Shown: positions 1-64,000 of the stretch, piece after piece
Layout: the number at the start of each line of letters is the position of its first letter
Position numbering within the stretch: the stretch's first letter is position 1
From: Pelagomonas calceolata
Lineage: Eukaryota; Sar; Pelagophyceae; Pelagomonadales; Pelagomonadaceae
Direction of reading: 5' to 3'
NCBI GenBank assembly: GCA_918797485.1
Contig: CAKKNE010000004.1
Span: forward strand, 2,604,001-2,668,000
Length of the DNA: 64,000 bases
Made by a program: the position numbers and the translations under genes
The notes under the pieces: generated by a model
Databases searched by the model: none
Told to the model about the DNA's origin: nothing
Seen by the model: only the letters and a program-made list of their open reading frames with translations

Positions 1-1662
1 GCCGCGCGCGCGCTGCGCCTCGCGGACGACGACGAGACTGCTGAGAGAGAGGCCGCGCTGGTCGCCGTCTGCGCGTGCGTCGCCATGACGCCGCCCGCGG
101 AGTGGACGAACGCGCGCGAGGTTGCCATGGCGGCCTGGGCCTGCGGCGACGCCTGCGCCAAGGGCCGCGCCGACGAGCAGGCGGTATACGCGCTGCGGAC
201 GCTCTCGAACGCCGCGCCGCGGGGCTTCGCGGCGCGCGAGGCGAGCGACGTGGCCTGGGGCCTCGCTGCGGCGCGCGAGCGGCTGCTGCCGCCCGCGGCG
301 ACGGACAACGCGACGGTCGCCGACGTCGCGGCCTTCCTCGACCGCCTCGCGGACCACGCGCGGTCGGTACCCTACGCGCCGCGCGACGTGGCGACGGCGC
401 TCTGGGCCTGCGCGAAGATCGCCGAGGCGGTCGAGAGCTGTGTGGAAATCAACCAATGAGTTAGGTTATTGTCGCGTCGATGGCCTGGAAACTTCACGCC
501 ATCGAGCAGACGCAGCTACGGAGAAAATATCGCGTCGATGGCGTGGATCGCCCGAAATTTGATGTCCGCACAGGACTGGCGCGCCCAGGCGGCTTCACTA
601 CGAGCCGTCGCCGCGCTGCGCGCCAACGCGGACCGCATCAAGGGCCCGTGGCCGCCGCGCGACGCCGCGCAGGCGGCCGCGGCCGTCGCGAGCGCCGCCG
701 TCGACGCGCCGGAGGTCCTCGACCGCGCGACGGCCGCGGCCGCGCGGGGCTGCGACCGCTGGTCGCTGCGGGACGTGGCCGACGTCCTCTGGGCCTGCGC
801 GAGGCTGGATCGGCCGCCGGCCGCCGACGCCGTCGCGGCGCTCTGCGGGGCGCGTGCCGTCCGGCGGGCGAGCGACGGGGCGCCGCCGAACACGCGCGGG
901 CGCGCCGAGCTCTGCAGCGTCGCCTGGGCGGCCGCGTGCCTGGCCCACGAATCGCCGCAGCACCTGGTCGCGGCCGTCGACACCGTCGCCGCGGCCCACG
1001 GGGCCTTGGCCGCGGACGCCGACGACGACGGCGCGCGCGACGTGGGCAGTTCGACGCTGGGCGACGCGCCGACGCCGCCCGGCGCGCCGATGGCGCGGAC
1101 GCGGCGGCTACGCGCGCTCCACCACGCGCGCCTGGCGCTGGCGGCGGCCGGCGCGTCGGAAGAGCAACTGCAGACAGTCGACGCCGCGACGACCAATGAA
1201 TTGAGGCGGGCTGCCCGCGCGGCCTGGACGAGGCGGCCGTCGGCGCCGTCGTCGCGGCACGAGGCCGTGTCCAAGGTACTCCGGGGCATGAAGGCGCAGC
1301 ACGGCGTCGTGGCGACCGCGCACGACGAGCACGGCGGCCTCGCCGTCGACGTGCTCGTACGATTGCCCGACGGCCGCGCGGTCGCCGTCGAGGTCGACGG
1401 GCCGTCGCACTTCTGCGCCGACGACCCGAAGCGGCCGCTCGGCCACACGCGACTCAAGCGGCGGCTGCTCGAGCACGCGGGCCTCGAGGCCGTGTCGGTG
1501 CCCTACTACGAGTGGGACCGCATCCCGCACTGGTCCTCGATGGAGCGCGAGCGCTACCTGCAGCGGAAGCTGGGCATCACGACGCGGCTCGTCTACGACG
1601 GCGGCGACTCGTCGTCGTTCGCGCCGCTCGAGGGCGAGCGGGGGGCGAGCCGGTTGGCGTAG
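1..1662 (+). CDS. RAP-domain protein, 5'-partial, one introner intron
   Basis: The reading frame is open from base 1, so the gene starts outside the window. Exon 1 is 1-429, exon 2 is 574-1662, and 430-573 is an introner. About 505 residues are visible. The first two thirds are Ala/Arg-rich helical repeats with recurring 'DVA.ALWACAK' and 'DVADVLWACARL' units, like the helical repeats of FASTK/OPR-type proteins. The C-terminal part (genomic 1345-1560) is a RAP domain with VAVEVDGPSHF, then G.T.LKRRLL and VSVPYYEWD. RAP proteins bind organelle RNA and act in mitochondrial or plastid RNA processing; the domain resembles PD-(D/E)XK nuclease folds. The organelle cannot be told because the N-terminus is missing. 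Family confidence is high, exact role unknown. Confidence 0.85.
430..573 (+). mobile_element. Introner intron in RAP gene
   Basis: The element runs from CTGTGTGGAAATCAACC at 438 to the 3' end ATGTCCGCACAG at 573, after an 8-bp host segment GTCGAGAG (430-437). Removing 430-573 (144 nt, GT...CAG) joins the two RAP exons in frame; without splicing an in-frame TGA ends the protein. The 3' flank GACTGGCG matches the 5' flank at only 4 of 8 positions, so this insertion looks old. Inside are inverted modules of the type CACGCCATCGAGCAG and CGTCGATGGCGTGG. Confidence 0.85.
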
Positions 1663-1902
1663 TCCTCCTTCCTTTTTTCCTGAGAGAGTAACGTTTGGTT
1701 TGTGTTGATGCAATGAGTGCGTACAACCGCGTGGGAAAAAAACAACACCGCAGCCATCCCCCGCCCTCACCCCTCCCCGCCCAATCCCATCCACTCTTCC
1801 CCTCCTCCCTCCCTTCCTCCGTCGTAACAACCCTATCATAATAATATATATATGACCAGTAGCGAACGGAACGATACTCAAGCGTGGCTGCTAAGCGGAT
1901 TC

Positions 1903-1927
1903 CTAGTGTGTTTAACAGGCCGCTAGC
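1903..1927 (+). promoter_or_regulatory. CTAG-palindrome motif, forward
   Basis: CTAGTGTGTTTAACAGG followed by CCGCTAGC, 61 bp before the ATG of the WD40/RING-like gene and pointing toward it. The rest of the 326-bp gap from 1663 holds only pyrimidine-rich and AT-rich sequence (including a TATATATA stretch near 1845). Confidence 0.6.
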
Positions 1928-1988
1928 TAGCGTAGCACAAGAGCTCCAGAGCATCGCACCGATCACTTTGCGGTGGATGCGATAGAAA

Positions 1989-3461
1989 ATGAGGCGCCTC
2001 TTCGCCCCCCAGGACCGTCTCAGATTGGCCAACGAGGACGCCGTGAATGCTTTAGCGTTTGCGCCGCCGCGGGGCGCCTGGTCCGTCGAGGCGCACGCCC
2101 ACTTCCCGCCGGCGCTGCGCAAGCGCTGCGCGAAATTATTACTCCTAAAACCGGCGCACGTCCCGAACGTCTGCTGGCTGCGCGTTTTGTCCTATGCCCT
2201 AGACGCACGGGAGGCGGAGCCTTTACTAGCCTCGGCGGCGGGCAACGGCGTGCAGCTCTGGCGCGGCGGCGCGCCGGCCGGCCGATTAAGGGGGCACGCG
2301 TCCATCGTGAGGGCGGTGGCGTTCTCGGCACGCGGCGACGCGCTCGCGACCGCTGCGTTAGATGAGACGGTGCGCGTCTGGCGGCGGGTGGATCCCGCAC
2401 GTCGAAGAGCGGAGCGGAAGATTAGATCCGACGTCGTCTCCCCTAGAAGATCAAGAAGCGCCGGCCCGCCCCAGAGGCGCTCTTGTATGCGTTCAACATC
2501 GCCGGCCGTGAGCGACGCGTCGGGCGGCGTGTCCGACGGCGAGCTGCCCTGCCGCTTCCGATCTGGAAGCTTCGGCGAGCAGCAGAAAGGGGCTTGTGTG
2601 GTCTGCGGCGTCCGCGACACGGAGCCGGCCGTGGCCCTGCCCTGCTGCGGCCAGCGCTGCCACCGGAGCTGTTTGGAGCGGTGGTTGGCATTGGCGCCGG
2701 ACGCGCCGCTGCCCTCGAAGCCGCGGGCGCAGCGGTCCGTGGCCTTCGACGACGACGACGCGGAGCCGACGTGGGCGTGCGCGGCGGTGCTGCGGCACGG
2801 CTGCGATGTTTTAAGTGTGGCGCTGTCGGATTCCTTCTGTGTTTCGGGCGCGAGGGACGGGGGCGTGCGGATCTGGGCGCCGCACGACAACGAACGACTG
2901 GTCCACGCGTTGCGGGCTCCCGTTAATAACGAAACGAATGAACAGTGGGGCGCCGTGCGGTGCCTGGCCTTTTCTGGTAGTCGCGAGCGGGTCTGGGCAG
3001 GCTCCGACGACGGCTACGTGCGCCAGTTCGTCGTGAGCACGGGCGAACTTATGCTCAGGTTCCGCGCGCACGCGTCGCGTTTATATGATGTCGCCTTCTC
3101 GCCGGAACTGAACTTATTAGCGTCGTGCGGCCAGGACCAGTTGTTGAAGCTCTGGCGCGGCGACGTCGAGGTCGACGCGGCGCGGCACGACGCCTGGGTC
3201 CACGGCGTGGCCTTCGCGCCCGGCGGGCGTTTGGTGGCGACGGCCGGCGCGGACCTGACCGTGAGCGTGTTTCCGCTTGGTGGCGGGGGTTTCTCGGGAC
3301 AAACCCCGAGCGAGCTCAAGCGCCACGAGGGCGCCGTGACCTGCTTGGCGTTTGCGCCGGCCGAGGCGGGCGGCGGCCTCGCTTCCGGTAGTGTGGACGG
3401 GACCATCGCGCTCTGGCGCCGCGTGCACGAGGACACGGACGCGACGGACTCGGACGCCTAG
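1989..3461 (+). CDS. WD40-repeat protein with inserted RING-like zinc finger
   Basis: This 490-residue protein has WD40 units in two blocks. An N-terminal block (about residues 20-130) has 'LRGHASIVRAVAFSARGD' and 'VRVWRR'. A C-terminal block (about 270-480) has 'GGVRIW', 'DDGYVRQF', 'QDQLLKLW' and 'DGTIALW'. Between them, near residues 203-235, lies a Cys/His cluster CVVCGV...LPCCGQRCHRSCLERWL that looks like the first part of a RING finger. The last Cys pair of a classical RING is not visible, so ubiquitin-ligase activity is unproven. The start is the first ATG (GAAAATGAGG) and the frame runs uninterrupted. It could be a ubiquitin-ligase adaptor or scaffold; I do not recognise an orthologue. 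Confidence 0.75.
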   Translation: MRRLFAPQDRLRLANEDAVNALAFAPPRGAWSVEAHAHFPPALRKRCAKLLLLKPAHVPNVCWLRVLSYALDAREAEPLLASAAGNGVQLWRGGAPAGRLRGHASIVRAVAFSARGDALATAALDETVRVWRRVDPARRRAERKIRSDVVSPRRSRSAGPPQRRSCMRSTSPAVSDASGGVSDGELPCRFRSGSFGEQQKGACVVCGVRDTEPAVALPCCGQRCHRSCLERWLALAPDAPLPSKPRAQRSVAFDDDDAEPTWACAAVLRHGCDVLSVALSDSFCVSGARDGGVRIWAPHDNERLVHALRAPVNNETNEQWGAVRCLAFSGSRERVWAGSDDGYVRQFVVSTGELMLRFRAHASRLYDVAFSPELNLLASCGQDQLLKLWRGDVEVDAARHDAWVHGVAFAPGGRLVATAGADLTVSVFPLGGGGFSGQTPSELKRHEGAVTCLAFAPAEAGGGLASGSVDGTIALWRRVHEDTDATDSDA

Positions 3462-3704
3462 TTTTCCCATCCCCATCGCCGTATCTACCCCTGTTGTAAC
3501 AACTCATCATGATGAAGATTACCCTCGGGACGTACACGGACGGAGTCCGAGTCCAACTGCACGCCATCGGCGCATCACCGTCCCCCATTGCTGTTGTGCA
3601 TACTAGTAGTCCACTGGCACGCCATCGCTGCGACGCGCGCGACGGATTGAGTCCCCCGCACGCCATCAGTACTATTATAACACTCAAAATTTACCGTGAC
3701 TAGG
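3462..3704. other. Convergent 3' intergenic region with introner-like modules
   Basis: Between two convergent genes there are three copies of a short module, CACGCCATC(G/A), near 3562, 3621 and 3660; the middle one continues GCTGCGACGCG. The same words make up the interior of the introners. No gene is visible. They may be 3'-UTR relics of insertions or independent hairpin units. Confidence 0.35.
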
Positions 3705-4865
3705 CTACCGTTGCAGCTGGACCAAGCCCGCCTGCTCGAGCTTCCCGATGATGGCCCGGTTCGCGGGATCGCGCATCGCCTCCTGGAAGGCCCGCGGGTC
3801 CGAGCACCGCTGCATGAGCTCCTGCGTCTTCGGGTTCATCAGCAGCTCCCGCAATTCCTCATTTTTCAACACCGCATCAACTTCGTCCTGCTCCTTTTTC
3901 GTTTTGCAGGGCTCGGGGCCCTTGCCATTCGCGCAGTCCTCGGCGATTTGCGAGCAGAGGGGGCCCATCTCCTTTTTCTCTTTTTCCGTCGGTAAAGCTG
4001 GTGTTGAGGGTTTAGGGGCGTCCTCGTCGCCCGCCAGCTTGATCATGTGGCTGCCCATGACCTCGCAGAACTCCGTCAGGAAGCGTTTGAGTTCCGGATC
4101 GCTGTCGAACTTTTTCGCGCCGTTCTTCGGGTCCTTCTGGAGCTCTTGTAACGCCGCCTGCGCGTGTCGTATGTCATCGCGGCGCCATCGACGCGATGCA
4201 GCAAACCCCGATGGCGTAACCGCACGCGAATCGCTCTCACGTAACGCCATCGCCGCGACGCTACACCAGTAGATATATACAGACGCCGCGAAACGCGCCT
4301 GGTACTTGGGATTCGACATGCCCTTGGCCAGGACCGGCCGCTTGGCCATCTCCTTTATCAAATCGGGCGTGACCCACTCGCCGCCCTGGAGCGCGGCGGC
4401 CAACGGGTGTCGATCCTGCGCCATACTCGACGCGATCTCCTCCTTCATGGACTGCATGACCTCGCCCGGCTCCTTCTTTGACGATCGTGTGATCGTGGGC
4501 ATCTCGTCCTCCTTGGGTTTCGGCTTCGGCTTGGCCGGTTGCTTCTTGCTCGACGGTTTCTTGTCGAAAAACCCTTTTTTCAGGCCCTTCTTCATGCCGT
4601 CGCCAAAACTTTTTTTCATGCGCTTTTCTTCCTTGGCCGTCTTGGCGGCGCGTTCCGCTTTATTTTGTAACGCGTCGCCCATCATCAAATCTGCTAAGCT
4701 CGGCTCGACCTCCTCGACTTCTAGATCGTCTTCTGGTGGTGGCGGGGGCGCGTCCACATCTATTACCTTTGGTTGGTCGCTTGTGGAGGGTGCGTCGATC
4801 ACAAGTTTCTTGAGGTGGCTACTGCCCGTCGGCTCGGCCAGCAAGCTCTTGTCCGTGGCTGCCAT
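3705..4865 (-). CDS. STI1-domain Hsp70/Hsp90 co-chaperone-like protein, one introner intron
   Basis: Exon 1 is 4865-4290 and exon 2 is 4157-3705 on the minus strand, giving about 342 residues. The start is the ATG of MAATDKSLL; upstream codons in frame lack ATG. The N-terminal half is acidic then very Lys-rich (KKSFGDGMKKGLKKGFFDKK). A first STI1-type helical segment contains 'NPKYQARFAALQELQKDPK', which is made whole only if the intron is removed. A second STI1 domain closes the protein ('NEELRELLMNPKTQELMQ', 'DPANRAIIGKLEQAG'). Such domains bind hydrophobic segments in HIP, HOP and TIC40-like proteins, so a chaperone-client role is likely. Compartment is unclear and no TPR repeats are visible. 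Confidence 0.75.
   Translation of the reverse strand: MAATDKSLLAEPTGSSHLKKLVIDAPSTSDQPKVIDVDAPPPPPEDDLEVEEVEPSLADLMMGDALQNKAERAAKTAKEEKRMKKSFGDGMKKGLKKGFFDKKPSSKKQPAKPKPKPKEDEMPTITRSSKKEPGEVMQSMKEEIASSMAQDRHPLAAALQGGEWVTPDLIKEMAKRPVLAKGMSNPKYQARFAASVYIYWCSVAAMALRESDSRAVTPSGFAASRRWRRDDIRHAQAALQELQKDPKNGAKKFDSDPELKRFLTEFCEVMGSHMIKLAGDEDAPKPSTPALPTEKEKKEMGPLCSQIAEDCANGKGPEPCKTKKEQDEVDAVLKNEELRELLMNPKTQELMQRCSDPRAFQEAMRDPANRAIIGKLEQAGLVQLQR
4158..4289 (-). mobile_element. Introner intron with GC-AG splice sites in STI1 gene
   Basis: On the minus strand the sequence reads GCGGCGTC, then TGTATATATCTACTGG...GACACGCGCAG, then GCGGCGTT. The two 8-mers are a 7/8 target duplication. Excision of 4289-4158 (132 nt) leaves R-F-A-A-L-Q-E-L, a normal STI1 helix. 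This requires a GC 5' splice site. A GT alternative at 4280 would also keep frame but adds three residues. The termini differ from the CTGTGTGG family, while the inside carries the same CGTCGATGGCG-type modules, so it may be a second subfamily. Confidence 0.7.
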
Positions 4866-5014
4866 CTCCTGGTGTAGCGCTGTGCTTGGCGGATCAGTGC
4901 AATGCGAGAGTATGGACTGCTGTGCTGCGAGTTTTGATCGATCGTTGTCTTGCACAGTTCCTGAGCCTAACCTCCGGATTTATCGTGCTGCCCAATCGAG
5001 CTCGAAAAACCGAG

Positions 5015-5039
5015 GCTAGCGGTCTGTAAAGCCACTAGC
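5015..5039 (-). promoter_or_regulatory. CTAG-palindrome motif, minus orientation
   Basis: GCTAGCGGTCTGTAAAGCCACTAGC on the plus strand is the reverse form of the shared motif, so it points at the STI1 gene, whose ATG is 149 bp away. Confidence 0.6.
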
Positions 5040-5419
5040 AAGGCCAATCAAAGCCAATCGTACGCTTGCCCGGGGTTCTTACATCATTCCTGGCTCGCAA
5101 TCCTCTCCTTGGAAGATTACGTCGATCCGCATATCGACGATGTTTGCTGCATTGCCGGAGTGTGCTGAGCTCGCCAGGCCGCGCTATATCTGCGCCTGCC
5201 TCTGCGTTGAGGCCGTCGCGTCCTCTAGTACGCGGAACGCTACCGGTCTGGTCGCTTCGTCGCGCGGCACCTGAAAGTTTCGCCTTCAAGGCGCCAAGTT
5301 CGCCTCAGGCTCAACCGCGCGGGCGCAGAAATAGAGCGAGATTCTCGTGGCCGCCGAAATAGGGACCGGGGCCCCGAGTTGCATCGCTCCACCTGCGCAC
5401 GCATCCTCTTAGACCCGGG

Positions 5420-5880
5420 CCGTCGGGCGGCCCGGTGCGCGCCGTAGAGGACTCAAGCACCATTGATCGCCGCGGCCTCCTCGTCCTCTACGTCCTCTAC
5501 CAATTGACTTGGACAATAGCCATGTTCTACGCCTGGCCCGAGGGCTACCGGCTGCCGCCCATCGCGCCGCCGGCGCCGGTGATGATCCAGGTCGCGTCGT
5601 GGGCGAGGCCGCGCGCAGGGCGGTCGAGGAGAAGACGACGTCGGGGCTGATGGGCGCGCGCGTGCCGTCTACTCCTAGAATGCCCGTGCGCCTGAACTCG
5701 TGGTACACGCAGTACACGCGGAGCATGTGACCAGTGTGCTCGTCAGGCAAGCCCAGAAGCGTCGTCCACGTAGCCTCCTCGTCACGTATTTCGCCCGTTG
5801 CTCACGATACGCGCGCAAGTCCGGCAGCGTGAGCGCCGGCACAAGCTGCAAATTTGGCAAAACCCGTCCAAACCGGTGCA
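5420..5880 (-). pseudogene. Possible gene relic between STI1 and lipase genes
   Basis: The 4866-5941 gap has no intact gene. On the minus strand one frame gives 'LQLVPALTLPDLRAYREQRAKYV', and a second frame continues with 'DEEATWTTLLGLPDEHTGHM' and 'LRVYCVYHEFRRTGILGVDG', which look like real protein split by one frameshift or a missed intron. On the plus strand 5435-5650 a short hydrophobic frame (LLVLYVLYQLTWTIAMFYAW) is also open. I do not recognise either family. The stretch could be a decayed gene or the end of a multi-exon gene that I cannot resolve. Confidence 0.25.
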
Positions 5881-5941
5881 CCGCACTAGTCCTCAGACAA
5901 AAAAAGAAAGCCAAAAGATAGACGAAAAAAACACAAAACAA

Positions 5942-7888
5942 CTATGTCAAAACCGACCGATCAACCGGCCGCGCCCAGTCCGACGCGATCACCCTAGCTC
6001 GCAACGCCGCGAGCGCGTCCGGCGACTCGTCAGAAGCATAAGCCCCGGAGAGCTCCAACAACAAATCGCAGTAGCCCGCCGGCAGGTGGTGGCCCAGGAG
6101 CGCGTTCGATAGTAATAAACGCTCGTAGTCGCTTGCTGATGAGGCGAACGCGACCGGACCCGTAGCCAGCCGGTCGACGTGCACGACCGCGCCCGGCAAC
6201 AAAAGCGGCTCGCGCACGGACGACTCCGTCTCCGCTAAAGCAGCGGCGATGGCGCGCGAGTTCCCAGTTGAAACGACCGGCGGTGACGGCGCTCTCTCGG
6301 CGACCACAGCCTCGGCGAAGACGTCCAGGTCCGCCGTGAGGCCTGACAAAGGCACCTCCACGTTTTCATTGATGTCGTCTGTATGAGTAACGCTCACGGC
6401 GCCCCGTACCTCTGAGGATGGCGCCGCGCCGAAGAGGAGTTGCTGCAGCCGCCTTCCTAAACCTTGATCGACGAGCTCATCTAACAGACCTTCGACACTC
6501 AACACCGACAGCCGCGCGATGGGGTCGCGGCCGCGCACGGCGCCGAGGCAGAACGCTTTACATGCTTCGGCCAAGTTACGAGAGACGCACGGTCCCGCCG
6601 CCATGCAGTACACACGTGTTTTGGCGAATGTAGGCCACACGCTGTCATCATCAACATGAGCCAAGGCTAATAGGGCCGCCACGGAAGCGCCCATGCTGTG
6701 GCCGCACAATACCAAAGTGTAGTCTGAGTATTTCTCGTGAGCTTGTCGTAGAGCTTCTGCAGAAGCCTTCTCCACAAACGCCGCGCACCGCAGAAACCCC
6801 AAATGCGCCCGGCCATTCCTAAACTTGACCTGCGACGCCGTCACGTCCGCCAGGAGGTCGCGCGTCGCCACCGTGCCCCGGATGCCAATCACGACCCACC
6901 GCCTCGCATGGTCCAGACAAACAAAAAAACTGGGTTTGTAGGCTTTGATGGACCACTTCGTGCAGAGGACGGCATCTTCACTAAGGCCGGCCATGCTCCG
7001 CAGGGCCCGCGTGTTCTCCGCGCCGCAGCAGTCCTCGGCGGGATCGAAATAGGCTACTTTTTTGTAGGTAAACAAGGCGGCACCTTTCGACAGCGAGTCC
7101 ATGTGGCCCTCGGCCATGGCGAAGCCGTAGGCCTGCGTGGACATCAAATTTCACTGCATCTGCTCGATGGCGTGGAGAGTCTACGCCATCGACGCGACGC
7201 TGTCCCCGTAACTGCATCTGCTCGATGGCGTGGAGAGTATACGCCATCGACGCGACTGGTTGATTTCCACACCGCCGCAGGCCGCCCGGCAGTACAAAAA
7301 CGCGTGCGCGAGGTCAATAAGTTGCGCCCGCGCGACGTCCGGATGCGGTTTCGAAACCCATTCTTCATAGAAGCGCTCGTGGCTCTTTCGCACGCGGTAC
7401 CAGGCCGTCGGGTCCATGGGGTAGTCCTGGAGCGGCCTCCTGCCCAGCGTCGCGCGGCAGACGCGCCAGAAGAGCGACGTGCCGTCGTCCTGCGGAGGTT
7501 CCTCGTCTTCGATCGGAGCGGGCCCCGCGTCGACGCAATGCACCCAGACGCGCCTTCGACACCTATCCGTCGAGCGCTTCGCCGCGCGACCGCCCTTGCG
7601 GTGATCATTTAACCGCTCGAACGCCGTGCCGTATAGCCATCCTTCTTGATCCGTCGCGTCGCGCACCTCCACCCTCCAACCGGCGTCGTCCGGCGCGGCG
7701 CAGGGCCGGCCGCTGTCCTCGAACTCGAAGGGGTGCGGGTCGCCGCGGCTCCAGCAGCGGCGCCAGCCCGCGAGTGGGTAGTGGCGCTCGCTCGCGACGA
7801 TGCGGAAGGGCCTCGCTTTGGGCTGCGTGATGCGGGGCTGCATTAATGCGGGGTATCCCTGCTTCTCCGCGGTTGGTGTGTCCTCCAT
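5942..7888 (-). CDS. DysF-like / class 3 lipase fusion, one introner intron
   Basis: Exon 1 is 7888-7283 and exon 2 is 7132-5942, giving about 598 residues. The N-terminal 120 residues resemble a dysferlin/peroxin DysF module: 'GWRRCWSRGDPHPFEFED', 'EGWLYGTAFERL', 'RRRVWVHC'. The rest is a class 3 (Rhizomucor-type) lipase domain with 'WVVIGIRGTVATRDLLADV' as oxyanion region, nucleophile elbow GHSMG near residue 370, and 'SVTHTDDINENVEVPL' late in the protein. It resembles sn-1-specific diacylglycerol lipases. Start chosen at MEDTPTAEK. No signal peptide or clear membrane span. The intron at 7133-7282 must be removed to join '...FLYCRA' to 'AYGFAMAEGH'. Confidence 0.8.
7133..7282 (-). mobile_element. 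Introner intron with GC 5' splice site in lipase gene
   Basis: Minus strand: GCCTGCGG (7282-7275), then CGGTGTGGAAATCAACCAG...TTTGATGTCCACGCAG (to 7133), then GCCTACGG. The 8-mers match 7/8. Only removal of 150 nt from the GC of the first copy to the CAG restores the lipase frame; the GTGTGG inside the terminal repeat would shift it. The body holds a tandem duplication of about 55 bp (CGCGTCGATGGCGTA...CATCGAGCAGATGCAG twice). Confidence 0.85.
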
Positions 7889-8081
7889 CGATGCGCGCCG
7901 CGATGTGGCACACTGCAGTGTGGCTGCAGGTGGCACTCTTTTTGTTATCGCTTGTGCTGACGTATTATTATCAGGAGCGGGCAGAGCCTCGGCAGCGCTC
8001 GACAGCAGCTACTGAAAGCTGCGTAGCCGCGTCAATCGGCCACAGCTGAGCAATGCGCCCACGTCGACGCCCCCTGGATCT

Positions 8082-8104
8082 CTAGTGTGTTACAGGACGC
8101 TAGC
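8082..8104 (+). promoter_or_regulatory. CTAG-palindrome motif, forward
   Basis: CTAGTGTGTTACAGG followed by ACGCTAGC, in the 458-bp gap between the divergent lipase and CID/G-patch genes. It points toward the latter, whose ATG is 242 bp downstream. Nothing else is recognisable in the gap. Confidence 0.6.
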
Positions 8105-8346
8105 TGCAATTTTGGCCATATAAAAAAACGCGCTGCGCAAGCTTCTGGAGCGAGCTCATCGTGTACTACACATCTTCAGCACGCGCACGTATCCCTTGGC
8201 TGGTCCGCTTGCGGTACGCAGGCAAATCAAGCCCTGCACCCCAATCACACCCAGCAGCAGCCTCGCCGCGCGCGGGCGGGCGCGAACGCCAGTCGCCGCG
8301 AAGGCGCAAAACGAGCAGAAAAAAAGCGCCAGCCCAGCAGCAAACA

Positions 8347-9411
8347 ATGTCCGGCTTCCGCATGAGCCTCGGCACCGCCGCGCCACCGGCAACGAGCGAC
8401 GACGCCGCGACGTTCCAGAAGCTCTTGGCCGACATGTCCGGCACGAAGGAAAGCATCAAACAAGCCAAGGAGTGGCTCCTCCAGCGACCTGATAAAGCTG
8501 AGACCTTCGCCAAAGCCCTCCAGAAACATGTGATGAACAACCCCGGATTCCAGAAATTACTTTTCGCCGTCTATCTACTAAATGACATCTTCTTCGCGGC
8601 GCGGACGAAGGACGATCCGTTTCGGAGGAGCTTCGCTCCTGTACTATCAGATATCATCCGCGGGGCCTCGAAAAGTGCAAAGGACGATGCGTCCCGAGAG
8701 AAACTAGTCAAAGTGATCGAGCTCTGGGGCGCGAAGAAGGTTTTTAATAGTGAGCAGATTGACGAGCTGAAGGTGGCGGCGAAGAATGAACCACAACCAG
8801 TGGCGACGGTGCAGGACCAGCGCTGCGACCTCTCGACGATTCCCGTGGGCGTCATGGCGGGTCTCGTGAAAGTAGCATTAAATGGCGGCCACGAGCCCTG
8901 GCGGCCGCTGGATCTGACGACGATGCCGACGGCGGCGCCGATGCCCGTCGAGCCCGGGCGGTTGGAAGCTAGGGTCAAGGAGTTTTATAGGTTGTTGGAA
9001 AAGGACAAACTACGACGAGCGGCGCAGCAGAAGCCGCCTTCTTCCCTAAATGAGGAGGAGGAGGACCCGGAGCACCGTGCCCAACAAGATGATAGGAAGC
9101 GACGACGCGCCTACGAGCAGCTCGATTCCGGGTATAGTACGAGAAGGGTCGACGAGGACGCGACGCGGCGCCAGGGCCTGGACGCGGCCATCGGTGCGGA
9201 TAACATGGGCCACCAGATGCTCCAGCAGATGGGCTGGCGCGAGGGCGGCCTCGGCGCGCGCGGCACGGGCATCGCGGAGCCCATCGACGTGCGGCAGCAG
9301 CAGTCGAACCAGGGCGTCGGTGCTGGTCAGCAGCAGCAACAACCCGAGGACGAGTTTTCTCAATATAGGACGCAGCGGTCGTCGCAGTACCGGAGCCGGT
9401 GGGGGACCTAA
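8347..9411 (+). CDS. CID and G-patch splicing factor, CHERP-like
   Basis: A protein of 354 residues, starting at ATGTCCGGC. Residues 20-150 form a CID helical domain ('SIKQAKEWLLQRPDKAETFA', 'LLFAVYLLNDIFF', 'VIELWGAKKVF'), the fold that binds RNA polymerase II CTD or U2 snRNP partners. A charged middle region is followed by a G-patch near residue 285 ('NMGHQMLQQMGWREGGLG'), which activates DEAH helicases in splicing. CID plus G-patch without an RRM fits CHERP, a U2 snRNP-associated factor. The family's SWAP domain is not visible. The tail is Gln-rich (QQQQQPEDEF). Expected in the nucleus. Confidence 0.8.
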   Translation: MSGFRMSLGTAAPPATSDDAATFQKLLADMSGTKESIKQAKEWLLQRPDKAETFAKALQKHVMNNPGFQKLLFAVYLLNDIFFAARTKDDPFRRSFAPVLSDIIRGASKSAKDDASREKLVKVIELWGAKKVFNSEQIDELKVAAKNEPQPVATVQDQRCDLSTIPVGVMAGLVKVALNGGHEPWRPLDLTTMPTAAPMPVEPGRLEARVKEFYRLLEKDKLRRAAQQKPPSSLNEEEEDPEHRAQQDDRKRRRAYEQLDSGYSTRRVDEDATRRQGLDAAIGADNMGHQMLQQMGWREGGLGARGTGIAEPIDVRQQQSNQGVGAGQQQQQPEDEFSQYRTQRSSQYRSRWGT

Positions 9412-9419
9412 GCCTAGTT

Positions 9420-10436
9420 TTATTCATTCCGTCGTTCTCTCCGTAGCTGTGCCTGCTCGATGGCGTGGAGGTCTGGCTTCCGATCGCTCTTCGGCCGCGC
9501 CTCGAGCTCGATGGTCTTGAGCTCTTGGCGGGCGCGTTCGTACGCCCGGCGAAGCTCCTTCGCGTTCGCGCGGCGGGGGGTCCTCGCGGCAACCGTAGTA
9601 GATCCTTCGGGCTCGTACCGGATCGGCACGAAGGGTTTGGGCGCGATCCCGGGCTTGAGGATGGCGCGCCCGCGGTCGAGGACGGCCGCTCGATGGCGTG
9701 CCCGGTGGCGCGTCCAGCAGGCCGTCGCGTTGCGCACGCCGGCGACGAAGCGCTCGACGGCGTCGGGGTCGCGCTTTGCTTCGACGGAGACGAGGTGGGG
9801 CGCGTGATCCAGCAGGGACGCGACCCTTGCGTAATGGCAGCGGTCGCGCTCCGTCGTCACCGACGCGGCCACCGCGTTCTCGGGAAACGTCGACGTCGCG
9901 CAGAGGAGCGGCCTCGCTTCGAGCGCAGTCGCGAAGCGGTCGAGGTATTCCCGCGCCCACGCGTCATTCCTAACCAGGAACACGCCGTACTTCGAGCCCG
10001 CAATCAACGAAAGCGGCTCGGCGAGGCGGTACCCAGCTTGTGGCGAGGACCGACGACAGGCCGTGCGCGTAAACGCCGACCACGCGCCGCAGCTGAGCGC
10101 CGCGTCGCCGTCGAGGAACAGGAGCCACTCTCCTTCTTCTAGCTTCGCGAGCGTATCGCTAACGAACCGCATCTTGCCGCAGCGCGGGTGGCCCGCGGTG
10201 CCGCGGACGTAGCGGACGCCGCTCGCGGCGGCCACCGCCCGATGGTTCGCGGCTGTCGCGTCGATGATCTTTGCGGCGAACAGCGGTGACGCGCCCACTG
10301 CCGGCGCGTCGACCCAGTAGCTCGCGATCGCTGCGATTGAACCGCAAGTTGGACCGGCTTTGACCTTCTCGGCCTGGGAGATAAACCAAGGGGGGCACTT
10401 CGCGTTCGGGACCCACGTAGCGGCCTCAAAAAACCT
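9420..10436 (-). CDS. Glycosyltransferase-like protein, 5'-incomplete, with introner-derived C-terminus
   Basis: The frame is open from 10436 down to a TGA at 9420. It reads 'FEAATWVPNAKCPPWFISQA', then 'SPLFAAKIIDATAANHRAV', then 'LLFLDGDAALS' with a DxD-type metal motif, then 'KYGVFLVRNDAWAREYLDRF'. This is the layout of GMA12/MNN10-type Golgi galactosyl/mannosyltransferases. No ATG lies in the open part: a stop precedes it, and upstream 'HLKTPGHLPDAF' hints at more coding sequence, so the 5' end is either in another exon or was destroyed when the adjacent satellite expanded. The last 17 codons (LHAIEQAQLRRERRNE) are homologous to the inside of an introner. Confidence 0.55.
   Translation of the reverse strand, partial: RFFEAATWVPNAKCPPWFISQAEKVKAGPTCGSIAAIASYWVDAPAVGASPLFAAKIIDATAANHRAVAAASGVRYVRGTAGHPRCGKMRFVSDTLAKLEEGEWLLFLDGDAALSCGAWSAFTRTACRRSSPQAGYRLAEPLSLIAGSKYGVFLVRNDAWAREYLDRFATALEARPLLCATSTFPENAVAASVTTERDRCHYARVASLLDHAPHLVSVEAKRDPDAVERFVAGVRNATACWTRHRARHRAAVLDRGRAILKPGIAPKPFVPIRYEPEGSTTVAARTPRRANAKELRRAYERARQELKTIELEARPKSDRKPDLHAIEQAQLRRERRNE
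9423..9470 (-). mobile_element. Introner fragment serving as coding tail
   Basis: Minus strand CTCCACGCCATCGAGCAGGC then ACAGCTACGGAGAGAACG matches the interior of the RAP and DnaJ-gene introners (CACGCCATCGAGCAGACGCAGCTACGGAGA) at most positions. It has no terminal repeats here and is read through as the last codons and stop of the glycosyltransferase frame. Confidence 0.6.
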
Positions 10437-10558
10437 TCAAAAGGCGTCGGGGAGATGCCCCGGAGTCTTCAAGTGCGCGGTGGGATTTTTGCCGGCTTTG
10501 CTCGGGTTTTTTTTGTGACGGGTTTTCCCCCGACAAGTTTCCCCGCCCTATCTCCCGG

Positions 10559-13500
10559 GTCCGACTCCTCGTTTTTATATCTCGCGCAATGCGTCGCCAC
10601 GTCGATGGCGTCGAGTAGGGGTAGGCCAGATATATCGGCCCGTACCCGCGATCGTAAGTATATCGGGCAGTGCCCGCGATCGTGAACACAAAATGCCCCG
10701 TACCATTGACGGAGCGCCCGACGCCTAGTACTCTACTTTCGAAACGTGCGGGACCGATGCGTCAAGACCGATAAAACGGGTTGCGCTAGCGGCCTGTAAG
10801 ACACTAGCAACGTCACGGGAGACCTTTGTGCCAGTCTTTAGAACCTTTGAGGGCAACCTCCCATTGCTTCTCCGATCTTTGCGGGTTGGGACCATCCCTC
10901 CACATCAGTACCACCCCGTACCCGCGCGCGGGCTGCATACAATTGCCCTGGCGGGCAGCCGAATGCACTGTTAAACGTCTGGCCATTGCCGCTGCGGCAC
11001 GAATGGCACGACGGCACTGAACGGCCGCGCCGGCGCCGCGGCCCGCGTCCCCGCTGCGCCGGGCCCGAGCTTTAGCCGAGGCGCGCGCCGAAAGTCGAGC
11101 GCGCGGCGTCGGCCGCACGCGGCGGTCGCGCGCGGCGCGAACCGGAAGCGAAGAGCCAGCGCCCGCCGGGCGTGGCATCCTGCCGCACCCGCTCGGCCGC
11201 GGCGCAAGCCGGTGGCGCCGCTCGAGGCGCTCAGGATCATATCAAGGCGGCATCGGGGCTGGACGTGCCGCCGCGCCCGCGGTTCTCCAGTTCTGCTTCA
11301 CGGACGCGGCGCCGACTCCTCGTTTTTATATCTCGCGCAATGCGTCGCCACGTCGATGGCGTCGAGTAGGGAAAGGCCAGATATATCGGCCCGTACCCGC
11401 GATCGTAAGTATATCGGGCAGTGCCCGCGATCGTGAACACAAAATGCCCCGTACCATTGACGGAGCGCCCGACGCCTAGTACTCTACTTTCGAAACGTGC
11501 GGGACCGATGCGTCAAGACCGATAAAACGGGTTGCGCTAGCGGCCTGTAAGACACTAGCAACGTCACGGGAGACCTTTGTGCCAGTCTTTAGAACCTTTG
11601 AGGGCAACCTCCCATTGCTTCTCCGATCTTTGCGGGTTGGGACCATCCCTCCACATCAGTACCACCCCGTACCCGCGCGCGGGCTGCATACAATTGCCCT
11701 GGCGGGCAGCCGAATGCACTGTTAAACGTCTGGCCATTGCCGCTGCGGCACGAATGGCACGACGGCACTGAACGGCCGCGCCGGCGCCGCGGCCCGCGTC
11801 CCCGCTGCGCCGGGCCCGAGCTTTAGCCGAGGCGCGCGCCGAAAGTCGAGCGCGCGGCGTCGGCCGCACGCGGCGGTCGCGCGCGGCGCGAACCGGAAGC
11901 GAAGAGCCAGCGCCCGCCGGGCGTGGCATCCTGCCGCACCCGCTCGGCCGCGGCGCAAGCCGGTGGCGCCGCTCGAGGCGCTCAGGATCATATCAAGGCG
12001 GCATCGGGGGGGGACGTGCCGCCGCGGGCGCAGTTCTCCAGTTCTGCTTCACGGACGCGGCGCCGGCTCCTTGCTTTTATATCTCGCGCAATGCGTCGCC
12101 ACGTCGATGGCGTCGAGTAGGGGTAGGCCAGATATATCGGCCCGTACCCGCGATCGTAAGTATATCGGGCAAGTGCCCGCGATCGTGAACACAAAATGCC
12201 CCGTACCATTGACGGAGCGCCCGACGCCTAGTACTCTACTTTCGAAACGTGCGGGACCGATGCGTCAAGACCGATAAAACGGGTTGCGCTAGCGGCCTGT
12301 AAGACACTAGCAACGTCACGGGAGACCTTTGTGCCAGTCTTTAGAACCTTTGAGGGCAACCTCCCATTGCTTCTCCGATCTTTGCGGGTTGGGACCATCC
12401 CTCCACATCAGTACCACCCCGTACCCGCGCGCGGGCTGCATACAATGCCCTGCCGGGCAGCCGAATGCACTGTTAAACGTCGGGCCATTGCCGCTGCGGC
12501 ACGAATGGCACGACGGCGCTGAACGGCCGCGCCGGCGCCGCGGCCCGCGTCCCCGCTGCGCCGGGCCCGCGCTTTAGCCGAGGCGCGCGCCGAAAGTCGA
12601 GCGCGCGGCGTCGGCCGCGCGCGGCGGTCGCGCGCGGCGCGAACCGGAAGCGAAGAGCCAGCGCCCGCCGGGCGTGGCATCCTGCCGCACCCGCTCGGCC
12701 GCGGCGCAAGCCGGTGGCGCCGCTCGAGGCGCTCAGGATCATATCAAGGCGGCATCGGGGGGGGACGTGCCGCCGCGGGCGCAGTTCTCCAGTTCTGCTT
12801 CACGGACGCGGCGCCGGCTCCTTGCTTTTATATCTCGCGCAATGCGTCGCCACGTCGATGGCGTCGAGTAGGGGTAGGCCAGATATATCGGCCCGTACCC
12901 GCGATCGTAAGTATATCGGGCAAGTGCCCGCGATCGTGAACACAAAATGCCCCGTACCATTGACGGAGCGCCCGACGCCTAGTACTCTACTTTCGAAACG
13001 TGCGGGACCGATGCGTCAAGACCGATAAAACGGGTTGCGCTAGCGGCCTGTAAGACACTAGCAACGTCACGGGAGACCTTTGTGCCAGTCTTTAGAACCT
13101 TTGAGGGCAACCTCCCATTGCTTCTCCGATCTTTGCGGGTTGGGACCATCCCTCCACATCAGTACCACCCCGTACCCGCGCGCGGGCTGCATACAATTGC
13201 CCTGGCGGGCAGCCGAATGCACTGTTAAACGTCTGGCCATTGCCGCTGCGGCACGAATGGCACGACGGCGCTGAACGGCCGCGCCGGCGCCGCGGCCCGC
13301 GTCCCCGCTGCGCCGGGCCCGCGCTTTAGCCGAGGCGCGCGCCGAAAGTCGAGCGCGCGGCGTCGGCCGCGCGCGGCGGTCGCGCGCGGCGCGAACCGGA
13401 AGCGAAGAGCCAGCGCCCGCCGGGCGTGGCATCCTGCCGCACCCGCTCGGCCGCGGCGCAAGCCGGTGGCGCCGCTCGAGGCGCTCAGGATCATATCAAG

Positions 13501-15049
13501 GCGGCATCGGGGGCGTGCCGCTGGCGCGCCCTCCTGCCCAGTTGCTTCACGGACGCGGCGCCGGCTCCTTGCTTTTATATCTCGCGCAATGCGTCGCCAC
13601 GTCGATGGCGTCGAGTAGGGGTAGGCCAGATATATCGGCCCGTACCCGCGATCGTAAGTATATCGGGCAAGTGCCCGCGATCGTGAACACAAAATGCCCC
13701 GTACCATTGACGGAGCGCCCGACGCCTAGTACTCTACTTTCGAAACGTGCGGGACCGATGCGTCAAGACCGATAAAACGGGTGCGCTAGCGGCCTGTAAG
13801 ACACTAGCAACGTTACGGGAGACATTTTGTCAGTCTTTGACGCGTTTTGAGGGCAACTTCCCATTGCTTCTCCGATCTTTGCGGGTTGGGACCATCCCTC
13901 CACATCAGTACCACCCCGTACCCGCGCGCGGGCTGCATACAATGCCCTGCCGGGCAGCCGAATGCACTGTTAAACGTCGGGCCATTGCCGCTGCGGCACG
14001 AATGGCACGACGGCGCTGAACGGCCGCGCCGGCGCCGCGGCCCGCGTCCCCGCTGCGCCGGGCCCGCGCTTTAGCCGAGGCGCGCGCCGAAAGTCGAGCG
14101 CGCGGCGTCGGCCGCGCGCGGCGGTCGCGCGCGGCGCGAACCGGAAGCGAAGAGCCAGCGCCCGCCCTGCGTGGCATCCTGCCGCACCCGCTCGGCTGCG
14201 GCGCAAGCCGGTGGCGCCGCTCAGGCGCTCGGGATCATATCAAGGCGGCATCGGGGGCGTGCGCCGCGGGGCGCCCTCTGCCCTGCTTCACGGACGCGGC
14301 GCCGGCTCCTTGCTTTTTATATCGCGCAATGCGTCGCCACGTCGATGGCGTCGAGGGGTAGGCCCATATATCGGCCCGCACCAGCGATCGTAAGTATATC
14401 GGGCAAGTGCCCGCGATCGTGAACACAAATGCCCCCGTACCATTGACGGAGCGCCCGACGCGGTACTCTACTTTCTAAACGTGTGCGGGACCGATGCGTC
14501 AAGACCGATAAAACGGGTGCGCTAGCGGCCTGTAAGACACTAGCAACGTTACGGGAGACATTTTGTCAGTCTTTGACGCGTTTTGAGGGCAACTTCCCAT
14601 TGCTTCTCCGATCTTTGCGGGTTGGGACCATCCCTCCACATCAGTACCACCCCGTACCCGCGCGCGGGCTGCATACAATGCCCTGCCGGGCAGCCGAATG
14701 CACTGTTAAACGTCGGGCCATTGCCGCTGCGGCACGAATGGCACGACGGCGCTGAACGGCCGCGCCGGCGCCGCGGCCCGCGTCCCCGCTGCGCCGGGCC
14801 CGCGCTTTAGCCGAGGCGCGCGCCGAAAGTCGAGCGCGCGGCGTCGGCCGCGCGCGGCGGTCGCGCGCGGCGCGAACCGGAAGCGAAGAGCCAGCGCCCG
14901 CCCTGCGTGGCATCCTGCCGCACCCGCTCGGCTGCGGCGCAAGCCGGTGGCGCCGCTCGAGGCGCTCGGGATCATATCAAGGCGGCATCGGGGGGGGGAC
15001 GTGCCGCCGCGCCCGCGGTTCTCCAGTTCTGCTTCACGGAGGCGGCGCC
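10559..15049. repeat. Macrosatellite: six tandem 741-751-bp units
   Basis: Matching anchor points (GGCTCCTTGCTTTTATATCTC or its variant GACTCCTCG) fall at 10563, 11314, 12065, 12816, 13563 and 14304, giving periods of 751, 751, 751, 747 and 741 and a final unit ending near 15049. The units are nearly identical. Each carries a TATATATCGG patch, two CCCGCGATCGT copies, one CTAG-palindrome motif in minus orientation, and a GC-rich second half. A 41-codon minus-strand frame beginning MQPARGYGVVLMWRDG stays open in the units I followed, but longer extensions are broken in half of the units. No known RNA or protein family was recognised. High identity implies recent expansion or homogenisation. Confidence 0.9.
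10785..10808 (-). promoter_or_regulatory. CTAG-palindrome motif in satellite units
   Basis: GCTAGCGGCCTGTAAGACAC followed by TAGC. Identical copies sit at 11536, 12287, 13038, 13785 and 14521, one per satellite unit. All point leftward, toward the truncated glycosyltransferase gene, and lie just after the stop of the 41-codon frame. Confidence 0.55.
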
Positions 15050-15059
15050 GGCGCCCTGC

Positions 15060-15327
15060 GCGATCTACGACGGCCGATTCGGCACGGCCAGCCGCGCTGA
15101 GGCATCGGACCGAGTGGCGGAAGAAGCCGCGGGGCCCCTACGACGAGTGGCGCACCCGCGCCGCGGCCCCTCTTCCTTCGCTCGTCGCGACGGTGATGCA
15201 CTTCATTCCCGTGGTTCCGAGGCGTCGCGACGGCGCCGACGCCGCCGTTCTATTTCAGGCCTTCCCATCTCCGGACGACGCCGTGGAGGCGGGCACCCAC
15301 ACGATTAGGACGTTCAATTACCACTAG
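15060..15327 (+). pseudogene. Possible gene remnant at right edge of satellite
   Basis: A plus-strand frame gives 'TEWRKKPRGPYDEWRTR', 'VATVMHFIPVVP' and 'PSPDDAVEAGTHTIRTFNYH' before a stop at 15327. The composition is protein-like, but there is no recognisable family and no start: the frame emerges from satellite sequence. It may be the 3' end of a gene truncated by the array. Confidence 0.25.
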
Positions 15328-15941
15328 AGCGCGCGCGCGCCGCGGCGGACTCCGGGTCGACGGACGAAGAGAGCACATCCCGATCCTGAGTTTGCCAGGG
15401 CCGCACAAGAAGCCTGCGACGACGCGACGCCGCGGGGTGCGCGTTTCCAGAAGTCGCATTGACGTTTCCCCTCAGCTGCTTCCTTCGGTCGTCGCCCCGC
15501 CGGCGCCTCGAAAGCAGGCATTTGCTTCGCTTCGCTTTCAGGTCCGCATGAATGTTATATTGCATAAGACTGTACTAAGACCCGTAGATCTACCCGTAGG
15601 TAACTCGAGATAATGCTTGTTCCGCCGTGCCCTCACAAATTTCCCCGCCCTATCTCCCGGGTCCGGCTCCTTGTTTTTATATCTCGTGCAGTGCGTCGCC
15701 ACGTCGATGGCGTCGAGTAAATGCCCCGTACCGTTGACGGAGCGCCCGCGTCCGCGAGAGACGCTGCCCCGACGCACAGTACTCTACTTTCGACACGTGC
15801 GGGACCGATGCGTCCACCTAAAAGTGCCAGCGCGGGCTCGAACCTACTAGCAGGGAAGGTGCTACCTTACCTGTACTGTCTCTTTTCCAAACCCGTTTTT
15901 TTTCCAGGGACACTCGGCGGACTAAAAGCTACAATGCCGTC
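15328..15941. repeat. Gap with satellite fragment at about 15639-15800
   Basis: No gene seen. From about 15639 the sequence CCCCGCCCTATCTCCCGGGT, then TTTTTATATCTCGTGCAGTG and GTCGCCACGTCGATGGCGTC, repeats both the left flank (10540) and the start of the satellite unit, then jumps to ATGCCCCGTACCGTTGACGG. It looks like a diverged, internally deleted unit separated from the main array. Confidence 0.6.
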
Positions 15942-16727
15942 TTACGCCGCGACGTCCACTCCGTCCGGCGCCGCCTCCACATCGTCGGGCCCCCCGGCCG
16001 CCTCGGGCTCCCACAAGCCCGCGGCCTCGGGCGTGAGGGACACCTGGAAGATCAACACGCCGATCACGACCATCATCTCGAGGTGGCCCGGCATGTTGCC
16101 CGAGTGGGCCTGCGTCGCCAGCTTCATGCCCAGGAACGTCAGGACGCCTCCGTAGACGACTCGCACGACCGTGTACGCGAGCTGGATCGGCCCGCAGTTG
16201 CACGACGTGCACACGACGCACAGCAGGAGCCAGCCCCAGATCATCCGGAAGAAGGCCCACGTCACGCAGGCCGTCACGTGCGTCATGCCCCGCGGATTCG
16301 TGCCCATGCCGATCAAAATGGCGATGAGCGACATCACCGCGAAGAGCGCGGCGGCCATGTTCGCGCACTTGGCGCCGTCGCCCCGATACCGGTCGCCGAG
16401 CTTCGCGGCGAGGCCCAGGTCCGCCGCGCCGTTCACCAGGATGCCCGGGATCACGAAGCCGCGCATGGCATTCTTGGCCGGCCGGTGGAGCATGAGCATC
16501 GACACCGTCGGGTACTTCCGATTAAACTTCCGGCAGCTCGCATCCTTCCGCTCGAAGGACGCCTTCGCCTCGTCCGAGCTGCAGCTGATGCCGGCTCCCG
16601 CCCAGATGCCGCTGCCGCACAGCACGGCGGCGAACCACAGGAGTCCGACGACTATCATGGGCTTCTTGTACCAGGTCCGCCAGGCGGCTTGGTCCGGTTT
16701 TTGCACGTCGTCGGCCTTCTCCGACAT
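15942..16727 (-). CDS. Multi-pass membrane protein, unknown
   Basis: A protein of 261 residues, starting at MSEKADDVQKP; the frame is open further upstream but without support. About six hydrophobic segments are visible: 'MIVVGLLWFAAVLCGSGIWA', 'FVIPGILVNGAADLGLAA', 'MAAALFAVMSLIAILIGMG', 'FFRMIWGWLLLCVVCTSC', 'VVRVVYGGVLTFLGMKLA' and 'MMVVIGVLIFQVSL'. A Cys-containing loop (SCSSDEAKASFERKDASC) lies between the first two. The C-terminal tail is acidic and Ala-rich. No family recognised. The 261-bp gap to the FAM20-like gene is featureless. Confidence 0.6.
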   Translation of the reverse strand: MSEKADDVQKPDQAAWRTWYKKPMIVVGLLWFAAVLCGSGIWAGAGISCSSDEAKASFERKDASCRKFNRKYPTVSMLMLHRPAKNAMRGFVIPGILVNGAADLGLAAKLGDRYRGDGAKCANMAAALFAVMSLIAILIGMGTNPRGMTHVTACVTWAFFRMIWGWLLLCVVCTSCNCGPIQLAYTVVRVVYGGVLTFLGMKLATQAHSGNMPGHLEMMVVIGVLIFQVSLTPEAAGLWEPEAAGGPDDVEAAPDGVDVAA

Positions 16728-16988
16728 TCGCAGACGACGGAGCTGCCGGGCGCCGCCGCACAGGTCTCGGGCTGCCCCGCGCCGGGCAGCACTTGGACAG
16801 AGGGCGCGTTGGGACTCGCCGTCGGCTGCCCGAACTCCAGCTAAGGCGGAGGTGCGTCGGTTGCCGATCCAGTGCCGGCAGAAGATGGCAGAGGCTGCCA
16901 AAGCTTTGACAGAGGCAGAGCGCTGGAGCGGGCGCGTGCCGGGTTAGACGGGAGCTCTCCGGAGACCTCTCCGAACAATAAAACTTCA

Positions 16989-18167
16989 TTAAGACACGTC
17001 TCCCCGGCGGCGGCGCCGACAGAAGGGCGAGGCGAGGTGTTGGGCGTACGCCGCGGCGTTCGCGTCGAGGATCCTCCGAAATTTCTCCGGGAGCTCGTCG
17101 GGCGCGGCCTCGCAGGCGACGGCGGCGAAGAGGGAGCCGTCCGTAGTAGCGCATCCCTCGTGGACGACCTCCCTGGCCGCGGCCGCCCGCACTATGTGAG
17201 CGACGGCCGGCGACGCGTCGCACCAGCGCCAACCAATGCGGGCTATTGTGAGGTTCCGGCCGACGTGGTTGTGGTCGAGCGGCGCTATTCTGCGCCCTCG
17301 ATAAAAAATATTGTTCGCCCGGTCGTAATTGCCTAAGATAGCATCAAACGCCTCCAGGTCGCCCCAGGCGCGCCGCTCCCTTATTGAGAGCGGGCACGCG
17401 CCCACGCCGCAGAGAGCCCGCGCGCCGCGCAGGAACCAGCGGTTAGGGCGAGCAAGTCTCACAAGGTCGTGCGGTTCCCAGCGGACCAACGCGCCCCTGA
17501 CCATGTCGACGTCGTCCCGGAGCGCGCAGCCGTCTCTAGATATGGAAGGTGCGAGGCGCCTGACGAGCCTCCTTGATATGTAGCGGGGGCAGCGCGACAG
17601 GAGCGCCCTGAGTGATCGCGGCGCCGTCGCCGCCGCGAGCGTGCTGCTTGGCACTTCCATGATGATTGCTGGAGGCACGTTCCGCAGGCGCAGCACGCGC
17701 GCGAGCGCCGACGCCACGACCTCGCCCCACGGCTCCTCGAGGTGCCGCGCGTCCTTGACGTCCTTGCCTCCGATTCGCTCGAAATTCATGCGCAGGGGCT
17801 TGTAGAGCGCGCGCTCGCCGCCCTCGAAGTCCAGCAAATACTTGACCGTGAGGCCGCTGCCGCTTGCCGTCGCGTCTGTCACTGTGTAGCTTTGTGTGCT
17901 CGCTGCCCGCAGCGCCGCGAGGCCCTCCCTTCCACCGTCGCCGCCCGCGAGGCCCCTTGCTAAGCGCGTCTGGCGGCGCGCGGCGAGGGCCCAGATTATT
18001 AGTAGTGCCGCGAGCGCTGCAACATGCCGGCGGGCCGGCCGCAGCATCACGGGCCGCCGGTGCCGCGATGGTGGTGCGGCCGGCACGCTGCGCGGCGGCC
18101 GGGCCTCGCCATGGCGCCACCGCGTCGGCCGCCACCGCGTCGGCCGCCATCGCGTCGGCCGCTCCAT
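16989..18167 (-). CDS. FAM20/four-jointed-like secretory-pathway kinase
   Basis: A 392-residue type II membrane protein. The start is the ATG at 18167; a later Met (MLRPARRHVAALAALLIIWA) would put the membrane anchor at the very N-terminus. The first residues include a 15-bp tandem repeat giving RWRPTRWRPTRWR. The lumenal domain shows 'YLLDFEGGERALYKPLRMNF' with a candidate ATP-binding Lys, 'PWGEVVASALARVL', then 'AFDAILGNYDRANNIFY' and 'APLDHNHVGRN', matching the DR and D-N/H-G metal and catalytic motifs of FAM20C/FJX1-like Golgi kinases. Such enzymes phosphorylate secreted proteins or sugars; the substrate here is unknown. Confidence 0.65.
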   Translation of the reverse strand: MERPTRWRPTRWRPTRWRHGEARPPRSVPAAPPSRHRRPVMLRPARRHVAALAALLIIWALAARRQTRLARGLAGGDGGREGLAALRAASTQSYTVTDATASGSGLTVKYLLDFEGGERALYKPLRMNFERIGGKDVKDARHLEEPWGEVVASALARVLRLRNVPPAIIMEVPSSTLAAATAPRSLRALLSRCPRYISRRLVRRLAPSISRDGCALRDDVDMVRGALVRWEPHDLVRLARPNRWFLRGARALCGVGACPLSIRERRAWGDLEAFDAILGNYDRANNIFYRGRRIAPLDHNHVGRNLTIARIGWRWCDASPAVAHIVRAAAAREVVHEGCATTDGSLFAAVACEAAPDELPEKFRRILDANAAAYAQHLASPFCRRRRRGDVS

Positions 18168-18382
18168 CAGTCACGACGCGCTCATCTTCCTCTCTCTCCG
18201 GCTGGCAAGTGCGTGAGAGTGGTGCTCTGCTGCCAATAATGGAAGTGCAATATTTGGAGTAGCCTAAATGCGACTGGCACGCAATATTTCGAGCAGCCAC
18301 AATCAATAATCAATGCGACTGGTATTATTTGTCGAGTAATTACACTCCGGGGCAGCCTTTGCCAGCGGGTTTAAAAAAGCGA

Positions 18383-18406
18383 GCTAGCGGCCTGTAAGGC
18401 ACTAGC
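18383..18406 (-). promoter_or_regulatory. CTAG-palindrome motif, minus orientation
   Basis: GCTAGCGGCCTGTAAGGCAC followed by TAGC, pointing at the FAM20-like gene 215 bp away. It lies in the 376-bp gap between divergent genes, which also holds two ATATTTCGAGCAGC/ATATTTGGAGTAGC-like copies near 18250-18300. Confidence 0.6.
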
Positions 18407-18543
18407 ACGAGCAGCAACTTTGCAGCCGGCTCACAGCACAAACACAAGCGCAGCTGCAGCATGGGTGCCGTGTTATAACTCCCAAGCACCTCTACAGATC
18501 AGTGCAGCGAAGTAACTACTCGCAGCACCATCCATGTGGTAGC

Positions 18544-20236
18544 ATGAAGACCACCCTTGTAACCCTTACGCTCGCGCTTGCGATCGCGCAAGGCGCGACG
18601 CTCGCGCAAGGCGAAGTCGACTGGCCGTCGCGCGCGAAAGCCGTGAGAGGCGCTCTGAAGGACTCCTTCCGCGCCTACGAGAAGGACGCGAGCGGCTTCG
18701 ACGACCTCGCGCCGGTCTCGCGACGAGGCGTCAACTGGCTGCACTCCCGAGCCACCCTCGTCGACGCGCTGGACAGCTTGTACGTCGTCGGGCTACGCGA
18801 GGACTACGAGAGGGCCGTGACCGAAGTGCTGAGGCCGACGCTCGTCGGCGAGCCGCCGTTCTGGCAGTCTGTCTCCGTTTTCGAGTACCACATCCGTGTC
18901 GTAGGAGGGCTATTGGGCGCGTTCGAGGTGTCGGGCGATCGGCGCTTGCTCCACGCGGCGAGCCATGCCGCCGACCGCGTGCTGAGCGTCCTCCCGCGCA
19001 AATTGGGAGACGCCTACACGCGCACGCGGCAGCGCCTTGCCGATCCCTACGGGAGACCCATCTTGTGGCTGGTCGCGCGTATCATCGACGAGGTCCAGGC
19101 GCGCTGGCCCGGGCAGCACAAGGACTGCGCGTCTCTGGCCGGTATAGGCAGCTTCGGTCTCGAGCTCCGCGTCCTGGCGCGCGAGACGGGCGACCTCACG
19201 TACGAGGCCGCGGCCGATCGTATCTTCGACCAGTTACACGAAGGCTGGGCCGAGGACGGCGGCGGTGGCATGAAGCGGTGGATGAAGGGGTTCTACGGCA
19301 AGGACTGCAATTTCAACAACCGGTTGCACGCGCGCCGAGGCCTTGGGTCGGGGGGCGACTCGTTCCACGAGTACCTGCTGAAGGAGCAGCTCGTCGGCGA
19401 CGCCTCGGAGGCGCGCGCGGCCATGTACGACTGGGTGGAAGCTAGATTGATGCGCGAGGCGCTGCCGAACGAGCATCTCGCGCTGTTTGCTCCCGGTATG
19501 CTCGCGCTCGGCGCGACGACTGCAAAGCGCCGGCGGAGCGCCTCTTCGACAAGTCGGGAGCGCGCGCTCGCCCGCGCCCGGGAGCTCGTCGACGGCCACG
19601 GGCGCGACTGGTATCGCACTGTGTGGAATCAGATTTCGGACGCCCCACGCGTCGATGGCGTGGGGGTTCACGCAGATCTCCGCAATACTTCTCAGGATAA
19701 CCTAACTCACTGGTTGATTTCCACACAGGTATCGCACCCCCACGGGCCTCGGCGCGGACGGGAAAGGTGAAAAGAGTCGATGGTATGCTCTGCGACCGGA
19801 ATATGTGGAGAGCCTCTTCTACCTCTACCGGACGACGGGCGACGACGTTTACAGGGACCGGGGCTGGGCCGTGTTCGAGGCGCTCGTCACGCATTGCCGC
19901 GTGAAGGCGACGGGCGCGTTCGCGGGTCTCAAGGACGTGCGGTCTCCAAAGCCCGAGTTAGATGATGCGATGCCGTCGTTCTTTCTCGCGGAGACGCTGA
20001 AGTACTTGTACCTGCTCTTCTCCGAGCGGGACGTCTATCCCCTCGACGAGTGGGTGTTTACGACGGAGGCGCATCTGCTCGCGACGGAGCCGCGGTGCGA
20101 CCGGGCGGCCTGCGTCGGGCCCGCGCGGCCGCCGCGGTGGCGGCGACTCCCCCTCGACGTCGTGGTATTGCTCCTCTTCGGCTGCTTGTTGTGGATCCGT
20201 GTGCGGCGGCGACGCCGGAAGGAGCGGACGGTGTAA
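18544..20236 (+). CDS. GH47 alpha-1,2-mannosidase with C-terminal membrane anchor, one introner intron
   Basis: Exon 1 is 18544-19610 and exon 2 is 19729-20236, giving 524 residues. A signal peptide (MKTTLVTLTLALAIAQGATL) supports this start over an upstream Met. The GH47 (alpha/alpha)7 barrel shows the conserved 'FEYHIRVVGGLLGAF', 'GSGGDSFHEYLLKE', 'RPEYVESLFYLYR', 'ETLKYLYLLFS' and 'FTTEAHLL', with the acid residues expected for catalysis and Ca binding. It trims alpha-1,2-mannose from N-glycans in the ER or Golgi. The C-terminus has a hydrophobic span (PLDVVVLLLFGCLLWI) followed by Arg/Lys, suggesting a type I anchor, whereas animal GH47 enzymes are usually anchored at the N-terminus. Confidence 0.9.
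19611..19728 (+). mobile_element. Introner intron with perfect 8-bp target duplication
   Basis: GTATCGCA (19611-19618), then a 110-bp element from CTGTGTGGAATCAGATTTCGG to GGTTGATTTCCACACAG, then GTATCGCA again (19729-19736). The duplication is perfect and the termini are inverted repeats. The intron is 118 nt, not a multiple of three, so its removal is needed to join 'GHGRDW' to 'YRTPTGLG'. It is probably the youngest introner in the window. Confidence 0.95.
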
Positions 20237-20288
20237 TGTTGTGTTTCGTACCCTGTGGAGCTTGCCCCCCCCATCCTCGATTAATTTC

Positions 20289-21296
20289 TTATCCAGGCGC
20301 CTCGAGCCGCCCGAGCCTCCGCGCGCGTAATACGAGCGCGCCGATCGCGTCCGCCACGAGGCCGGGCCGTTCCCACGGCGGCACGTTGCAGGACCCCTCG
20401 ATCGCCACGCGCTCGAGGTCCGGGACGGTCTCGGCGTAGCCGCCGCGCTTCTCGCTCCGCTTGTCCGCCGCGCCCTCGATGACCAGCACGGGTTGGGGGA
20501 TTTGTGTCTTGAGCTCGTCGAAGAGGCCGCGCGCGCCGACAACGCCCGCGTTGAACGTCAGCACCGGCTCTATAGATTTCGGCCTTTCATCGTCCGTCAG
20601 GCAGTTGCTGATCCACGCCTCGTCGCACGCGTCGGCGAAGAGGAACAGGTCCGAGAAGAACTTGACGAAGAAGGCGCTCCGGAGCAGTTTGACGAGCTGC
20701 CGCCCGAGCGACGACTGCAAAAACTCCAAGTTTCGAGCTACCTCCGCGCTGTCGAGGCCCTCGGCGAGGTCGGCGAAGGGCGGCGGCGCGCTCAGCGCGA
20801 GGCCCGCCACGGCCCGCGCGCCGTCCCACCGATCCGAGGACCGCGAGGCGAGGTAGACCCCGACGGGCGCCAGGCCGCCCTGCGCGACGACGCAGCAGGG
20901 CTTGCCGATCTTCTGGCGCCAGAGCTCCTCGACTTGCCGCGAGTAGTCCAGCGGCAAAAATAAACCGCGCTCGGCCGGGTCCCACGCGTCGCTGCGGCCG
21001 CACCCAATAAAGTCGGGCGCGTAGACCTCATTGGGCAGCTCCGCCATCACTCTCGTCCAGAACCAACTCGAGAGGCCAATACCGACGGGATGCAGCAGCA
21101 CGATCGCCGGCTCGCAGCCCGTCTTGTGCCGGTAGCCGCACGTCCAGCCGTCGTGCTCGTAAGTTTCGTACGTCCCGCCGGGCACATCATCGCCAGTCTC
21201 GAAGCGCGCGCGCGCGGCGACAGCGCGGCGCGGTGCGGCTCGGAATGGCTGCTGCAACGCGGCGGCGTGCGCCCAGAGCAGCGCAGTGAGATGCAT
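20289..21296 (-). CDS. Alpha/beta hydrolase-fold protein, probably organellar
   Basis: A protein of 335 residues with the start at MHLTALLWAH. The first 45 residues are Ala/Arg-rich with no acids (AAALQQPFRAAPRRAVAARA), like a plastid or mitochondrial targeting peptide. The fold is clear: 'AIVLLHPVGIGLSSWFW' (HG-type oxyanion motif), 'VYAPDFIGCGRSD', 'PVLVIEGAADKRS'. At the nucleophile elbow the sequence is 'CVVAQGGLAPVGV', so the usual Ser of G-x-S-x-G is Gly. It is either non-hydrolytic or uses another residue. Plant plastid homologues of this general form exist; a specific substrate cannot be assigned. Confidence 0.7.
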   Translation of the reverse strand: MHLTALLWAHAAALQQPFRAAPRRAVAARARFETGDDVPGGTYETYEHDGWTCGYRHKTGCEPAIVLLHPVGIGLSSWFWTRVMAELPNEVYAPDFIGCGRSDAWDPAERGLFLPLDYSRQVEELWRQKIGKPCCVVAQGGLAPVGVYLASRSSDRWDGARAVAGLALSAPPPFADLAEGLDSAEVARNLEFLQSSLGRQLVKLLRSAFFVKFFSDLFLFADACDEAWISNCLTDDERPKSIEPVLTFNAGVVGARGLFDELKTQIPQPVLVIEGAADKRSEKRGGYAETVPDLERVAIEGSCNVPPWERPGLVADAIGALVLRARRLGRLEAPG

Positions 21297-21452
21297 GATG
21301 CTCTCCCTGGCAAGTTGTGCCAAGGCCTTTAAGGGATGGATCCCTGCAAGAATCACAGCAAGGGGTTATAGATGAACGAGTTATCGATGCCTAGCGCCGC
21401 ATATAATTGCAAGTAACGCACGTGCCGAGGCTGTGGCAAAACTTGAGGATTT

Positions 21453-21475
21453 CTAGTGCCTTACCAAACGCTAGC
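21453..21475 (+). promoter_or_regulatory. CTAG-palindrome motif, forward
   Basis: CTAGTGCCTTACCAA followed by ACGCTAGC, 152 bp before the Derlin ATG and pointing to it. The 331-bp gap otherwise holds scattered CACGCCATCGCTGCGA modules near 21543. Confidence 0.6.
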
Positions 21476-21627
21476 TAAGCTCCGCGCGTCCCCAGCTACG
21501 CGCTAATTCAGCGCGAGCTATAGCAAACTATTCGTGCGCCAGCACGCCATCGCTGCGAGCAACCACTGCTACCGCGCACGCCACGCGCAATAGCCGAGAC
21601 ACGCTGCGCTAGGCACAGCCGACAGCC

Positions 21628-22431
21628 ATGGTCCGCCCTAGAAACTTAGGCCGCGTCGGCCAGGGCCCGGCCAACCCCGTCAAGGACTGGCTCGAGTCCT
21701 TACCACCGGTCACGCGCGTCTGGTTCGTGGCGTCCTTCGGCACGACGTGTCTGATCAGCTTCGGCCTCGTCGACCCCTATAGACTATTGTGGAGCTGGCC
21801 CGCCGTGCGTCATAGGTTTGAGGTCTGGCGGTTGATCACGCCCTACTTCTTCTTCGGGGGGTTTAGCTTCCCGTTCCTCATCAACTTATACTTATTACAA
21901 CAGTACTCCAAGGGCTACGAGATTTCGCCGTATAATACTGGAGGTGGCGGCGACACGGCGGACTATATCTGGATGATGTTCCTGGGAGCGTTGATGCTCT
22001 GCGGCGTTTCGGAGTTCATGGGCCAGGTCGCGCCGGCCCAGGCCATGTTGTATCTGGTGCTCTACGTCTGGTCGCGGCGGAACCCGACCCAGCAAGTGTC
22101 GCTGTACGGCTTCCCGGTCCAGGCCATCATGCTGCCCTGGGCGCTCTGCGCCTTCAACATGGTCATCGGGAATTCGTTGTTACTACCATTGATGGGCATC
22201 GGCGTCGGGCACCTCTACTACTTCGCTATTGAAGTGTTACCGGACGCGTACGGTGTTGATATTGTAAAAACGCCGCGGGCGTTGATTGATGCCTGCGGCG
22301 GCGGCGGCGGCGGTGCGCCGGCGGTGGCGCCGGGCGTCCGGGGCGCGGCGCCGCCGGGCCGCCGCGCGCCGCCGGCGCCGCCGCGGGGCGGCCACAACTG
22401 GGGCGGCGGGCGCGTGCTTGGCGAGCGCTGA
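21628..22431 (+). CDS. Derlin, ER-associated degradation
   Basis: A protein of 267 residues. The rhomboid-like Derlin core is plain: 'DWLESLPPVTRVWFVASFGT', 'VWRLITPYFFFGGFSFPFLI' with the WR motif, 'LYLLQQYSKGYE', 'LYLVLYVWSRRNPTQQVSLY' and 'LMGIGVGHLYYFAIEVLPDA'. The rhomboid catalytic Ser/His dyad is absent, as in all Derlins. It should sit in the ER membrane (or the symbiont-derived SELMA membrane of a secondary plastid) and help retrotranslocation with Cdc48. The C-terminus is Gly/Pro/Ala-rich. The next gene begins only 34 bp after the stop on the same strand. Confidence 0.9.
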   Translation: MVRPRNLGRVGQGPANPVKDWLESLPPVTRVWFVASFGTTCLISFGLVDPYRLLWSWPAVRHRFEVWRLITPYFFFGGFSFPFLINLYLLQQYSKGYEISPYNTGGGGDTADYIWMMFLGALMLCGVSEFMGQVAPAQAMLYLVLYVWSRRNPTQQVSLYGFPVQAIMLPWALCAFNMVIGNSLLLPLMGIGVGHLYYFAIEVLPDAYGVDIVKTPRALIDACGGGGGGAPAVAPGVRGAAPPGRRAPPAPPRGGHNWGGGRVLGER

Positions 22432-22464
22432 TCTTTGTGCCTCCCTGCCTAAGCTTATGTATCC

Positions 22465-22956
22465 ATGGCCTTATCAACGGGGGGCTCGGCCGCCTCGCGC
22501 GGCACATCCCTCGGAGCCGAGGTGCGCCAGGCACCGCCGGTCATGGACGACTACCGCGGCGTCGTATATAACGCGCTCGTAGCGCAGGGACCGATCGAGC
22601 GCCGCCGACGCGCGCGGACTCAGCCGGGCCTGGATCGCAGCCGACGAAGACCCCGGAGCGAGAGCGCGCTGGACAAGGACAAGGACGGGGATGTGGACAT
22701 CTTGGACCTCCTCGACTGCGTCGCGCGGACGCCCGTCGGGCGCGTGCTACGGCTCAATCATGTCCACTCGTACCTGAACGCGCCGCGCCACAACCCGTTC
22801 GACGACCTCGTGCGGCGCCTCGACCGGATCGACTCCAAGGTCAGCGCGGCCCCTCTAATCGCAATCGGGCGTTGTGGGCGTTGTGTGAGCTCCGCGGCCA
22901 GGGTACGGCCTCCGCGGTTACGAGTGGTCTCGGCGTGTCAATTGACGCACGGGTAA
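22465..22956 (+). CDS. Small EF-hand-like protein
   Basis: A protein of 163 residues. One Asp-rich loop, [17 protein letters not shown], resembles an EF-hand (D-x-D-x-D-G). It is preceded by '[18 protein letters not shown]' and followed by '[20 protein letters not shown]' and '[11 protein letters not shown]'. After 'IDSK' the composition changes abruptly and a GT follows (AAGGTCAGCG), so the last 35 residues may be intron read as coding. No orthologue recognised. The very short spacing after Derlin leaves little room for its own promoter. Confidence 0.45.
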
Positions 22957-23004
22957 GCGCGTGAGCGACTCTCGTGAGCCTGAAAACTGAATGAGTCGTT
23001 GTAA

Positions 23005-23028
23005 GCTAGCGGCCTGTAAGACACTAGC
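23005..23028 (-). promoter_or_regulatory. CTAG-palindrome motif, minus orientation
   Basis: GCTAGCGGCCTGTAAGACAC followed by TAGC. It lies between the ends of the EF-hand-like gene and H2A.X, so no start codon lies in front of it; one of three exceptions to the orientation rule. Confidence 0.5.
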
Positions 23029-23064
23029 AAGGCGTGAATACTCGTCCAGCGCGCGGTGTCTCTC

Positions 23065-23102
23065 CCCCAGGGGCTCCGCCCACTAGTCCTAGCACCGTAA
23101 CA
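23065..23102. repeat. Shared intergenic motif S
   Basis: CCCCAGGGGCTCCGCCCACT followed by AGTCCTAGCACCGTAACA. Close copies are at 41340-41373 and 44075-44101, a partial one at 38861-38880, and an interrupted reverse copy at 49758-49773/50575-50590. All five sit near a CTAG-palindrome motif. Confidence 0.6.
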
Positions 23103-23247
23103 TCGACTTAACTCGTGCAGCCAGGGCCGCAGGTCGGGCTCAGGCTCATCAGGACGAGTTCGAATTCTAAAAAAGCAATTTACTGGGTGGTGCCTGGCGA
23201 CACGCGGGGTAAAGACCGGCGGAGAGCCGACGAGAGCGGGAGCGAAC

Positions 23248-23801
23248 TCAGTACTCCTGCGAGGAGCCCTTGCCCTTGCCGGTGCCCGACTGCGAGGGGA
23301 AATTGCGCGTGACGACGACATCCAACTCCGACGGGACTCGAACCCGCAACCCCCAGATTCGAAGTCTGATACGCTATCCATTGCGCCACGGAGTTTTCGA
23401 AGAACGAGAGACGCGGTCCGGCGCACCTTCTTGGGCAGCAGCGTCGCGTGGATGTTCGGGAGCACGCCGCCGGACGCGATCGTGACCGAGCCGAGGAGCT
23501 TGTTGAGCTCCTCGTCGTTGCGCACGGCGAGCTGGATGTGGCGCGGCACGATGCGCGTCTTCTTGTTGTCGCGCGCGGCATTGCCCGCGAGCTCGAGGAT
23601 CTCGGCGCAGAGGTACTCGAGGACGGCGCCCATGTAGACGCCGGCGCCGACGCCGACGCGCGAGGCGTACTTGCCCTTGCGCAGGTAGCGGTTCAGGCGC
23701 GCCACCGGGAACTGAAGGCCGGCCTTGGACGCCGACGACGTCGAGCCGCCCTTGGACTTGCCCTTGCCCTTGCCGCGGCCGCCTTTTCCTTTGCCAGACA
23801 T
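23248..23801 (-). CDS. H2A.X: Histone H2A.X, intron contains a tRNA gene
   Basis: Exon 1 is 23801-23427 (125 codons) and exon 2 is 23289-23248, giving 138 residues. The histone fold is standard: '[20 protein letters not shown]', '[20 protein letters not shown]', '[20 protein letters not shown]', '[14 protein letters not shown]'. Splicing GTGCGC...CTCGCAG joins LLPKK to [13 protein letters not shown]. The terminal SQEY is the phosphorylation motif of H2A.X, marked at double-strand breaks. Reading through the intron instead gives a long unhistone-like tail, so the splice model is firm. The 137-nt intron carries a complete tRNA-Arg on the same strand. Confidence 0.93.
23323..23395 (-). tRNA. tRNA-Arg (anticodon TCG) inside H2A.X intron
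   Basis: The minus strand folds into a full cloverleaf. The acceptor stem is AACTCCG with CGGAGTT. The D arm contains GCGCAATGGATAGCG. The anticodon arm is TCAGA-CTTCGAA-TCTGG, with anticodon TCG. The T arm is GCGGG-TTCGAGT-CCCGT. The discriminator is G. About 31 nt separate it from the 5' splice site and about 32 nt from the 3' splice site. A-box and B-box sequences (TGGCGCAATGG, GGTTCGAGTCC) are intact, so it should be transcribable by RNA polymerase III. No intron within the tRNA. Confidence 0.95.
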
Positions 23802-24409
23802 GATTGATGGAGTGTGTGTCTGCGCGGCGCGGCGGCGTGAGTGGCAACGTCGAGCGAACGGGCGCGCGCGTTTTGTCGATGGGGCGTCGATGGGGCGTCG
23901 TGGCGGCGTCGGCCGCGCGAGGCGTGTGCGGCGGCGCGCGTTGAACGCGTGCGGCGGCGCGGTGACGCCCGCCGCCGCATCGCAGGCGTTTTGGGCTGCC
24001 GGCACCAATTGGCTCCTATCGCGGCCGGCGGGCAGCGCGCTGCCCCGCGGTTTCGCGTGGGCCGTAGCGGCGCGGTGTGTGGACTCTGTGCCAAGCGGCT
24101 GTGGGTGACGATGGAAATTGACGCTGTGCGCAAACAATGGAATGTACTGTTGGCTTCAGGTGTTTCAAAGAGTGCATTTGAAACCGAAGTCCGCGCGCGA
24201 TTGATCCGCGGCAACAAACTTCCTTCGTCTTGCGCTACGTGTCGCTTGCTACCGTTCCCGAGAGCCAATCTGCTGCGTCCTAGTGGCTTTGTACTCTAGC
24301 TAAGCCAGAGCTCCCAAGCTTTGGCTCGGCTATAGGGCGGCCAAGACAGCACAGATCTTGTACTTGTGTTAGAGTCGCTCCTGGGTCGAGACAAGCCGCG
24401 CAAAACGAG
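23802..24409. other. Divergent promoter region of H2A.X and F-box-like gene
   Basis: This 608-bp gap has no gene. CCAAT pentamers occur at 24005 and 24265. A degenerate CTAG motif, CTAGTGGCTTTGTACTCTAGC, lies at 24280-24300, 110 bp before the next ATG and pointing to it. The H2A-proximal half is strongly GC-rich. Confidence 0.35.
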
Positions 24410-25231
24410 ATGGCTTCCTCAGCAGTCGAGGCCACCGTCGAGTCCTGTGCGGCCGAAGCCAGCACCCTCGGCTTTACATGCACCTGGCACGACCGCGCTA
24501 CCGGTGCGCCCGCTACCGGGCCCCGCGCGTCGCTCACGCTGCGCCTCGCGCACGAATCGGCAGAGGACGCGGTGCACGTGGACTTCCTCCCTGTCCTCGA
24601 CCGCGTGCAGATCTTCGCAGAATGTGGCGCGCGACGGGCGCGCTGCGACGTCGAAGCCGGCGCGGCGGGCGCCGGGCGCCGCTTCGCCGTTCACGTCCTA
24701 CAGCCGCTCGTCACGGGCGGCGTTGCGGACGAAACCTTGCTCGGCCTGCCGGAGTCGGTGCGGCGCGTGATTTACGAGCTGCTGCCCGCGCCCGCTGTGG
24801 GCCTCGTCGCGGAGACGACGAAAGCGCTCCGCGCCGAGGCGACGAGTGATGCGGTCTGGGTGCGGCTCCTCCACCGCGACGCCGACGCGCTGCGGGTCGA
24901 CCCGCGGGACCTGCCGACCGCTGGTCGGACGCGGCGGGCGCACGACATCTACGCGGCGTTCGTCCAGCTTCGGGCAGCTCGCCGGAGGTTCCATCGATCC
25001 CGGGATCCAACGTGGAGAGAGCGGGACGAGGAGAGCCGCCCGCGCCTTGCAGAGCTGCGCCACGGCTTCTACGAGGACGATTCCGGGACCCTGACAATAC
25101 TACCATGGAGGCAGCGGGTCATCGACAACCAAGGCCCCGACTGGGCGCTGCTCCCTCCAGATTACCGGAGAGGCGAGGGAATGCACACCTTCTACCCGAG
25201 GAACCCCGTACTGTTTGGGCCGGCGTGGTAG
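24410..25231 (+). CDS. F-box-like protein
   Basis: A protein of 273 residues. The central stretch 'LLGLPESVRRVIYELLPAPA', 'VGLVAETTKALRAEATSDAV' and 'WVRLLHRDADAL' has the Leu-Pro...Leu...Trp spacing of an F-box near residues 108-155. The N-terminal 100 residues form a beta-rich domain ('FTCTWHDRATG', 'VHVDFLPVLDRVQIFAECG'). The C-terminal region is Arg- and aromatic-rich ('YAAFVQLRAARRRFHRSRDP', 'ILPWRQRVIDNQGPDW'). FBXO7-type proteins have a similar order, but I cannot confirm it. If the F-box is real, it would recruit substrates to an SCF ubiquitin ligase. Confidence 0.55.
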   Translation: MASSAVEATVESCAAEASTLGFTCTWHDRATGAPATGPRASLTLRLAHESAEDAVHVDFLPVLDRVQIFAECGARRARCDVEAGAAGAGRRFAVHVLQPLVTGGVADETLLGLPESVRRVIYELLPAPAVGLVAETTKALRAEATSDAVWVRLLHRDADALRVDPRDLPTAGRTRRAHDIYAAFVQLRAARRRFHRSRDPTWRERDEESRPRLAELRHGFYEDDSGTLTILPWRQRVIDNQGPDWALLPPDYRRGEGMHTFYPRNPVLFGPAW

Positions 25232-25299
25232 TCCCACAGACGACGCTGCAGGGCGCGCCATTAAACTGTGTAAGATCATGTACCAATACTACTAAACTT

Positions 25300-26970
25300 T
25301 TAGAGAGCTGTCATCTTCGACTCCTCGAAGCCGTCGCCGTACCCGCTCTTCGACGGCGACGGGCCGCCGTCGCCCAACAGGTACGCGTGCTTCGTCGCGA
25401 CCACCCTATCGGGCGAGACCGTCGCCGTCGTCCGCCGGTCGATGGCGTCGGACCACTGAGGCGCGTCGTCATCATTATCACCGGAAACGCCTCTCAGAAT
25501 ATCGGCGACGGACGGCGTCTTCGGCCGCCGCGCCACAGACGACGCGGAACATTTGAGCCGCCGCCCCTCGCTCGTGCCGGGCCGAGGCACGGTCGAACGC
25601 ACTGGCCTTCTCACAGCCGGAGTGTCAACGTCCGGGTCCCGCTCTTGCGGCGCTTTAACAGGGGTAGGCGCCTCGTCGATCAATGAGGTGCTTTGCTCAC
25701 CTTTCATCACGGCGATTTCCTGTTTGATATGCGTCAGATTCGTCTGGTTCCTTCGAAATAATTCCTCAAGCTCGGAATCCATCTCCCCTTCACATTCCTC
25801 GAGGACCTCCGCCGCTGTCCTAGGCCGTGATCTCGTATGCGTACCAGTGATCTCCGCGAGGTGATGGGCCTGCAACTGCGCCTCGGCGTCGCTCAGTCGC
25901 TCCCTTAACTCCCTATTCTCCGAGGCCAGTCGCTCGACGTCGAACCGCTTCTTCCGCAGCTCCTGGCATTCTCCTTGCACGATATAAAGGTTGCCGTTCT
26001 CCACCCTGAGTAATTCCATCTCCTTCAGCAACTCGTCGGACGGGTCCCTCGTCTTCAATTCGGCTTGTAGGGACTCGACGAGTTGTATGAGCTTCCGGAT
26101 CGTGACGTAGGGGTCCGCCACATCTTGTACGGTCTTGGGCTCTCGATGCGCCGTCGCCTCGCGCTTCAAGCGAGCGACGAAACTTTTTGCCTTTTCTGCC
26201 GTAAAATGTTCTCCCTCGACGCCTCGCCGCGGGTTCCGCAGCACCTGCGCCGCGAGGTAGTCCACGGCGACCTTATCGTCATTCAAAGCATCGCAGGCCT
26301 CGCCGAACAACCGCGACTCTCGGGGCAGCGAGTTCCAATCAAAAGACGTCGCTACTCGTGACGTGGCGCCTCCTTTCCGGTAGTCCCGCGCTAATTCTCT
26401 ATCTAGATCTTGCACAGGTTCACCATCCAACGCTTCTAAGCGTGATAAGCGCGCGACGGCGTGGTGCCGGTAGCCCTCCTCCCTTGCGAGCGGGTTGCCA
26501 TCTAGGTCGAGTTCTGTCAATGGACAGCGCGACAACGCATCAAGCACCAACTCGCATCTTTCGATGTCGTTGGCGAACAAACATAAAGTTTTCAGTTGTT
26601 TCAATGAAGCGAGGCCGTCCACATTAGTTATGAGGTTATTGGAGGCATAGATCTTCTGGAGCTTCGGGCACTGTGCTAACTGGACAAGGTCTGTCAGTCG
26701 ATTGAAGTTCACGTTGAGGACCTCCAACGTTTTTATCGGTGTCAAGGACGCTACCGTGGTCAGGCGATTATGCGACAGCGACAGAACTGATAAATGCGTG
26801 AGCTTCGAGGCGCACGCCAGGCCCGTCAGGTCCTTATTCCTCAAAACGAGCTGCTGGACGTCGTCCAGCGTCCCGTCGCCGCTCGCCTCGAGGCACAGCG
26901 CCTCGGTGGCTTCATTGTTGTCTGTCTCTCCTACCGGTGTGGGGCTGCCGCACATCATGAGGGCCGCCAT
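25300..26970 (-). CDS. Leucine-rich-repeat and coiled-coil protein
   Basis: A protein of 556 residues. Residues 35-190 hold SDS22-like LRRs ('LSVLSLSHNRLTTVASL', 'LEVLNVNFNRLTDLVQL', 'LQKIYASNNLITNVDGL', 'LKTLCLFANDIERCELV') closed by an LRR cap ('LTELDLDGNPLAREEGYRHH', 'VARLSRLEALDG'). Residues 300-400 are coiled coil ('LIQLVESLQAELKTRDPSDE', 'ASENRELRERLSDAEAQLQA'). The tail is polar and Pro/Arg-rich. The layout matches centrosomal or ciliary LRR proteins (CEP72/LRRC-type), but also generic scaffolds. The minus-strand ATG at 26970 is the first in frame. Confidence 0.7.
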   Translation of the reverse strand: MAALMMCGSPTPVGETDNNEATEALCLEASGDGTLDDVQQLVLRNKDLTGLACASKLTHLSVLSLSHNRLTTVASLTPIKTLEVLNVNFNRLTDLVQLAQCPKLQKIYASNNLITNVDGLASLKQLKTLCLFANDIERCELVLDALSRCPLTELDLDGNPLAREEGYRHHAVARLSRLEALDGEPVQDLDRELARDYRKGGATSRVATSFDWNSLPRESRLFGEACDALNDDKVAVDYLAAQVLRNPRRGVEGEHFTAEKAKSFVARLKREATAHREPKTVQDVADPYVTIRKLIQLVESLQAELKTRDPSDELLKEMELLRVENGNLYIVQGECQELRKKRFDVERLASENRELRERLSDAEAQLQAHHLAEITGTHTRSRPRTAAEVLEECEGEMDSELEELFRRNQTNLTHIKQEIAVMKGEQSTSLIDEAPTPVKAPQERDPDVDTPAVRRPVRSTVPRPGTSEGRRLKCSASSVARRPKTPSVADILRGVSGDNDDDAPQWSDAIDRRTTATVSPDRVVATKHAYLLGDGGPSPSKSGYGDGFEESKMTAL

Positions 26971-27408
26971 GGCGCCGCGAGCTGGGGCTGCCCGCGGCTT
27001 CGTGTATCGCTTTCGTCGGTCGGGGACGAGCTGCTCGCGCCCTGGCTGCCCAAACTGCTTGCTTGCTTTGCTAGTGTCTCACAGCTAGGTGCAGCACGTT
27101 CAGCGTGTCTTTGTGTGCATCAGCAACCTTCAGAGGGCGTGTCGCTTGCAGCTACGCTTCTTTCAGTAAAACCCGGACCTTGCACTTTTTGCAGAGCCAA
27201 AGAGCCCCGCTTTGCTGCGTCCGGTCATCGCACCGTGACTGAACGAAAAAAGCGGTCGGTGACAACAAGACGTCCCTTGATCGCAGTTGCTGGCATACCG
27301 AGCCGCTCAAAGTCCACGTAGGCCTGTTTTGAAGAGGTGCTCTCACAGCAGCAAATTCGCCGCGAGCGCCGACGACGTTTCGGTGAGGTCTGAAGACGCG
27401 AGAAAACG
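26971..27408. other. Divergent intergenic region
   Basis: 438 bp with no gene. A shortened CTAG motif, CTAGTGTCTCACAGCTAG, is at 27071-27088, pointing toward the F-box/LRR gene 320 bp downstream. Confidence 0.3.
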
Positions 27409-28884
27409 ATGGCCGCGTTGGTCGCGCGCCCGCGCGCCTTCTCAATGACGCGGACGCCCGCGCAGCAGTACCGCCGCAGTCGCCTATTGGACGCCCTCGA
27501 CCTCGGCTGCTCCGCGTCATCACTAAGACAGCGCAAGATTACGGAAAGGAAAGACGCCGTCGCCTCGAAGTGCACGTTGGGCGAGCAGCTCCCGGAAGTG
27601 TTGTGGAGAGAAATACTCGACTACGCCTCACTGTTGGACCTAGACCGCTGCGCATCAGCATCACGCTCCCTCCAATCGTCGTCCGTCGACGCTTCATTAG
27701 TAGGGAGATCGACGGTCGACGTCGACCTCCATCTGGACGGAAGGGTGTTACCGGCCTGTGCGGCGGCGCGGTGTCCTCATCTCAAACATTTGCGAGGCGC
27801 TACCGGCGCGGTGGCTTTGCGAGCGGCGGCGGGCGCCGCGAGACCCGCCCCGCTAGCCGAGCTCGAGACGCTCTCATTATATCACCAGAGCGGCGCCGCT
27901 CCGGGCTTACTGAGACTGTGCACGTTCCAATTGGGTCTAGGTGGTTACGCACGACTCCGCTTCCTGGAGATCACGTGTCCGACCTACTCGGACCAGTTTG
28001 GAAGAGCGGCTCGTAGATCCGCGGTGGGCAACGATTCAGCATTATATGGTTTCGTCGACGCGGCGCTACGGCAAGAGGCGTCCGGTTCGACACCTTCCCC
28101 ACCATTACCCTCACTTGAAGATTTGAGATTAGTAGGTTGGACGGATCTGTGGAACTTGCGGGTCCATCCGAGGCGGGAGCCGCCTCTAGATGCGCTCGTG
28201 CGGACGCATCCCACGTTGAAGAGATTGAGCATGCCCGGGGCACCGGGCGCGCGCCATCTTGACCGAAGAGCGGGGGGCGAGGACGCGTGGCGCGATTCAC
28301 TAAGAGTGAACGCGTTGTCTGGCGAATTACTACCACCGCTCTGCGTCACGTGCGGTCTATGCGGCGCGACGCTCTACGATCGGGTGAATGCGTGTTTACT
28401 GGGACCAGGGACACAAAGACATATCGCGTTCGAGCTCTACGTCGATAATGAACCTGACCCTTCTACGACGGTCTCCGGCGCTCAGACAAGGAGAACGTGC
28501 AGTAATAGGTGCCACGCAACTAGAAATCAATTCTTATTGGCGGGGCGCGGCGGCTGCGTCTCGACGCGAGGGTTCCGCTGGGCTGTGGCTTGCGGGGACG
28601 GTTTAGCTGTGTGTACCGATGTCACGACGGGAGATATTCTGGATGCCGACGCGCTGCGCAAGGCCGCCGTCGAGGCCGTGCAGGCGCGGGGCGACTCCGA
28701 CAGTGGTGAAGAGGACGGTTTTGAAGGGGACGCGGCCCGTTTTCTCGGGCGGCTGCGGCGCCTGACGGGCACGCAGGCGCCGCGCGGGCCGCGCACGGCC
28801 GGTGCGCGCTTGTTAGATCGGATCTCGCGCCACATGCGGGACCTCGAAAGGTTGATCCCGCCGGAGGACCGCCGCAATCCCTGA
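27409..28884 (+). CDS. F-box/LRR-like protein with C-terminal zinc cluster
   Basis: A protein of 491 residues. An F-box-like helix set lies at about residues 62-95 ('LPEVLWREILDYASLLDLDR', 'CASASRSLQSS'). It is followed by irregular leucine-rich repeats ('CPHLKHLRGATGAVAL', 'LAELETLSLYHQSG', 'YARLRFLEITCPTY', 'LPSLEDLRLVGWTDLWNLRV', 'HPTLKRLSMPG'). Near residues 305-365 are paired cysteines (CVTCGLCGATLYD...RRTCSNRCH) that could bind zinc. The tail is acidic then Arg-rich. A substrate receptor of an SCF ligase is the natural guess. The gene is convergent with DCAF7, 99 bp apart. Confidence 0.6.
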   Translation: MAALVARPRAFSMTRTPAQQYRRSRLLDALDLGCSASSLRQRKITERKDAVASKCTLGEQLPEVLWREILDYASLLDLDRCASASRSLQSSSVDASLVGRSTVDVDLHLDGRVLPACAAARCPHLKHLRGATGAVALRAAAGAARPAPLAELETLSLYHQSGAAPGLLRLCTFQLGLGGYARLRFLEITCPTYSDQFGRAARRSAVGNDSALYGFVDAALRQEASGSTPSPPLPSLEDLRLVGWTDLWNLRVHPRREPPLDALVRTHPTLKRLSMPGAPGARHLDRRAGGEDAWRDSLRVNALSGELLPPLCVTCGLCGATLYDRVNACLLGPGTQRHIAFELYVDNEPDPSTTVSGAQTRRTCSNRCHATRNQFLLAGRGGCVSTRGFRWAVACGDGLAVCTDVTTGDILDADALRKAAVEAVQARGDSDSGEEDGFEGDAARFLGRLRRLTGTQAPRGPRTAGARLLDRISRHMRDLERLIPPEDRRNP

Positions 28885-28893
28885 TTTGTCGAT

Positions 28894-28945
28894 CGCCGCG
28901 ACGGCGTGCCCCCACTACCAGTCTGCCTTCCACGCCGTCGCCGCG
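28894..28945. terminator. Hairpin between convergent genes
   Basis: CGCCGCGACGGCGTG (28894-28908) and CACGCCGTCGCCGCG (28931-28945) form a 15-bp stem with one mismatch and a 22-nt loop, 10 bp after one stop and 38 bp after the other. It could mark the ends of both transcripts. The arms use the same words as introner interiors. Confidence 0.4.
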
Positions 28946-28983
28946 ACCCCCTCCCCCGGACCTAAGACTCCCACGCAAATATA

Positions 28984-30126
28984 TTATACGTGCAAGGCCT
29001 GGACCGTGTTGTTGTAGGCGATTGCGACCCACTCCTGGTGCGCCGTCGACCACTGGAGTTGATTGACTTCGGCATCCGCCGTGTAGGCCAGGATCGGATC
29101 ATCCACCGGTTTTGGGAGGGCCGTCAGGTCCCAGATCAGCGCCTGGCAATCATCCGAACAGGTGCAGAGGTGGCACGACGAGTGCGGCGCCCACGCCACG
29201 GAATTCACCGAAGCTTGATGCGCTCCCAACTCGGCGACGGGTATCGACGGCACGCGCACATCCAACACCACCGTCCGCGGATCGTCCGCCAGCACCGTAG
29301 CCAAGTAATTTGGGTCCTGCTTGTTCCAGGCCAATCTCAATAGCGGTCGCAGCGACGACGTCTCGTAGATGATCGTACTATGCTCCAAGGTTCGCAAATC
29401 AAATAATCGTACTGAACCATCAGCACCCACAGAAGCGAAGATGTCCTTGCCGCGCGCAAAGGCAATATCATAGACCTCCTTGTCGTGGGCGATGAGCTGC
29501 GTCTTCACGGCTGGTACGGATAAATCCCAGATCGTACAGGTAGTATCAATGGAAGAAGTACCAACTAACGACGGCTCAGATTCGTTCCAATCAAATGAGG
29601 TCAGAGGCGCGCAGTACTCGCTGTTCTTGTTGTTATTTAACAAAGCAACTTGGTCCACGCGCGCCGCGTCGGCGGCGGACGCCGCTTCCCGTTGATCAGG
29701 TACCGACCAGACCCTCAAATAGTCACCGGTAGTAGCCAACAGATCTCGCCTAGCCGTCTTGTCGGGCGACCAGAGAATTTTTGTGGCAGGATAAGGGTGT
29801 TCAAACCCCGCCACTTGGACGAAAGCTGAAGAATCGTTCGGGTCCTTGCCCGCCTTGCGTTGCAAAGCCTGGGCCGTCCTATCCCGACCGACACCCGTAC
29901 CAACCGCCTTTTCGTACGCGTCCCGCCGCTGGATGATAGACACGCGATTCGCGTACTCCTCGACGAAGGAGCCTAACGCTAACCGGAAGCCTCGGTCCTC
30001 CTCCTCCCGTTGACTCCAGCCCATGCCGTAAATCGTCCAGTCCGCCGAATGCGTGTAGATCTCCTTTTTGGGGGGTGGCGCGTCTCCTCGTTCATTGTTC
30101 GCGCTGCTGGAGCGCTGCTCCTCCAT
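28984..30126 (-). CDS. DCAF7: WD40 protein DCAF7/WDR68 (AN11/LWD1) orthologue
   Basis: A protein of 380 residues, close to the usual 340-350 of the family. Diagnostic stretches are 'DWTIYGMGWSQREEEDRGFR', 'LALGSFVEEYANRVSIIQ', 'FEHPYPATKILWSPD', 'LLATTGDYLRVWSV', 'LTSFDWNESEPSLVGTSSID', 'TTCTIWDL', 'LIAHDKEVYDIAFARG', 'FASVGADGSVRLFDLR' and 'WSTAHQEWVAIAYNN'. It is a seven-bladed propeller scaffold for DYRK/HIPK kinases and CUL4-DDB1 in animals, and for pigment and clock regulators in plants. The first 20 residues are a variable extension. Confident orthologue. Confidence 0.93.
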   Translation of the reverse strand: MEEQRSSSANNERGDAPPPKKEIYTHSADWTIYGMGWSQREEEDRGFRLALGSFVEEYANRVSIIQRRDAYEKAVGTGVGRDRTAQALQRKAGKDPNDSSAFVQVAGFEHPYPATKILWSPDKTARRDLLATTGDYLRVWSVPDQREAASAADAARVDQVALLNNNKNSEYCAPLTSFDWNESEPSLVGTSSIDTTCTIWDLSVPAVKTQLIAHDKEVYDIAFARGKDIFASVGADGSVRLFDLRTLEHSTIIYETSSLRPLLRLAWNKQDPNYLATVLADDPRTVVLDVRVPSIPVAELGAHQASVNSVAWAPHSSCHLCTCSDDCQALIWDLTALPKPVDDPILAYTADAEVNQLQWSTAHQEWVAIAYNNTVQALHV

Positions 30127-30347
30127 CTTTGTTGGTGTCGGGCGTCCGCGCGCGGCGGCGGCGGGAAGAACAGCCTGGACTGCTCTTTGGCCGATTGCTT
30201 ATCACCTAGCGCTCGGCCGTCCGTGAAATTTTGCCGTACGGCAGCGTCTGTACGAGCGGTCTTCTGACAGGTGTAACGCAGAGTTTGGTTATGCGACCGC
30301 GTTTTTTGGGGCCAAATTCAGTCAAAACACTGTTTTGCTCAAATCAC

Positions 30348-30367
30348 CTAGTGCCTATTGCGCTAGC
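30348..30367 (+). promoter_or_regulatory. Degenerate CTAG motif upstream of Hsp70
   Basis: CTAGTGCCTATTGCGCTAGC, shorter than the consensus, in the 519-bp divergent gap and pointing toward the mitochondrial Hsp70 ATG 278 bp away. No clear heat-shock element was picked out by eye. Confidence 0.4.
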
Positions 30368-30645
30368 TGCAGCGCTCGCTTTCTTGCCTTCGAACAAATC
30401 CTCGAACGGCTCTCTCCGTAGGCGGAAGAGCGCTGGTTCGGTTTGACGCCCGCTCAGCCACTTGGTCACCAGCCAACAAGGAGAGCTCCATCGCCACAGT
30501 CTTGAGTCCGTGTGCGTGACCGCATTGCTTGCAGAACGCACGCGGTGCATCGTTTACTCGTCGCAGCAATCGCCAGCGATTGCACAAGAACGGCGCCGCA
30601 CGCCGTCGTTCAATAACAACTCGACACGTAACCAGCAGCAGCACC

Positions 30646-32628
30646 ATGCTCCTGCGCCGCGCCACCCAGCGGTTAACGCAGCATGCACGCCAGACGGCGC
30701 GCAGAACTCTCGCGACCGAGCAGGGCGACGTCGTCGGCATTGATTTAGGAACCACGAACTCCTGCGTCGCGATCATGGAGGGCCGCGCCGCGCGCGTCAT
30801 CGAGAACGCGGAAGGCGCGCGGACCACGCCGTCCGTCGTAGCGTTTACAGATGACGGTTCTAGATTAGTCGGCCTCCAAGCGAAAAGACAAGCCGTCACG
30901 AACCCAGACAACACTTTGTATGCCACAAAACGCTTGATAGGCCGCAAAATGGGCGAGCCGGAGATCGACGTCATCAAGCCCTTGGTACCGTACAAGATCG
31001 TGAAAGCTGATGCCTCTGATGATGCCTGGGTCGAGGTGAGGGATGGTACTAAATATTCCCCTTCCCAGGTCGGGAGCATGGTCCTCGGCAAGATGAAAGA
31101 AACAGCGGAAGGTTTTCTCGGGAGAGATGTCGGGAAGGCCATCGTGACCGTGCCGGCTTATTTCAATGATTCGCAACGACAGGCCACCAAAGATGCTGGA
31201 AGAATTGCGGGCTTGGACGTTCTTAGAATCATCAACGAGCCCACGGCCGCTGCCCTAGCGTACGGTCTGGACAAGGCCGACGACGGCAAATTGGTGGCGG
31301 TGTTCGACTTGGGAGGCGGCACGTTCGACGTTTCTATACTGGAGATCTCTGGTGGTGTGTTCGAGGTCAAGTCGACCAATGGTGATACCATGCTCGGCGG
31401 CGAGGATTTCGACGAGGAGCTCCTCAAGCACCTCCTAGCCGAATTCAAGAAGGATAGTGGATTAGATCTCTCGTCCGATCCATTAGCGATGCAACGGTTA
31501 AGAGAAGCCGCCGAGAAAGCGAAACGCGAGCTCGACGGCCTCAACACCACTGATGTTTCGTTACCCTTCATCACGGCCGACGCGACGGGCCCCAAACATT
31601 TAAATGTCAAGCTGGGCAAGGCCCAGTTCGAAGGTATAGTAGCAGATCTCGTAGGACGCACGCTCGACCCCTGCAAGAAGTGCGTGCAGGATGCCGGCGT
31701 CGACAAAGGTAGTATAGATGAGGTCATTCTCGTGGGTGGGATGACGCGCATGCCGAAGGTCCAAGAGACGGTGGAAGGTTTTTTTGGGAAGAAGCCTCAT
31801 AAAGGAGTAAACCCGGACGAGGTCGTGGCGATGGGTGCGGCTATTCAAGGCGGCGTTTTGAGGGGCGACGTGAAAGATGTCCTGTTGCTGGATGTGACTC
31901 CCTTATCATTGGGTATCGAGACGCTGGGTGGCATGTTCACTAGGCTGATCAACCGCAATACCACTATCCCGACGAAGAAGGCCCAGACCTTCTCCACAGC
32001 GGCCGACAACCAGCCCCAGGTCCAGATCAAGGTGCTGCAGGGCGAGCGGGAGATGGCCGCGGAGAACAAACCTCTGGGCCAGTTCGACCTAGTGGGGATA
32101 CCCCCTGCCCCGCGGGGCACGCCGCAGATCGAAGTCTCGTTCGACATCGACGCCGACGGCATCCTAAACGTGTCCGCGAAGGACAAGGGCACGGGCAAGG
32201 AGCAGTCCGTCGTCATTCGGTCGTCCGGTGGACTGTCTGAGGACGAGATCAACAAAATGGTGCAAGATGCGGAAGAGAACGCCGCCGCCGATGCCGAAAG
32301 GAAGAAATTGGCCGAGGCGAAGAACGAGGCCGACGCCCTCGTGTATACCTCCAAAAAGTCGTTGGATGAGCACGGCGACAAGCTGGATGGAGAGACGAAG
32401 AGCGAGGTCGAGGCGAAGATCTCGGCGCTCGAAGGGCTGGGCGACGACGCGTCGGCGGACGATTTGAGAGCCAAGATCGACGAGTTGCAAGCGGTGGCGC
32501 AGAAGATCGGCGAGCAGGTCTACCAGGCCAGTCAGGAGTCGTCTGGTGGCGAGGAGGCCAAGGACGCGGAGTTCTCCGAGAAGGAGGAGGAGAAGCCTGA
32601 GGAGAAGGATGAGAAGAAGAAGGACTAG
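30646..32628 (+). CDS. Mitochondrial Hsp70 (mortalin/SSC1 type)
   Basis: A protein of 660 residues. Start chosen at [20 protein letters not shown], an Arg-rich presequence typical of mitochondrial import. The nucleotide-binding domain has '[18 protein letters not shown]', '[20 protein letters not shown]', '[16 protein letters not shown]', '[15 protein letters not shown]' and '[13 protein letters not shown]'. '[20 protein letters not shown]' opens the substrate-binding domain, and '[20 protein letters not shown]' follows. The DnaK-like signature and lack of KDEL or EEVD place it in the mitochondrion; the tail is EEKDEKKKD. It drives matrix import and folding with Tim44 and GrpE. Confidence 0.95.
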
Positions 32629-32678
32629 GTCCTGCTGGTTAACAACTGTTCACTTAACTTCGCGACGGCGTCGAGCCT

Positions 32679-32701
32679 CTAGTGTCTTACATGCCGCTAG
32701 C
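32679..32701 (+). promoter_or_regulatory. CTAG-palindrome motif, forward
   Basis: CTAGTGTCTTACATG followed by CCGCTAGC, 276 bp before the Tim9 ATG and pointing to it. The 349-bp gap also holds a run of short direct repeats ACGCGACGCAAG/ACGCCAACG at 32875-32950. Confidence 0.65.
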
Positions 32702-32977
32702 TATTGCCGGCGCCGCGACTCGCAAAACGACTGCTTTTGCTGAGGGTTACGCCGTGCCAAAAAGATTTCCAGCATCCCTCATAGCAGTCCAGTCGCCGCC
32801 GTGCAGCGATAAGGGCGGCCAACTAACGCCTTGAGCCCTTTGCACAGCACCAGGCCTCGCTGTCAAGGCTCCAACGCGACGCAAGCGACGCAACGCGACG
32901 CCAGCAAGCAACACTACGCCAACGCGACGCCAACGACGCGACGCAAGGACGCGCCACCGACGTAAAACCGAAGCGCG

Positions 32978-33265
32978 ATGAACGCCGTCAACCAGATCCC
33001 CGAGCACCAGAGGCCGGCCTTCATGGCTAGCCTCGAGGCCATGCAGACCAAGGATTCATTAAGGATGTACAACGACCTGGTGGAAAGGTGCTACCTGCAG
33101 TGCGTGACGTCGTTCCGGTCGCAATCATTAAATGAGACGGAGAAGACCTGCGTCGCGAGCTGCGCCGAGAAGTACATCAAGCTGACGCAGCGCGTCGGCT
33201 TTCGCTTCGCGGAGCACCAGGCCCAACAGGGCCAGAACGCGCAGCTCACTAACGATGATACTTAA
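32978..33265 (+). CDS. TIM9: Mitochondrial small Tim chaperone Tim9
   Basis: A protein of 95 residues. The twin CX3C pattern is present: 'VERCYLQCVTSF' and 'EKTCVASCAEKYIKL', with the helix 'LRMYNDLVERC' between 'MQTKDS' and the first pair. Tim9-type residues (SLNETEKTC) distinguish it from Tim10. It escorts carrier and outer-membrane precursors through the intermembrane space with Tim10 to the TIM22 and SAM complexes. Slightly longer than yeast Tim9 because of a polar tail (HQAQQGQNAQLTNDDT). Its stop overlaps the stop of the convergent next gene. Confidence 0.9.
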   Translation: MNAVNQIPEHQRPAFMASLEAMQTKDSLRMYNDLVERCYLQCVTSFRSQSLNETEKTCVASCAEKYIKLTQRVGFRFAEHQAQQGQNAQLTNDDT

Positions 33266-34389
33266 AAGTCCGGGGGATCCGCGTAGTTCACGGCCGCTCC
33301 CCTTGAACGCGCGCGCGCCGGCGGCGGCCGCGGCGGCAGCGTCTTCAGGACGTCCTCCCTGGACTCGTCGTTTTCGGAGTCCTCGTCCATGGGGTCGTCG
33401 CCTTGCCTCGACCCGTCATCATCGTCCTCAACAACCTCCTTCGCAGGGGCCTCAGGCGCCGCTGCCGTCGGCGGCGGCGAGAAGCGCTTCTGGAGGGTCG
33501 GATCCACGAGCGTCACCCAGCCGTGACTTATGTCGTAGGGTATGTCCGCCCTCCTCGCGCCGAGCGCGAGCATGTCTCTGATATTTTCAGCGCCTTTATA
33601 TTGATCATACAACAGCGCACTCTTCGTCCCCGCTTTTTTGGGGTTCCGCTGTTGTATTTGTATGGCATAATTGCCATCTATGAGTTCTTGCACATCAGCA
33701 GCGTCCAATTTGGGCCGCGGCGCCGCGAAGGTCCACTTGTAGCCGCCCGCGCTTTCGACAGCACCCTTGCAGCACTGTAGAACCTCCTGCGGGTCTGTCA
33801 ATGACGGCACGTTGTCCACAGCGCGCCTCGCCGAGACGAACTGCGCTATTAACGCACCACTCTCCAAATCAAATTGCAAGACACTACGATGCGTGTTCGC
33901 CTTGCTTTGAACATCAGCAACATACCGCGACTTGATGGGCCCCTGGTGCTTGCGATGCCAGTCCGACAGGGGCGGCCGGTCCCAGACTCGTATATTTTTG
34001 ATGAGTACGTCCTCCTTCGCTCCATCGAGGAAGACGACCCTACAGGTTCCATCTTCGCCGCCTTCCACAACCGTGCCGCCGAACCACTGTCCTAAATTTG
34101 CGGAGCACCTTGCCAAGACATGGGTGTCGGGCGCGTACGCGTTCTTGGAAGAGCCCGTCGTTTGGTAGCCCGTGGTCCGCTCCACAATCTTCTCCAGGGG
34201 CGTCGGCGCGGGCGGGCGGTCGTTCCTTTTCTTTTCGCGGACCGCGGCGCGCCGCGTCGTCGGGCCTGCTCTTGTAAAAGCCGCCTCCGCTTCGTCAGCC
34301 GCCTCCTCGATTGTTGCGCGCCGTTCCCTCTCCGGCTCTTCTTCCATTTCCTCGTCGAGTTCGCATTCTTGGAGATCGAGCAAGCCCAT
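33262..34389 (-). CDS. Tudor-like domain protein, unknown
   Basis: A protein of 375 residues. An acidic N-terminus (LQECELDEEMEEEPERERR) is followed at about residues 88-135 by a small beta-barrel candidate, 'HVLARCSANLGQWFGGTVVE', 'GTCRVVFLDGAKEDVLIKNI', like a Tudor or Agenet module. A second conserved-looking block is 'AADVQELIDGNYAIQIQQRN' and 'AENIRDMLALGARRADIPYD'. The C-terminus is acidic then Arg/Pro-rich. Probably nuclear, possibly reading methylated histone, but I recognise no orthologue. Its stop codon overlaps that of Tim9 by the palindrome TTAA. Confidence 0.55.
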   Translation of the reverse strand: MGLLDLQECELDEEMEEEPERERRATIEEAADEAEAAFTRAGPTTRRAAVREKKRNDRPPAPTPLEKIVERTTGYQTTGSSKNAYAPDTHVLARCSANLGQWFGGTVVEGGEDGTCRVVFLDGAKEDVLIKNIRVWDRPPLSDWHRKHQGPIKSRYVADVQSKANTHRSVLQFDLESGALIAQFVSARRAVDNVPSLTDPQEVLQCCKGAVESAGGYKWTFAAPRPKLDAADVQELIDGNYAIQIQQRNPKKAGTKSALLYDQYKGAENIRDMLALGARRADIPYDISHGWVTLVDPTLQKRFSPPPTAAAPEAPAKEVVEDDDDGSRQGDDPMDEDSENDESREDVLKTLPPRPPPARARSRGAAVNYADPPDF

Positions 34390-34561
34390 CGTCTTGTCGG
34401 GCGCCTAGCCAGCCGAAGCGGGCTTGACCAAGTGATGCAAGTGAATGACCGCAAGCGGTGTGTGCAACCCAGCAAGCTGCGAGGTGGCGGGTCCAAATGA
34501 GCTGTTGCGCCCCCAAAAGGGCCGGCGCGGCGTCAAAAGTCGGCGCGCGCGATTCGGCGCA

Positions 34562-34585
34562 GCTAGCGTCGTGTAAGACACTAGC
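34562..34585 (-). promoter_or_regulatory. CTAG-palindrome motif, minus orientation
   Basis: GCTAGCGTCGTGTAAGACAC followed by TAGC, pointing at the Tudor-like gene 172 bp away, within the 402-bp divergent gap. No separate copy was seen for the ADAT2 side. Confidence 0.6.
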
Positions 34586-34791
34586 ACCTCTCTGAGTTTT
34601 GCTGCCGTGCGCTGCTAGAGCTCACAGAGGTCCTCGAGTGCAGCATAGGTCTTCGTTCTACTCGTGCGAGCACACCACAGCAACTGCGGCAGCGACAGCC
34701 GCTCTGGACAGCAGGGCACAGCGTGGCTGCCAGCAGCAGCAACACACTGCAGCGCGGAGCAAGACGTAAACCGAAGCGCTGCCGCACACAG

Positions 34792-35340
34792 ATGGAAACC
34801 GCCGACGCCGACGATGCGGGCCAGCACGACGACGCGTCCCAGCACGATAGGTGGATGCAAAGGGCGCTGGACCTCGCCGACGCCGCCGTGCGGCAGGGCG
34901 AGGTGCCGGTCGGCGCCGTCTTTGTCGTCGACGGCGTCGAGGTCGCGCGCGGCGCGAACGAGACGAACGCGGCCATGGACGCGACGCGCCACGCCGAGCT
35001 CGTCGCCGTGGACGCGGCGCTCGCGGAGCGGTGCGCCGTCGACTGGCGCGCGGCCACCCTCTACGTGACGTGCGAGCCCTGCATCATGTGCGCGTCGGCG
35101 CTCGCGCAGCTCGGGCTGCGGCGGTGCTTCTTCGGGTGTTCCAACGAGAAATTCGGCGGATGCGGATCGATCCTGTCCCTGCACGACCGCGCCTTCCCCT
35201 GCGTCGGGGGCCTGCGGAAGGCGGAGGCCGTCGACCTGTTCCGGCGCTTCTACGACCGCGACAACACGAAGGTCCCGAGCGACCGGCGCGGCGACACGCG
35301 GAAGAAGCGAAAGAAAGTTGGTGCGGGGGATGCTTCGTAG
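34792..35340 (+). CDS. ADAT2: tRNA-specific adenosine deaminase ADAT2/TadA-like
   Basis: A protein of 182 residues; start at ATGGAAACC. The cytidine/adenosine deaminase core is intact: 'GEVPVGAVFVVDGVEVARGA', 'ATRHAELVAVDAAL' with the HAE catalytic motif, and 'TLYVTCEPCIMCASALAQLG' with the zinc PCxxC. 'GCSNEKFGGCGSILSL' matches ADAT2 and TadA. The C-terminus (FRRFYDRDNTKVPSD, then KKRKK) could carry a nuclear signal. It converts A34 of tRNA anticodons to inosine, usually as a dimer with ADAT3. Confidence 0.9.
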   Translation: METADADDAGQHDDASQHDRWMQRALDLADAAVRQGEVPVGAVFVVDGVEVARGANETNAAMDATRHAELVAVDAALAERCAVDWRAATLYVTCEPCIMCASALAQLGLRRCFFGCSNEKFGGCGSILSLHDRAFPCVGGLRKAEAVDLFRRFYDRDNTKVPSDRRGDTRKKRKKVGAGDAS

Positions 35341-35741
35341 TAATGTAGTTGTGTGCACCCACCCCCTCCAAAGCTTGCAAGGCAAGTGTGTTGGGGCATC
35401 GCGGGTTTTTTTCGTGGCATCGACCGCGCATCGATTTAGGCGCGCCACGCACCCGCCCAGCGCCGCGAGCCGTCGTTTTCTTGTGTCAAAGTCATCCCTG
35501 GGCCCCGTTGCCACCGCGACCGCTGGCGTCCCGGGCTTTTGAGGGTTGTGAACCAGCGAAGATCTGGCATCAGCCACCCATCGTCCAGGTCGCGCGAGGC
35601 GCCCGCACGAGGCCCGATCGCCAACGGCGGACGCGCCGAGCCGCGGCGCCAACGAGCGTTGACTGCTCAGGCGACTCGTTTACGCGACGACGCCTCGTCC
35701 TTGAATCCCGGCCCGACAAAAAATACTCGCAGGTCAAGACC
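35341..35741. other. Gap between ADAT2 and secreted protein genes
   Basis: 401 bp. Nothing recognised; no CTAG motif. A T-run (GGTTTTTTTCG) near 35405 and GC-rich sequence only. Confidence 0.3.
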
Positions 35742-36179
35742 ATGCGGTCCCTCCTCCTCGCGCTGGCCCTCCTCCCGGGCGCGGCGGCGATGGGGAGGTA
35801 CGGCGAAGGCTGCACGGAGACCCCCAACGGCCACCTGATCAAGGTGTTCGAGCTCAACGATGTTTGTGGGGGAGTCGTCCCTACCCTAGCTCTCGAAGAA
35901 GAGTGCACCGACGACACCACATACCTCCTCAGGTGCTACGACGAGTGCTTCGACAAGGAACCACCGAGGGGAGGCCAGTTCACGTGGGCCGATATCGGAT
36001 ATGATTCGCTGGGGCCGCCCGTGTGTGGCCGCGGCGAGACCGTCCCGTGTTACTGCTCGAAGTCGTGCCCGCAATTGTTCGGAGGTGACCAAGGGTCCAT
36101 CGCGGGCCCCTGCGGCGCGGATGAGCCCCTGACCGCCGACACGGGCGGCAGCGACATTCGCGCGGAGCCTGTTCCCTGA
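35742..36179 (+). CDS. Small secreted cysteine-rich protein
   Basis: A protein of 145 residues starting with a signal peptide (MRSLLLALALLPGAAAM, likely cut after the Ala run). The mature part has ten cysteines: 'EGCTETP', 'NDVCGGVV', 'EECTDDT', 'LRCYDECFDKEPP', 'PVCGRGETVPCYCSKSCPQ' and 'GPCGADEP'. The even number suggests disulfides. No family recognised. The frame is open upstream of this Met but lacks other support. Possibly a cell-surface or extracellular protein. Confidence 0.55.
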   Translation: MRSLLLALALLPGAAAMGRYGEGCTETPNGHLIKVFELNDVCGGVVPTLALEEECTDDTTYLLRCYDECFDKEPPRGGQFTWADIGYDSLGPPVCGRGETVPCYCSKSCPQLFGGDQGSIAGPCGADEPLTADTGGSDIRAEPVP

Positions 36180-36308
36180 GGTCGGCGCTCCCGCGTCCGC
36201 TCCAGACCGAGCAGACCGAGCGTCCTCCCCCTACCACTATTTATTAGGACCGTCCTTTCCCCTGAACAGGCTCCGCGCGCGTAAGAGCACCTGAATATAA
36301 AACACAAC

Positions 36309-38624
36309 CTACGACGACGCCCCCTGGAACACGTGGTCCCCGCCGACGCCGCGCGCGTCGCGCTTCAAACACGCCCGCGCCCGCGCGTCGCCCAGGACCC
36401 GCGCGAGAGCGAGCGCGTCGAAGCGCGTGTAGAGGCAGAGCGCCGTCGGCGCCGCGCCCGTGGCCTCGTCGTCGCGCGCGAACGAGAGGAGTTCCGAGTA
36501 GAAGTGGGCGTGGTCCGGCGGGCTGACGAAGACGTAGTTCGACGCTCCCCTAATCCGGTAGCGCTGGTAGAAGTGCGCCCGCCCCGAATAGAGTAAGAGC
36601 GGCGCGCGGCCGTGGAAGAAGCGCGACCGCCCGCGCGACACCTCGGAGTCTCGGGAATATTCGTGTATTGACACGAAGTCCGCGCCTTGTTCCCGCAGGG
36701 CCGCCCGACACGCCAGGAACTCGGGGTAGGACCCGCAGTATATGAGTGTCCGCGCGCCATTTATGGAAGCACCGCGCCGCCTCAATAAGGAGGGCAGCAC
36801 CTTGTCCTTGAACGCATTGACGCGCGCGTCCATTGATGAAGCTGGCGCCGCGCAGCGTATACCTCTAAACGTATGAATGATATGCGACGAGACGGCCCTC
36901 GCTAATGAACCTTTTGACGGTGGCGGCCCCGTTAGTCTAATACAACCACTTCTATTGCGCAGTTGGCCCGGTAGCGGCCGGTCCACCAACGCTCTCAGTC
37001 TAGCATCGTTGAAACTCGACAACACAATATGTTGCCTACAAGCGGAGCCATGGGCGTCGAGGAAGGGCAGCCGGACCCGCTGCACGTCCGCTTCTACCGA
37101 AGAAGGGACGCCTGATACCGCTCTTATACATCGTTCCACGGTCTCCCAGTTCTGGTACAACAAGACATCGGCCTGGTCCATGAGTAGAACTTCTACCGAT
37201 GACAATCGATCCAGGACGCCCTGCCGACCTTCTTCTTCGGCTGCGAGGCGCAATGCCAACGGCGTCGCTATGATCAGATCGGATTTCGAGCGCGTACCCG
37301 CGAAGAAGTCCACTGTTATATTCGATCGGTCGACGCGCACGCTTATTCCGACTTCACAAACGTCGTCGGTATTCCCTTTAAACACGGCCTCCCAGTCCGG
37401 CGGGCCTTCTCGCTGCATCGCGGGGTCGTCCTCGTCCACCCCTAACTCCTGCTCCAATCGTCCAGTGTGCTTCGAACTGTGTGCTAAGGCCTTGAGTGTC
37501 GTACAAACTTCCAACGCGGCCTTGCGCGTGGCCACCAGCACCAGAGCTCTGCATCTAGTAGGGCCCTGGTCCCTCCTTGTATCTTCTTCGTCGACGTCGT
37601 CGAGGTGTTTATATGTTTCTGTTGGTTTTGGAGGTACCAAGGGTGCGGACCGGCTGGCACCCTTTACTGGAGATGAGGGCGCCTCCTCCTTCGTACGGGA
37701 GCGGTCGTGGCGCAGCATGACCCTTCTCGACCGGGTGACGTGATCTAACACATGCGCGAGCGCGGCCCGTAGTAATTGCGGCCGTCTCTGGTAATCAACG
37801 TCAGACTGCACGACGTCTTTAAACGTCGATAACGCCCGCAAAAAAACGCGTTGCGATGACGTCGCCTCGTCGAAGCGCACGCCCAGTCGACGCTCCTCTC
37901 CGTCCAATCGCGCCCAGTCGACCGGCGGGCCACTTTCGGTCACATGCTCTATGGATGTAGAAGCGTACTCGGCGGCCGGGCGTCTCTCTGATAACGCGGC
38001 CACCTCCTGGGCCGTCAACGATTGGCCGAACTGCGCGTCGCAGGCCCTGGCTCTTTCTCTGCCGATCGCGTCGGCGTCGTCTACGACCTCCTCCGGCTCC
38101 TCCTCCTCGTCGTCGTCGTCCTCCTTTTCCTCCGCCTCTGCTTCCTCTTCTTCCTCCTCGTCGTCGGACTCCTCCTCTCCCGACGACGACGACGACGACG
38201 ATGCCTCGGACACCTCGCCGGCCGACGCGTCCTCGTCGTCGTCGCCGCCGTCGCCGACGATGCGCGCGCGCGCCGCGGCCGAGAGCTGCTTCCGCGTCGG
38301 CCAGGCCCGCTCGGTTGCAGGGCCCCGCAGCTCGCGCCGCCGCCGCGCTCGGCGCTGCGCCTTCGTCAGCCCTTTGGGCTTTTCCGGTGGTGGCGGTTTG
38401 GCAAAGCGCGCTTTTTGCTGCTGATGGAACTGGGCCTCTTTTACTCTCTCCCACGTCGCGATGGAGGCCTCGACCTTCTTCTGCGTGCTCCGCGCCGCGC
38501 GGGGGCCGGCCGGGATGTGCTGCTCGACGACGTCATCATCCAAGCCTTCGTCGTAGTCGCGCTGCACGCGGGAGCGCTTGCCCCCCTTTTTTTTGCCCTT
38601 GTTTTGTTGCGGTCGTTTTCCCAT
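36309..38624 (-). CDS. UTP25: UTP25 (DEF) small-subunit processome protein
   Basis: A protein of 771 residues. The N-terminus is Lys/Arg-rich (MGKRPQQNKGKKKGGKRSR), then has a long Ser/Asp/Glu tract (residues 125-185). The rest matches UTP25, a DEAD-like fold without helicase motifs: 'LRAALAHVLDHVTRSRRVML', 'RCRALVLVATRKAALEVCTT', 'VFKGNTDDVCEVGISVRVDR', 'FFAGTRSKSDLIIATPLALR', 'VEVLLMDQADVLLYQNWETV', 'RTLIYCGSYPEFLACRAALR' and 'RGASNYVFVSPPDHAHFYSE'. It acts in the nucleolus with the U3 snoRNP in 18S rRNA maturation. Confidence 0.93.
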   Translation of the reverse strand: MGKRPQQNKGKKKGGKRSRVQRDYDEGLDDDVVEQHIPAGPRAARSTQKKVEASIATWERVKEAQFHQQQKARFAKPPPPEKPKGLTKAQRRARRRRELRGPATERAWPTRKQLSAAARARIVGDGGDDDEDASAGEVSEASSSSSSSGEEESDDEEEEEEAEAEEKEDDDDEEEEPEEVVDDADAIGRERARACDAQFGQSLTAQEVAALSERRPAAEYASTSIEHVTESGPPVDWARLDGEERRLGVRFDEATSSQRVFLRALSTFKDVVQSDVDYQRRPQLLRAALAHVLDHVTRSRRVMLRHDRSRTKEEAPSSPVKGASRSAPLVPPKPTETYKHLDDVDEEDTRRDQGPTRCRALVLVATRKAALEVCTTLKALAHSSKHTGRLEQELGVDEDDPAMQREGPPDWEAVFKGNTDDVCEVGISVRVDRSNITVDFFAGTRSKSDLIIATPLALRLAAEEEGRQGVLDRLSSVEVLLMDQADVLLYQNWETVERCIRAVSGVPSSVEADVQRVRLPFLDAHGSACRQHIVLSSFNDARLRALVDRPLPGQLRNRSGCIRLTGPPPSKGSLARAVSSHIIHTFRGIRCAAPASSMDARVNAFKDKVLPSLLRRRGASINGARTLIYCGSYPEFLACRAALREQGADFVSIHEYSRDSEVSRGRSRFFHGRAPLLLYSGRAHFYQRYRIRGASNYVFVSPPDHAHFYSELLSFARDDEATGAAPTALCLYTRFDALALARVLGDARARACLKRDARGVGGDHVFQGASS

Positions 38625-38825
38625 GGTTGACCTACCTCTGCGCTCGCAGCGTGTTGCTGCTGCAGTGCTGCAGCCTTTGTATGCGTGCCCTTACACGTCC
38701 GTTGCTGCGCTCAATTTGTCGCGGTTGCTGCAGCACGACGTCTGCTGTATGTAAACTGATGCAGACTGCACAGATTTGCCTCGGCACACTCTGCAAAGCC
38801 GCTTCGCCGGCTTGCCATTGCATTC

Positions 38826-38848
38826 CTAGTGTCTTACAAGCCGCTAGC
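38826..38848 (+). promoter_or_regulatory. CTAG-palindrome motif, forward, beside partial motif S
   Basis: CTAGTGTCTTACAAG followed by CCGCTAGC, then 12 bp, then GCTAGCACCGTAACATCGAC (38861-38880). It lies between the start of UTP25 and the end of HID1, both on the minus strand, and points at no start codon; an orientation exception. Confidence 0.5.
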
Positions 38849-38927
38849 GACGTCGACGCGGCTAGCACCGTAACATCGACTAACGCGAGTAGAAGACGAC
38901 CCCTTACCCCCCACTCCTCAACCGAGC

Positions 38928-41009
38928 CTAGACCACCGACACCGTAAAGAGCCTGATCGCCGGGCCGTCGAACAAGGGCGGCGCCTGGTTCTGCAGGAAG
39001 ACGACGCCCCACAAAAAGGCCGTGAACCAGAGCGACGTGAACGTGTTCGGCTGGTACTTGCGGACGACGATGGCGTGCGGGACCGGGAGGAGGCCGACCA
39101 TGGTTGTGGAGCGGATGAAGCCGAGGATCGCCTCTTCATCGAGCGAGTAGTCCGCCCTCGCGATGAGCTCCTCGATCTGCGGCGCCAGATGATGCAACAA
39201 CCTCATAATGGTAGATAGAGGCAGTTCGGCCTTGACCCTCCTCAGCCATTCCGCTGAAGGTAAGAAAGCAGCGGTACCAGGAGCCACGCGAGGCAATGGG
39301 GCTTCCTCCTCACTCGGCGTATGTTCCTCGCCCTTCCTCAGAGCCGCTCGTTGCGCCTCCCGCTCGACGGCCGCAGCAATGGCGCCCGGCAGCGTCAACT
39401 TGTCCAGGGCGTCGAAGACGCTCTTTCTTCGCACGATCGCGTAGATCAAATGACTATTACCTCCATATTGATACTGGATGAGGTTGTTGAAGATCTCCAA
39501 CAAGAGAGCAACATGTCCTTGGTTGCCCTCCGCCGCGTACAAGATTCTAGGCGAGGTGAACAACTCGAACAATGAGACTAATTTCACGGCTGCCACCAAT
39601 GAGAGAGAACGAGCATATGGTGAGACATTACATAAAACCGTCAGAAAGCAGTTGTACAACGGTTGCAATCGATCACCGCCACTGACGACCATCCTATGAA
39701 GTACCACCACTACCAAGTCGGCGTGGGTTCCCTCGAAGCGAGGCAGATCCGTCGGTAGCTTCTCGTCGAAGGGTTTGTTCAACGCGACACTGAACTGCCT
39801 TTCTCCACTTAATTTCAGTAGTATGAACGTGCAGATATGGACCAATCCCACGCGCGACGGGTCCTTCCTAGATTGATGGGCCAGAAAACAGCAAGGCACG
39901 ACTATTCGACAGACGTCGCACTCCGTCAGGATGTGTTTCGCAAAATTCTCATTTAGTTCGACCAACTTCCAGACCAAGATCAAGATCTCCTGGTAGCACT
40001 CGATCTGAGCTAATGAGCCTGGTAATGTAGTATTCAAAGCTTCATGGACGTTGTTCAGTAACCGAGCCAACCCCAGAAACAGGAAGTCGAAGTTGTCTCC
40101 TCCACTGATAGATGCTAGTAATTCGCGGAAGACATTAATATCCTCGGTGGTCTTCGGAGCACCACCACCATAATCCAATAAAACAACTAAAGCCTGGGCC
40201 GCCAGCGCCACGACCGTGGCCGGCGCGTCGGACGCTAAATGCCCACCATAGGGCACACCGAGACCCGTCGGGTCGTAGGCGCAGACGGAGTTGAGTAACG
40301 CGTATAACAGTAGCTTCGCATTTGGCGCGTCTCGAGCCGTAGCAGCTCTCAGCCACCTCGAAGCCCAGGGATCAAACGTCTCCGCACTACTATAAAGGGG
40401 CTCGCAGGACGCCGCGAGTAGCAAGCGTAGGACTTCGGCCCGGTTTCTATCCAAGGCTAAGCTAGCGGCTGGTCTGGCATCTAGGCCGCCCAAGCCCGGC
40501 GCCCACAGCGCTCGCGACGGTACCAACGCATCATCCGGCTCATCTTCAAAAGCCGAGGCGTCCACGGTGAACCCCGGCAGGAATAACAAATGTAAGGTCG
40601 CATGGACGACGAGTCGCGCTAGCGGCTCCGCGGCTTCGTCATCTTCCGTCGAATCAATACCCCAGCAGAGCTTCTCGCTAAACTCATCGTGTTCCTCCAA
40701 CAGAAACGGTAGGATGCGCGTCAATACTCTGACACAGTTCAAAGCTTGACCAAAATACATCGGCACCGGCGTGTGTACTATTTGGCACAACTGCGCCGTG
40801 GCTTGCGTGAAGAGTGTGACCACATTTTCGGGTCTTTCTCGTCGTAGGTGCCGGACGTCCTCCGGCGTGATGAGTTCAAAGACGTCCTCGGCCGTGGTAT
40901 CGAGCTTCCACAGCTCGTCCCAGAAGTCGTGCGCGTCGGGGGAGACGTCGTTCTGCGCCAGCGCGACGAGGATATCGGCTAAGTCGGCTTTCGAGTTGGA
41001 GCCGCCCAT
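38928..41009 (-). CDS. HID1: HID1 domain protein, Golgi/dense-core trafficking
   Basis: A protein of 693 residues. The N-terminus MGGSNSKADL is a textbook N-myristoylation site, as in animal HID1. Conserved stretches include 'DFWDELWKLDTTAEDVFELI', 'TPEDVRHLRRERPENVVTLF', 'LNCVRVLTRILPFLLE', 'GHLASDAPATVVALAAQALV', 'VGLVHICTFILLKLSGERQF', 'NCFLTVLCNVSPYARSLSLV' and 'QYQYGGNSHLIYAIVRRKSV'. The protein is all-helical and related to Dymeclin. In animals HID1 binds the trans-Golgi membrane and helps dense-core granule formation and luminal acidification; the algal role is unknown. Confidence 0.92.
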   Translation of the reverse strand: MGGSNSKADLADILVALAQNDVSPDAHDFWDELWKLDTTAEDVFELITPEDVRHLRRERPENVVTLFTQATAQLCQIVHTPVPMYFGQALNCVRVLTRILPFLLEEHDEFSEKLCWGIDSTEDDEAAEPLARLVVHATLHLLFLPGFTVDASAFEDEPDDALVPSRALWAPGLGGLDARPAASLALDRNRAEVLRLLLAASCEPLYSSAETFDPWASRWLRAATARDAPNAKLLLYALLNSVCAYDPTGLGVPYGGHLASDAPATVVALAAQALVVLLDYGGGAPKTTEDINVFRELLASISGGDNFDFLFLGLARLLNNVHEALNTTLPGSLAQIECYQEILILVWKLVELNENFAKHILTECDVCRIVVPCCFLAHQSRKDPSRVGLVHICTFILLKLSGERQFSVALNKPFDEKLPTDLPRFEGTHADLVVVVLHRMVVSGGDRLQPLYNCFLTVLCNVSPYARSLSLVAAVKLVSLFELFTSPRILYAAEGNQGHVALLLEIFNNLIQYQYGGNSHLIYAIVRRKSVFDALDKLTLPGAIAAAVEREAQRAALRKGEEHTPSEEEAPLPRVAPGTAAFLPSAEWLRRVKAELPLSTIMRLLHHLAPQIEELIARADYSLDEEAILGFIRSTTMVGLLPVPHAIVVRKYQPNTFTSLWFTAFLWGVVFLQNQAPPLFDGPAIRLFTVSVV

Positions 41010-41226
41010 TTTGGAGAGAGCGCTGGCCCTGTCGCGCGCGTCGGCCTCAAGGATCTAGGCCGGCGGTTTTGGGGCTCCAAAAACTCCGAGGTCACACGCG
41101 GCGGCTGCGAGGTCGCGAGCGCTGCTTCAGGAATTTGAAAGCAATTGTTTAGCAGTCGACGGCTGTGACAGCGGTGGCGTAGCAACCCCGTCGGCCGGCT
41201 CGAAAAGTCGCGTAAAAAATTCGCAC

Positions 41227-41249
41227 CTAGCGTGTCTGTAAGACACTAG
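41227..41249 (-). promoter_or_regulatory. CTAG-palindrome motif, minus orientation, with motif S
   Basis: CTAGCGTGTCTGTAAGACAC followed by TAG, pointing at HID1 217 bp away. Motif S (CCCCAGGGGCTCCGCCCGCT...) follows at 41340-41373. The rest of the 41010-41498 gap holds an inverted pair of GCGACGGCGT/ACGCCATCGACGC modules near 41395-41445, just past the APP1 stop. Confidence 0.6.
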
Positions 41250-41498
41250 AAACCAGAGATAGGTAAATTGATAGGTATGCTGTTATGAAAGACGTAGCCC
41301 GCGCCCGCCGCCGATGAATCGGCCCCGCGCGGTGCCTCGCCCCAGGGGCTCCGCCCGCTCTAGCACTGTAACACCACCGACTCGCGCCGATCGCGGCGAC
41401 GGCGTGCTGGTGGGGTCTAGACCGCCTTTACGCCATCGACGCGCGGTCAAAGATCAGTATAACAATAGAAAAACCGATGAACACAAACAACTCCCTTA

Positions 41499-43763
41499 CT
41501 ACTGCGCCCGCCCCGCCGCCTCGCCGAGACTCCCGGCCGAGTCCGTCCGCCTACGAACCTCGGACAGGGCCATCCAGTCGGCGTCCGAAGCACTTGTAGG
41601 CGCCGGCTCCTGCTTCGACGACCGGAAGGCCTCCAGCGCTTTCCGGCGCGACTGTTCATACACGATTTGGGACGATGGTATATAAGCTCGAGCCGGGTTG
41701 CGGTCGCAGAGCCGCCATTCATCCAAGGCTACTTCGTACACTAATCCAATGTCCTTGGACGTCCTTGATGACAGTACAATACCGGGACCGATTGGAGTAC
41801 TAACAGCTCGGCCCGGCTCGATCGTGCCCTCGACTTGTACCGACCCGCTCTTCTTCTTCCTCACTGAGAGTGGGGCACAGGCCTCGCAGAGCGGCACGGC
41901 GTCCAAGCCGTAGTCCACAACTAGCGCCCGATTCAACCGTCGTAGAGCGTCGTCGAGCTCCTGGCGCCGCATGTCCTTCCGTCGGTCGTCGGGAGACCAC
42001 TGTATCACTTCAAAATCCTTCTTCGCCGCGACGCCGACCCGCCGCAGCCCAAGTGGCGAGATGAACTTGCGACTACAAGCATCCAGCGCCGCATCGACAA
42101 AAGTCTCCACAAAAACCACTCCCGCCTTGTCCCAAGCTTCTCGCGCACTTTCCGGGTCCGAGTGGTGCCTACCGCGATGCGTGCGGTCGATGGGCTGCAC
42201 TACATGTATATAAGCCCTTTCTAAACGACCACCTCTGGGTGAGGAAGCGGCAGCCATCAATTCCGCCGCCCGCGCGTCGCCCTGCCCGTTGTCGCCGACA
42301 AAGATAAAATCAAATTCGGGATACAGGGCCTGGAATTCCAGGAAATTCTGGGCCTTCTTTTGGGCGAGCGGCTCCATGTCCCCCCGGAGCATCATCTCGC
42401 CGCCAGTCTTCAAATCTCCGGTAAGTAAAGTAGGCATCGTGTGGAGCCGCTTCGCCTGGAGGAGGTGGGCGAACTTGGCGTAGGAGGAACGTTCGGCGAG
42501 GTCCGAGAAAACATGGGGTCGCGCGCTCAGAAACACGAGATTGCCCAGTCTGCTTCTAAAATCCCCTTCGTCGGTGCCGAGGTCGAGCTCTCTATAGAAA
42601 GCTAATACTCCGGGGTAGATGGCTTTCCGAGGCCATCGCTTATCTAGTCCAGCGGGATAGTGGCCACCACTACACAGTAACGTGTCGTCCAGGTCAGATA
42701 ACACTTTTCTAGAACCTCTGTTAGATCGAGCACTTTTACGAGTCCGCAGCAACCGATGCGCTGATTGCACGGACGCCTCCCGCTGGACGTGCTTCAGGAT
42801 ATCCGTTCTTATGGAAGACTCGCGGATGTCCTGATACACGAGCTTGTGCAAACTATGAACATCGCCCTTTAGGTCGCATAACGTTTTCAATTCCGTGAGC
42901 TCATCACCTCTGGTCCAGAGCATGACGTTGCGCACCCACAACTCGCCTCGTCGTGGACAGGCTGATAGAGGCATCTGTTGTAACGCATCTAAGAGTACCA
43001 CGCGACTCCGAACGTTCAGATCAGCTACCCTCTGAACTGCTAGCAAATCAACGAGCTCCGTCCGAGCACCCTTGGTAGAGGGAGAAAACAGAAAAGACGC
43101 CGCGTAGTCGGCCCAGGACTTCATCGGCTCCGAATCCTTCAACTTGTAGACTAGTAAACCGAGCTTGACCCTTCTCAATATCATGTTCAAATCGTCGGCC
43201 CCGCAGTCTTGTAGGGTCTCGATGATGAACCGCTCGACGCGCGCCGTCTCTCTCCTTCTCCACAGTCTCGTAATGGTGGACGGGATGAAGTAGTGGTCGA
43301 GGCGCGCGACGGCCTCGTCGACCTTCGCGAGCGCCTCGATACTCGCGTCGAGCTCCGCGGGATCGGCGGCGAGCGTCCTCAAATTTTCCGTAGATGACGG
43401 CTTGGCGAAGTGCGGCGCGCGCACCAAGCGTCGCCGCCGCAGCCAGCGGTCGTACCAGCTGATCCAGCACGTAAATACCGCGACGGCTATGGCGCCCATC
43501 AGAGGCGATTTATGGCCAATCCTCAAGGGCGAGTCCTCGGCGAAGAAGACCACTGAAGAGAGTAACGTCGCGACGACGGTCCAGAAGCGGTTCTCTGCCT
43601 CTTGCGCGAACAACAAGGGACTACCTTCGCTCGTGAGGAAGACCACCACCAGCACCAGGGAGAATAAACAAGACGTGCCGAAGAGCACGCCGATCTGCTG
43701 GAATAATGTGACCAACCCAACTAACATGAGCGTGAGGAGGAGGAGGATGCGGCTGGGGCTCAT
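41499..43763 (-). CDS. APP1-type phosphatidate phosphatase-like protein (HAD, DUF2183), membrane-anchored
   Basis: A protein of 754 residues. Two or three N-terminal membrane spans ('ILLLLTLMLVGLVTLFQQIG', 'LFSLVLVVVFLT', 'GAIAVAVFTCWISWYDRW') are followed by a helical region. The catalytic domain then starts with 'RKVLSDLDDTLLCSGGHYPA', the HAD DxDxT motif. It continues with 'YPGVLAFYRELDLG', 'LVFLSARPHVFSDLAER', 'PTLLTGDLKTGGEMML', 'MEPLAQKKAQNFLEFQALYP' and 'FDFIFVGDNGQGDARAAELM', matching APP1/DUF2183 phosphatases. The family converts phosphatidate to diacylglycerol in yeast actin patches. The C-terminal 200 residues form a separate, unrecognised region. Confidence 0.85.
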   Translation of the reverse strand: MSPSRILLLLTLMLVGLVTLFQQIGVLFGTSCLFSLVLVVVFLTSEGSPLLFAQEAENRFWTVVATLLSSVVFFAEDSPLRIGHKSPLMGAIAVAVFTCWISWYDRWLRRRRLVRAPHFAKPSSTENLRTLAADPAELDASIEALAKVDEAVARLDHYFIPSTITRLWRRRETARVERFIIETLQDCGADDLNMILRRVKLGLLVYKLKDSEPMKSWADYAASFLFSPSTKGARTELVDLLAVQRVADLNVRSRVVLLDALQQMPLSACPRRGELWVRNVMLWTRGDELTELKTLCDLKGDVHSLHKLVYQDIRESSIRTDILKHVQREASVQSAHRLLRTRKSARSNRGSRKVLSDLDDTLLCSGGHYPAGLDKRWPRKAIYPGVLAFYRELDLGTDEGDFRSRLGNLVFLSARPHVFSDLAERSSYAKFAHLLQAKRLHTMPTLLTGDLKTGGEMMLRGDMEPLAQKKAQNFLEFQALYPEFDFIFVGDNGQGDARAAELMAAASSPRGGRLERAYIHVVQPIDRTHRGRHHSDPESAREAWDKAGVVFVETFVDAALDACSRKFISPLGLRRVGVAAKKDFEVIQWSPDDRRKDMRRQELDDALRRLNRALVVDYGLDAVPLCEACAPLSVRKKKSGSVQVEGTIEPGRAVSTPIGPGIVLSSRTSKDIGLVYEVALDEWRLCDRNPARAYIPSSQIVYEQSRRKALEAFRSSKQEPAPTSASDADWMALSEVRRRTDSAGSLGEAAGRAQ

Positions 43764-43919
43764 GGTTGCTTCTTGGTGCTACTGCTTCCCCTGAGTGGTG
43801 GGCGCGCGCTGCGACGGCGCAGCGCTGGTGGCGCGCGCTGGGCGGCTCACTCGGTGCGCTCCAAGTAGGCCAGGGCCAGTGTAACCCAGAGAATTGCGCC
43901 GCTGCACCGAGGTGCGATT

Positions 43920-43943
43920 GCTAGCGGCTTGTAAGACACTAGC
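43920..43943 (-). promoter_or_regulatory. CTAG-palindrome motif, minus orientation, with motif S
   Basis: GCTAGCGGCTTGTAAGACAC followed by TAGC, pointing at the APP1-type gene 156 bp away. Motif S (CCGCCCACTAGTCCTAGCAC...) lies at 44075-44101, about 55 bp beyond the 3' end of the next minus-strand gene. Confidence 0.6.
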
Positions 43944-44155
43944 AAGCCTAATACGTGACGCGCAAGGGGCCGCCGCGTCGTCGAGCGAATACGCGCCGAT
44001 GGGACCCCTCCGGAACCGCCCCCCGGCGATCTCGTCGGCGCACGCGCGCGCGAGCCCACGAACCTCGCCGCGGACCGCCCACTAGTCCTAGCACCGTAAC
44101 AGAATAGAACGCGCCCAGGGCGACGGGAGACTACAATAACCCCTCTTACGCCCCA

Positions 44156-44632
44156 CTAATCCAAAACGGACCCCTCCGTGATGAACGACGACCGAGGCGC
44201 GCTCACGGACGCCGACATGTCCCCCGACGTAATCCCCTTGGCGCATCGGACAATTTCGGCACGAATCCGCCGGTCCTCCTTCGCCTTCGCCATCTTCTCG
44301 GCCCGGCGAGCCCGCGCCAGCGCCTCGTGCCGCTTCATCTGCACGCGGTGGCGCATCTCGGCCTCCTCCTTCTTGCGCCAATATTCCAGCTTCTCCGCGG
44401 CCTTGAACTCCTGCTCGATGATGGCGAACTTCGACGCGTTCTTGGACATGTCGATGACGCGGCCGGCGGCGTCGATCTGGCCCGTCTTGTACAAATGAGC
44501 CTGGACGCTGCGATTCTCGAAGTAGTGGCGCATGTTCGGATCTCTGAGAGCGTCGTACGACGATAAGGGAGGAGCCGGTGAGGCATCCCAGACGGGGCGG
44601 CCGCCGTTTCTATTAGCGTAGGCGTTGCTCAT
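44156..44632 (-). CDS. Small coiled-coil protein, unknown
   Basis: A protein of 158 residues. The N-terminal half ('SYDALRDPNMRHYFENRSVQ', 'AHLYKTGQIDAAGRVIDMSK') looks like a conserved short module, with 'NKTGQID' spacing as seen in small flagellar or cytoskeletal proteins. Residues 70-125 are a highly charged single helix ('AEKLEYWRKKEEAEMRHRVQ', 'ALARARRAEKMAKAKEDRRI'). No enzymatic motif. The gene is divergent from the CFAP119-like gene, 424 bp apart, which could reflect shared regulation. Function not recognised. Confidence 0.5.
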   Translation of the reverse strand: MSNAYANRNGGRPVWDASPAPPLSSYDALRDPNMRHYFENRSVQAHLYKTGQIDAAGRVIDMSKNASKFAIIEQEFKAAEKLEYWRKKEEAEMRHRVQMKRHEALARARRAEKMAKAKEDRRIRAEIVRCAKGITSGDMSASVSAPRSSFITEGSVLD

Positions 44633-45056
44633 CGCGGCTCCACTCGGCTAGATGGCTGCCACTCGGCTTGAGGAAGACCGCGGCGTTGGCGTAGATGTTG
44701 GGCTGCCTCGCGGCTCTACTCGTCGTCGGCGCTCCGCCGCGCACCCGCGCGCGGGGGAATGGGGTCCTCCCGCTCGCTCGCGCGCGTCTGCGCCTACGGA
44801 GAGGCTGGCGCTGCGAGCTTGGACGGGCGAGGCTAGTGTCTCTCTCGGGGCGCAACGGCGCGCAGAGCGATCCGTCGTCCGACGCCTCGGGCCGGCGCCG
44901 CGGGAGCGCTGGCGGCCGGAGATCCTACTAGAGGCAGCCAAGTGTAGCGCTCGGCGGCAGCCCAACAATTGACGAGCGTGGGGCGACGCATACACGCGCA
45001 CGCTTCAGCTAACACCGACGAAAGGCGCCACCGCTCGACGCTGCGAGGGGGCAGCC
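44633..45056. other. Divergent intergenic region
   Basis: 424 bp without a gene. A degenerate CTAG motif start (CTAGTGTCTCTCTCGGGGCG) is at 44833, 205 bp before the CFAP119-like ATG. Confidence 0.3.
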
Positions 45057-46076
45057 ATGTCCGACGAGGAGTCCGCCGCCCCGGAGGAATCGGTGGGAGA
45101 CGCCTCCGAGGCGCCCGAGGAGGAGGCAGCGCCGAGATTGGGATTGGCGTTCACGGACCTCACGATAGAAGCGATGGAGGCCCTCGCCGACGCGCCGGAC
45201 GTCAAAAGTAAATTGCAAATACTGTGCGAACTAACGGAAGTGAACCACTATCAGGACAACACGTGGAGTGGCGTCTTCGTCGACTACTTGTACTATGGCC
45301 TGGCCTTCGCTGCGGAACGGAGTTTTAGTGACGAGCAGACCTCGGCGCTGTCTTCTATTCTGAAAAACGTCTTCGAGCACGCGTTTCCCGTGGAACCTGA
45401 CAGCGACTCGACACCACTCGAAGAAAATCACGCCTTCTTCAAGGACCAGATGCTGACGCATTCCGTTGATGATGCGGAGGCGGGTTGTATTCAGCTGTAC
45501 AGTGTCGAGGACGTAACACAAGTCTCAAACTTCCTCTCCACAACTTTTTATAGACACTACAACTCCTACAAGTACGCCTATACCACAACGCAGCCCGAGG
45601 AGACCGTCCACCATTCTCTGATCGTCGAGACGCCCCTGCCGCCCCCACCATTATGCGAAGGCCAATTGTTCGGCGAAGCCGTACCGGAGCCGTGCGTGGA
45701 AGCACCAGCTCCCGCGCCGGCGCCCTACTACGAGGAGGACCACGTCGAGTATTATGGAGAAGATCCCGAGTACCTCGACAGCTATAAAGCCTATGTCCGC
45801 GGGAGGAGGCTGGATGCGGAGCGGCAGGAGGATCCTTCGTTAACAAAAGCGCGGGAGGACGCCATGGCCATGCTCGCCCAATTGAAGGCCGACGAGGAGG
45901 CTGGTTTAGTGGAACCGACGGAGTGGACGGTCGTCGAGCCCGACGAGCCGCGGCCCGACTGGGTGCCGCCGGCGACGCCGCCGGACGTGCGGGAAAAACT
46001 CGCCGCGCGCGAGGCCGGGCCCGGCTGGGTGCCGCCATCCACTCCTCCCGAGGCGGCGACGGCGGCGGCCGAGTAA
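45057..46076 (+). CDS. CFAP119/CABCOCO1-like putative ciliary protein
   Basis: A protein of 339 residues. After an acidic leader, residues 28-105 ('TDLTIEAMEALADAPDVKSK', 'LQILCELTEVNHYQDNTWSG', 'VDYLYYGLAFAAERSFSDEQ', 'TSALSSILKNVFEHAF') resemble the helical domain shared by CFAP119 (CCDC189) and CABCOCO1. Further on, 'FLSTTFYRHYNSYKYAYTT' also fits that domain's second half. The C-terminal part is Pro/Glu-rich with repeated 'RPDWVPPATPP' and 'GPGWVPPSTPP'. If correct, it would be an axonemal or basal-body protein. The assignment rests on pattern memory only. Confidence 0.4.
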   Translation: MSDEESAAPEESVGDASEAPEEEAAPRLGLAFTDLTIEAMEALADAPDVKSKLQILCELTEVNHYQDNTWSGVFVDYLYYGLAFAAERSFSDEQTSALSSILKNVFEHAFPVEPDSDSTPLEENHAFFKDQMLTHSVDDAEAGCIQLYSVEDVTQVSNFLSTTFYRHYNSYKYAYTTTQPEETVHHSLIVETPLPPPPLCEGQLFGEAVPEPCVEAPAPAPAPYYEEDHVEYYGEDPEYLDSYKAYVRGRRLDAERQEDPSLTKAREDAMAMLAQLKADEEAGLVEPTEWTVVEPDEPRPDWVPPATPPDVREKLAAREAGPGWVPPSTPPEAATAAAE

Positions 46077-46511
46077 CGACCCTGGGAAAGGTAGTCTTTT
46101 ATTTGCTTTGCTTAGAGCTAGGCCGCCTAGCCGCCATGACCGCCGCGGGGTCCGCGTGAACGCCCGAGCAAGCCCGGACGCCGTCGCGGCGTCGCTCAGG
46201 GCTGCGCACCGCTCCCGTGACGGTGCTAGGGCTAGTGGCGGCGCCCGCTTTGCTGGGCTAGTGCGCGCTAGTGGCCGCCGCCGCCTCGGCCTAGCGCGCT
46301 GCCATCGTCCCGCAAAGCGACGCGACGCGCTGCCCCTCGCTGAGATAAGTGTCAGGCAGGGCTCTGGAAGCTCCTTGCGCGTCGTGTCTTAGCTGCCCGA
46401 CGCGACGCCGCCTCGCCGCACCCCTTCCTCTTGCCCTCCCTCTCCCTGGGACAGACACGGGCAGGCACGCCACCAAGACAACGCCGTCTCGGCCAATCGG
46501 ACAACTTCGCC
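46077..46511. other. Gap upstream of LisH-like gene
   Basis: 435 bp with no gene. It contains a cluster of CTAG-bearing words (GAGCTAGGCCGCCTAGCC at 46116, GTGCTAGGGCTAGTGGCGGC at 46225, GGCTAGTGCGCGCTAGTGGCC near 46255) that may be decayed motif copies. Confidence 0.3.
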
Positions 46512-47741
46512 ATGGAGACCGTGCGCGACCCCCACCTCGTGACGAAGGAGACGCACGCCGGCCCCGCATTAAGGAAGCACGTCGCCGAGTTCGCCGAGTT
46601 GTTGGTACGAGATTACCTCTCGAAGCAAGGGTTAAGTAAGACGCTCGCCGAGATGGACGTCGAATCAGAAGAAATAGGTCGAACCAAGCCGACGATGACG
46701 GGCTGGGCCACGATGGCCGAATTGATAAGGCTCACGGATCTGCTGAGGGCGAACGAGGCGGCGGGCGCCGAGAGTGTAGAAACGATCCTCGAGGTCCTCG
46801 CGAAGGAACTCGCACGGGAGTCGTCGGTCAAAATGCGGAAGCCCGTGACACTCACCGTTCTCAGGAGCGCACCGTCCTGCGCCGAACGCGCCCGAACGAC
46901 GGAGCTCAGAGCGACTCTAACAAGGACAGGAGGCAACTACGGCCATCCCGACCCGCCAAGGAAGAAGAAGACAAAACAAAAAACAGCACCGATCCCTCCG
47001 GCACCTTCCCTGAAACTGAAGGAGGGCAACCCTTCTACTCTATCAAGGCCCGTCTCGAATTACGTCATAAAACCACACGGCGTCAAGGTCCAGCCTGGGG
47101 CTCCTAGACATTTAGCGCAGTCGCTCTCTGCCGAGAGGTGGATCCCCATGGACACTCGTGAACGCATGCTGCGGCGCGAGTTCGCCGAGACCAAACTTAG
47201 TTTGGATAAACTGAAGGCCAGGGCCGACTTCGAGAAGAACGACAGTAAACACCACAAACTGTCGGAACTCGAACAGAACGGCGTGGAAGAGCGCTATGGG
47301 ATTGCCCGGAAGAAGAGTTGTGGGCTTTGTAGGATGGAATATTCTCGGGTGAACCTCGTTTGTGAGGTGCCAATAAAGGCCATTGATGATTTAAGAAAGA
47401 TGTGGAGCGAGGAATTTACGCCCCACCCGAGGCACGTGAAGGAGTGCGCCAAGGGGAAGTTCCGGGCCTTCACGTACGATCGGGTCGGCGTCTGCACGAT
47501 GTGCGCCCAGTTCTTTAGGGTCGGCCAGCAGGAGGTGTACCGGCCGTCGGTCGAAGCGCGGAACGCGGAGAAGAGGCGGCGGGCGCAGAAGCTTTCCAAT
47601 GAATTGGATAAAAGGTTTTGGGACCCCGTCAAGCAGCTCGACGCGGACCGGAGAGATCAATTGCTGGGGACGGCGGCGGCCGAGATCGACGTGCCGGGCG
47701 CGCGCGTGCCGGCGGCGCCGCTGGCCGTGGATAAGGACTAG
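46512..47741 (+). CDS. LisH-like N-terminus, Cys-pair protein, unknown
   Basis: A protein of 409 residues. Residues 27-50 ('AELLVRDYLSKQGLSKTLAE') form a LisH dimerisation motif. A basic linker ('PPRKKKTKQKTAP') and a helical middle ('RMLRREFAETKLSLDKLKAR') follow. Two Cys pairs (KKSCGLCRMEYS and VGVCTMCAQFFRVGQQEVYR) about 75 residues apart could bind zinc; between them are conserved-looking 'KAIDDLRKMWSEEFTPHPRH'. LisH proteins are common in centrosomal, ciliary and ubiquitin-ligase complexes. The start is the ATG at CGCCATGGAG. No orthologue recognised. Confidence 0.5.
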   Translation: METVRDPHLVTKETHAGPALRKHVAEFAELLVRDYLSKQGLSKTLAEMDVESEEIGRTKPTMTGWATMAELIRLTDLLRANEAAGAESVETILEVLAKELARESSVKMRKPVTLTVLRSAPSCAERARTTELRATLTRTGGNYGHPDPPRKKKTKQKTAPIPPAPSLKLKEGNPSTLSRPVSNYVIKPHGVKVQPGAPRHLAQSLSAERWIPMDTRERMLRREFAETKLSLDKLKARADFEKNDSKHHKLSELEQNGVEERYGIARKKSCGLCRMEYSRVNLVCEVPIKAIDDLRKMWSEEFTPHPRHVKECAKGKFRAFTYDRVGVCTMCAQFFRVGQQEVYRPSVEARNAEKRRRAQKLSNELDKRFWDPVKQLDADRRDQLLGTAAAEIDVPGARVPAAPLAVDKD

Positions 47742-47966
47742 TCTTAGTGGTTCTTATGACATACCATACATGTGGCTAATCGCCGCGCCATTGCCGCGAC
47801 GTCGGTGCGATCAGTGCTTCCGCGACTCGTCCTCGACCTTGTGGATAGCGGGCCACTTGTTCGCCAGGAAGGTCTCCACCTGTGTGCATCGAGACTCCCC
47901 TACGTGCCTGCTCGACGGCGTGCGCGTCGACGACCGCGAGACGCCATCGCGCCGGCGAAGGCCCCC

Positions 47967-48416
47967 TCAGCAATGACGCGGAGTCCGCACGTCGCCGGAC
48001 CACCACTCCGGCGCCGGGTCGCTCGGCGGCTTGCCGTGCTCCTGCGCGAGCCAGGCGTCGCAGATGGCGCGGGCGTCGTCGGGCGTTGTCACCTTACCGC
48101 CGAGGCACAGCACGTTGGAATCATTAATTGCGCGCGCGCAACGCGCCGCGGCCACGTTCTCGCACGTCGCGGCTTGTATGCCGCTGAACCTGTTGGCCAC
48201 AATCCCAACACCCATGCCCGTGCCGCAGAAGAGCAGCCCCTTCGCGCCGTCAGTTTGCACGCGCCGCGCCACCTCGCCCGCTTTGTCGTAGTACGCGCCC
48301 GTGCCCAGATCGTCGACCTCGTAGCCCTGCGCGCGGCAGTGCTCCACCAATACGTTTTTCAGATCCTCTCCGAAGCCGTCCGCGCCGGCCACGATGAGTG
48401 GTTTTGACTCAGTCAT
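47967..48416 (-). CDS. RpiB/LacAB-type sugar-phosphate isomerase
   Basis: A protein of 149 residues. The RpiB fold is clear: 'VAGADGFGEDLKNVLVEHC', 'GYEVDDLGTGAYYDKAGEVA', 'AKGLLFCGTGMGVGIVANRF', 'GIQAATCENVAAARCARAIN' and 'DSNVLCLGGKVTTPDDARAI'. The catalytic Cys (LFCGTGMGVGI) is present. RpiB interconverts ribose-5-phosphate and ribulose-5-phosphate in the pentose-phosphate pathway; some relatives act on allose or galactose phosphates. No targeting peptide, so cytosolic. The family is bacterial-like and patchy in eukaryotes, compatible with an old transfer. Confidence 0.9.
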   Translation of the reverse strand: MTESKPLIVAGADGFGEDLKNVLVEHCRAQGYEVDDLGTGAYYDKAGEVARRVQTDGAKGLLFCGTGMGVGIVANRFSGIQAATCENVAAARCARAINDSNVLCLGGKVTTPDDARAICDAWLAQEHGKPPSDPAPEWWSGDVRTPRHC

Positions 48417-48587
48417 TTTTTGCGGCTGCGCTGCAGCGCTGCAGCAGTGCTGTGCTCAGGGGTGTTGCTGCGGGCTGGAGGTGTGCACTGATTGCTGCCG
48501 GCTGGCTGCGCAGAACAAGCAACTATCTCCAGGCGTCAGGCGACGTGGCAACTTGCTAATCTCGCGTGCTGCCACTTGCTATGTTTT

Positions 48588-48610
48588 CTAGTGTCTTACG
48601 CTACGCTAGC
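48588..48610 (+). promoter_or_regulatory. CTAG-palindrome motif, forward
   Basis: CTAGTGTCTTACGCT followed by ACGCTAGC, in the 539-bp divergent gap, pointing toward the Mpv17-like ATG 345 bp away. The rest of the gap shows nothing recognisable. Confidence 0.6.
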
Positions 48611-48955
48611 TTCGACTTTCAAACTTGTGCGTCCTGCACAGCGTAAACAAGTAAGTACCAGTTGAGGGCAGTGTGGCATTTTACGAATTGATCACTTGGC
48701 TCGCCACACTGTGAAAACCGCGGCCAAATCCGACCGCTGCGCGCTGCGCGGGCTCGAAACCGGTGCGCGCGCTGTAATCGTGCGGTGCCACGCCGCGTTC
48801 GTTACGGCACAGCGCAAACGGCGGCACCGCTTCATAAGACCGCGCTACCACGCGCGTCACGCATCACGCCGCCGACGCGCAACCGCGAGAGCAACCGCGA
48901 GACGCAACCGCGAGACACGACCGCGTCGCCTCGCGCGCAGGCAACCACAGCAGCC

Positions 48956-49639
48956 ATGGTCGCCACGCGCGCCCGGCGCGCCTCGGGCGAGGGCACGCCC
49001 AAGCAGACGGCCACGAAGCGCGTCGCGGCCCGGAGCAAGTCCCCGGCCCCCAAGAAGCCCGCGGCGCGCGCGAAGAGCCCCGCGCCGCGCGGCAAGAAGC
49101 CGTCCTCGAAGAAGGGCCAGCGCAAGCCGCCGCCGCCCGTCGGGCTCTATGACCGGGCCCTGGCGACGTACCCCGTGGCGACGAACGCCGCGCAGGCGGG
49201 CCTCATGTCGTTCGCGTCGGCGCTCGCGTCGCAGTCGCTGGCGGGCATACCGGTCGACGAATTGGACTACGAGAAGCCGCTGCATTTTGGTGCGGTGGCG
49301 GCGTTAGTGGTCGCGCCTCTATCATTGGTGTTCTTCAACTTCGTCGAGAACCTGAGCGTGCCGGCGAAACTGCTCTTCGATCTGGTGGTAGGCGGGCCGG
49401 TCCTGAACGTGGGCTTCGTGGCGGCGCTCGGGTTGCTGCGGGGGCAGTCGCTGGAGTCGATCGTCGCGACGGTGTCGTCGGTCGACCAGTTCTGGGTCGC
49501 GCTCGTGCTCGCGTCGAACAAGGTCTGGCTGCCGGCGAAGGTGTTCATGTACGGCTTCCTGCCGGCGCGGTACTGGGGCCTCTGGTGCGCCGTCGTGTCC
49601 TTCGTCTGGGGCATCATCCTCGCGGTGATCGTCGTCTGA
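48956..49639 (+). CDS. Mpv17/PMP22-like membrane protein
   Basis: A protein of 227 residues. The first 60 residues are Lys/Arg/Pro/Ala-rich (KSPAPKKPAARAKSPAPRG), like a histone tail or a targeting region. The remainder has about four hydrophobic helices: 'LYDRALATYPVATNAAQAGL', 'FGAVAALVVAPLSLVFFNFV', 'KLLFDLVVGGPVLNVGFVAA' and 'VFMYGFLPARYWGLWCAVVS' with 'FVWGIILAVIVV'. The order and the YP..T, late W and P.R/H.W features suggest the Mpv17/PMP22 family of mitochondrial or peroxisomal inner membranes, though the match is loose. Confidence 0.55.
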   Translation: MVATRARRASGEGTPKQTATKRVAARSKSPAPKKPAARAKSPAPRGKKPSSKKGQRKPPPPVGLYDRALATYPVATNAAQAGLMSFASALASQSLAGIPVDELDYEKPLHFGAVAALVVAPLSLVFFNFVENLSVPAKLLFDLVVGGPVLNVGFVAALGLLRGQSLESIVATVSSVDQFWVALVLASNKVWLPAKVFMYGFLPARYWGLWCAVVSFVWGIILAVIVV

Positions 49640-49773
49640 ATCTCTGCGCGCGTCCTCGACTAAGCTTCGGGCGTGTGTACATCTACTAGTCGTCGTTTCT
49701 TGCGTCGACGGCGTCTGTATCGGGCGTCGCCGCCGCTCATTGTATTGTCGCGCTCATTGTTACGGTGCTAGGA

Positions 49774-50574
49774 CTAAATACCCCTAATTAGGGGTATTTA
49801 GAGCGAGGCGCCAGCGAGCCGTTAGGGTTCTAACCCGTATTTAACCCGCACCTTTCAAACACTAACCCGCACGTATCAACCCTAACCCGCGTTCCCGTAC
49901 CACCTGGGGGTACGGTTGCTTAAAGCACGTGTGATAGTGCACGTGCTATAACAGCGAATTAGGTTGGGATGCTAATGCTAATCTAAAAGTGATTTAATCA
50001 CCAAAATCGAACACGAAGTGTTCTTGTGCGCAGGGCGCCGCCGCAGCGTCTAAATCACCGCCGCGGCCACGCACAGCGCGCGCGGGGTGCACGGGGGCTC
50101 CTGCGTGCGCGAAGCGCTAGCGGCGACTCGCGCGATTGGCGGCGCGGAATCGACGCGCGAGCTCCGTGCGAACCCCTTGGCGAACACCACGCCGCCAGCG
50201 TGTTGTGCGCGCGCATTTCTTGTGCGCGCAGCAGCGCTTCGCGCACGCAGGAGCCCCCGTGCACCCCGCGCGCGCTGTGCGTGGCCGCGGCGGTGATTTA
50301 GACGCTGCGGCGGCGCCCTGCGCACAAGAACACTTCGTGTTCGATTTTGGTGATTAAATCACTTTTAGATTAGCATTAGCATCCCAACCTAATTCGCTGT
50401 TATAGCACGTGCACTATCACACGTGCTTAAGCAACCGTACCCCCAGGTGGTACGGGAACGCGGGTTAGGGTTGATACGTGCGGGTTAGTGTTTGAAAGGT
50501 GCGGGTTAAATACGGGTTAGAACCCTAACGGCTCGCTGGCGCCTCGCTAAATACCCCTAATTAGGGGTATTTAG
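49774..50574. mobile_element. 801-bp foldback element (giant inverted repeat)
   Basis: Left arm 49774-50118 (345 bp) and right arm 50233-50574 (342 bp) are inverted copies differing by about three bases, around a spacer of about 114 bp. Each outer end begins with its own perfect palindrome CTAAATACCCCTAA/TTAGGGGTATTTAG. The flanks are AGGA on both sides, and joining them rebuilds motif S (GTTACGGTGCTAGGACTAGT) as found intact at 44075 and 23065. So this is an insertion with a 4-bp (at most 6-bp) duplication. The arms hold several TAACCCG words. No protein is encoded, so it is non-autonomous. Confidence 0.9.
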
Positions 50575-50613
50575 AGGACTAGTGGGCGGAGTTGTATTTG
50601 TGTGTCCAACTTG

Positions 50614-50636
50614 CTAGTGTCTTACCGGACGCTAGC
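50614..50636 (+). promoter_or_regulatory. CTAG-palindrome motif, forward
   Basis: CTAGTGTCTTACCGG followed by ACGCTAGC, 203 bp before the DnaJ/thioredoxin gene ATG and pointing to it; it lies 39 bp beyond the foldback element. Confidence 0.65.
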
Positions 50637-50839
50637 TCAAACTCCTGCGGGCTGATGAGGTACGATTTGTACGGCCGGACGCCATTAAACAAGAATGCAG
50701 CGCTTGTAAGATTCTCTGACAGTGCTCTCGTGCTGTCGGTTCCATCGGTGCGATCTATCAAGGCTTGTGGTAGGGGCCGGGACAAGGCTGTCGGGCTGCT
50801 CCATCCGGCGCGATCTATAAATACGCGTGGACACAAACC

Positions 50840-53386
50840 ATGCGTTGCGCCAGCCTTGTGTCGGGCCTGCTCGTCGCCCGCGCAGCAGCACAACTCGCGA
50901 CGTTCAAGCAGTGCGACGTCCGCGTCGAAGCCCTGGAACGCGGCGGCGGCTGCCTCGCCGTCGACGCGGCCGCAATCAACGCCACGCTCGCGCCGCCCGA
51001 GGGCACGACGGCCTGCGACGACAGCGCGACCTGGACGGACGGCACGAACGGCTGCGCCCAGTATGAGGCCGCCGCGGCGCGCGGCGACGACTGGTGCGAC
51101 GAGTTCGGGGCGCTCGGCGCCGCAACCGAGTGCTGCGTCTGCGGCGGCGGGCGAACGAGAGCCTTCAAATACAAAGTAGGTGACGCGGTCGTGGTCCGGA
51201 ATGCTCGCGCGCCGCTCGACGGCGTTGTGGACGCGGTGAGACCGGCGGCCGGCTTCGCCTACGACGTGAAAGTGACCGCGCGCTTCCGGAAGCCGGCAAT
51301 CTACCGTGTGAAGAGCGAGAGCGACCTGCAGCCCGGCCGGCGCCCGCGGAACGGCCTGCTCCTGCAGCCCTGTGCCTCATCGCCATCACTCCGCTGGCGG
51401 CTCGATATAGAGGGCGACGACGCGGTCCTAGCACACGCGGAAACCAACACAACAGTCGGCGACGCTGTAGACGGAGGGCGCTCGGACTCGCTGCGGTACG
51501 CGGACGAAACGAGCACGCCGCTTACGTTCCGCAAGCTCGGCCGCTGGGACGTCTACGAGATCTCGCGGGAGAGTTCTGTGAGGGAGTGCCTCGTCGGCGG
51601 GAAGTTTGGGAAGCCGGCCCTCGAGCAAGCGACGTGGGAGGCCTGCGGCGGGCCGAACGACGGCTTACCCTCTCGGTTGTGGCGTATTCGATGCGACGCC
51701 GGGGACGAGGGGGACGGGGCGCTCGTGGAGCGCATCGATGCGCTGCTGGCGCGGCCGGACGCGTCGACGCTACCGCCCTGGGAAGTCTTGGGCGTGGCCC
51801 GGAACGCCGAGCCTGCCGCCGTGAAGGGCGCCTTCCGGGAGCTGTCGCGGCTCCTACATCCCGATAAAAGGTCCTGGCTCGGCCGCAAGATTCCCGGAGA
51901 GAAACTTGTCAGGGCCTGTGTGGAAACCGTCGTGTCGACCCCCACGCCATCGACGCGACGCCTGCTCGATGGCGCGGGGTTGCGCCTGACGCACTGGTTG
52001 ATTTCCACGCAGGTGAGAGCGGACGCGCTCTTCGCGACGGCGCAAAAGGCCTACGATGGGCTCAAGAGCGGCGACGCCAAGGCGCGCGAGAAGTTCCGGT
52101 TGGACGCGGAGAAGGCCGAGCGCCTCTTTGGGACGTCGCAAGATGTCTTGGAGTTATCGCCCGAGGACGTGCTTGTTGATGAGAATGGCGCGCCGCGCGT
52201 GCGGCCCCAAGACAAAACGGTGGCGTGGGTCGTCGTGCTGTACAACCCGTCGTGCATGATGTCCCGAGCGGTCGCACCCCTCATAGAGCTCGCGGCCGCC
52301 CAGAGCGTCGAGACCCGCTTCGCGGCGTTCGCGTCTGTGTGGAAATCAACCAGTGAGTTAGGATACCTCTACGCCATCGAGCTGACGCGGTCACGGCGAC
52401 AGCGTCGCGTCGATGGCCTGGAAACTCCACGCCGTCGAGCAGACGCAGCTACGGAGACAACATCGCGTCGATGGCGTGAGGCGCCCGAAATTTAATTTCC
52501 ACACAGGTTCGCCTGCGGCGGGCACGGCTCCGAGAAGGTCGAGTTCGAGCGCAAGGGCTTCGCGGCCGTCTTCGAGGACCCGATCTGCCAGGCGCTCGAG
52601 CCGGGCTTCAGCGAGTCGCCGAGGATAGCGGCTGCGGCCGGCGCCGGCGACGGTCCAGCGCCGCGGCTCGTCTCGTTCGGGCGCGTGGCGGCGCCGGACC
52701 TGCCGGACCGCCTCCTAGCATACGCCACGAGGGCCGCGGCCCACGTCAAGGTCGCGGGCTCCATCGACCGCACGGACGACGTCGACGAATGGCATGCTCA
52801 AGGCGGACTGCGCGTGGCGCTGTACCTCGATGCGAGGCCCGACGCGGACAAGGCCGCGGCGGCGGCCGCGGAGGCCGCGGTGGCGGCTCGGGCGCGAGGT
52901 CTCCGCGCCGCGGGTGCTCGGATCCTCGTGGCGGCCTGCTTTGGGTCGGAGGGCTGCGGCGCGCAGGACGTCCGGTTTGCGCCGATGCTCCGCGTCTACG
53001 TTTCCGACGACGACGCCGCGGGTCAAAGTTTACTGGACGAGCCGCTCGTGGATGCCAGAGATGCGGCCATCGCCGTAAGCGCGCTGGAGCGGACCCTATT
53101 GGCCCTCCTTGGGCCGTCGGACGCCGTCGCCGTCGACGGCGACGACCAGACGTCATATGATGAGCCCGCGGAACTTCAGGGCGGCGGCTCCTGCGCCGGC
53201 GCGTCGTCGTCGTCGGCGCCGCGCGACGGCCTCGCGCCACCCGAAGCCCCGCGCCTCGATGGCCCGCGCACGGTGCCGCCGCGGCCGCAGCTCCCGGCTC
53301 GCGAGGCGCCGCTCTCGCGACGGGGCGGGAACTCGCAGCTGTATGGCGGGGCGCGGAGCGGTGGCGGGGGATTGATTGGGGGGTGA
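50840..53386 (+). CDS. Secreted DnaJ/thioredoxin-like protein, two introner introns
   Basis: Exons are 50840-51907, 52013-52326 and 52507-53386, giving 753 residues. A signal peptide (MRCASLVSGLLVARAAAQ) leads to a Cys-rich module ('CDDSATWTDGTNGCAQYEAA', 'WCDEFGALGAATECCVCGGG'), a small beta domain ('YKVGDAVVVRNARAPLDGVV') and a lectin-like stretch. The DnaJ domain is 'PPWEVLGVARNAEPAAVKGA' and 'FRELSRLLHPDKRSW' with the HPD motif. It becomes complete only after intron 1 is removed (GEKLVRADALFATAQKAYDG). A thioredoxin-like domain follows ('VAWVVVLYNPSCMMSRAVAP') with CMMS in place of CxxC. The C-terminus is low-complexity. Together this suggests an ER-lumen co-chaperone, ERdj5-like in plan. 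Confidence 0.8.
51908..52012 (+). mobile_element. Introner intron 1 of the DnaJ/thioredoxin gene
   Basis: GTCAGGGC, then CTGTGTGGAAACCG...GGTTGATTTCCACGCAG, then GTGAGAGC. The flanks match 6/8. The intron is 105 nt, in frame and without a stop, so a retained form would still be translated. It interrupts the DnaJ domain just after the HPD helix. Confidence 0.88.
52327..52506 (+). mobile_element. Introner intron 2 of the DnaJ/thioredoxin gene
   Basis: GTTCGCGT (52327-52334), then CTGTGTGGAAATCAACCAGT...AATTTCCACACAG (to 52506), then GTTCGCCT. The flanks match 7/8. Removal of 180 nt leaves R-F-A-A-F-A-C-G-G. The GTGTGG inside the terminal repeat would give the wrong frame, so the 5' splice site is the host GT of the duplication. 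The body has two inverted-module units. Confidence 0.92.
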
Positions 53387-53433
53387 GGTGTGTAAGTGAT
53401 ATCTGTAGTGTATATTTACACGAAGAAGCTTAA

Positions 53434-55059
53434 TCAGGGGGCGGGAGGCGCCGGCGCCGCAGCGGGTGGTGCGGGCGCGGCGGCAACAGCGGTCGGCGGC
53501 GGCGCGGCGGCCACGGCCACCGGAGCGGCGGCCGGCGCCACCGGAGCAGCAGCGACCGGAGCCACGGGAGCGGCGGGCGGCGCGGCGGGCGGCGCGGCCG
53601 GCACCGCGGCCGGCGCGACCGCCGCCGGCGCCGCGCCCGGCGCTGCGGGCGCGACGGCCGCGGGCGCGACCGGCGCGACGGCCGCCGCCGGCGCGCCCGG
53701 CGCGGCGGGGACAGGCGCCGGAGCCGGGGCCGCCGCGGCGCCGGGCGCGGGCGCCTTGGCCTTGTCGCCGCGCACGGCCGCCGAGAGCGGCATGGACAAT
53801 AGATCCGGCGCCGGCGCGGGCAGGTCGCCGCTCGTGACCAGGGACAGGAAGTTCTCGACGCTCGAGTTGCGGACCTCGGCGCGCATCGGCTTCGCGGCCG
53901 ACTGGAGCGGCGCGGCCTCGACGCGCGGGCGCTTCGCGTCGCCCTCGGTCGCGGACGGCGCCTCGCGCTTCACGGGCGCCGCGGCGGGCGGCGGCGCCGC
54001 CGCGGCCGCGGCCGGCGGCGGCAGCGCGACGGGCGCCGGCAGCGGCGCCGACGACCCCGAGGCCTCGATGAGCTTCGAGAAGGACGGCCACGACGACATG
54101 CCCGGAGCGGCCCCGGGCGTCTCGAAGCCCTTGAGGTCTTTGGCGGACGGCCAGGACGGCAGGGGCTCGCCGACGGACGCGAAAGACCCGCCGCGCGGCC
54201 GCGCGCCCAGGCCTAACGAGGAGAGCGACGCGTCCGACGGTAACGTGGGGAGCTTGAGGCCTTCTAACGCTGCTTTAGCTCGCGCCTGGTCGACGGCCGG
54301 CACGGGAGGTTTGGGCGGTTCTACTACCGGTCGCTGCCCATAATCTCTAGGTAGGCCAAACGGCGCCGCGATCGCCACGGCGCCCGCGCCGGCCCTTACG
54401 GTAGGCGCCTCGGAGGGCTGCGCGTGCGGCGGCAAGAGCCAGGGGGCCACCAAAGGCCGCTGCTGGGCTGCCGCTAACGCTCCGGTCGGGCCCTTGTCCT
54501 TGGCGCCCTTGCCCGTCGCCTTGGCGCTGCGATGAGATTGTGCTACTCTAGTGAGAAAGCGCCTTTCGAGCTCGGCTAATTCAAACCTAGCTCGTTTGAT
54601 GTCTTCTGGAGATAAACGGTCCATCTCGAGCTGCCTTCTCCTAAAAACTTGCTTGCCGATGCAGTTCTGGCCGACGAACTTTTTGGAAATGCGCATCGGG
54701 TCGCAATTCAATAGCTTCGATAGGAACGTTCTTAATGTAGTACCGTCCGTCAATGGCAATAATCCAAGCTTGAACTCGTGGATCAACCGATTCGCGTAGG
54801 CCTCCTCCTCGACGGTCCACTTGCCCCTCCTCAGTCCGTTCTCCCTCCGACCTTTCGGCGGACCCTTGTCGTCGTCTTTCAATCTAGACGAGGGCTTCGC
54901 CGAGACTTTTATAGGAGGCTTCGGCGGCGGCGGCGGCGGCGGCGGCGGCTCGGGCGCGGCCTTGGCCTCGATGAGCGAATTGAGCTCGGCGATCGCGCCG
55001 TCGGCGGCCTCGGCGCCGGTCGGCGGCTTTTGCGGGGGCTTGAGGGAGGCGGTGACCAT
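53434..55059 (-). CDS. SANT/Myb-like stramenopile-type nuclear protein
   Basis: A protein of 541 residues. After a Pro-rich leader (EPPPPPPPPPKPP), residues 78-145 form the key domain: 'RRGKWTVEEEAYANRLIHEF', 'KLGLLPLTDGTTLRTFLSKL', 'LNCDPMRISKKFVGQNCIGK'. I know this kind of block from many diatom and oomycete proteins. It starts like a SANT/Myb helix (GKWTVEEE) and is probably DNA- or chromatin-binding. A helix ('LSPEDIKRARFELAELERRF') follows. The last 150 residues are almost only Ala, Pro and Val. Likely a lineage-specific transcription regulator. Confidence 0.7.
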   Translation of the reverse strand: MVTASLKPPQKPPTGAEAADGAIAELNSLIEAKAAPEPPPPPPPPPKPPIKVSAKPSSRLKDDDKGPPKGRRENGLRRGKWTVEEEAYANRLIHEFKLGLLPLTDGTTLRTFLSKLLNCDPMRISKKFVGQNCIGKQVFRRRQLEMDRLSPEDIKRARFELAELERRFLTRVAQSHRSAKATGKGAKDKGPTGALAAAQQRPLVAPWLLPPHAQPSEAPTVRAGAGAVAIAAPFGLPRDYGQRPVVEPPKPPVPAVDQARAKAALEGLKLPTLPSDASLSSLGLGARPRGGSFASVGEPLPSWPSAKDLKGFETPGAAPGMSSWPSFSKLIEASGSSAPLPAPVALPPPAAAAAAPPPAAAPVKREAPSATEGDAKRPRVEAAPLQSAAKPMRAEVRNSSVENFLSLVTSGDLPAPAPDLLSMPLSAAVRGDKAKAPAPGAAAAPAPAPVPAAPGAPAAAVAPVAPAAVAPAAPGAAPAAVAPAAVPAAPPAAPPAAPVAPVAAAPVAPAAAPVAVAAAPPPTAVAAAPAPPAAAPAPPAP

Positions 55060-55680
55060 CCTGTCGATGGAGCGCGGCTGTGCGGGCTCGCGAGGCGGCG
55101 CGAGGGTTTATTTAGAGCGCTGAGGGGCTGGATTTTAGCAGTCTGGTCCCCAGAGCTGCTTTATAGCTTGCGCGTCTCGTTTTTTTTGCGGCTGGCTTGC
55201 CTTTCGAGCTCGTCTGCGATACGCTGAGCTTAGCCCGGCGCCTCTCGTTAATCAATACGTCGCCGCGCTCCGCTGGCCAAGCTCAAAGACGACGTCAAAG
55301 AGCAAGTGAGTCCTGCCGACCACCTAGGAGCCTGTATTCCGACCCCTACCATCAATACACTGCCCCGGACACGTCCTCGAGAAAAAGAAACGGCCTCCGG
55401 GGAGCGAAATGCCATTCCAGCCCCAAAACAGCCCTCAACGCGCTCGGCGAGCGCTCCGGACCGCTCGGAAGACGCCCCGACCCCCAAACAAACGCGGACA
55501 ACCAAAGTGTCGTGGCGGAAGCAGCAAAGTGAAGCGGAAGCAATTGAGGTAAGAAGGCCTCGCCTTTGAAGGTGCCAGGCACCACACAAACGCCAGCGCA
55601 CGCGGCAGCGAGCGCCCAGGACCTCGAACCCTCGTTCCGCACGCGCGACCGGGGTTTGGGCTGCCTCCCGCCGCGTCGCC
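55060..55680. other. Divergent gap between SANT-like and bZIP genes
   Basis: 621 bp. No gene and no CTAG motif found. Short open frames here have ordinary non-coding composition. Confidence 0.3.
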
Positions 55681-56118
55681 ATGGCCACGGCCGCTGCCCC
55701 CGAGAGTGAGGACCCCCAGAGGCCCACTGATACTGCCGCCGGCGCGCTCCTGGCCTGCCTGAGCGACGCCTGCGCGAGCCCGGCGGCCGCCTACCGCCCG
55801 GCGCCGCCCGACGCCGTCGCGGCCGCCGTCGCGCTGCTCGCGCGTCCCGCGGCCCAGATCTCGAGCGACGACGACGACTCGTCCAAAACCTCGAGCCTGC
55901 ACGGCTCCGAGAGCTCGAAGTCGCTGAGCTCGAGCCCGCCGCCGTCGCAGCGCGAAGCGACCGAGCAGTCGAGGAAGGACATCCGCCGGGAACGCAACCG
56001 CCAGCACGCGCGGGTCTCTAGGGAACGCAAGCGGAAAAAGATGCAGTCCCTCGAGGAGGAGAACGTCGCGCTCAAGGCGCGCGTCGCCGAGCTCGAGGCC
56101 GCGCTGGCCGCGCGCTGA
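55681..56118 (+). CDS. bZIP transcription factor
   Basis: A protein of 145 residues. A Ser/Asp-rich middle (SSDDDDSSKTSSLHGSESS) precedes a C-terminal bZIP. The basic region is 'RRERNRQHARVSRERKRKKM' with the N-x7-R frame (N of RNRQHARVSR), and the zipper is 'LEEENVALKARVAELEAAL' with Leu/Val heptads. The zipper has only three to four heptads and runs to the stop, so dimers may be weak or heterotypic. Nuclear, sequence-specific DNA binding expected. The gene is convergent with bL32m, 16 bp apart. Confidence 0.88.
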   Translation: MATAAAPESEDPQRPTDTAAGALLACLSDACASPAAAYRPAPPDAVAAAVALLARPAAQISSDDDDSSKTSSLHGSESSKSLSSSPPPSQREATEQSRKDIRRERNRQHARVSRERKRKKMQSLEEENVALKARVAELEAALAAR

Positions 56119-56134
56119 CCCCCCTTCTCGCTAC

Positions 56135-56599
56135 TTAATTATCTTCTTTAGTCACCTCCTCTTCAGTTCGCTTCTTCGCCTCGCGGACGCGCTCCACCGT
56201 CGCGTCCAAGTCCGAGTCCAGCAGCCGGTGGCGGAGCACGGGCCTTCCTGTATTCTCGTCGACGCGCCAGTCGCTGCGCGGCTTGAATTTTAAGTTCTGG
56301 AGGCGGCCGTGGGCCTTGGTGCGTTTTTTGGACCTCGAGATGCGCGACTTTGGCACCGCGAACCAGAGATGATGGTCGTCGTCCGCGGGCGCGGCGGCGG
56401 CATCGTCGTAGGGCGCGGAGCCGGCGTCGCAGGGCGCGCCGGCGTCGCAGGGCGTGCCGGCGTCGTAGGGCGCGGCGCCGGCGAGCACGGGTCTCGGCGC
56501 TACGACGAGGTCGAGGAGGCGCAGCGACGCCTGCGGCAGCGCGAGGCGCAGCTGCGCGCGCCAGAGGCCGAGCGGCCGTCGGAGGAGGCGGGTCAGCAT
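56135..56599 (-). CDS. Organellar ribosomal protein bL32 (probably mitochondrial)
   Basis: A protein of 154 residues; start at MLTRLLRRPLGLWRAQLRLA, an Arg/Leu-rich presequence. An Ala/Asp/Cys tandem stretch (AGTPCDAGAPCDAGSAPYD) follows. The mature domain is 'WFAVPKSRISRSKKRTKAHG' and 'RLQNLKFKPRSDWRVDENTG', where AVPKSRISRSKKR is the bL32 signature. The zinc-binding Cys pairs seen in many bL32 proteins are absent from the C-terminal half. It binds 23S-type rRNA in the large subunit. A plastid destination is less likely because plastid rpl32 is usually organelle-encoded. Confidence 0.8.
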   Translation of the reverse strand: MLTRLLRRPLGLWRAQLRLALPQASLRLLDLVVAPRPVLAGAAPYDAGTPCDAGAPCDAGSAPYDDAAAAPADDDHHLWFAVPKSRISRSKKRTKAHGRLQNLKFKPRSDWRVDENTGRPVLRHRLLDSDLDATVERVREAKKRTEEEVTKEDN

Positions 56600-56934
56600 C
56601 TCTTTGCTAGTTGTTGCGGCACGTTTGTTGTGCCCTCGCCGATCGATGCGCGCCGGTCGCGGCTTGCTGGTGTGCTGGCTGCTAGGAGTGGCTGCTTGTT
56701 CAGGCAAGGCACCGCGGTTTCGCAGAGATCAATGTGCAGCAGCAGCGGCGGCGATGGCGTCGCGGTACTCTGCACACTACGCCGTCGACGTGTAAGCGAG
56801 CAGCGCCGTGCAACAAGTCTGGCTCAGCCAAAGGAGGCTGAAAAATCGGGTTCGCGACTCATACATCTACGCGTCGCGACGGGACGACGCCGCGACGGAG
56901 AGCGGCCGCTCCAAGACCAGAAACAACTAGTTAG
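56600..56934. other. Gap between bL32m and INO80C-like genes
   Basis: 335 bp. No gene and no full CTAG motif. A GGCGATGGCGTCGCGG word near 56750 recalls introner interiors. Confidence 0.25.
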
Positions 56935-57828
56935 TTAAACGCCGAGGCGGGTCCACGCGTCCGCGAGGTCCTCCTCGACCGGCGGCCGCTGCGGCAGCTC
57001 CGCGGGATGCCGCTTCTCCCGATTTATGCGATCATCCGCATCCACAAGCTCATAATCCTTGACCGTGTTCGTCCGTAGCGGCCCGTCCGACAGCCCGTTC
57101 CGCCGTCGCAATTCCTTGAACGCGGCGAGGTCGTGGTACGGTAGTCCTGTTCTAGGACATTTGTAACGAGCCACCTTCCCCGTGATGCAGCACTTCTTAT
57201 CGGGTACTTGTGGAGGTCTTTGATCACCGTACAGCACGTCGGGCATGTGGTCGGTCTTCGGGAAATTGACGACGTTCCCTTCGCGCGACGAATATCGCCG
57301 GGGATGCATGCCGAAGTTTTTGGGAGGTCGCACGATCCCAGAATCGTCATTAGCTAAAGCGTCTCGTTTTTGTTTTATCAACCACCTCCTATTTTCTTCC
57401 TCCGTCTCGAGGGCCTCCATCAACACGTCGTACTGCTTCGGGATGACATACGGTTCTTTTTTTCGTTTCGGTTTTTCACCGTCACTCGTGGGCGTGCCCG
57501 GTCGCGGCGACTTCGGTCTTGGTCTTCTCTTGACCTTCTCGTCCACACTAGGTGGATCGGGCTCGCCTTCGCGCTTCATGAGCGAGGGCTTCACGTTCAG
57601 CTCGTCGTCGCCGTCGTCATACAGTATATCATAGGTCTTGTCGTCGTTCATGGCGATCACTTTCCCGGGGAACCACTCGGGCCGGCCGTCCCACCTTGCT
57701 TCTACTCTATCCCCGATCTCATACGTCCTGTTGGCGTGTTCTTGCGCTTTTTCGTTGGCGGCGTCTTGCTCGGCGAATCTTGCGCTTCTACGTGCGGGGG
57801 CCGCGGCGCGCTTTCTTCTTGGCGGCAT
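56935..57828 (-). CDS. Tudor plus YL1-C chromatin-remodelling subunit (INO80C/IES6-like)
   Basis: A protein of 297 residues. Residues 35-85 form a Tudor-like barrel ('YEIGDRVEARWDGRPEWFPG', 'KVIAMNDDKTYDILYDDGDD'). A Lys/Pro-rich linker follows. Residues 205-245 match the YL1 C-terminal domain: 'KKCCITGKVARYKCPRTGLP', 'YHDLAAFKELRRRNG'. YL1-C occurs in VPS72/SWC2 of SWR1 and in INO80C/IES6 of INO80. The short length and position favour the INO80C side, but the Tudor module is an unusual extra. Expected nuclear role in H2A.Z/H2A exchange or nucleosome sliding. Confidence 0.75.
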   Translation of the reverse strand: MPPRRKRAAAPARRSARFAEQDAANEKAQEHANRTYEIGDRVEARWDGRPEWFPGKVIAMNDDKTYDILYDDGDDELNVKPSLMKREGEPDPPSVDEKVKRRPRPKSPRPGTPTSDGEKPKRKKEPYVIPKQYDVLMEALETEEENRRWLIKQKRDALANDDSGIVRPPKNFGMHPRRYSSREGNVVNFPKTDHMPDVLYGDQRPPQVPDKKCCITGKVARYKCPRTGLPYHDLAAFKELRRRNGLSDGPLRTNTVKDYELVDADDRINREKRHPAELPQRPPVEEDLADAWTRLGV

Positions 57829-58311
57829 CGTCTCGCGGTGCCTTTGCCGGAGCGACTCCTACTCGCGTTGTGGCCGCACTTTTGGCTGTGGCGCGTCGAT
57901 GGCGTGCAGGTGGTGCTTGCCTGAAACGTGCGGTGTCCTTGTCGACGCGGCTCCTACTCGCGCTGCGGCTGCGCTTTGGGCTGCCTTGCCTTTTGTAAGC
58001 AATAAGGACTGCGCTTCGTGTCTGCTGCCGGCAGAATGCAGCGATTGGCAAAATAAATGATGACTAACACCTGCGCTGTTATCCTGCGTGCGTATTTCGC
58101 ACTTTACAGCCGGTTTTTGCACAGGCTCTCTGGACTCTAGTATGTCTCTTCACTTAGCTGCGTTTGGCCGCGCGCGCCAAAATCTCTCAGTCCAGCGCAG
58201 CCACGCTAGTCAAACTGCGGTCTGAATCCGTCGCGTGCTTGCCTTACCCGGACCGGCCCGACGAGTTTCTTCAAAGGCCCCCTCACATTGCTAAGAACCC
58301 ACAAAAGCGCC
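57829..58311. other. Divergent gap with introner-like word and degenerate CTAG motif
   Basis: 483 bp with no gene. GCGCGTCGATGGCGTGCAGG at 57893 resembles an introner interior. CTAGTATGTCTCTTCACTTAGC at 58137 is a degenerate CTAG motif 155 bp before the EME1-like ATG. The words ACTCGCGCTGCGGCTGCGCTT and its variant near 57855 repeat. Confidence 0.3.
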
Positions 58312-59538
58312 ATGGCCGAGGTAGTCGACCTCTGCGCGTCGAGCGACGACGAGGCGCCGCCGGGGCCACCGGTGCGGCGCCAGCACACCCAGCCAGAAAG
58401 CATCGAGATCTCGTCCGACGAAGAGGCGGCCGCGCCGGCGCCGGCGCCGCGCCCGGCGGACGACGACGACGAGGCGGCGCCGGCGCCGGCGCCGGCGCCG
58501 CGCCCGGCGGACGAGGACGAGGACGACGAGGACTTCCTGGCGTTCTTCAGCAGCCGACGGGGACCGGCGCCAGCACCAGCACCGGCACCACCACCGCCAC
58601 CGATGCGACGGCAACCCACGGCGCCGACGCAAGACCTCTGCAGCGACGACGAGGCGCCACCCGCGCCGCGGCCGTCCGTCGACGCCGTCGACCTCACCGC
58701 GAGCCCGCCGCCGCCGCGCAAGCGCCCGCGCGAGGCACCGCCAGCGCCGCCGCCACCGCCTCCAACACTACCGCAGACGATCACGGCGCGCGCGAGCGAG
58801 GCCTTCGCGAGCCGCTGGCCCGACGCAAGTGGCGCCTTCGCCACACCACAGTCAATCAAAGACGCGCCGCCCGCCAATGCATTTAGAAGGGCGCTGCGCC
58901 AGACCGCGAGCGTCGAGTTCTACGGCGGTTCGAGGCCGCTGCGCCACTGTCTGTGCGTCATCGACGCGCGCGACGGCCGCGACGCCGCGGTTCAAGCCCA
59001 TGAAAGGCTCGCCCAAATACTAGACGACTCTATTTGTGTGTGCGCGCTGGTTTGTGCCGTCGATCGGCCGGAGTGGGCCGACGCCGTTATCAAGCTGGAG
59101 CGGCGTCATTCCCGATTAGTGACGCGCCTCATCTGGGTCCAGCGGGGCGCCAATGCCCAGAAGGCCGTCGCGACGTGGGCGCGGACGTACGCGCGGCGCT
59201 TCGACCGGACGAGAGGCAAGAACAACGACGACCCGCTGGACTTTCTGCACGGCCAGTGCGTCGACGACGTGAAGCGCTGGAAGCGGGCGCGACCGACCAA
59301 ACACGCCGACGCGTGGGCGCCGGCGCTGAACACTCTGTTACCTGACGCGGCGGCGGAGGCCGTCTCTACAGCATTTCCCTCCTATTCGAGGCTGGTCGAG
59401 GCCCTGCGGAGCGAGGGCCCCGACTGCGTCGCGCGCGTGCCGAAGAAGACGGCGAAGGAGCGCTGCGTCGGGCCCGCGGCGGCGGCGCGGCTCCGCAGCC
59501 TTCTGACATCGGAGAACCCGGACTTCGTGGGGTCCTAA
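58312..59538 (+). CDS. Putative EME1-like structure-specific nuclease subunit
   Basis: A protein of 408 residues. The first 150 residues are disordered, Pro/Ala/Asp-rich, with three SUMO-interaction-like motifs: 'EVVDLCASSDDE', 'SIEISSDEE' and 'AVDLTASP'. The ordered part has 'CLCVIDARDGRDAAVQAHER', 'LVCAVDRPEWADAVIKLERR' and 'AVATWARTYARRF', which could be an XPF/EME-type nuclease-like domain. The end ('DAAAEAVSTAFPSYSRLVEA', 'CVGPAAAARLRSLLTSENPD') resembles a helix-hairpin-helix pair. That order is the plan of EME1, the non-catalytic partner of MUS81. The match is by layout only. Confidence 0.4.
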   Translation: MAEVVDLCASSDDEAPPGPPVRRQHTQPESIEISSDEEAAAPAPAPRPADDDDEAAPAPAPAPRPADEDEDDEDFLAFFSSRRGPAPAPAPAPPPPPMRRQPTAPTQDLCSDDEAPPAPRPSVDAVDLTASPPPPRKRPREAPPAPPPPPPTLPQTITARASEAFASRWPDASGAFATPQSIKDAPPANAFRRALRQTASVEFYGGSRPLRHCLCVIDARDGRDAAVQAHERLAQILDDSICVCALVCAVDRPEWADAVIKLERRHSRLVTRLIWVQRGANAQKAVATWARTYARRFDRTRGKNNDDPLDFLHGQCVDDVKRWKRARPTKHADAWAPALNTLLPDAAAEAVSTAFPSYSRLVEALRSEGPDCVARVPKKTAKERCVGPAAAARLRSLLTSENPDFVGS

Positions 59539-59619
59539 GAGAGCTTGTTTGTAGCTACGGTCGCGTCGATGGCGTCCCTGGGCTTGCCCTGCGGCGGGCA
59601 AGTGCGCCGGAAAACTTGG

Positions 59620-59641
59620 GCTAGCGGTGTAAGACACTAGC
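59620..59641 (-). promoter_or_regulatory. CTAG-palindrome motif, minus orientation
   Basis: GCTAGCGGTGTAAGACAC followed by TAGC (two bases short). It lies 278 bp before the SmF ATG but in the reverse sense; the third orientation exception. The 359-bp gap also has an inverted pair CTTGCCCTGCGGCGGGCAAG at 59583-59602. Confidence 0.5.
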
Positions 59642-59897
59642 AAACAGGCTTGGGCCGGCAAAACTCGACAGCGAGGCCTTAGAACAGGCACTCGTGCTCT
59701 GCCGAAGAGAAAAGATACTACTGCAGCGCTCCGGCCACCTGTACTACGTGACAGCTTAGGCCTGTATAAGCAGCGAGGCCAAGGCGGTAGCGCGCAGCAG
59801 CGGCGAGGTAGCGAGGCGCGCGAAGCGAAGCCCAAGAGGCGCGCGCGTCCACGACCGATAGTGAAGCAGTTGAGGACACGGAGGACGCTCTGCGACC

Positions 59898-60250
59898 ATG
59901 TCCATCGTCAACCCCAAGCCGCACTGCGCCGCGCATCAATCAAACGTCGTGGCGGCCACGCCATGGACGCGACGCTGCTCGACTGGCGCACAGACTCACT
60001 GGTTTTATCGGCGCGCAGGTTCCTCAACGACCTCACGGGAAAAGATGTTATCGTGAAACTGAAATGGGGCATGGAGTACGAGGGCAAGCTGCTGAGCGTC
60101 GACTCGTACATGAATGTGCAATTAGGCGACGCCAAGGAGTACATCGACGGCCAGCTCGCGGGCGCGCTCGGCGAGATCTTGATTCGGTGCAACAACGTCA
60201 TGTACATGCGGCAGAGCCCGGCGGGCGGCCTCGCGGCGATGGAGGAGTAA
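59898..60250 (+). CDS. SNRPF: Sm protein F of spliceosomal snRNPs, with introner intron
   Basis: Exon 1 is 59898-59920 (MSIVNPKP with the last codon split) and exon 2 is 60019-60250, giving 84 residues, the normal SmF size. Joined, it reads [24 protein letters not shown], and continues '[20 protein letters not shown]' and '[16 protein letters not shown]'. The Sm1 and Sm2 motifs are intact, and NPKPFLN.LTGK is diagnostic of SmF rather than LSm6. Without the intron the N-terminus would be 'PHCAAHQSN', which fits no Sm protein. It forms the heptameric Sm ring on U1, U2, U4 and U5 snRNAs. Confidence 0.93.
59921..60018 (+). mobile_element. Decayed introner with GC-AG splice sites in SmF gene
   Basis: The intron GCACTGCGCC...GGCGCGCAG is 98 nt. 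Its 3' part, ACTCACTGGTTTTATCGGCG, aligns with ACTCACTGGTTGATTTCCAC of the mannosidase introner. Its centre, CACGCCATGGACGCGACGCT, aligns with CACGCCATCGACGCGACGCC of DnaJ-gene intron 1. The terminal repeats and target duplication are worn (3/8), so it is an old copy. No GT can replace the GC start without breaking the SmF frame. Confidence 0.8.
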
Positions 60251-60360
60251 GTTAGACAGTACAGGGGGGAGGATGGGGGAGGGAAGGAACAGGCATCGCG
60301 GCGATGGAGGAGTAAGTTAGACAATACAAGAGAGGGGACTTGGGGGAGGATATCGATCAG
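60231..60360. repeat. 65-bp tandem duplication at SmF 3' end
   Basis: TCGCGGCGATGGAGGAGTAA, covering the last codons and stop of SmF, recurs 65 bp downstream (60231 and 60296) with the following GTTAGACA(G/A)TACA. The second copy is in the 3' flank, abutting the stop of the convergent membrane-protein gene at 60357. Confidence 0.8.
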
Positions 60361-61079
60361 GTCCAGACCGGCGCGGGCACCTCCTCCGCGCTCGCGACGA
60401 TCGGTGGTGCGGCGGGGGACTCGGGGTCCGCCTTGGCCATCTGGCCGTCGTCGACCACAACATGCGTCGCCATCTGGATGACCGCCGGCGCCTCCGGCGC
60501 CGGCCGCCGTCGGGACACGAAGACGCCCGCGCCGACGCCCACGAGTAAGAGCAGGACACCTATAACGACGAGGACCTCGGTAGACGCCGTGGCCGGCGCG
60601 TCGTCGTCGTCGTCGCTCGTGGGATGGGACCCGTCCCAGCACGATAAACGAACCGAAAAGATGTTCCAGCAGCGGCCGTAGTGAAACGCGTTGTTCTGGT
60701 AGAAGAAGCAGGACCACGGGTCCGTCTCCTGCTTGCGGCACTGGCCATCGGTAAAATTAAACGACGCGTCCAGGTCGTTGCCGCAGCCGTGGCTGTCGTA
60801 CGTCGTCATCCAGATTTTCGACTCTGATGACCATGCTGAACACGCCGACGCGTCGATCCTCATGCTCACGGGGATTTCGTCCTCGTAGATGTCGAGGCAG
60901 GCCACATCGTCAACACTTTCGTGCGGATTCTGGAGGTTCGTCCAGTGGGCGTCGGCCCACGACAGCGTGTGGCTCTCGCACGGGCCGCTCCCGGGCTCGC
61001 CCGAATCGTAGCCCTCCATGCGGAAGCCGGCCTCGGTGGACCATGCCAGGAGGACGAGGAGGAGGAGGCAGCGCATCAT
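60357..61079 (-). CDS. Type I membrane protein, unknown
   Basis: A protein of 240 residues. A signal peptide (MMRCLLLLVLLAWSTEAG) is followed by a 150-residue extracellular domain with seven Cys ('PCESHTLSWADAHWTNLQNP', 'VACLDIYEDEI', 'DASACSAWSSESKIWMTTYD', 'HGCGNDLD', 'QCRKQETDPWSCFFYQNN', 'GRCWNIFSVRLSCWDGSHP'). An Asp run, one membrane span (EVLVVIGVLLLLVGVGAGVF) and a short cytoplasmic tail complete it. The reading frame stays open far upstream, but the composition there is that of the opposite-strand gene. Possibly a surface receptor or lectin; no family recognised. Confidence 0.65.
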   Translation of the reverse strand: MMRCLLLLVLLAWSTEAGFRMEGYDSGEPGSGPCESHTLSWADAHWTNLQNPHESVDDVACLDIYEDEIPVSMRIDASACSAWSSESKIWMTTYDSHGCGNDLDASFNFTDGQCRKQETDPWSCFFYQNNAFHYGRCWNIFSVRLSCWDGSHPTSDDDDDAPATASTEVLVVIGVLLLLVGVGAGVFVSRRRPAPEAPAVIQMATHVVVDDGQMAKADPESPAAPPIVASAEEVPAPVWT

Positions 61080-61625
61080 TATCGGGAGGGCTTGGCCCTC
61101 GGCGTGGCTGTCGCGGGCGCGGCGCCGGCTTGGAGGCTGCCTCGCGGCGGCGGCGTGGGGTGGGGGTAAATTCCGCTCGCTGCGCGCCCCTGGAGGTGAG
61201 TTGTTCGTCTCCAGCGCAGAGAGCAGTCCCAATTCAGACTGTGCTCCAGCACAGCTCTCTGCGGCGTGGAATTTGGAATTTGAATCTAAAACGACAGGCG
61301 CGCCCGAGCGATGGGCCCGTGCGCGACGAGCCTTCGGAGGCCCAGACGCCTCGGGCGTCGATTGGAACCCGAATTTGGCTTTTTGGGGGGCAGCCCACAC
61401 TGTTTTTTGCTCCGAAAGCGGCGCGCGCGGGCTGCCGAACCGGCGCGAACGCAAGAAGCCGTTCTCCTTTCTGTTCTGCTCTTTCGCACCGAGCCCTTTG
61501 TCAGGCCGCGCTGCATCTGCGTAGGGATCGGCTGCACAGCGCCATTCTGGTCGGTCGCAGCAGCCCGCGCTTTGGGAATCCCGCGTGGGGCTGGCGGCCT
61601 GTAGGGCACAAGCAAGCAAGCAACC
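61080..61625. other. Divergent gap with weak CTAG motif
   Basis: 546 bp without a gene. GCTGGCGGCCTGTAGGGCAC at 61590 is a degraded reverse-type CTAG motif (two changes in the CTAG cores), 13 bp before the ATG of the WW protein. Confidence 0.3.
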
Positions 61626-64000
61626 ATGAACGTCACATCGCTGCGGCGGCCGGCGAACAAGCCGCGGCGCCCCGCCTGGCGCGCGCCGGGGCCGGCCAAG
61701 GTGCCGAGCTGGAGCGCGCGGCCGCCGGCGCAAGTCGTCCGCCGCACGACGCGGACGACGGTCGTCCAGGTCGACGACGCGCAGTTGTTCGCCGAGGAGG
61801 CGCCGCGCGCGCCGCCGGCGCGCGTCGCGGCCGCGCCGCCGCCGCCGCCGCCCGCGTGGTCGCCCGGCACGCCGCGCGCGGCGTCGCCGCCGCCGCCGCC
61901 CTTCGTGCACCAGGGCGTCGTCGAGTGGTCGCCGCCCCGGCCCGAGGACGCCGACGACGACATCGTCTGGGCGCGGCCCCGGCCGCTGCCGCGGCCCGCG
62001 CCGGCGCCCGTCCTCCAAGCGAGCGACAGAGCCGTCCGCGAGCAACAGCCGCCGCGGTCGCCCCTCGAGAAGCTCGAGTCGCTCGCGGCCGACGGCGACA
62101 GCGACGACGAGTCCGCGTCGATGCCCCGCGACAGCGACGACGCATCGAGCGCGGCGTCGCCGCCGGCGCGGCCGAATGTCCGCGACGACGACGGGCCCGC
62201 GTCGCCGACGACGATGGAGGCCGTCGGCCTGCTCGTCGAGCACGCCGCGCGGCTCGAGGACGAGGTCCGGCGCCGCACGGGCGTCCTCGAGGACGAGGTG
62301 ATCCGGCTGCGGACCGAGGGCGCGGCCCAGGAGACGGCCGCGCTCCGGGGCGAGCTCGCGGAGCTCCGGGCGGCGATCCTTGGCGCCGTCCGGCGCGACC
62401 CCGAGCCGCACGACGAGATTGAGAGACTGCGGGACGAGGTCGCAGAGCTCCGGGCCTCGGCGCGCCTGCCGCCCGAGGACTTAGGTGATGCGCTCGCCGC
62501 CGTCACGCGCGCCGCCGTCGACAAGGTCGCCGCCGTGCGGAACCAGGTGGCAGATCGGCACTGGGTACCGGAGGACGCCGTGGCGCCGACCGGCGTCGAA
62601 CAAGCTTCGGCAGATCGGCACCGAGCACAGGATGACGACGCCGCAGAGCGGACTGGCGTCGAACAAGCGTCGCCGGTAGGAGACGCGGCCGAGGACCCCT
62701 GGGCGCCGCTGACGACGGCCGACGGCCACGTCTACTGGTACCACACGGAGACGCACGAGACGACGTGGGAGCGGCCCGTGCCTCCTACGGCGCCGGCGGG
62801 CGCGGCGGAGGAGCTGGCGGCGACGGCCCGCGCGCTCGCCGCGCGGGACGCCCGGATCGCCGAGCTCGAGGCGAGGCTGGAGGCGGCCGCGGCGCCCGTC
62901 CCGGAGCCTACGCGGCAACCCGCCGCCGCCCCGGCGCCGCCGGCGGGCGCCTGGGCGCCGCTGACGGCGCCGACGGGCGACGTCTACTGGTACCATACCG
63001 AGACGCACGAGACGACGTGGGAGCGGCCCGTGCCCGTGGCTGCGCCGACGCCTGCTCCGCAACCCGTCGCCGCGCCGGAGGCCGTTCCTACCGCGCCGGC
63101 GCCCGTCTTTGCCCCGGCGCACACGGCTGCGCCGGAGCCCGCGTCTACGGCGGGCGGTCTCGCGGCGCAGCTCGAGCTGTGCTCGGCGCTCCAGGGCCTC
63201 GGCACGCTGCTGGACGGCCCGGACGCAGCCGCCGCGCCGCCGAGGCCCGACGACGCCAAGCTGGAGGGCCTCGTCGGCGACCTCATCGGCGCGCTGAAGA
63301 CCGACGCGGGCAAGCGCGACTTCGAGCGCCTCGCGGCGCAGCAGGCCGCGCGGGACGCCGACGCGCCTGCGGAGCCGGACGACTTCGTCTGGACGCCCGC
63401 CCGGCCGCCGACGCCTCCGGCCGCCCCCGCCGCGCCGACGCCTTCGGCTCAACACGAGTTCCAGTCGCGCCGCGCGTCGCTCAAGCGCGTGGTCCGTGAC
63501 GAGGCGCCGGCGCCCGACGCGCCCGCGCGCGCCGCAGTCGAGGAAACACGAGCCGAGGCCGAGGCCGAGAAAGCTCTGCGCGCCGAGAACGCGCGCCTCC
63601 GCGAGGAAATGGAGCGCGCCGCGGCGGCGCGCGAAGCCGAGAACGCACGCCTCCGCGCGGAGATGGAAGAGCTCCGGCGCGCCGCGGAACGGCCGGCGCC
63701 GCGCGACGACGCGACGACGGCCGCCGCGGCCCCGATCCTCGCCGAGCTCGAGGCGCGCGCCGCTCGCTTGCGCGAGCTCGAGGAGGCAGCCGTCGCGTCG
63801 GCCGCGGCGCGCGCCGCGGCGGATGCCGCGGCGGCGGCGCGCTGCGACCGCGCGTTCACGGCCATGGACGCCGCGGCGCAGGCCGCCTCCGAGGCGGCGG
63901 CGGCGGCCGCGCTGCCCGTGTTGCCTCCGGCCGCTCCCGCCGCGCCCACAGTAGCCGCGCTGCCCGTGGCACCGGCCGCCGCGCCGACGCCTCCGGCCGC
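61626..64000 (+). CDS. Large WW-domain and coiled-coil protein, 3'-partial
   Basis: The frame is open from the ATG at 61626 to the window edge, at least 791 residues. The N-terminal 180 residues are Pro/Arg-rich (PPAWSPGTPRAASPPPPPFV). Coiled coils follow ('LLVEHAARLEDEVRRRTGVL', 'IERLRDEVAELRASARL'). Two nearly identical WW domains lie at about 62700-62777 and 62952-63029 ('WAPLTTADGHVYWYHTETHE', 'TTWERPV'). More coiled coil comes after 63540 ('AENARLREEMERAAAAREAE'). WW domains bind proline motifs, and the protein's own Pro-rich N-terminus is a possible partner. A scaffold role is likely. Function unknown. Confidence 0.75.
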   Translation, partial: MNVTSLRRPANKPRRPAWRAPGPAKVPSWSARPPAQVVRRTTRTTVVQVDDAQLFAEEAPRAPPARVAAAPPPPPPAWSPGTPRAASPPPPPFVHQGVVEWSPPRPEDADDDIVWARPRPLPRPAPAPVLQASDRAVREQQPPRSPLEKLESLAADGDSDDESASMPRDSDDASSAASPPARPNVRDDDGPASPTTMEAVGLLVEHAARLEDEVRRRTGVLEDEVIRLRTEGAAQETAALRGELAELRAAILGAVRRDPEPHDEIERLRDEVAELRASARLPPEDLGDALAAVTRAAVDKVAAVRNQVADRHWVPEDAVAPTGVEQASADRHRAQDDDAAERTGVEQASPVGDAAEDPWAPLTTADGHVYWYHTETHETTWERPVPPTAPAGAAEELAATARALAARDARIAELEARLEAAAAPVPEPTRQPAAAPAPPAGAWAPLTAPTGDVYWYHTETHETTWERPVPVAAPTPAPQPVAAPEAVPTAPAPVFAPAHTAAPEPASTAGGLAAQLELCSALQGLGTLLDGPDAAAAPPRPDDAKLEGLVGDLIGALKTDAGKRDFERLAAQQAARDADAPAEPDDFVWTPARPPTPPAAPAAPTPSAQHEFQSRRASLKRVVRDEAPAPDAPARAAVEETRAEAEAEKALRAENARLREEMERAAAAREAENARLRAEMEELRRAAERPAPRDDATTAAAAPILAELEARAARLRELEEAAVASAAARAAADAAAAARCDRAFTAMDAAAQAASEAAAAAALPVLPPAAPAAPTVAALPVAPAAAPTPPA

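Follow-up and report, generated by a model that had tools for sequence, protein, structure and literature searches.

How did seven introns in six different genes come to carry similar ends and interior modules, and where did their splice sites come from? The question is raised by a stretch of 64,000 nucleotides, the whole of which is referred to as the window. Its GC content is 64.3%, and it contains eukaryotic nuclear genes, including UTP25, dymeclin, GH47, Der1 and SmF. For Pelagomonas calceolata, introner-sized introns and a GC content of 63%, near that of the window, are given in the account of Guerin et al. (2022, PMC9481584), and the window is probably from a pelagophyte. All seven segments listed in a first-pass annotation of the window were found again at their positions, in six genes. 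Each of them has the ends GT/GC...AG, with a GC donor in three (i4158, i7133 and i59921), and the intron lengths in the window are 98-180 bp.

The host genes are different genes and not paralogues (RAP, STI1, lipase, GH47, DnaJ and SmF in the window; EcKL/APH and CNNM on other contigs). On the plus strand, the phase 0 introner intron i430 (430..573) lies in a RAP-domain gene and contains an element body at 438-573 in forward orientation, and i19611 (19611..19728) is a phase 2 introner intron of a GH47 alpha-mannosidase gene, with the element reversed relative to the gene. A DnaJ gene on the same strand holds both i51908 (51908..52012), a phase 0 introner intron within the J-domain with a reversed element, and i52327 (52327..52506), a phase 2 introner intron with a forward element and interior units 58 bp apart. 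The same spacing of interior units is found in i7133 (7133..7282, minus strand), a GC-AG introner intron in phase 0 of a class 3 lipase gene, the element body of which (7133-7274) is forward relative to the gene. In the GC-AG intron i4158 (4158..4289, minus strand, phase 0) of an STI1/HOP-domain gene, the ends are ruined and the interior modules alone are common to the family. The GC-AG intron i59921 (59921..60018, plus strand), in the gene for the spliceosomal Sm protein SmF, is a decayed, reversed copy.

A pattern scan of genome contigs yielded two stretches, one apparently a chance match and the other in NZGT01000054.1 (C182), which is filed under the Spirochaeta sp. MED672 MAG. Genes on this contig are interrupted, it carries copies of the element, and the semi-palindrome GCTAGCGGCCTGTAAGACACTAGCAA of the window recurs in it; we infer that it is a mis-binned pelagophyte contig. 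Both NZGT01000054.1 and contig C146 of Spirochaeta sp. MED672 resemble eukaryotic, pelagophyte DNA, and the bin appears mixed. Three further duplications that match at all eight positions are present in the two contigs, namely GTCGGCCG, GTCATGAC and GTCGCCAC (copies C182a, C146a and C146b); the smallest of these copies has a body of 57 bp, and a decayed copy sits between C146a and C146b. For C182a and C146a, the spliced genes are in frame and match EcKL/APH and CNNM/CBS.

Family membership was assessed with leave-one-out profiles made from the other window copies and four copies from the MAG contigs. These recovered i430, i52327, i19611, i51908 and i7133, five of the seven introns, at E < 1e-8. 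The first-pass annotation had all seven sharing termini or modules; this was borne out for the five clear copies and for i59921 (E 0.0012), which is decayed but supported; leave-one-out homology did not recover i4158 (E 0.17). Apart from i4158, similarity in the group extends to both splice boundaries, the mark by which introners are recognized. When best-pair scores were compared with those of random window stretches, the score of i59921 was reached by 0 of 366, that of i4158 by 3 of 360 (0.8%) and that of a possible eighth copy, i47880, by 5 of 364 (1.4%). Since random stretches reach their scores, i4158 and i47880 are marginal members, and the case for i4158 belonging to the family is weak. 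The element bodies are 57-172 bp long, and their ends, read outwards, are TTGATTTCCACACAG or close to it on both sides. In 8 of 10 copies, the terminal inverted repeats differ by 1-5 edits over 2 x 17 bp; i4158 and i59921 have 14 edits each.

Across the seven window copies, the two 8-mers agree at 42 of 56 positions, where permutation gives a mean of 22.6 (p 0.0003). With three insertions from the MAG added to make ten, the count rises to 66 of 80 and the permuted mean to 34.4; a count of 66 was reached by none of 200,000 permutations, and 38 shifted controls gave at most 30. For single copies, the background was taken from random pairs of one 8-mer starting with GT or GC and one starting with G, of which 0.08% match at 8/8, 0.5% at 7/8 or more, 3% at 6/8 or more, 33% at 4/8 or more and 63% at 3/8 or more. 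An 8-bp duplication had been proposed at the introner borders, and five of the seven copies stand out accordingly: i19611 (GTATCGCA, 8/8), i7133 and i52327 (7/8 each), i4158 (7/8, where placing the body end by the splice site favours the match) and i51908 (6/8, both differences being synonymous). The duplications of i430 (4/8) and i59921 (3/8, body end likewise set from the splice site), however, are at chance level and thus give no support. Copies with unclear ends (the second one in C182, at about 2230-2397, and decayed ones near 4085-4230 and 6429-6536 in C182 and near 6870 in C146) were left out of the count, although the one at about 2230-2397 was used in the leave-one-out profiles, and the copy at 47880-47990, found later, is also outside it. 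In i19611, i52327, i7133 and i51908, everything from base 9 of the intron to its last base is element, and the splice ends coincide with the ends of element and duplication.

Taking out six of the segments (all but i59921) leaves open frames in five gene models, and the SmF protein without i59921 aligns gapless to solved SmF across the junction, which agrees with the annotated restoration of the host codons by splicing. The GH47 match after removal of i19611 is 302.8 bits. For i4158 and i7133, no solved homologue reaches across the junction. From frame and homology together, we infer that the introners are spliced. Two of them, i4158 (132 bp) and i51908 (105 bp), have lengths that are multiples of 3 and no in-frame stop, so the frame alone is no proof of splicing at these two, and they might instead be unspliced insertions kept in the protein. 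Overall we consider this unlikely, although i4158 may be such a case. With i51908 spliced out, the Pfam match of the J-domain covers positions 3-58 of 63 (31.3 bits), whereas retention cuts it to positions 3-33 (27.4 bits). The spliced J-domain also aligns, weakly (E 1e-4), to Sec63 across the i51908 junction.

The introners are very probably MITE-like elements, non-autonomous DNA transposons with inverted repeats. Each insertion would duplicate 8 bp of the target, and the first bases of the upstream duplicate would become the donor (GT or GC). The terminal repeat of about 15 bp, its outward end lying in or near TTGATTTCCACACAG, would give the pyrimidines and CAG of the acceptor and perhaps also the branch site, with TTGAT as a putative one. 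Splicing would then remove one duplicate together with the element and restore the reading frame and, because both ends carry an acceptor, the element would be removable in either orientation. Nine copies have a readable polarity, four of them forward (i430, i52327, i7133 and C182a) and five reversed relative to the gene (i19611, i51908, i59921, C146a and C146b, the last on the assumption that it is located in the same CNNM gene as C146a). The occurrence of both orientations together with the duplications favours DNA transposition over reverse splicing, the route of spread at the RNA level that has been suggested for some fungal introners. Strong predicted RNA folding in five stretches (two whole introns and three partial ones, z -2.4 to -3.7) would suit such a route, but it predicts sense-only insertion and no duplication, and we regard it as extremely unlikely here. 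Ordinary old introns that predate the element and were invaded later by a repeat are very unlikely too; i4158 and i59921, with their ruined ends, could fit this history, but the four introns that are element from base 9 onwards speak against it. For five of the seven window copies, an origin by DNA transposition in which the duplicated 8 bp provide the donor and the element provides the acceptor is well supported, and the three further 8/8 cases on the other contigs add to this.

The elements would have moved by cut and paste through an unseen transposase. Elements of the hAT superfamily make 8-bp duplications. No transposase family was found among 37 window proteins run against Pfam, a set that includes two unspliced forms, one protein entered twice and several proteins without any family match. 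No element-free allele turned up, as none of the loci compared contained a relative of the six spliced proteins at E 1e-3. As for spread by viruses, neither of two exact introner patterns was matched in viral contigs, and a phage search of window positions 1-8000 returned nothing.

The falling match between the two 8-mers had also been read as a relative age series. This reading is unsupported, as edits in the two 17-bp ends and duplication mismatches in ten copies gave rho 0.21 (p 0.56, n = 10), and rho -0.21 (p 0.62, n = 8) when i4158 and i59921 were omitted. Two copies contradict it directly: i430 has well-preserved ends (2 edits) and 4 duplication mismatches, and i4158 has ruined ends (14 edits) and 1 mismatch. 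Duplication decay was thus rejected as a clock, and the ten copies show that it is not a safe one.

The possible eighth copy, i47880 (47880..47990, minus strand), is absent from the first-pass annotation. It is a decayed GT-AG candidate near the 3' end of an rpiB gene, with a 6/8 duplication, the acceptor end GATGCACACAG and a lost left element end; its junction (after residue 142) is beyond the matches to solved homologues, which end by residue 130. This copy was first spotted by eye, and it sits on the mismatch limit of a scan for acceptor, duplication and module. That scan returned 11 rows: four known copies, 47880-47990 and six alternative pairings in the neighbourhood of known copies. It missed i4158, i59921 and the true bounds of i430, and each of 20 decoys produced between 0 and 10 hits. 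A second scan, for end pairs and duplications, also gave 11 window rows, four of them known (i7133, i19611, i51908 and i52327), but does not discriminate, since four decoys yielded 2, 24, 4 and 13 rows. Alone, these two scans prove nothing. At 9433..9472 (minus strand), a fragment like the interior module lies where a minus-strand ORF with no Pfam match ends; element ends are absent there, and the fragment may be an exonised copy.

The general mechanism is already published (Huff 2016; Gozashti 2022), and the window copies are a further example of it. For the introners of Aureococcus anophagefferens, co-option and insertion in both orientations are reported by Huff et al. 2016, as cited in a review (PMC10228655), and PMC7789003 attributes to them canonical splice motifs and direct repeats, along with terminal inverted repeats that do not vary in length. 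These introners are from a pelagophyte, as the window family probably is, and we liken the two by description; of the two, only the window family is described as having a 58-bp interior unit and GC donors. An 8-bp target duplication, like that of the window family, is reported for the family 4 introner of the pelagophyte Aureococcus sp. (Gozashti et al. 2022, PMC9860276). According to the same source, both splice sites lie within the family 4 element and the transcript gains 12 bp, whereas in the window family the donor lies in the duplication and nothing is added; most families of this build are ascribed there to DNA transposition. Amoebophrya introners, as described in PMC7789003, resemble the window family in that inverted repeats can join the intron ends and direct repeats lie at the exon borders, but their direct repeats are 3-5 nt long and their splice motifs non-canonical, compared with 8 bp and GT/GC-AG here. 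The present data provide a base-by-base record of a transposon-born intron family, probably pelagophyte, with copies from another source, in which supported copies are set apart from unsupported ones.

The interior motif CGTCGATGGCGT occurs 70 times in the window with up to two mismatches, against 14.5 expected. With at most one mismatch, 11 occurrences fall in introner introns and 7 in a tandem array. Coding DNA on a rough map has 3, where 0.77 would be expected, and the other DNA outside that map has 8, where 0.2 would be expected. Because CGTCGATGGCGT is also enriched in intergenic DNA, the interior module alone is not a safe introner marker. An intergenic pair of module motifs at 3558..3644 (minus strand), with sites 58 bp apart at 3561 and 3619, the second having two mismatches, is perhaps debris of a non-genic copy; in general, CGTCGATGGCGT may be debris of such copies or a host motif. 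It is also conceivable, if improbable, that the terminal repeat has been shaped into a strand-symmetric acceptor cassette, which would allow splicing from either strand, and that the 58-bp interior carrying CGTCGATGGCGT exports host regulatory sequence into the coding region with each insertion. The tandem array (10528-15060) repeats a unit of about 751 bp six times; every unit contains the semi-palindrome as well as a CGTCGATGGCGT motif, and the array had no Rfam match at gathering score.

At 49774-50574, two arms of about 345 bp separated by 114 bp form a perfect foldback with palindromic 28-bp ends (CTAAATACCCCTAATTAGGGGTATTTAG); it may be either a recent element or an assembly artefact. 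The semi-palindrome GCTAGCGGCCTGTAAGACACTAGCAA was found in the window at 8079(-), 18383(+), 21450(-), 34562(+), 38823(-), 43918(-), where the opposite strand matches better, 48585(-), 59613(+), which was added by eye, and 61590(+), as well as at 23005, 32676 and 50611, and in NZGT01000054.1 at 585 and about 2683. The reversed motif gave 0 hits. Of 12 loci outside the tandem array, 9 lie 112-350 bp upstream of a coding segment on the same strand, with no segment between, according to a rough codon-score map, and GCTAGCGGCCTGTAAGACACTAGCAA is a candidate promoter or 5' UTR element.
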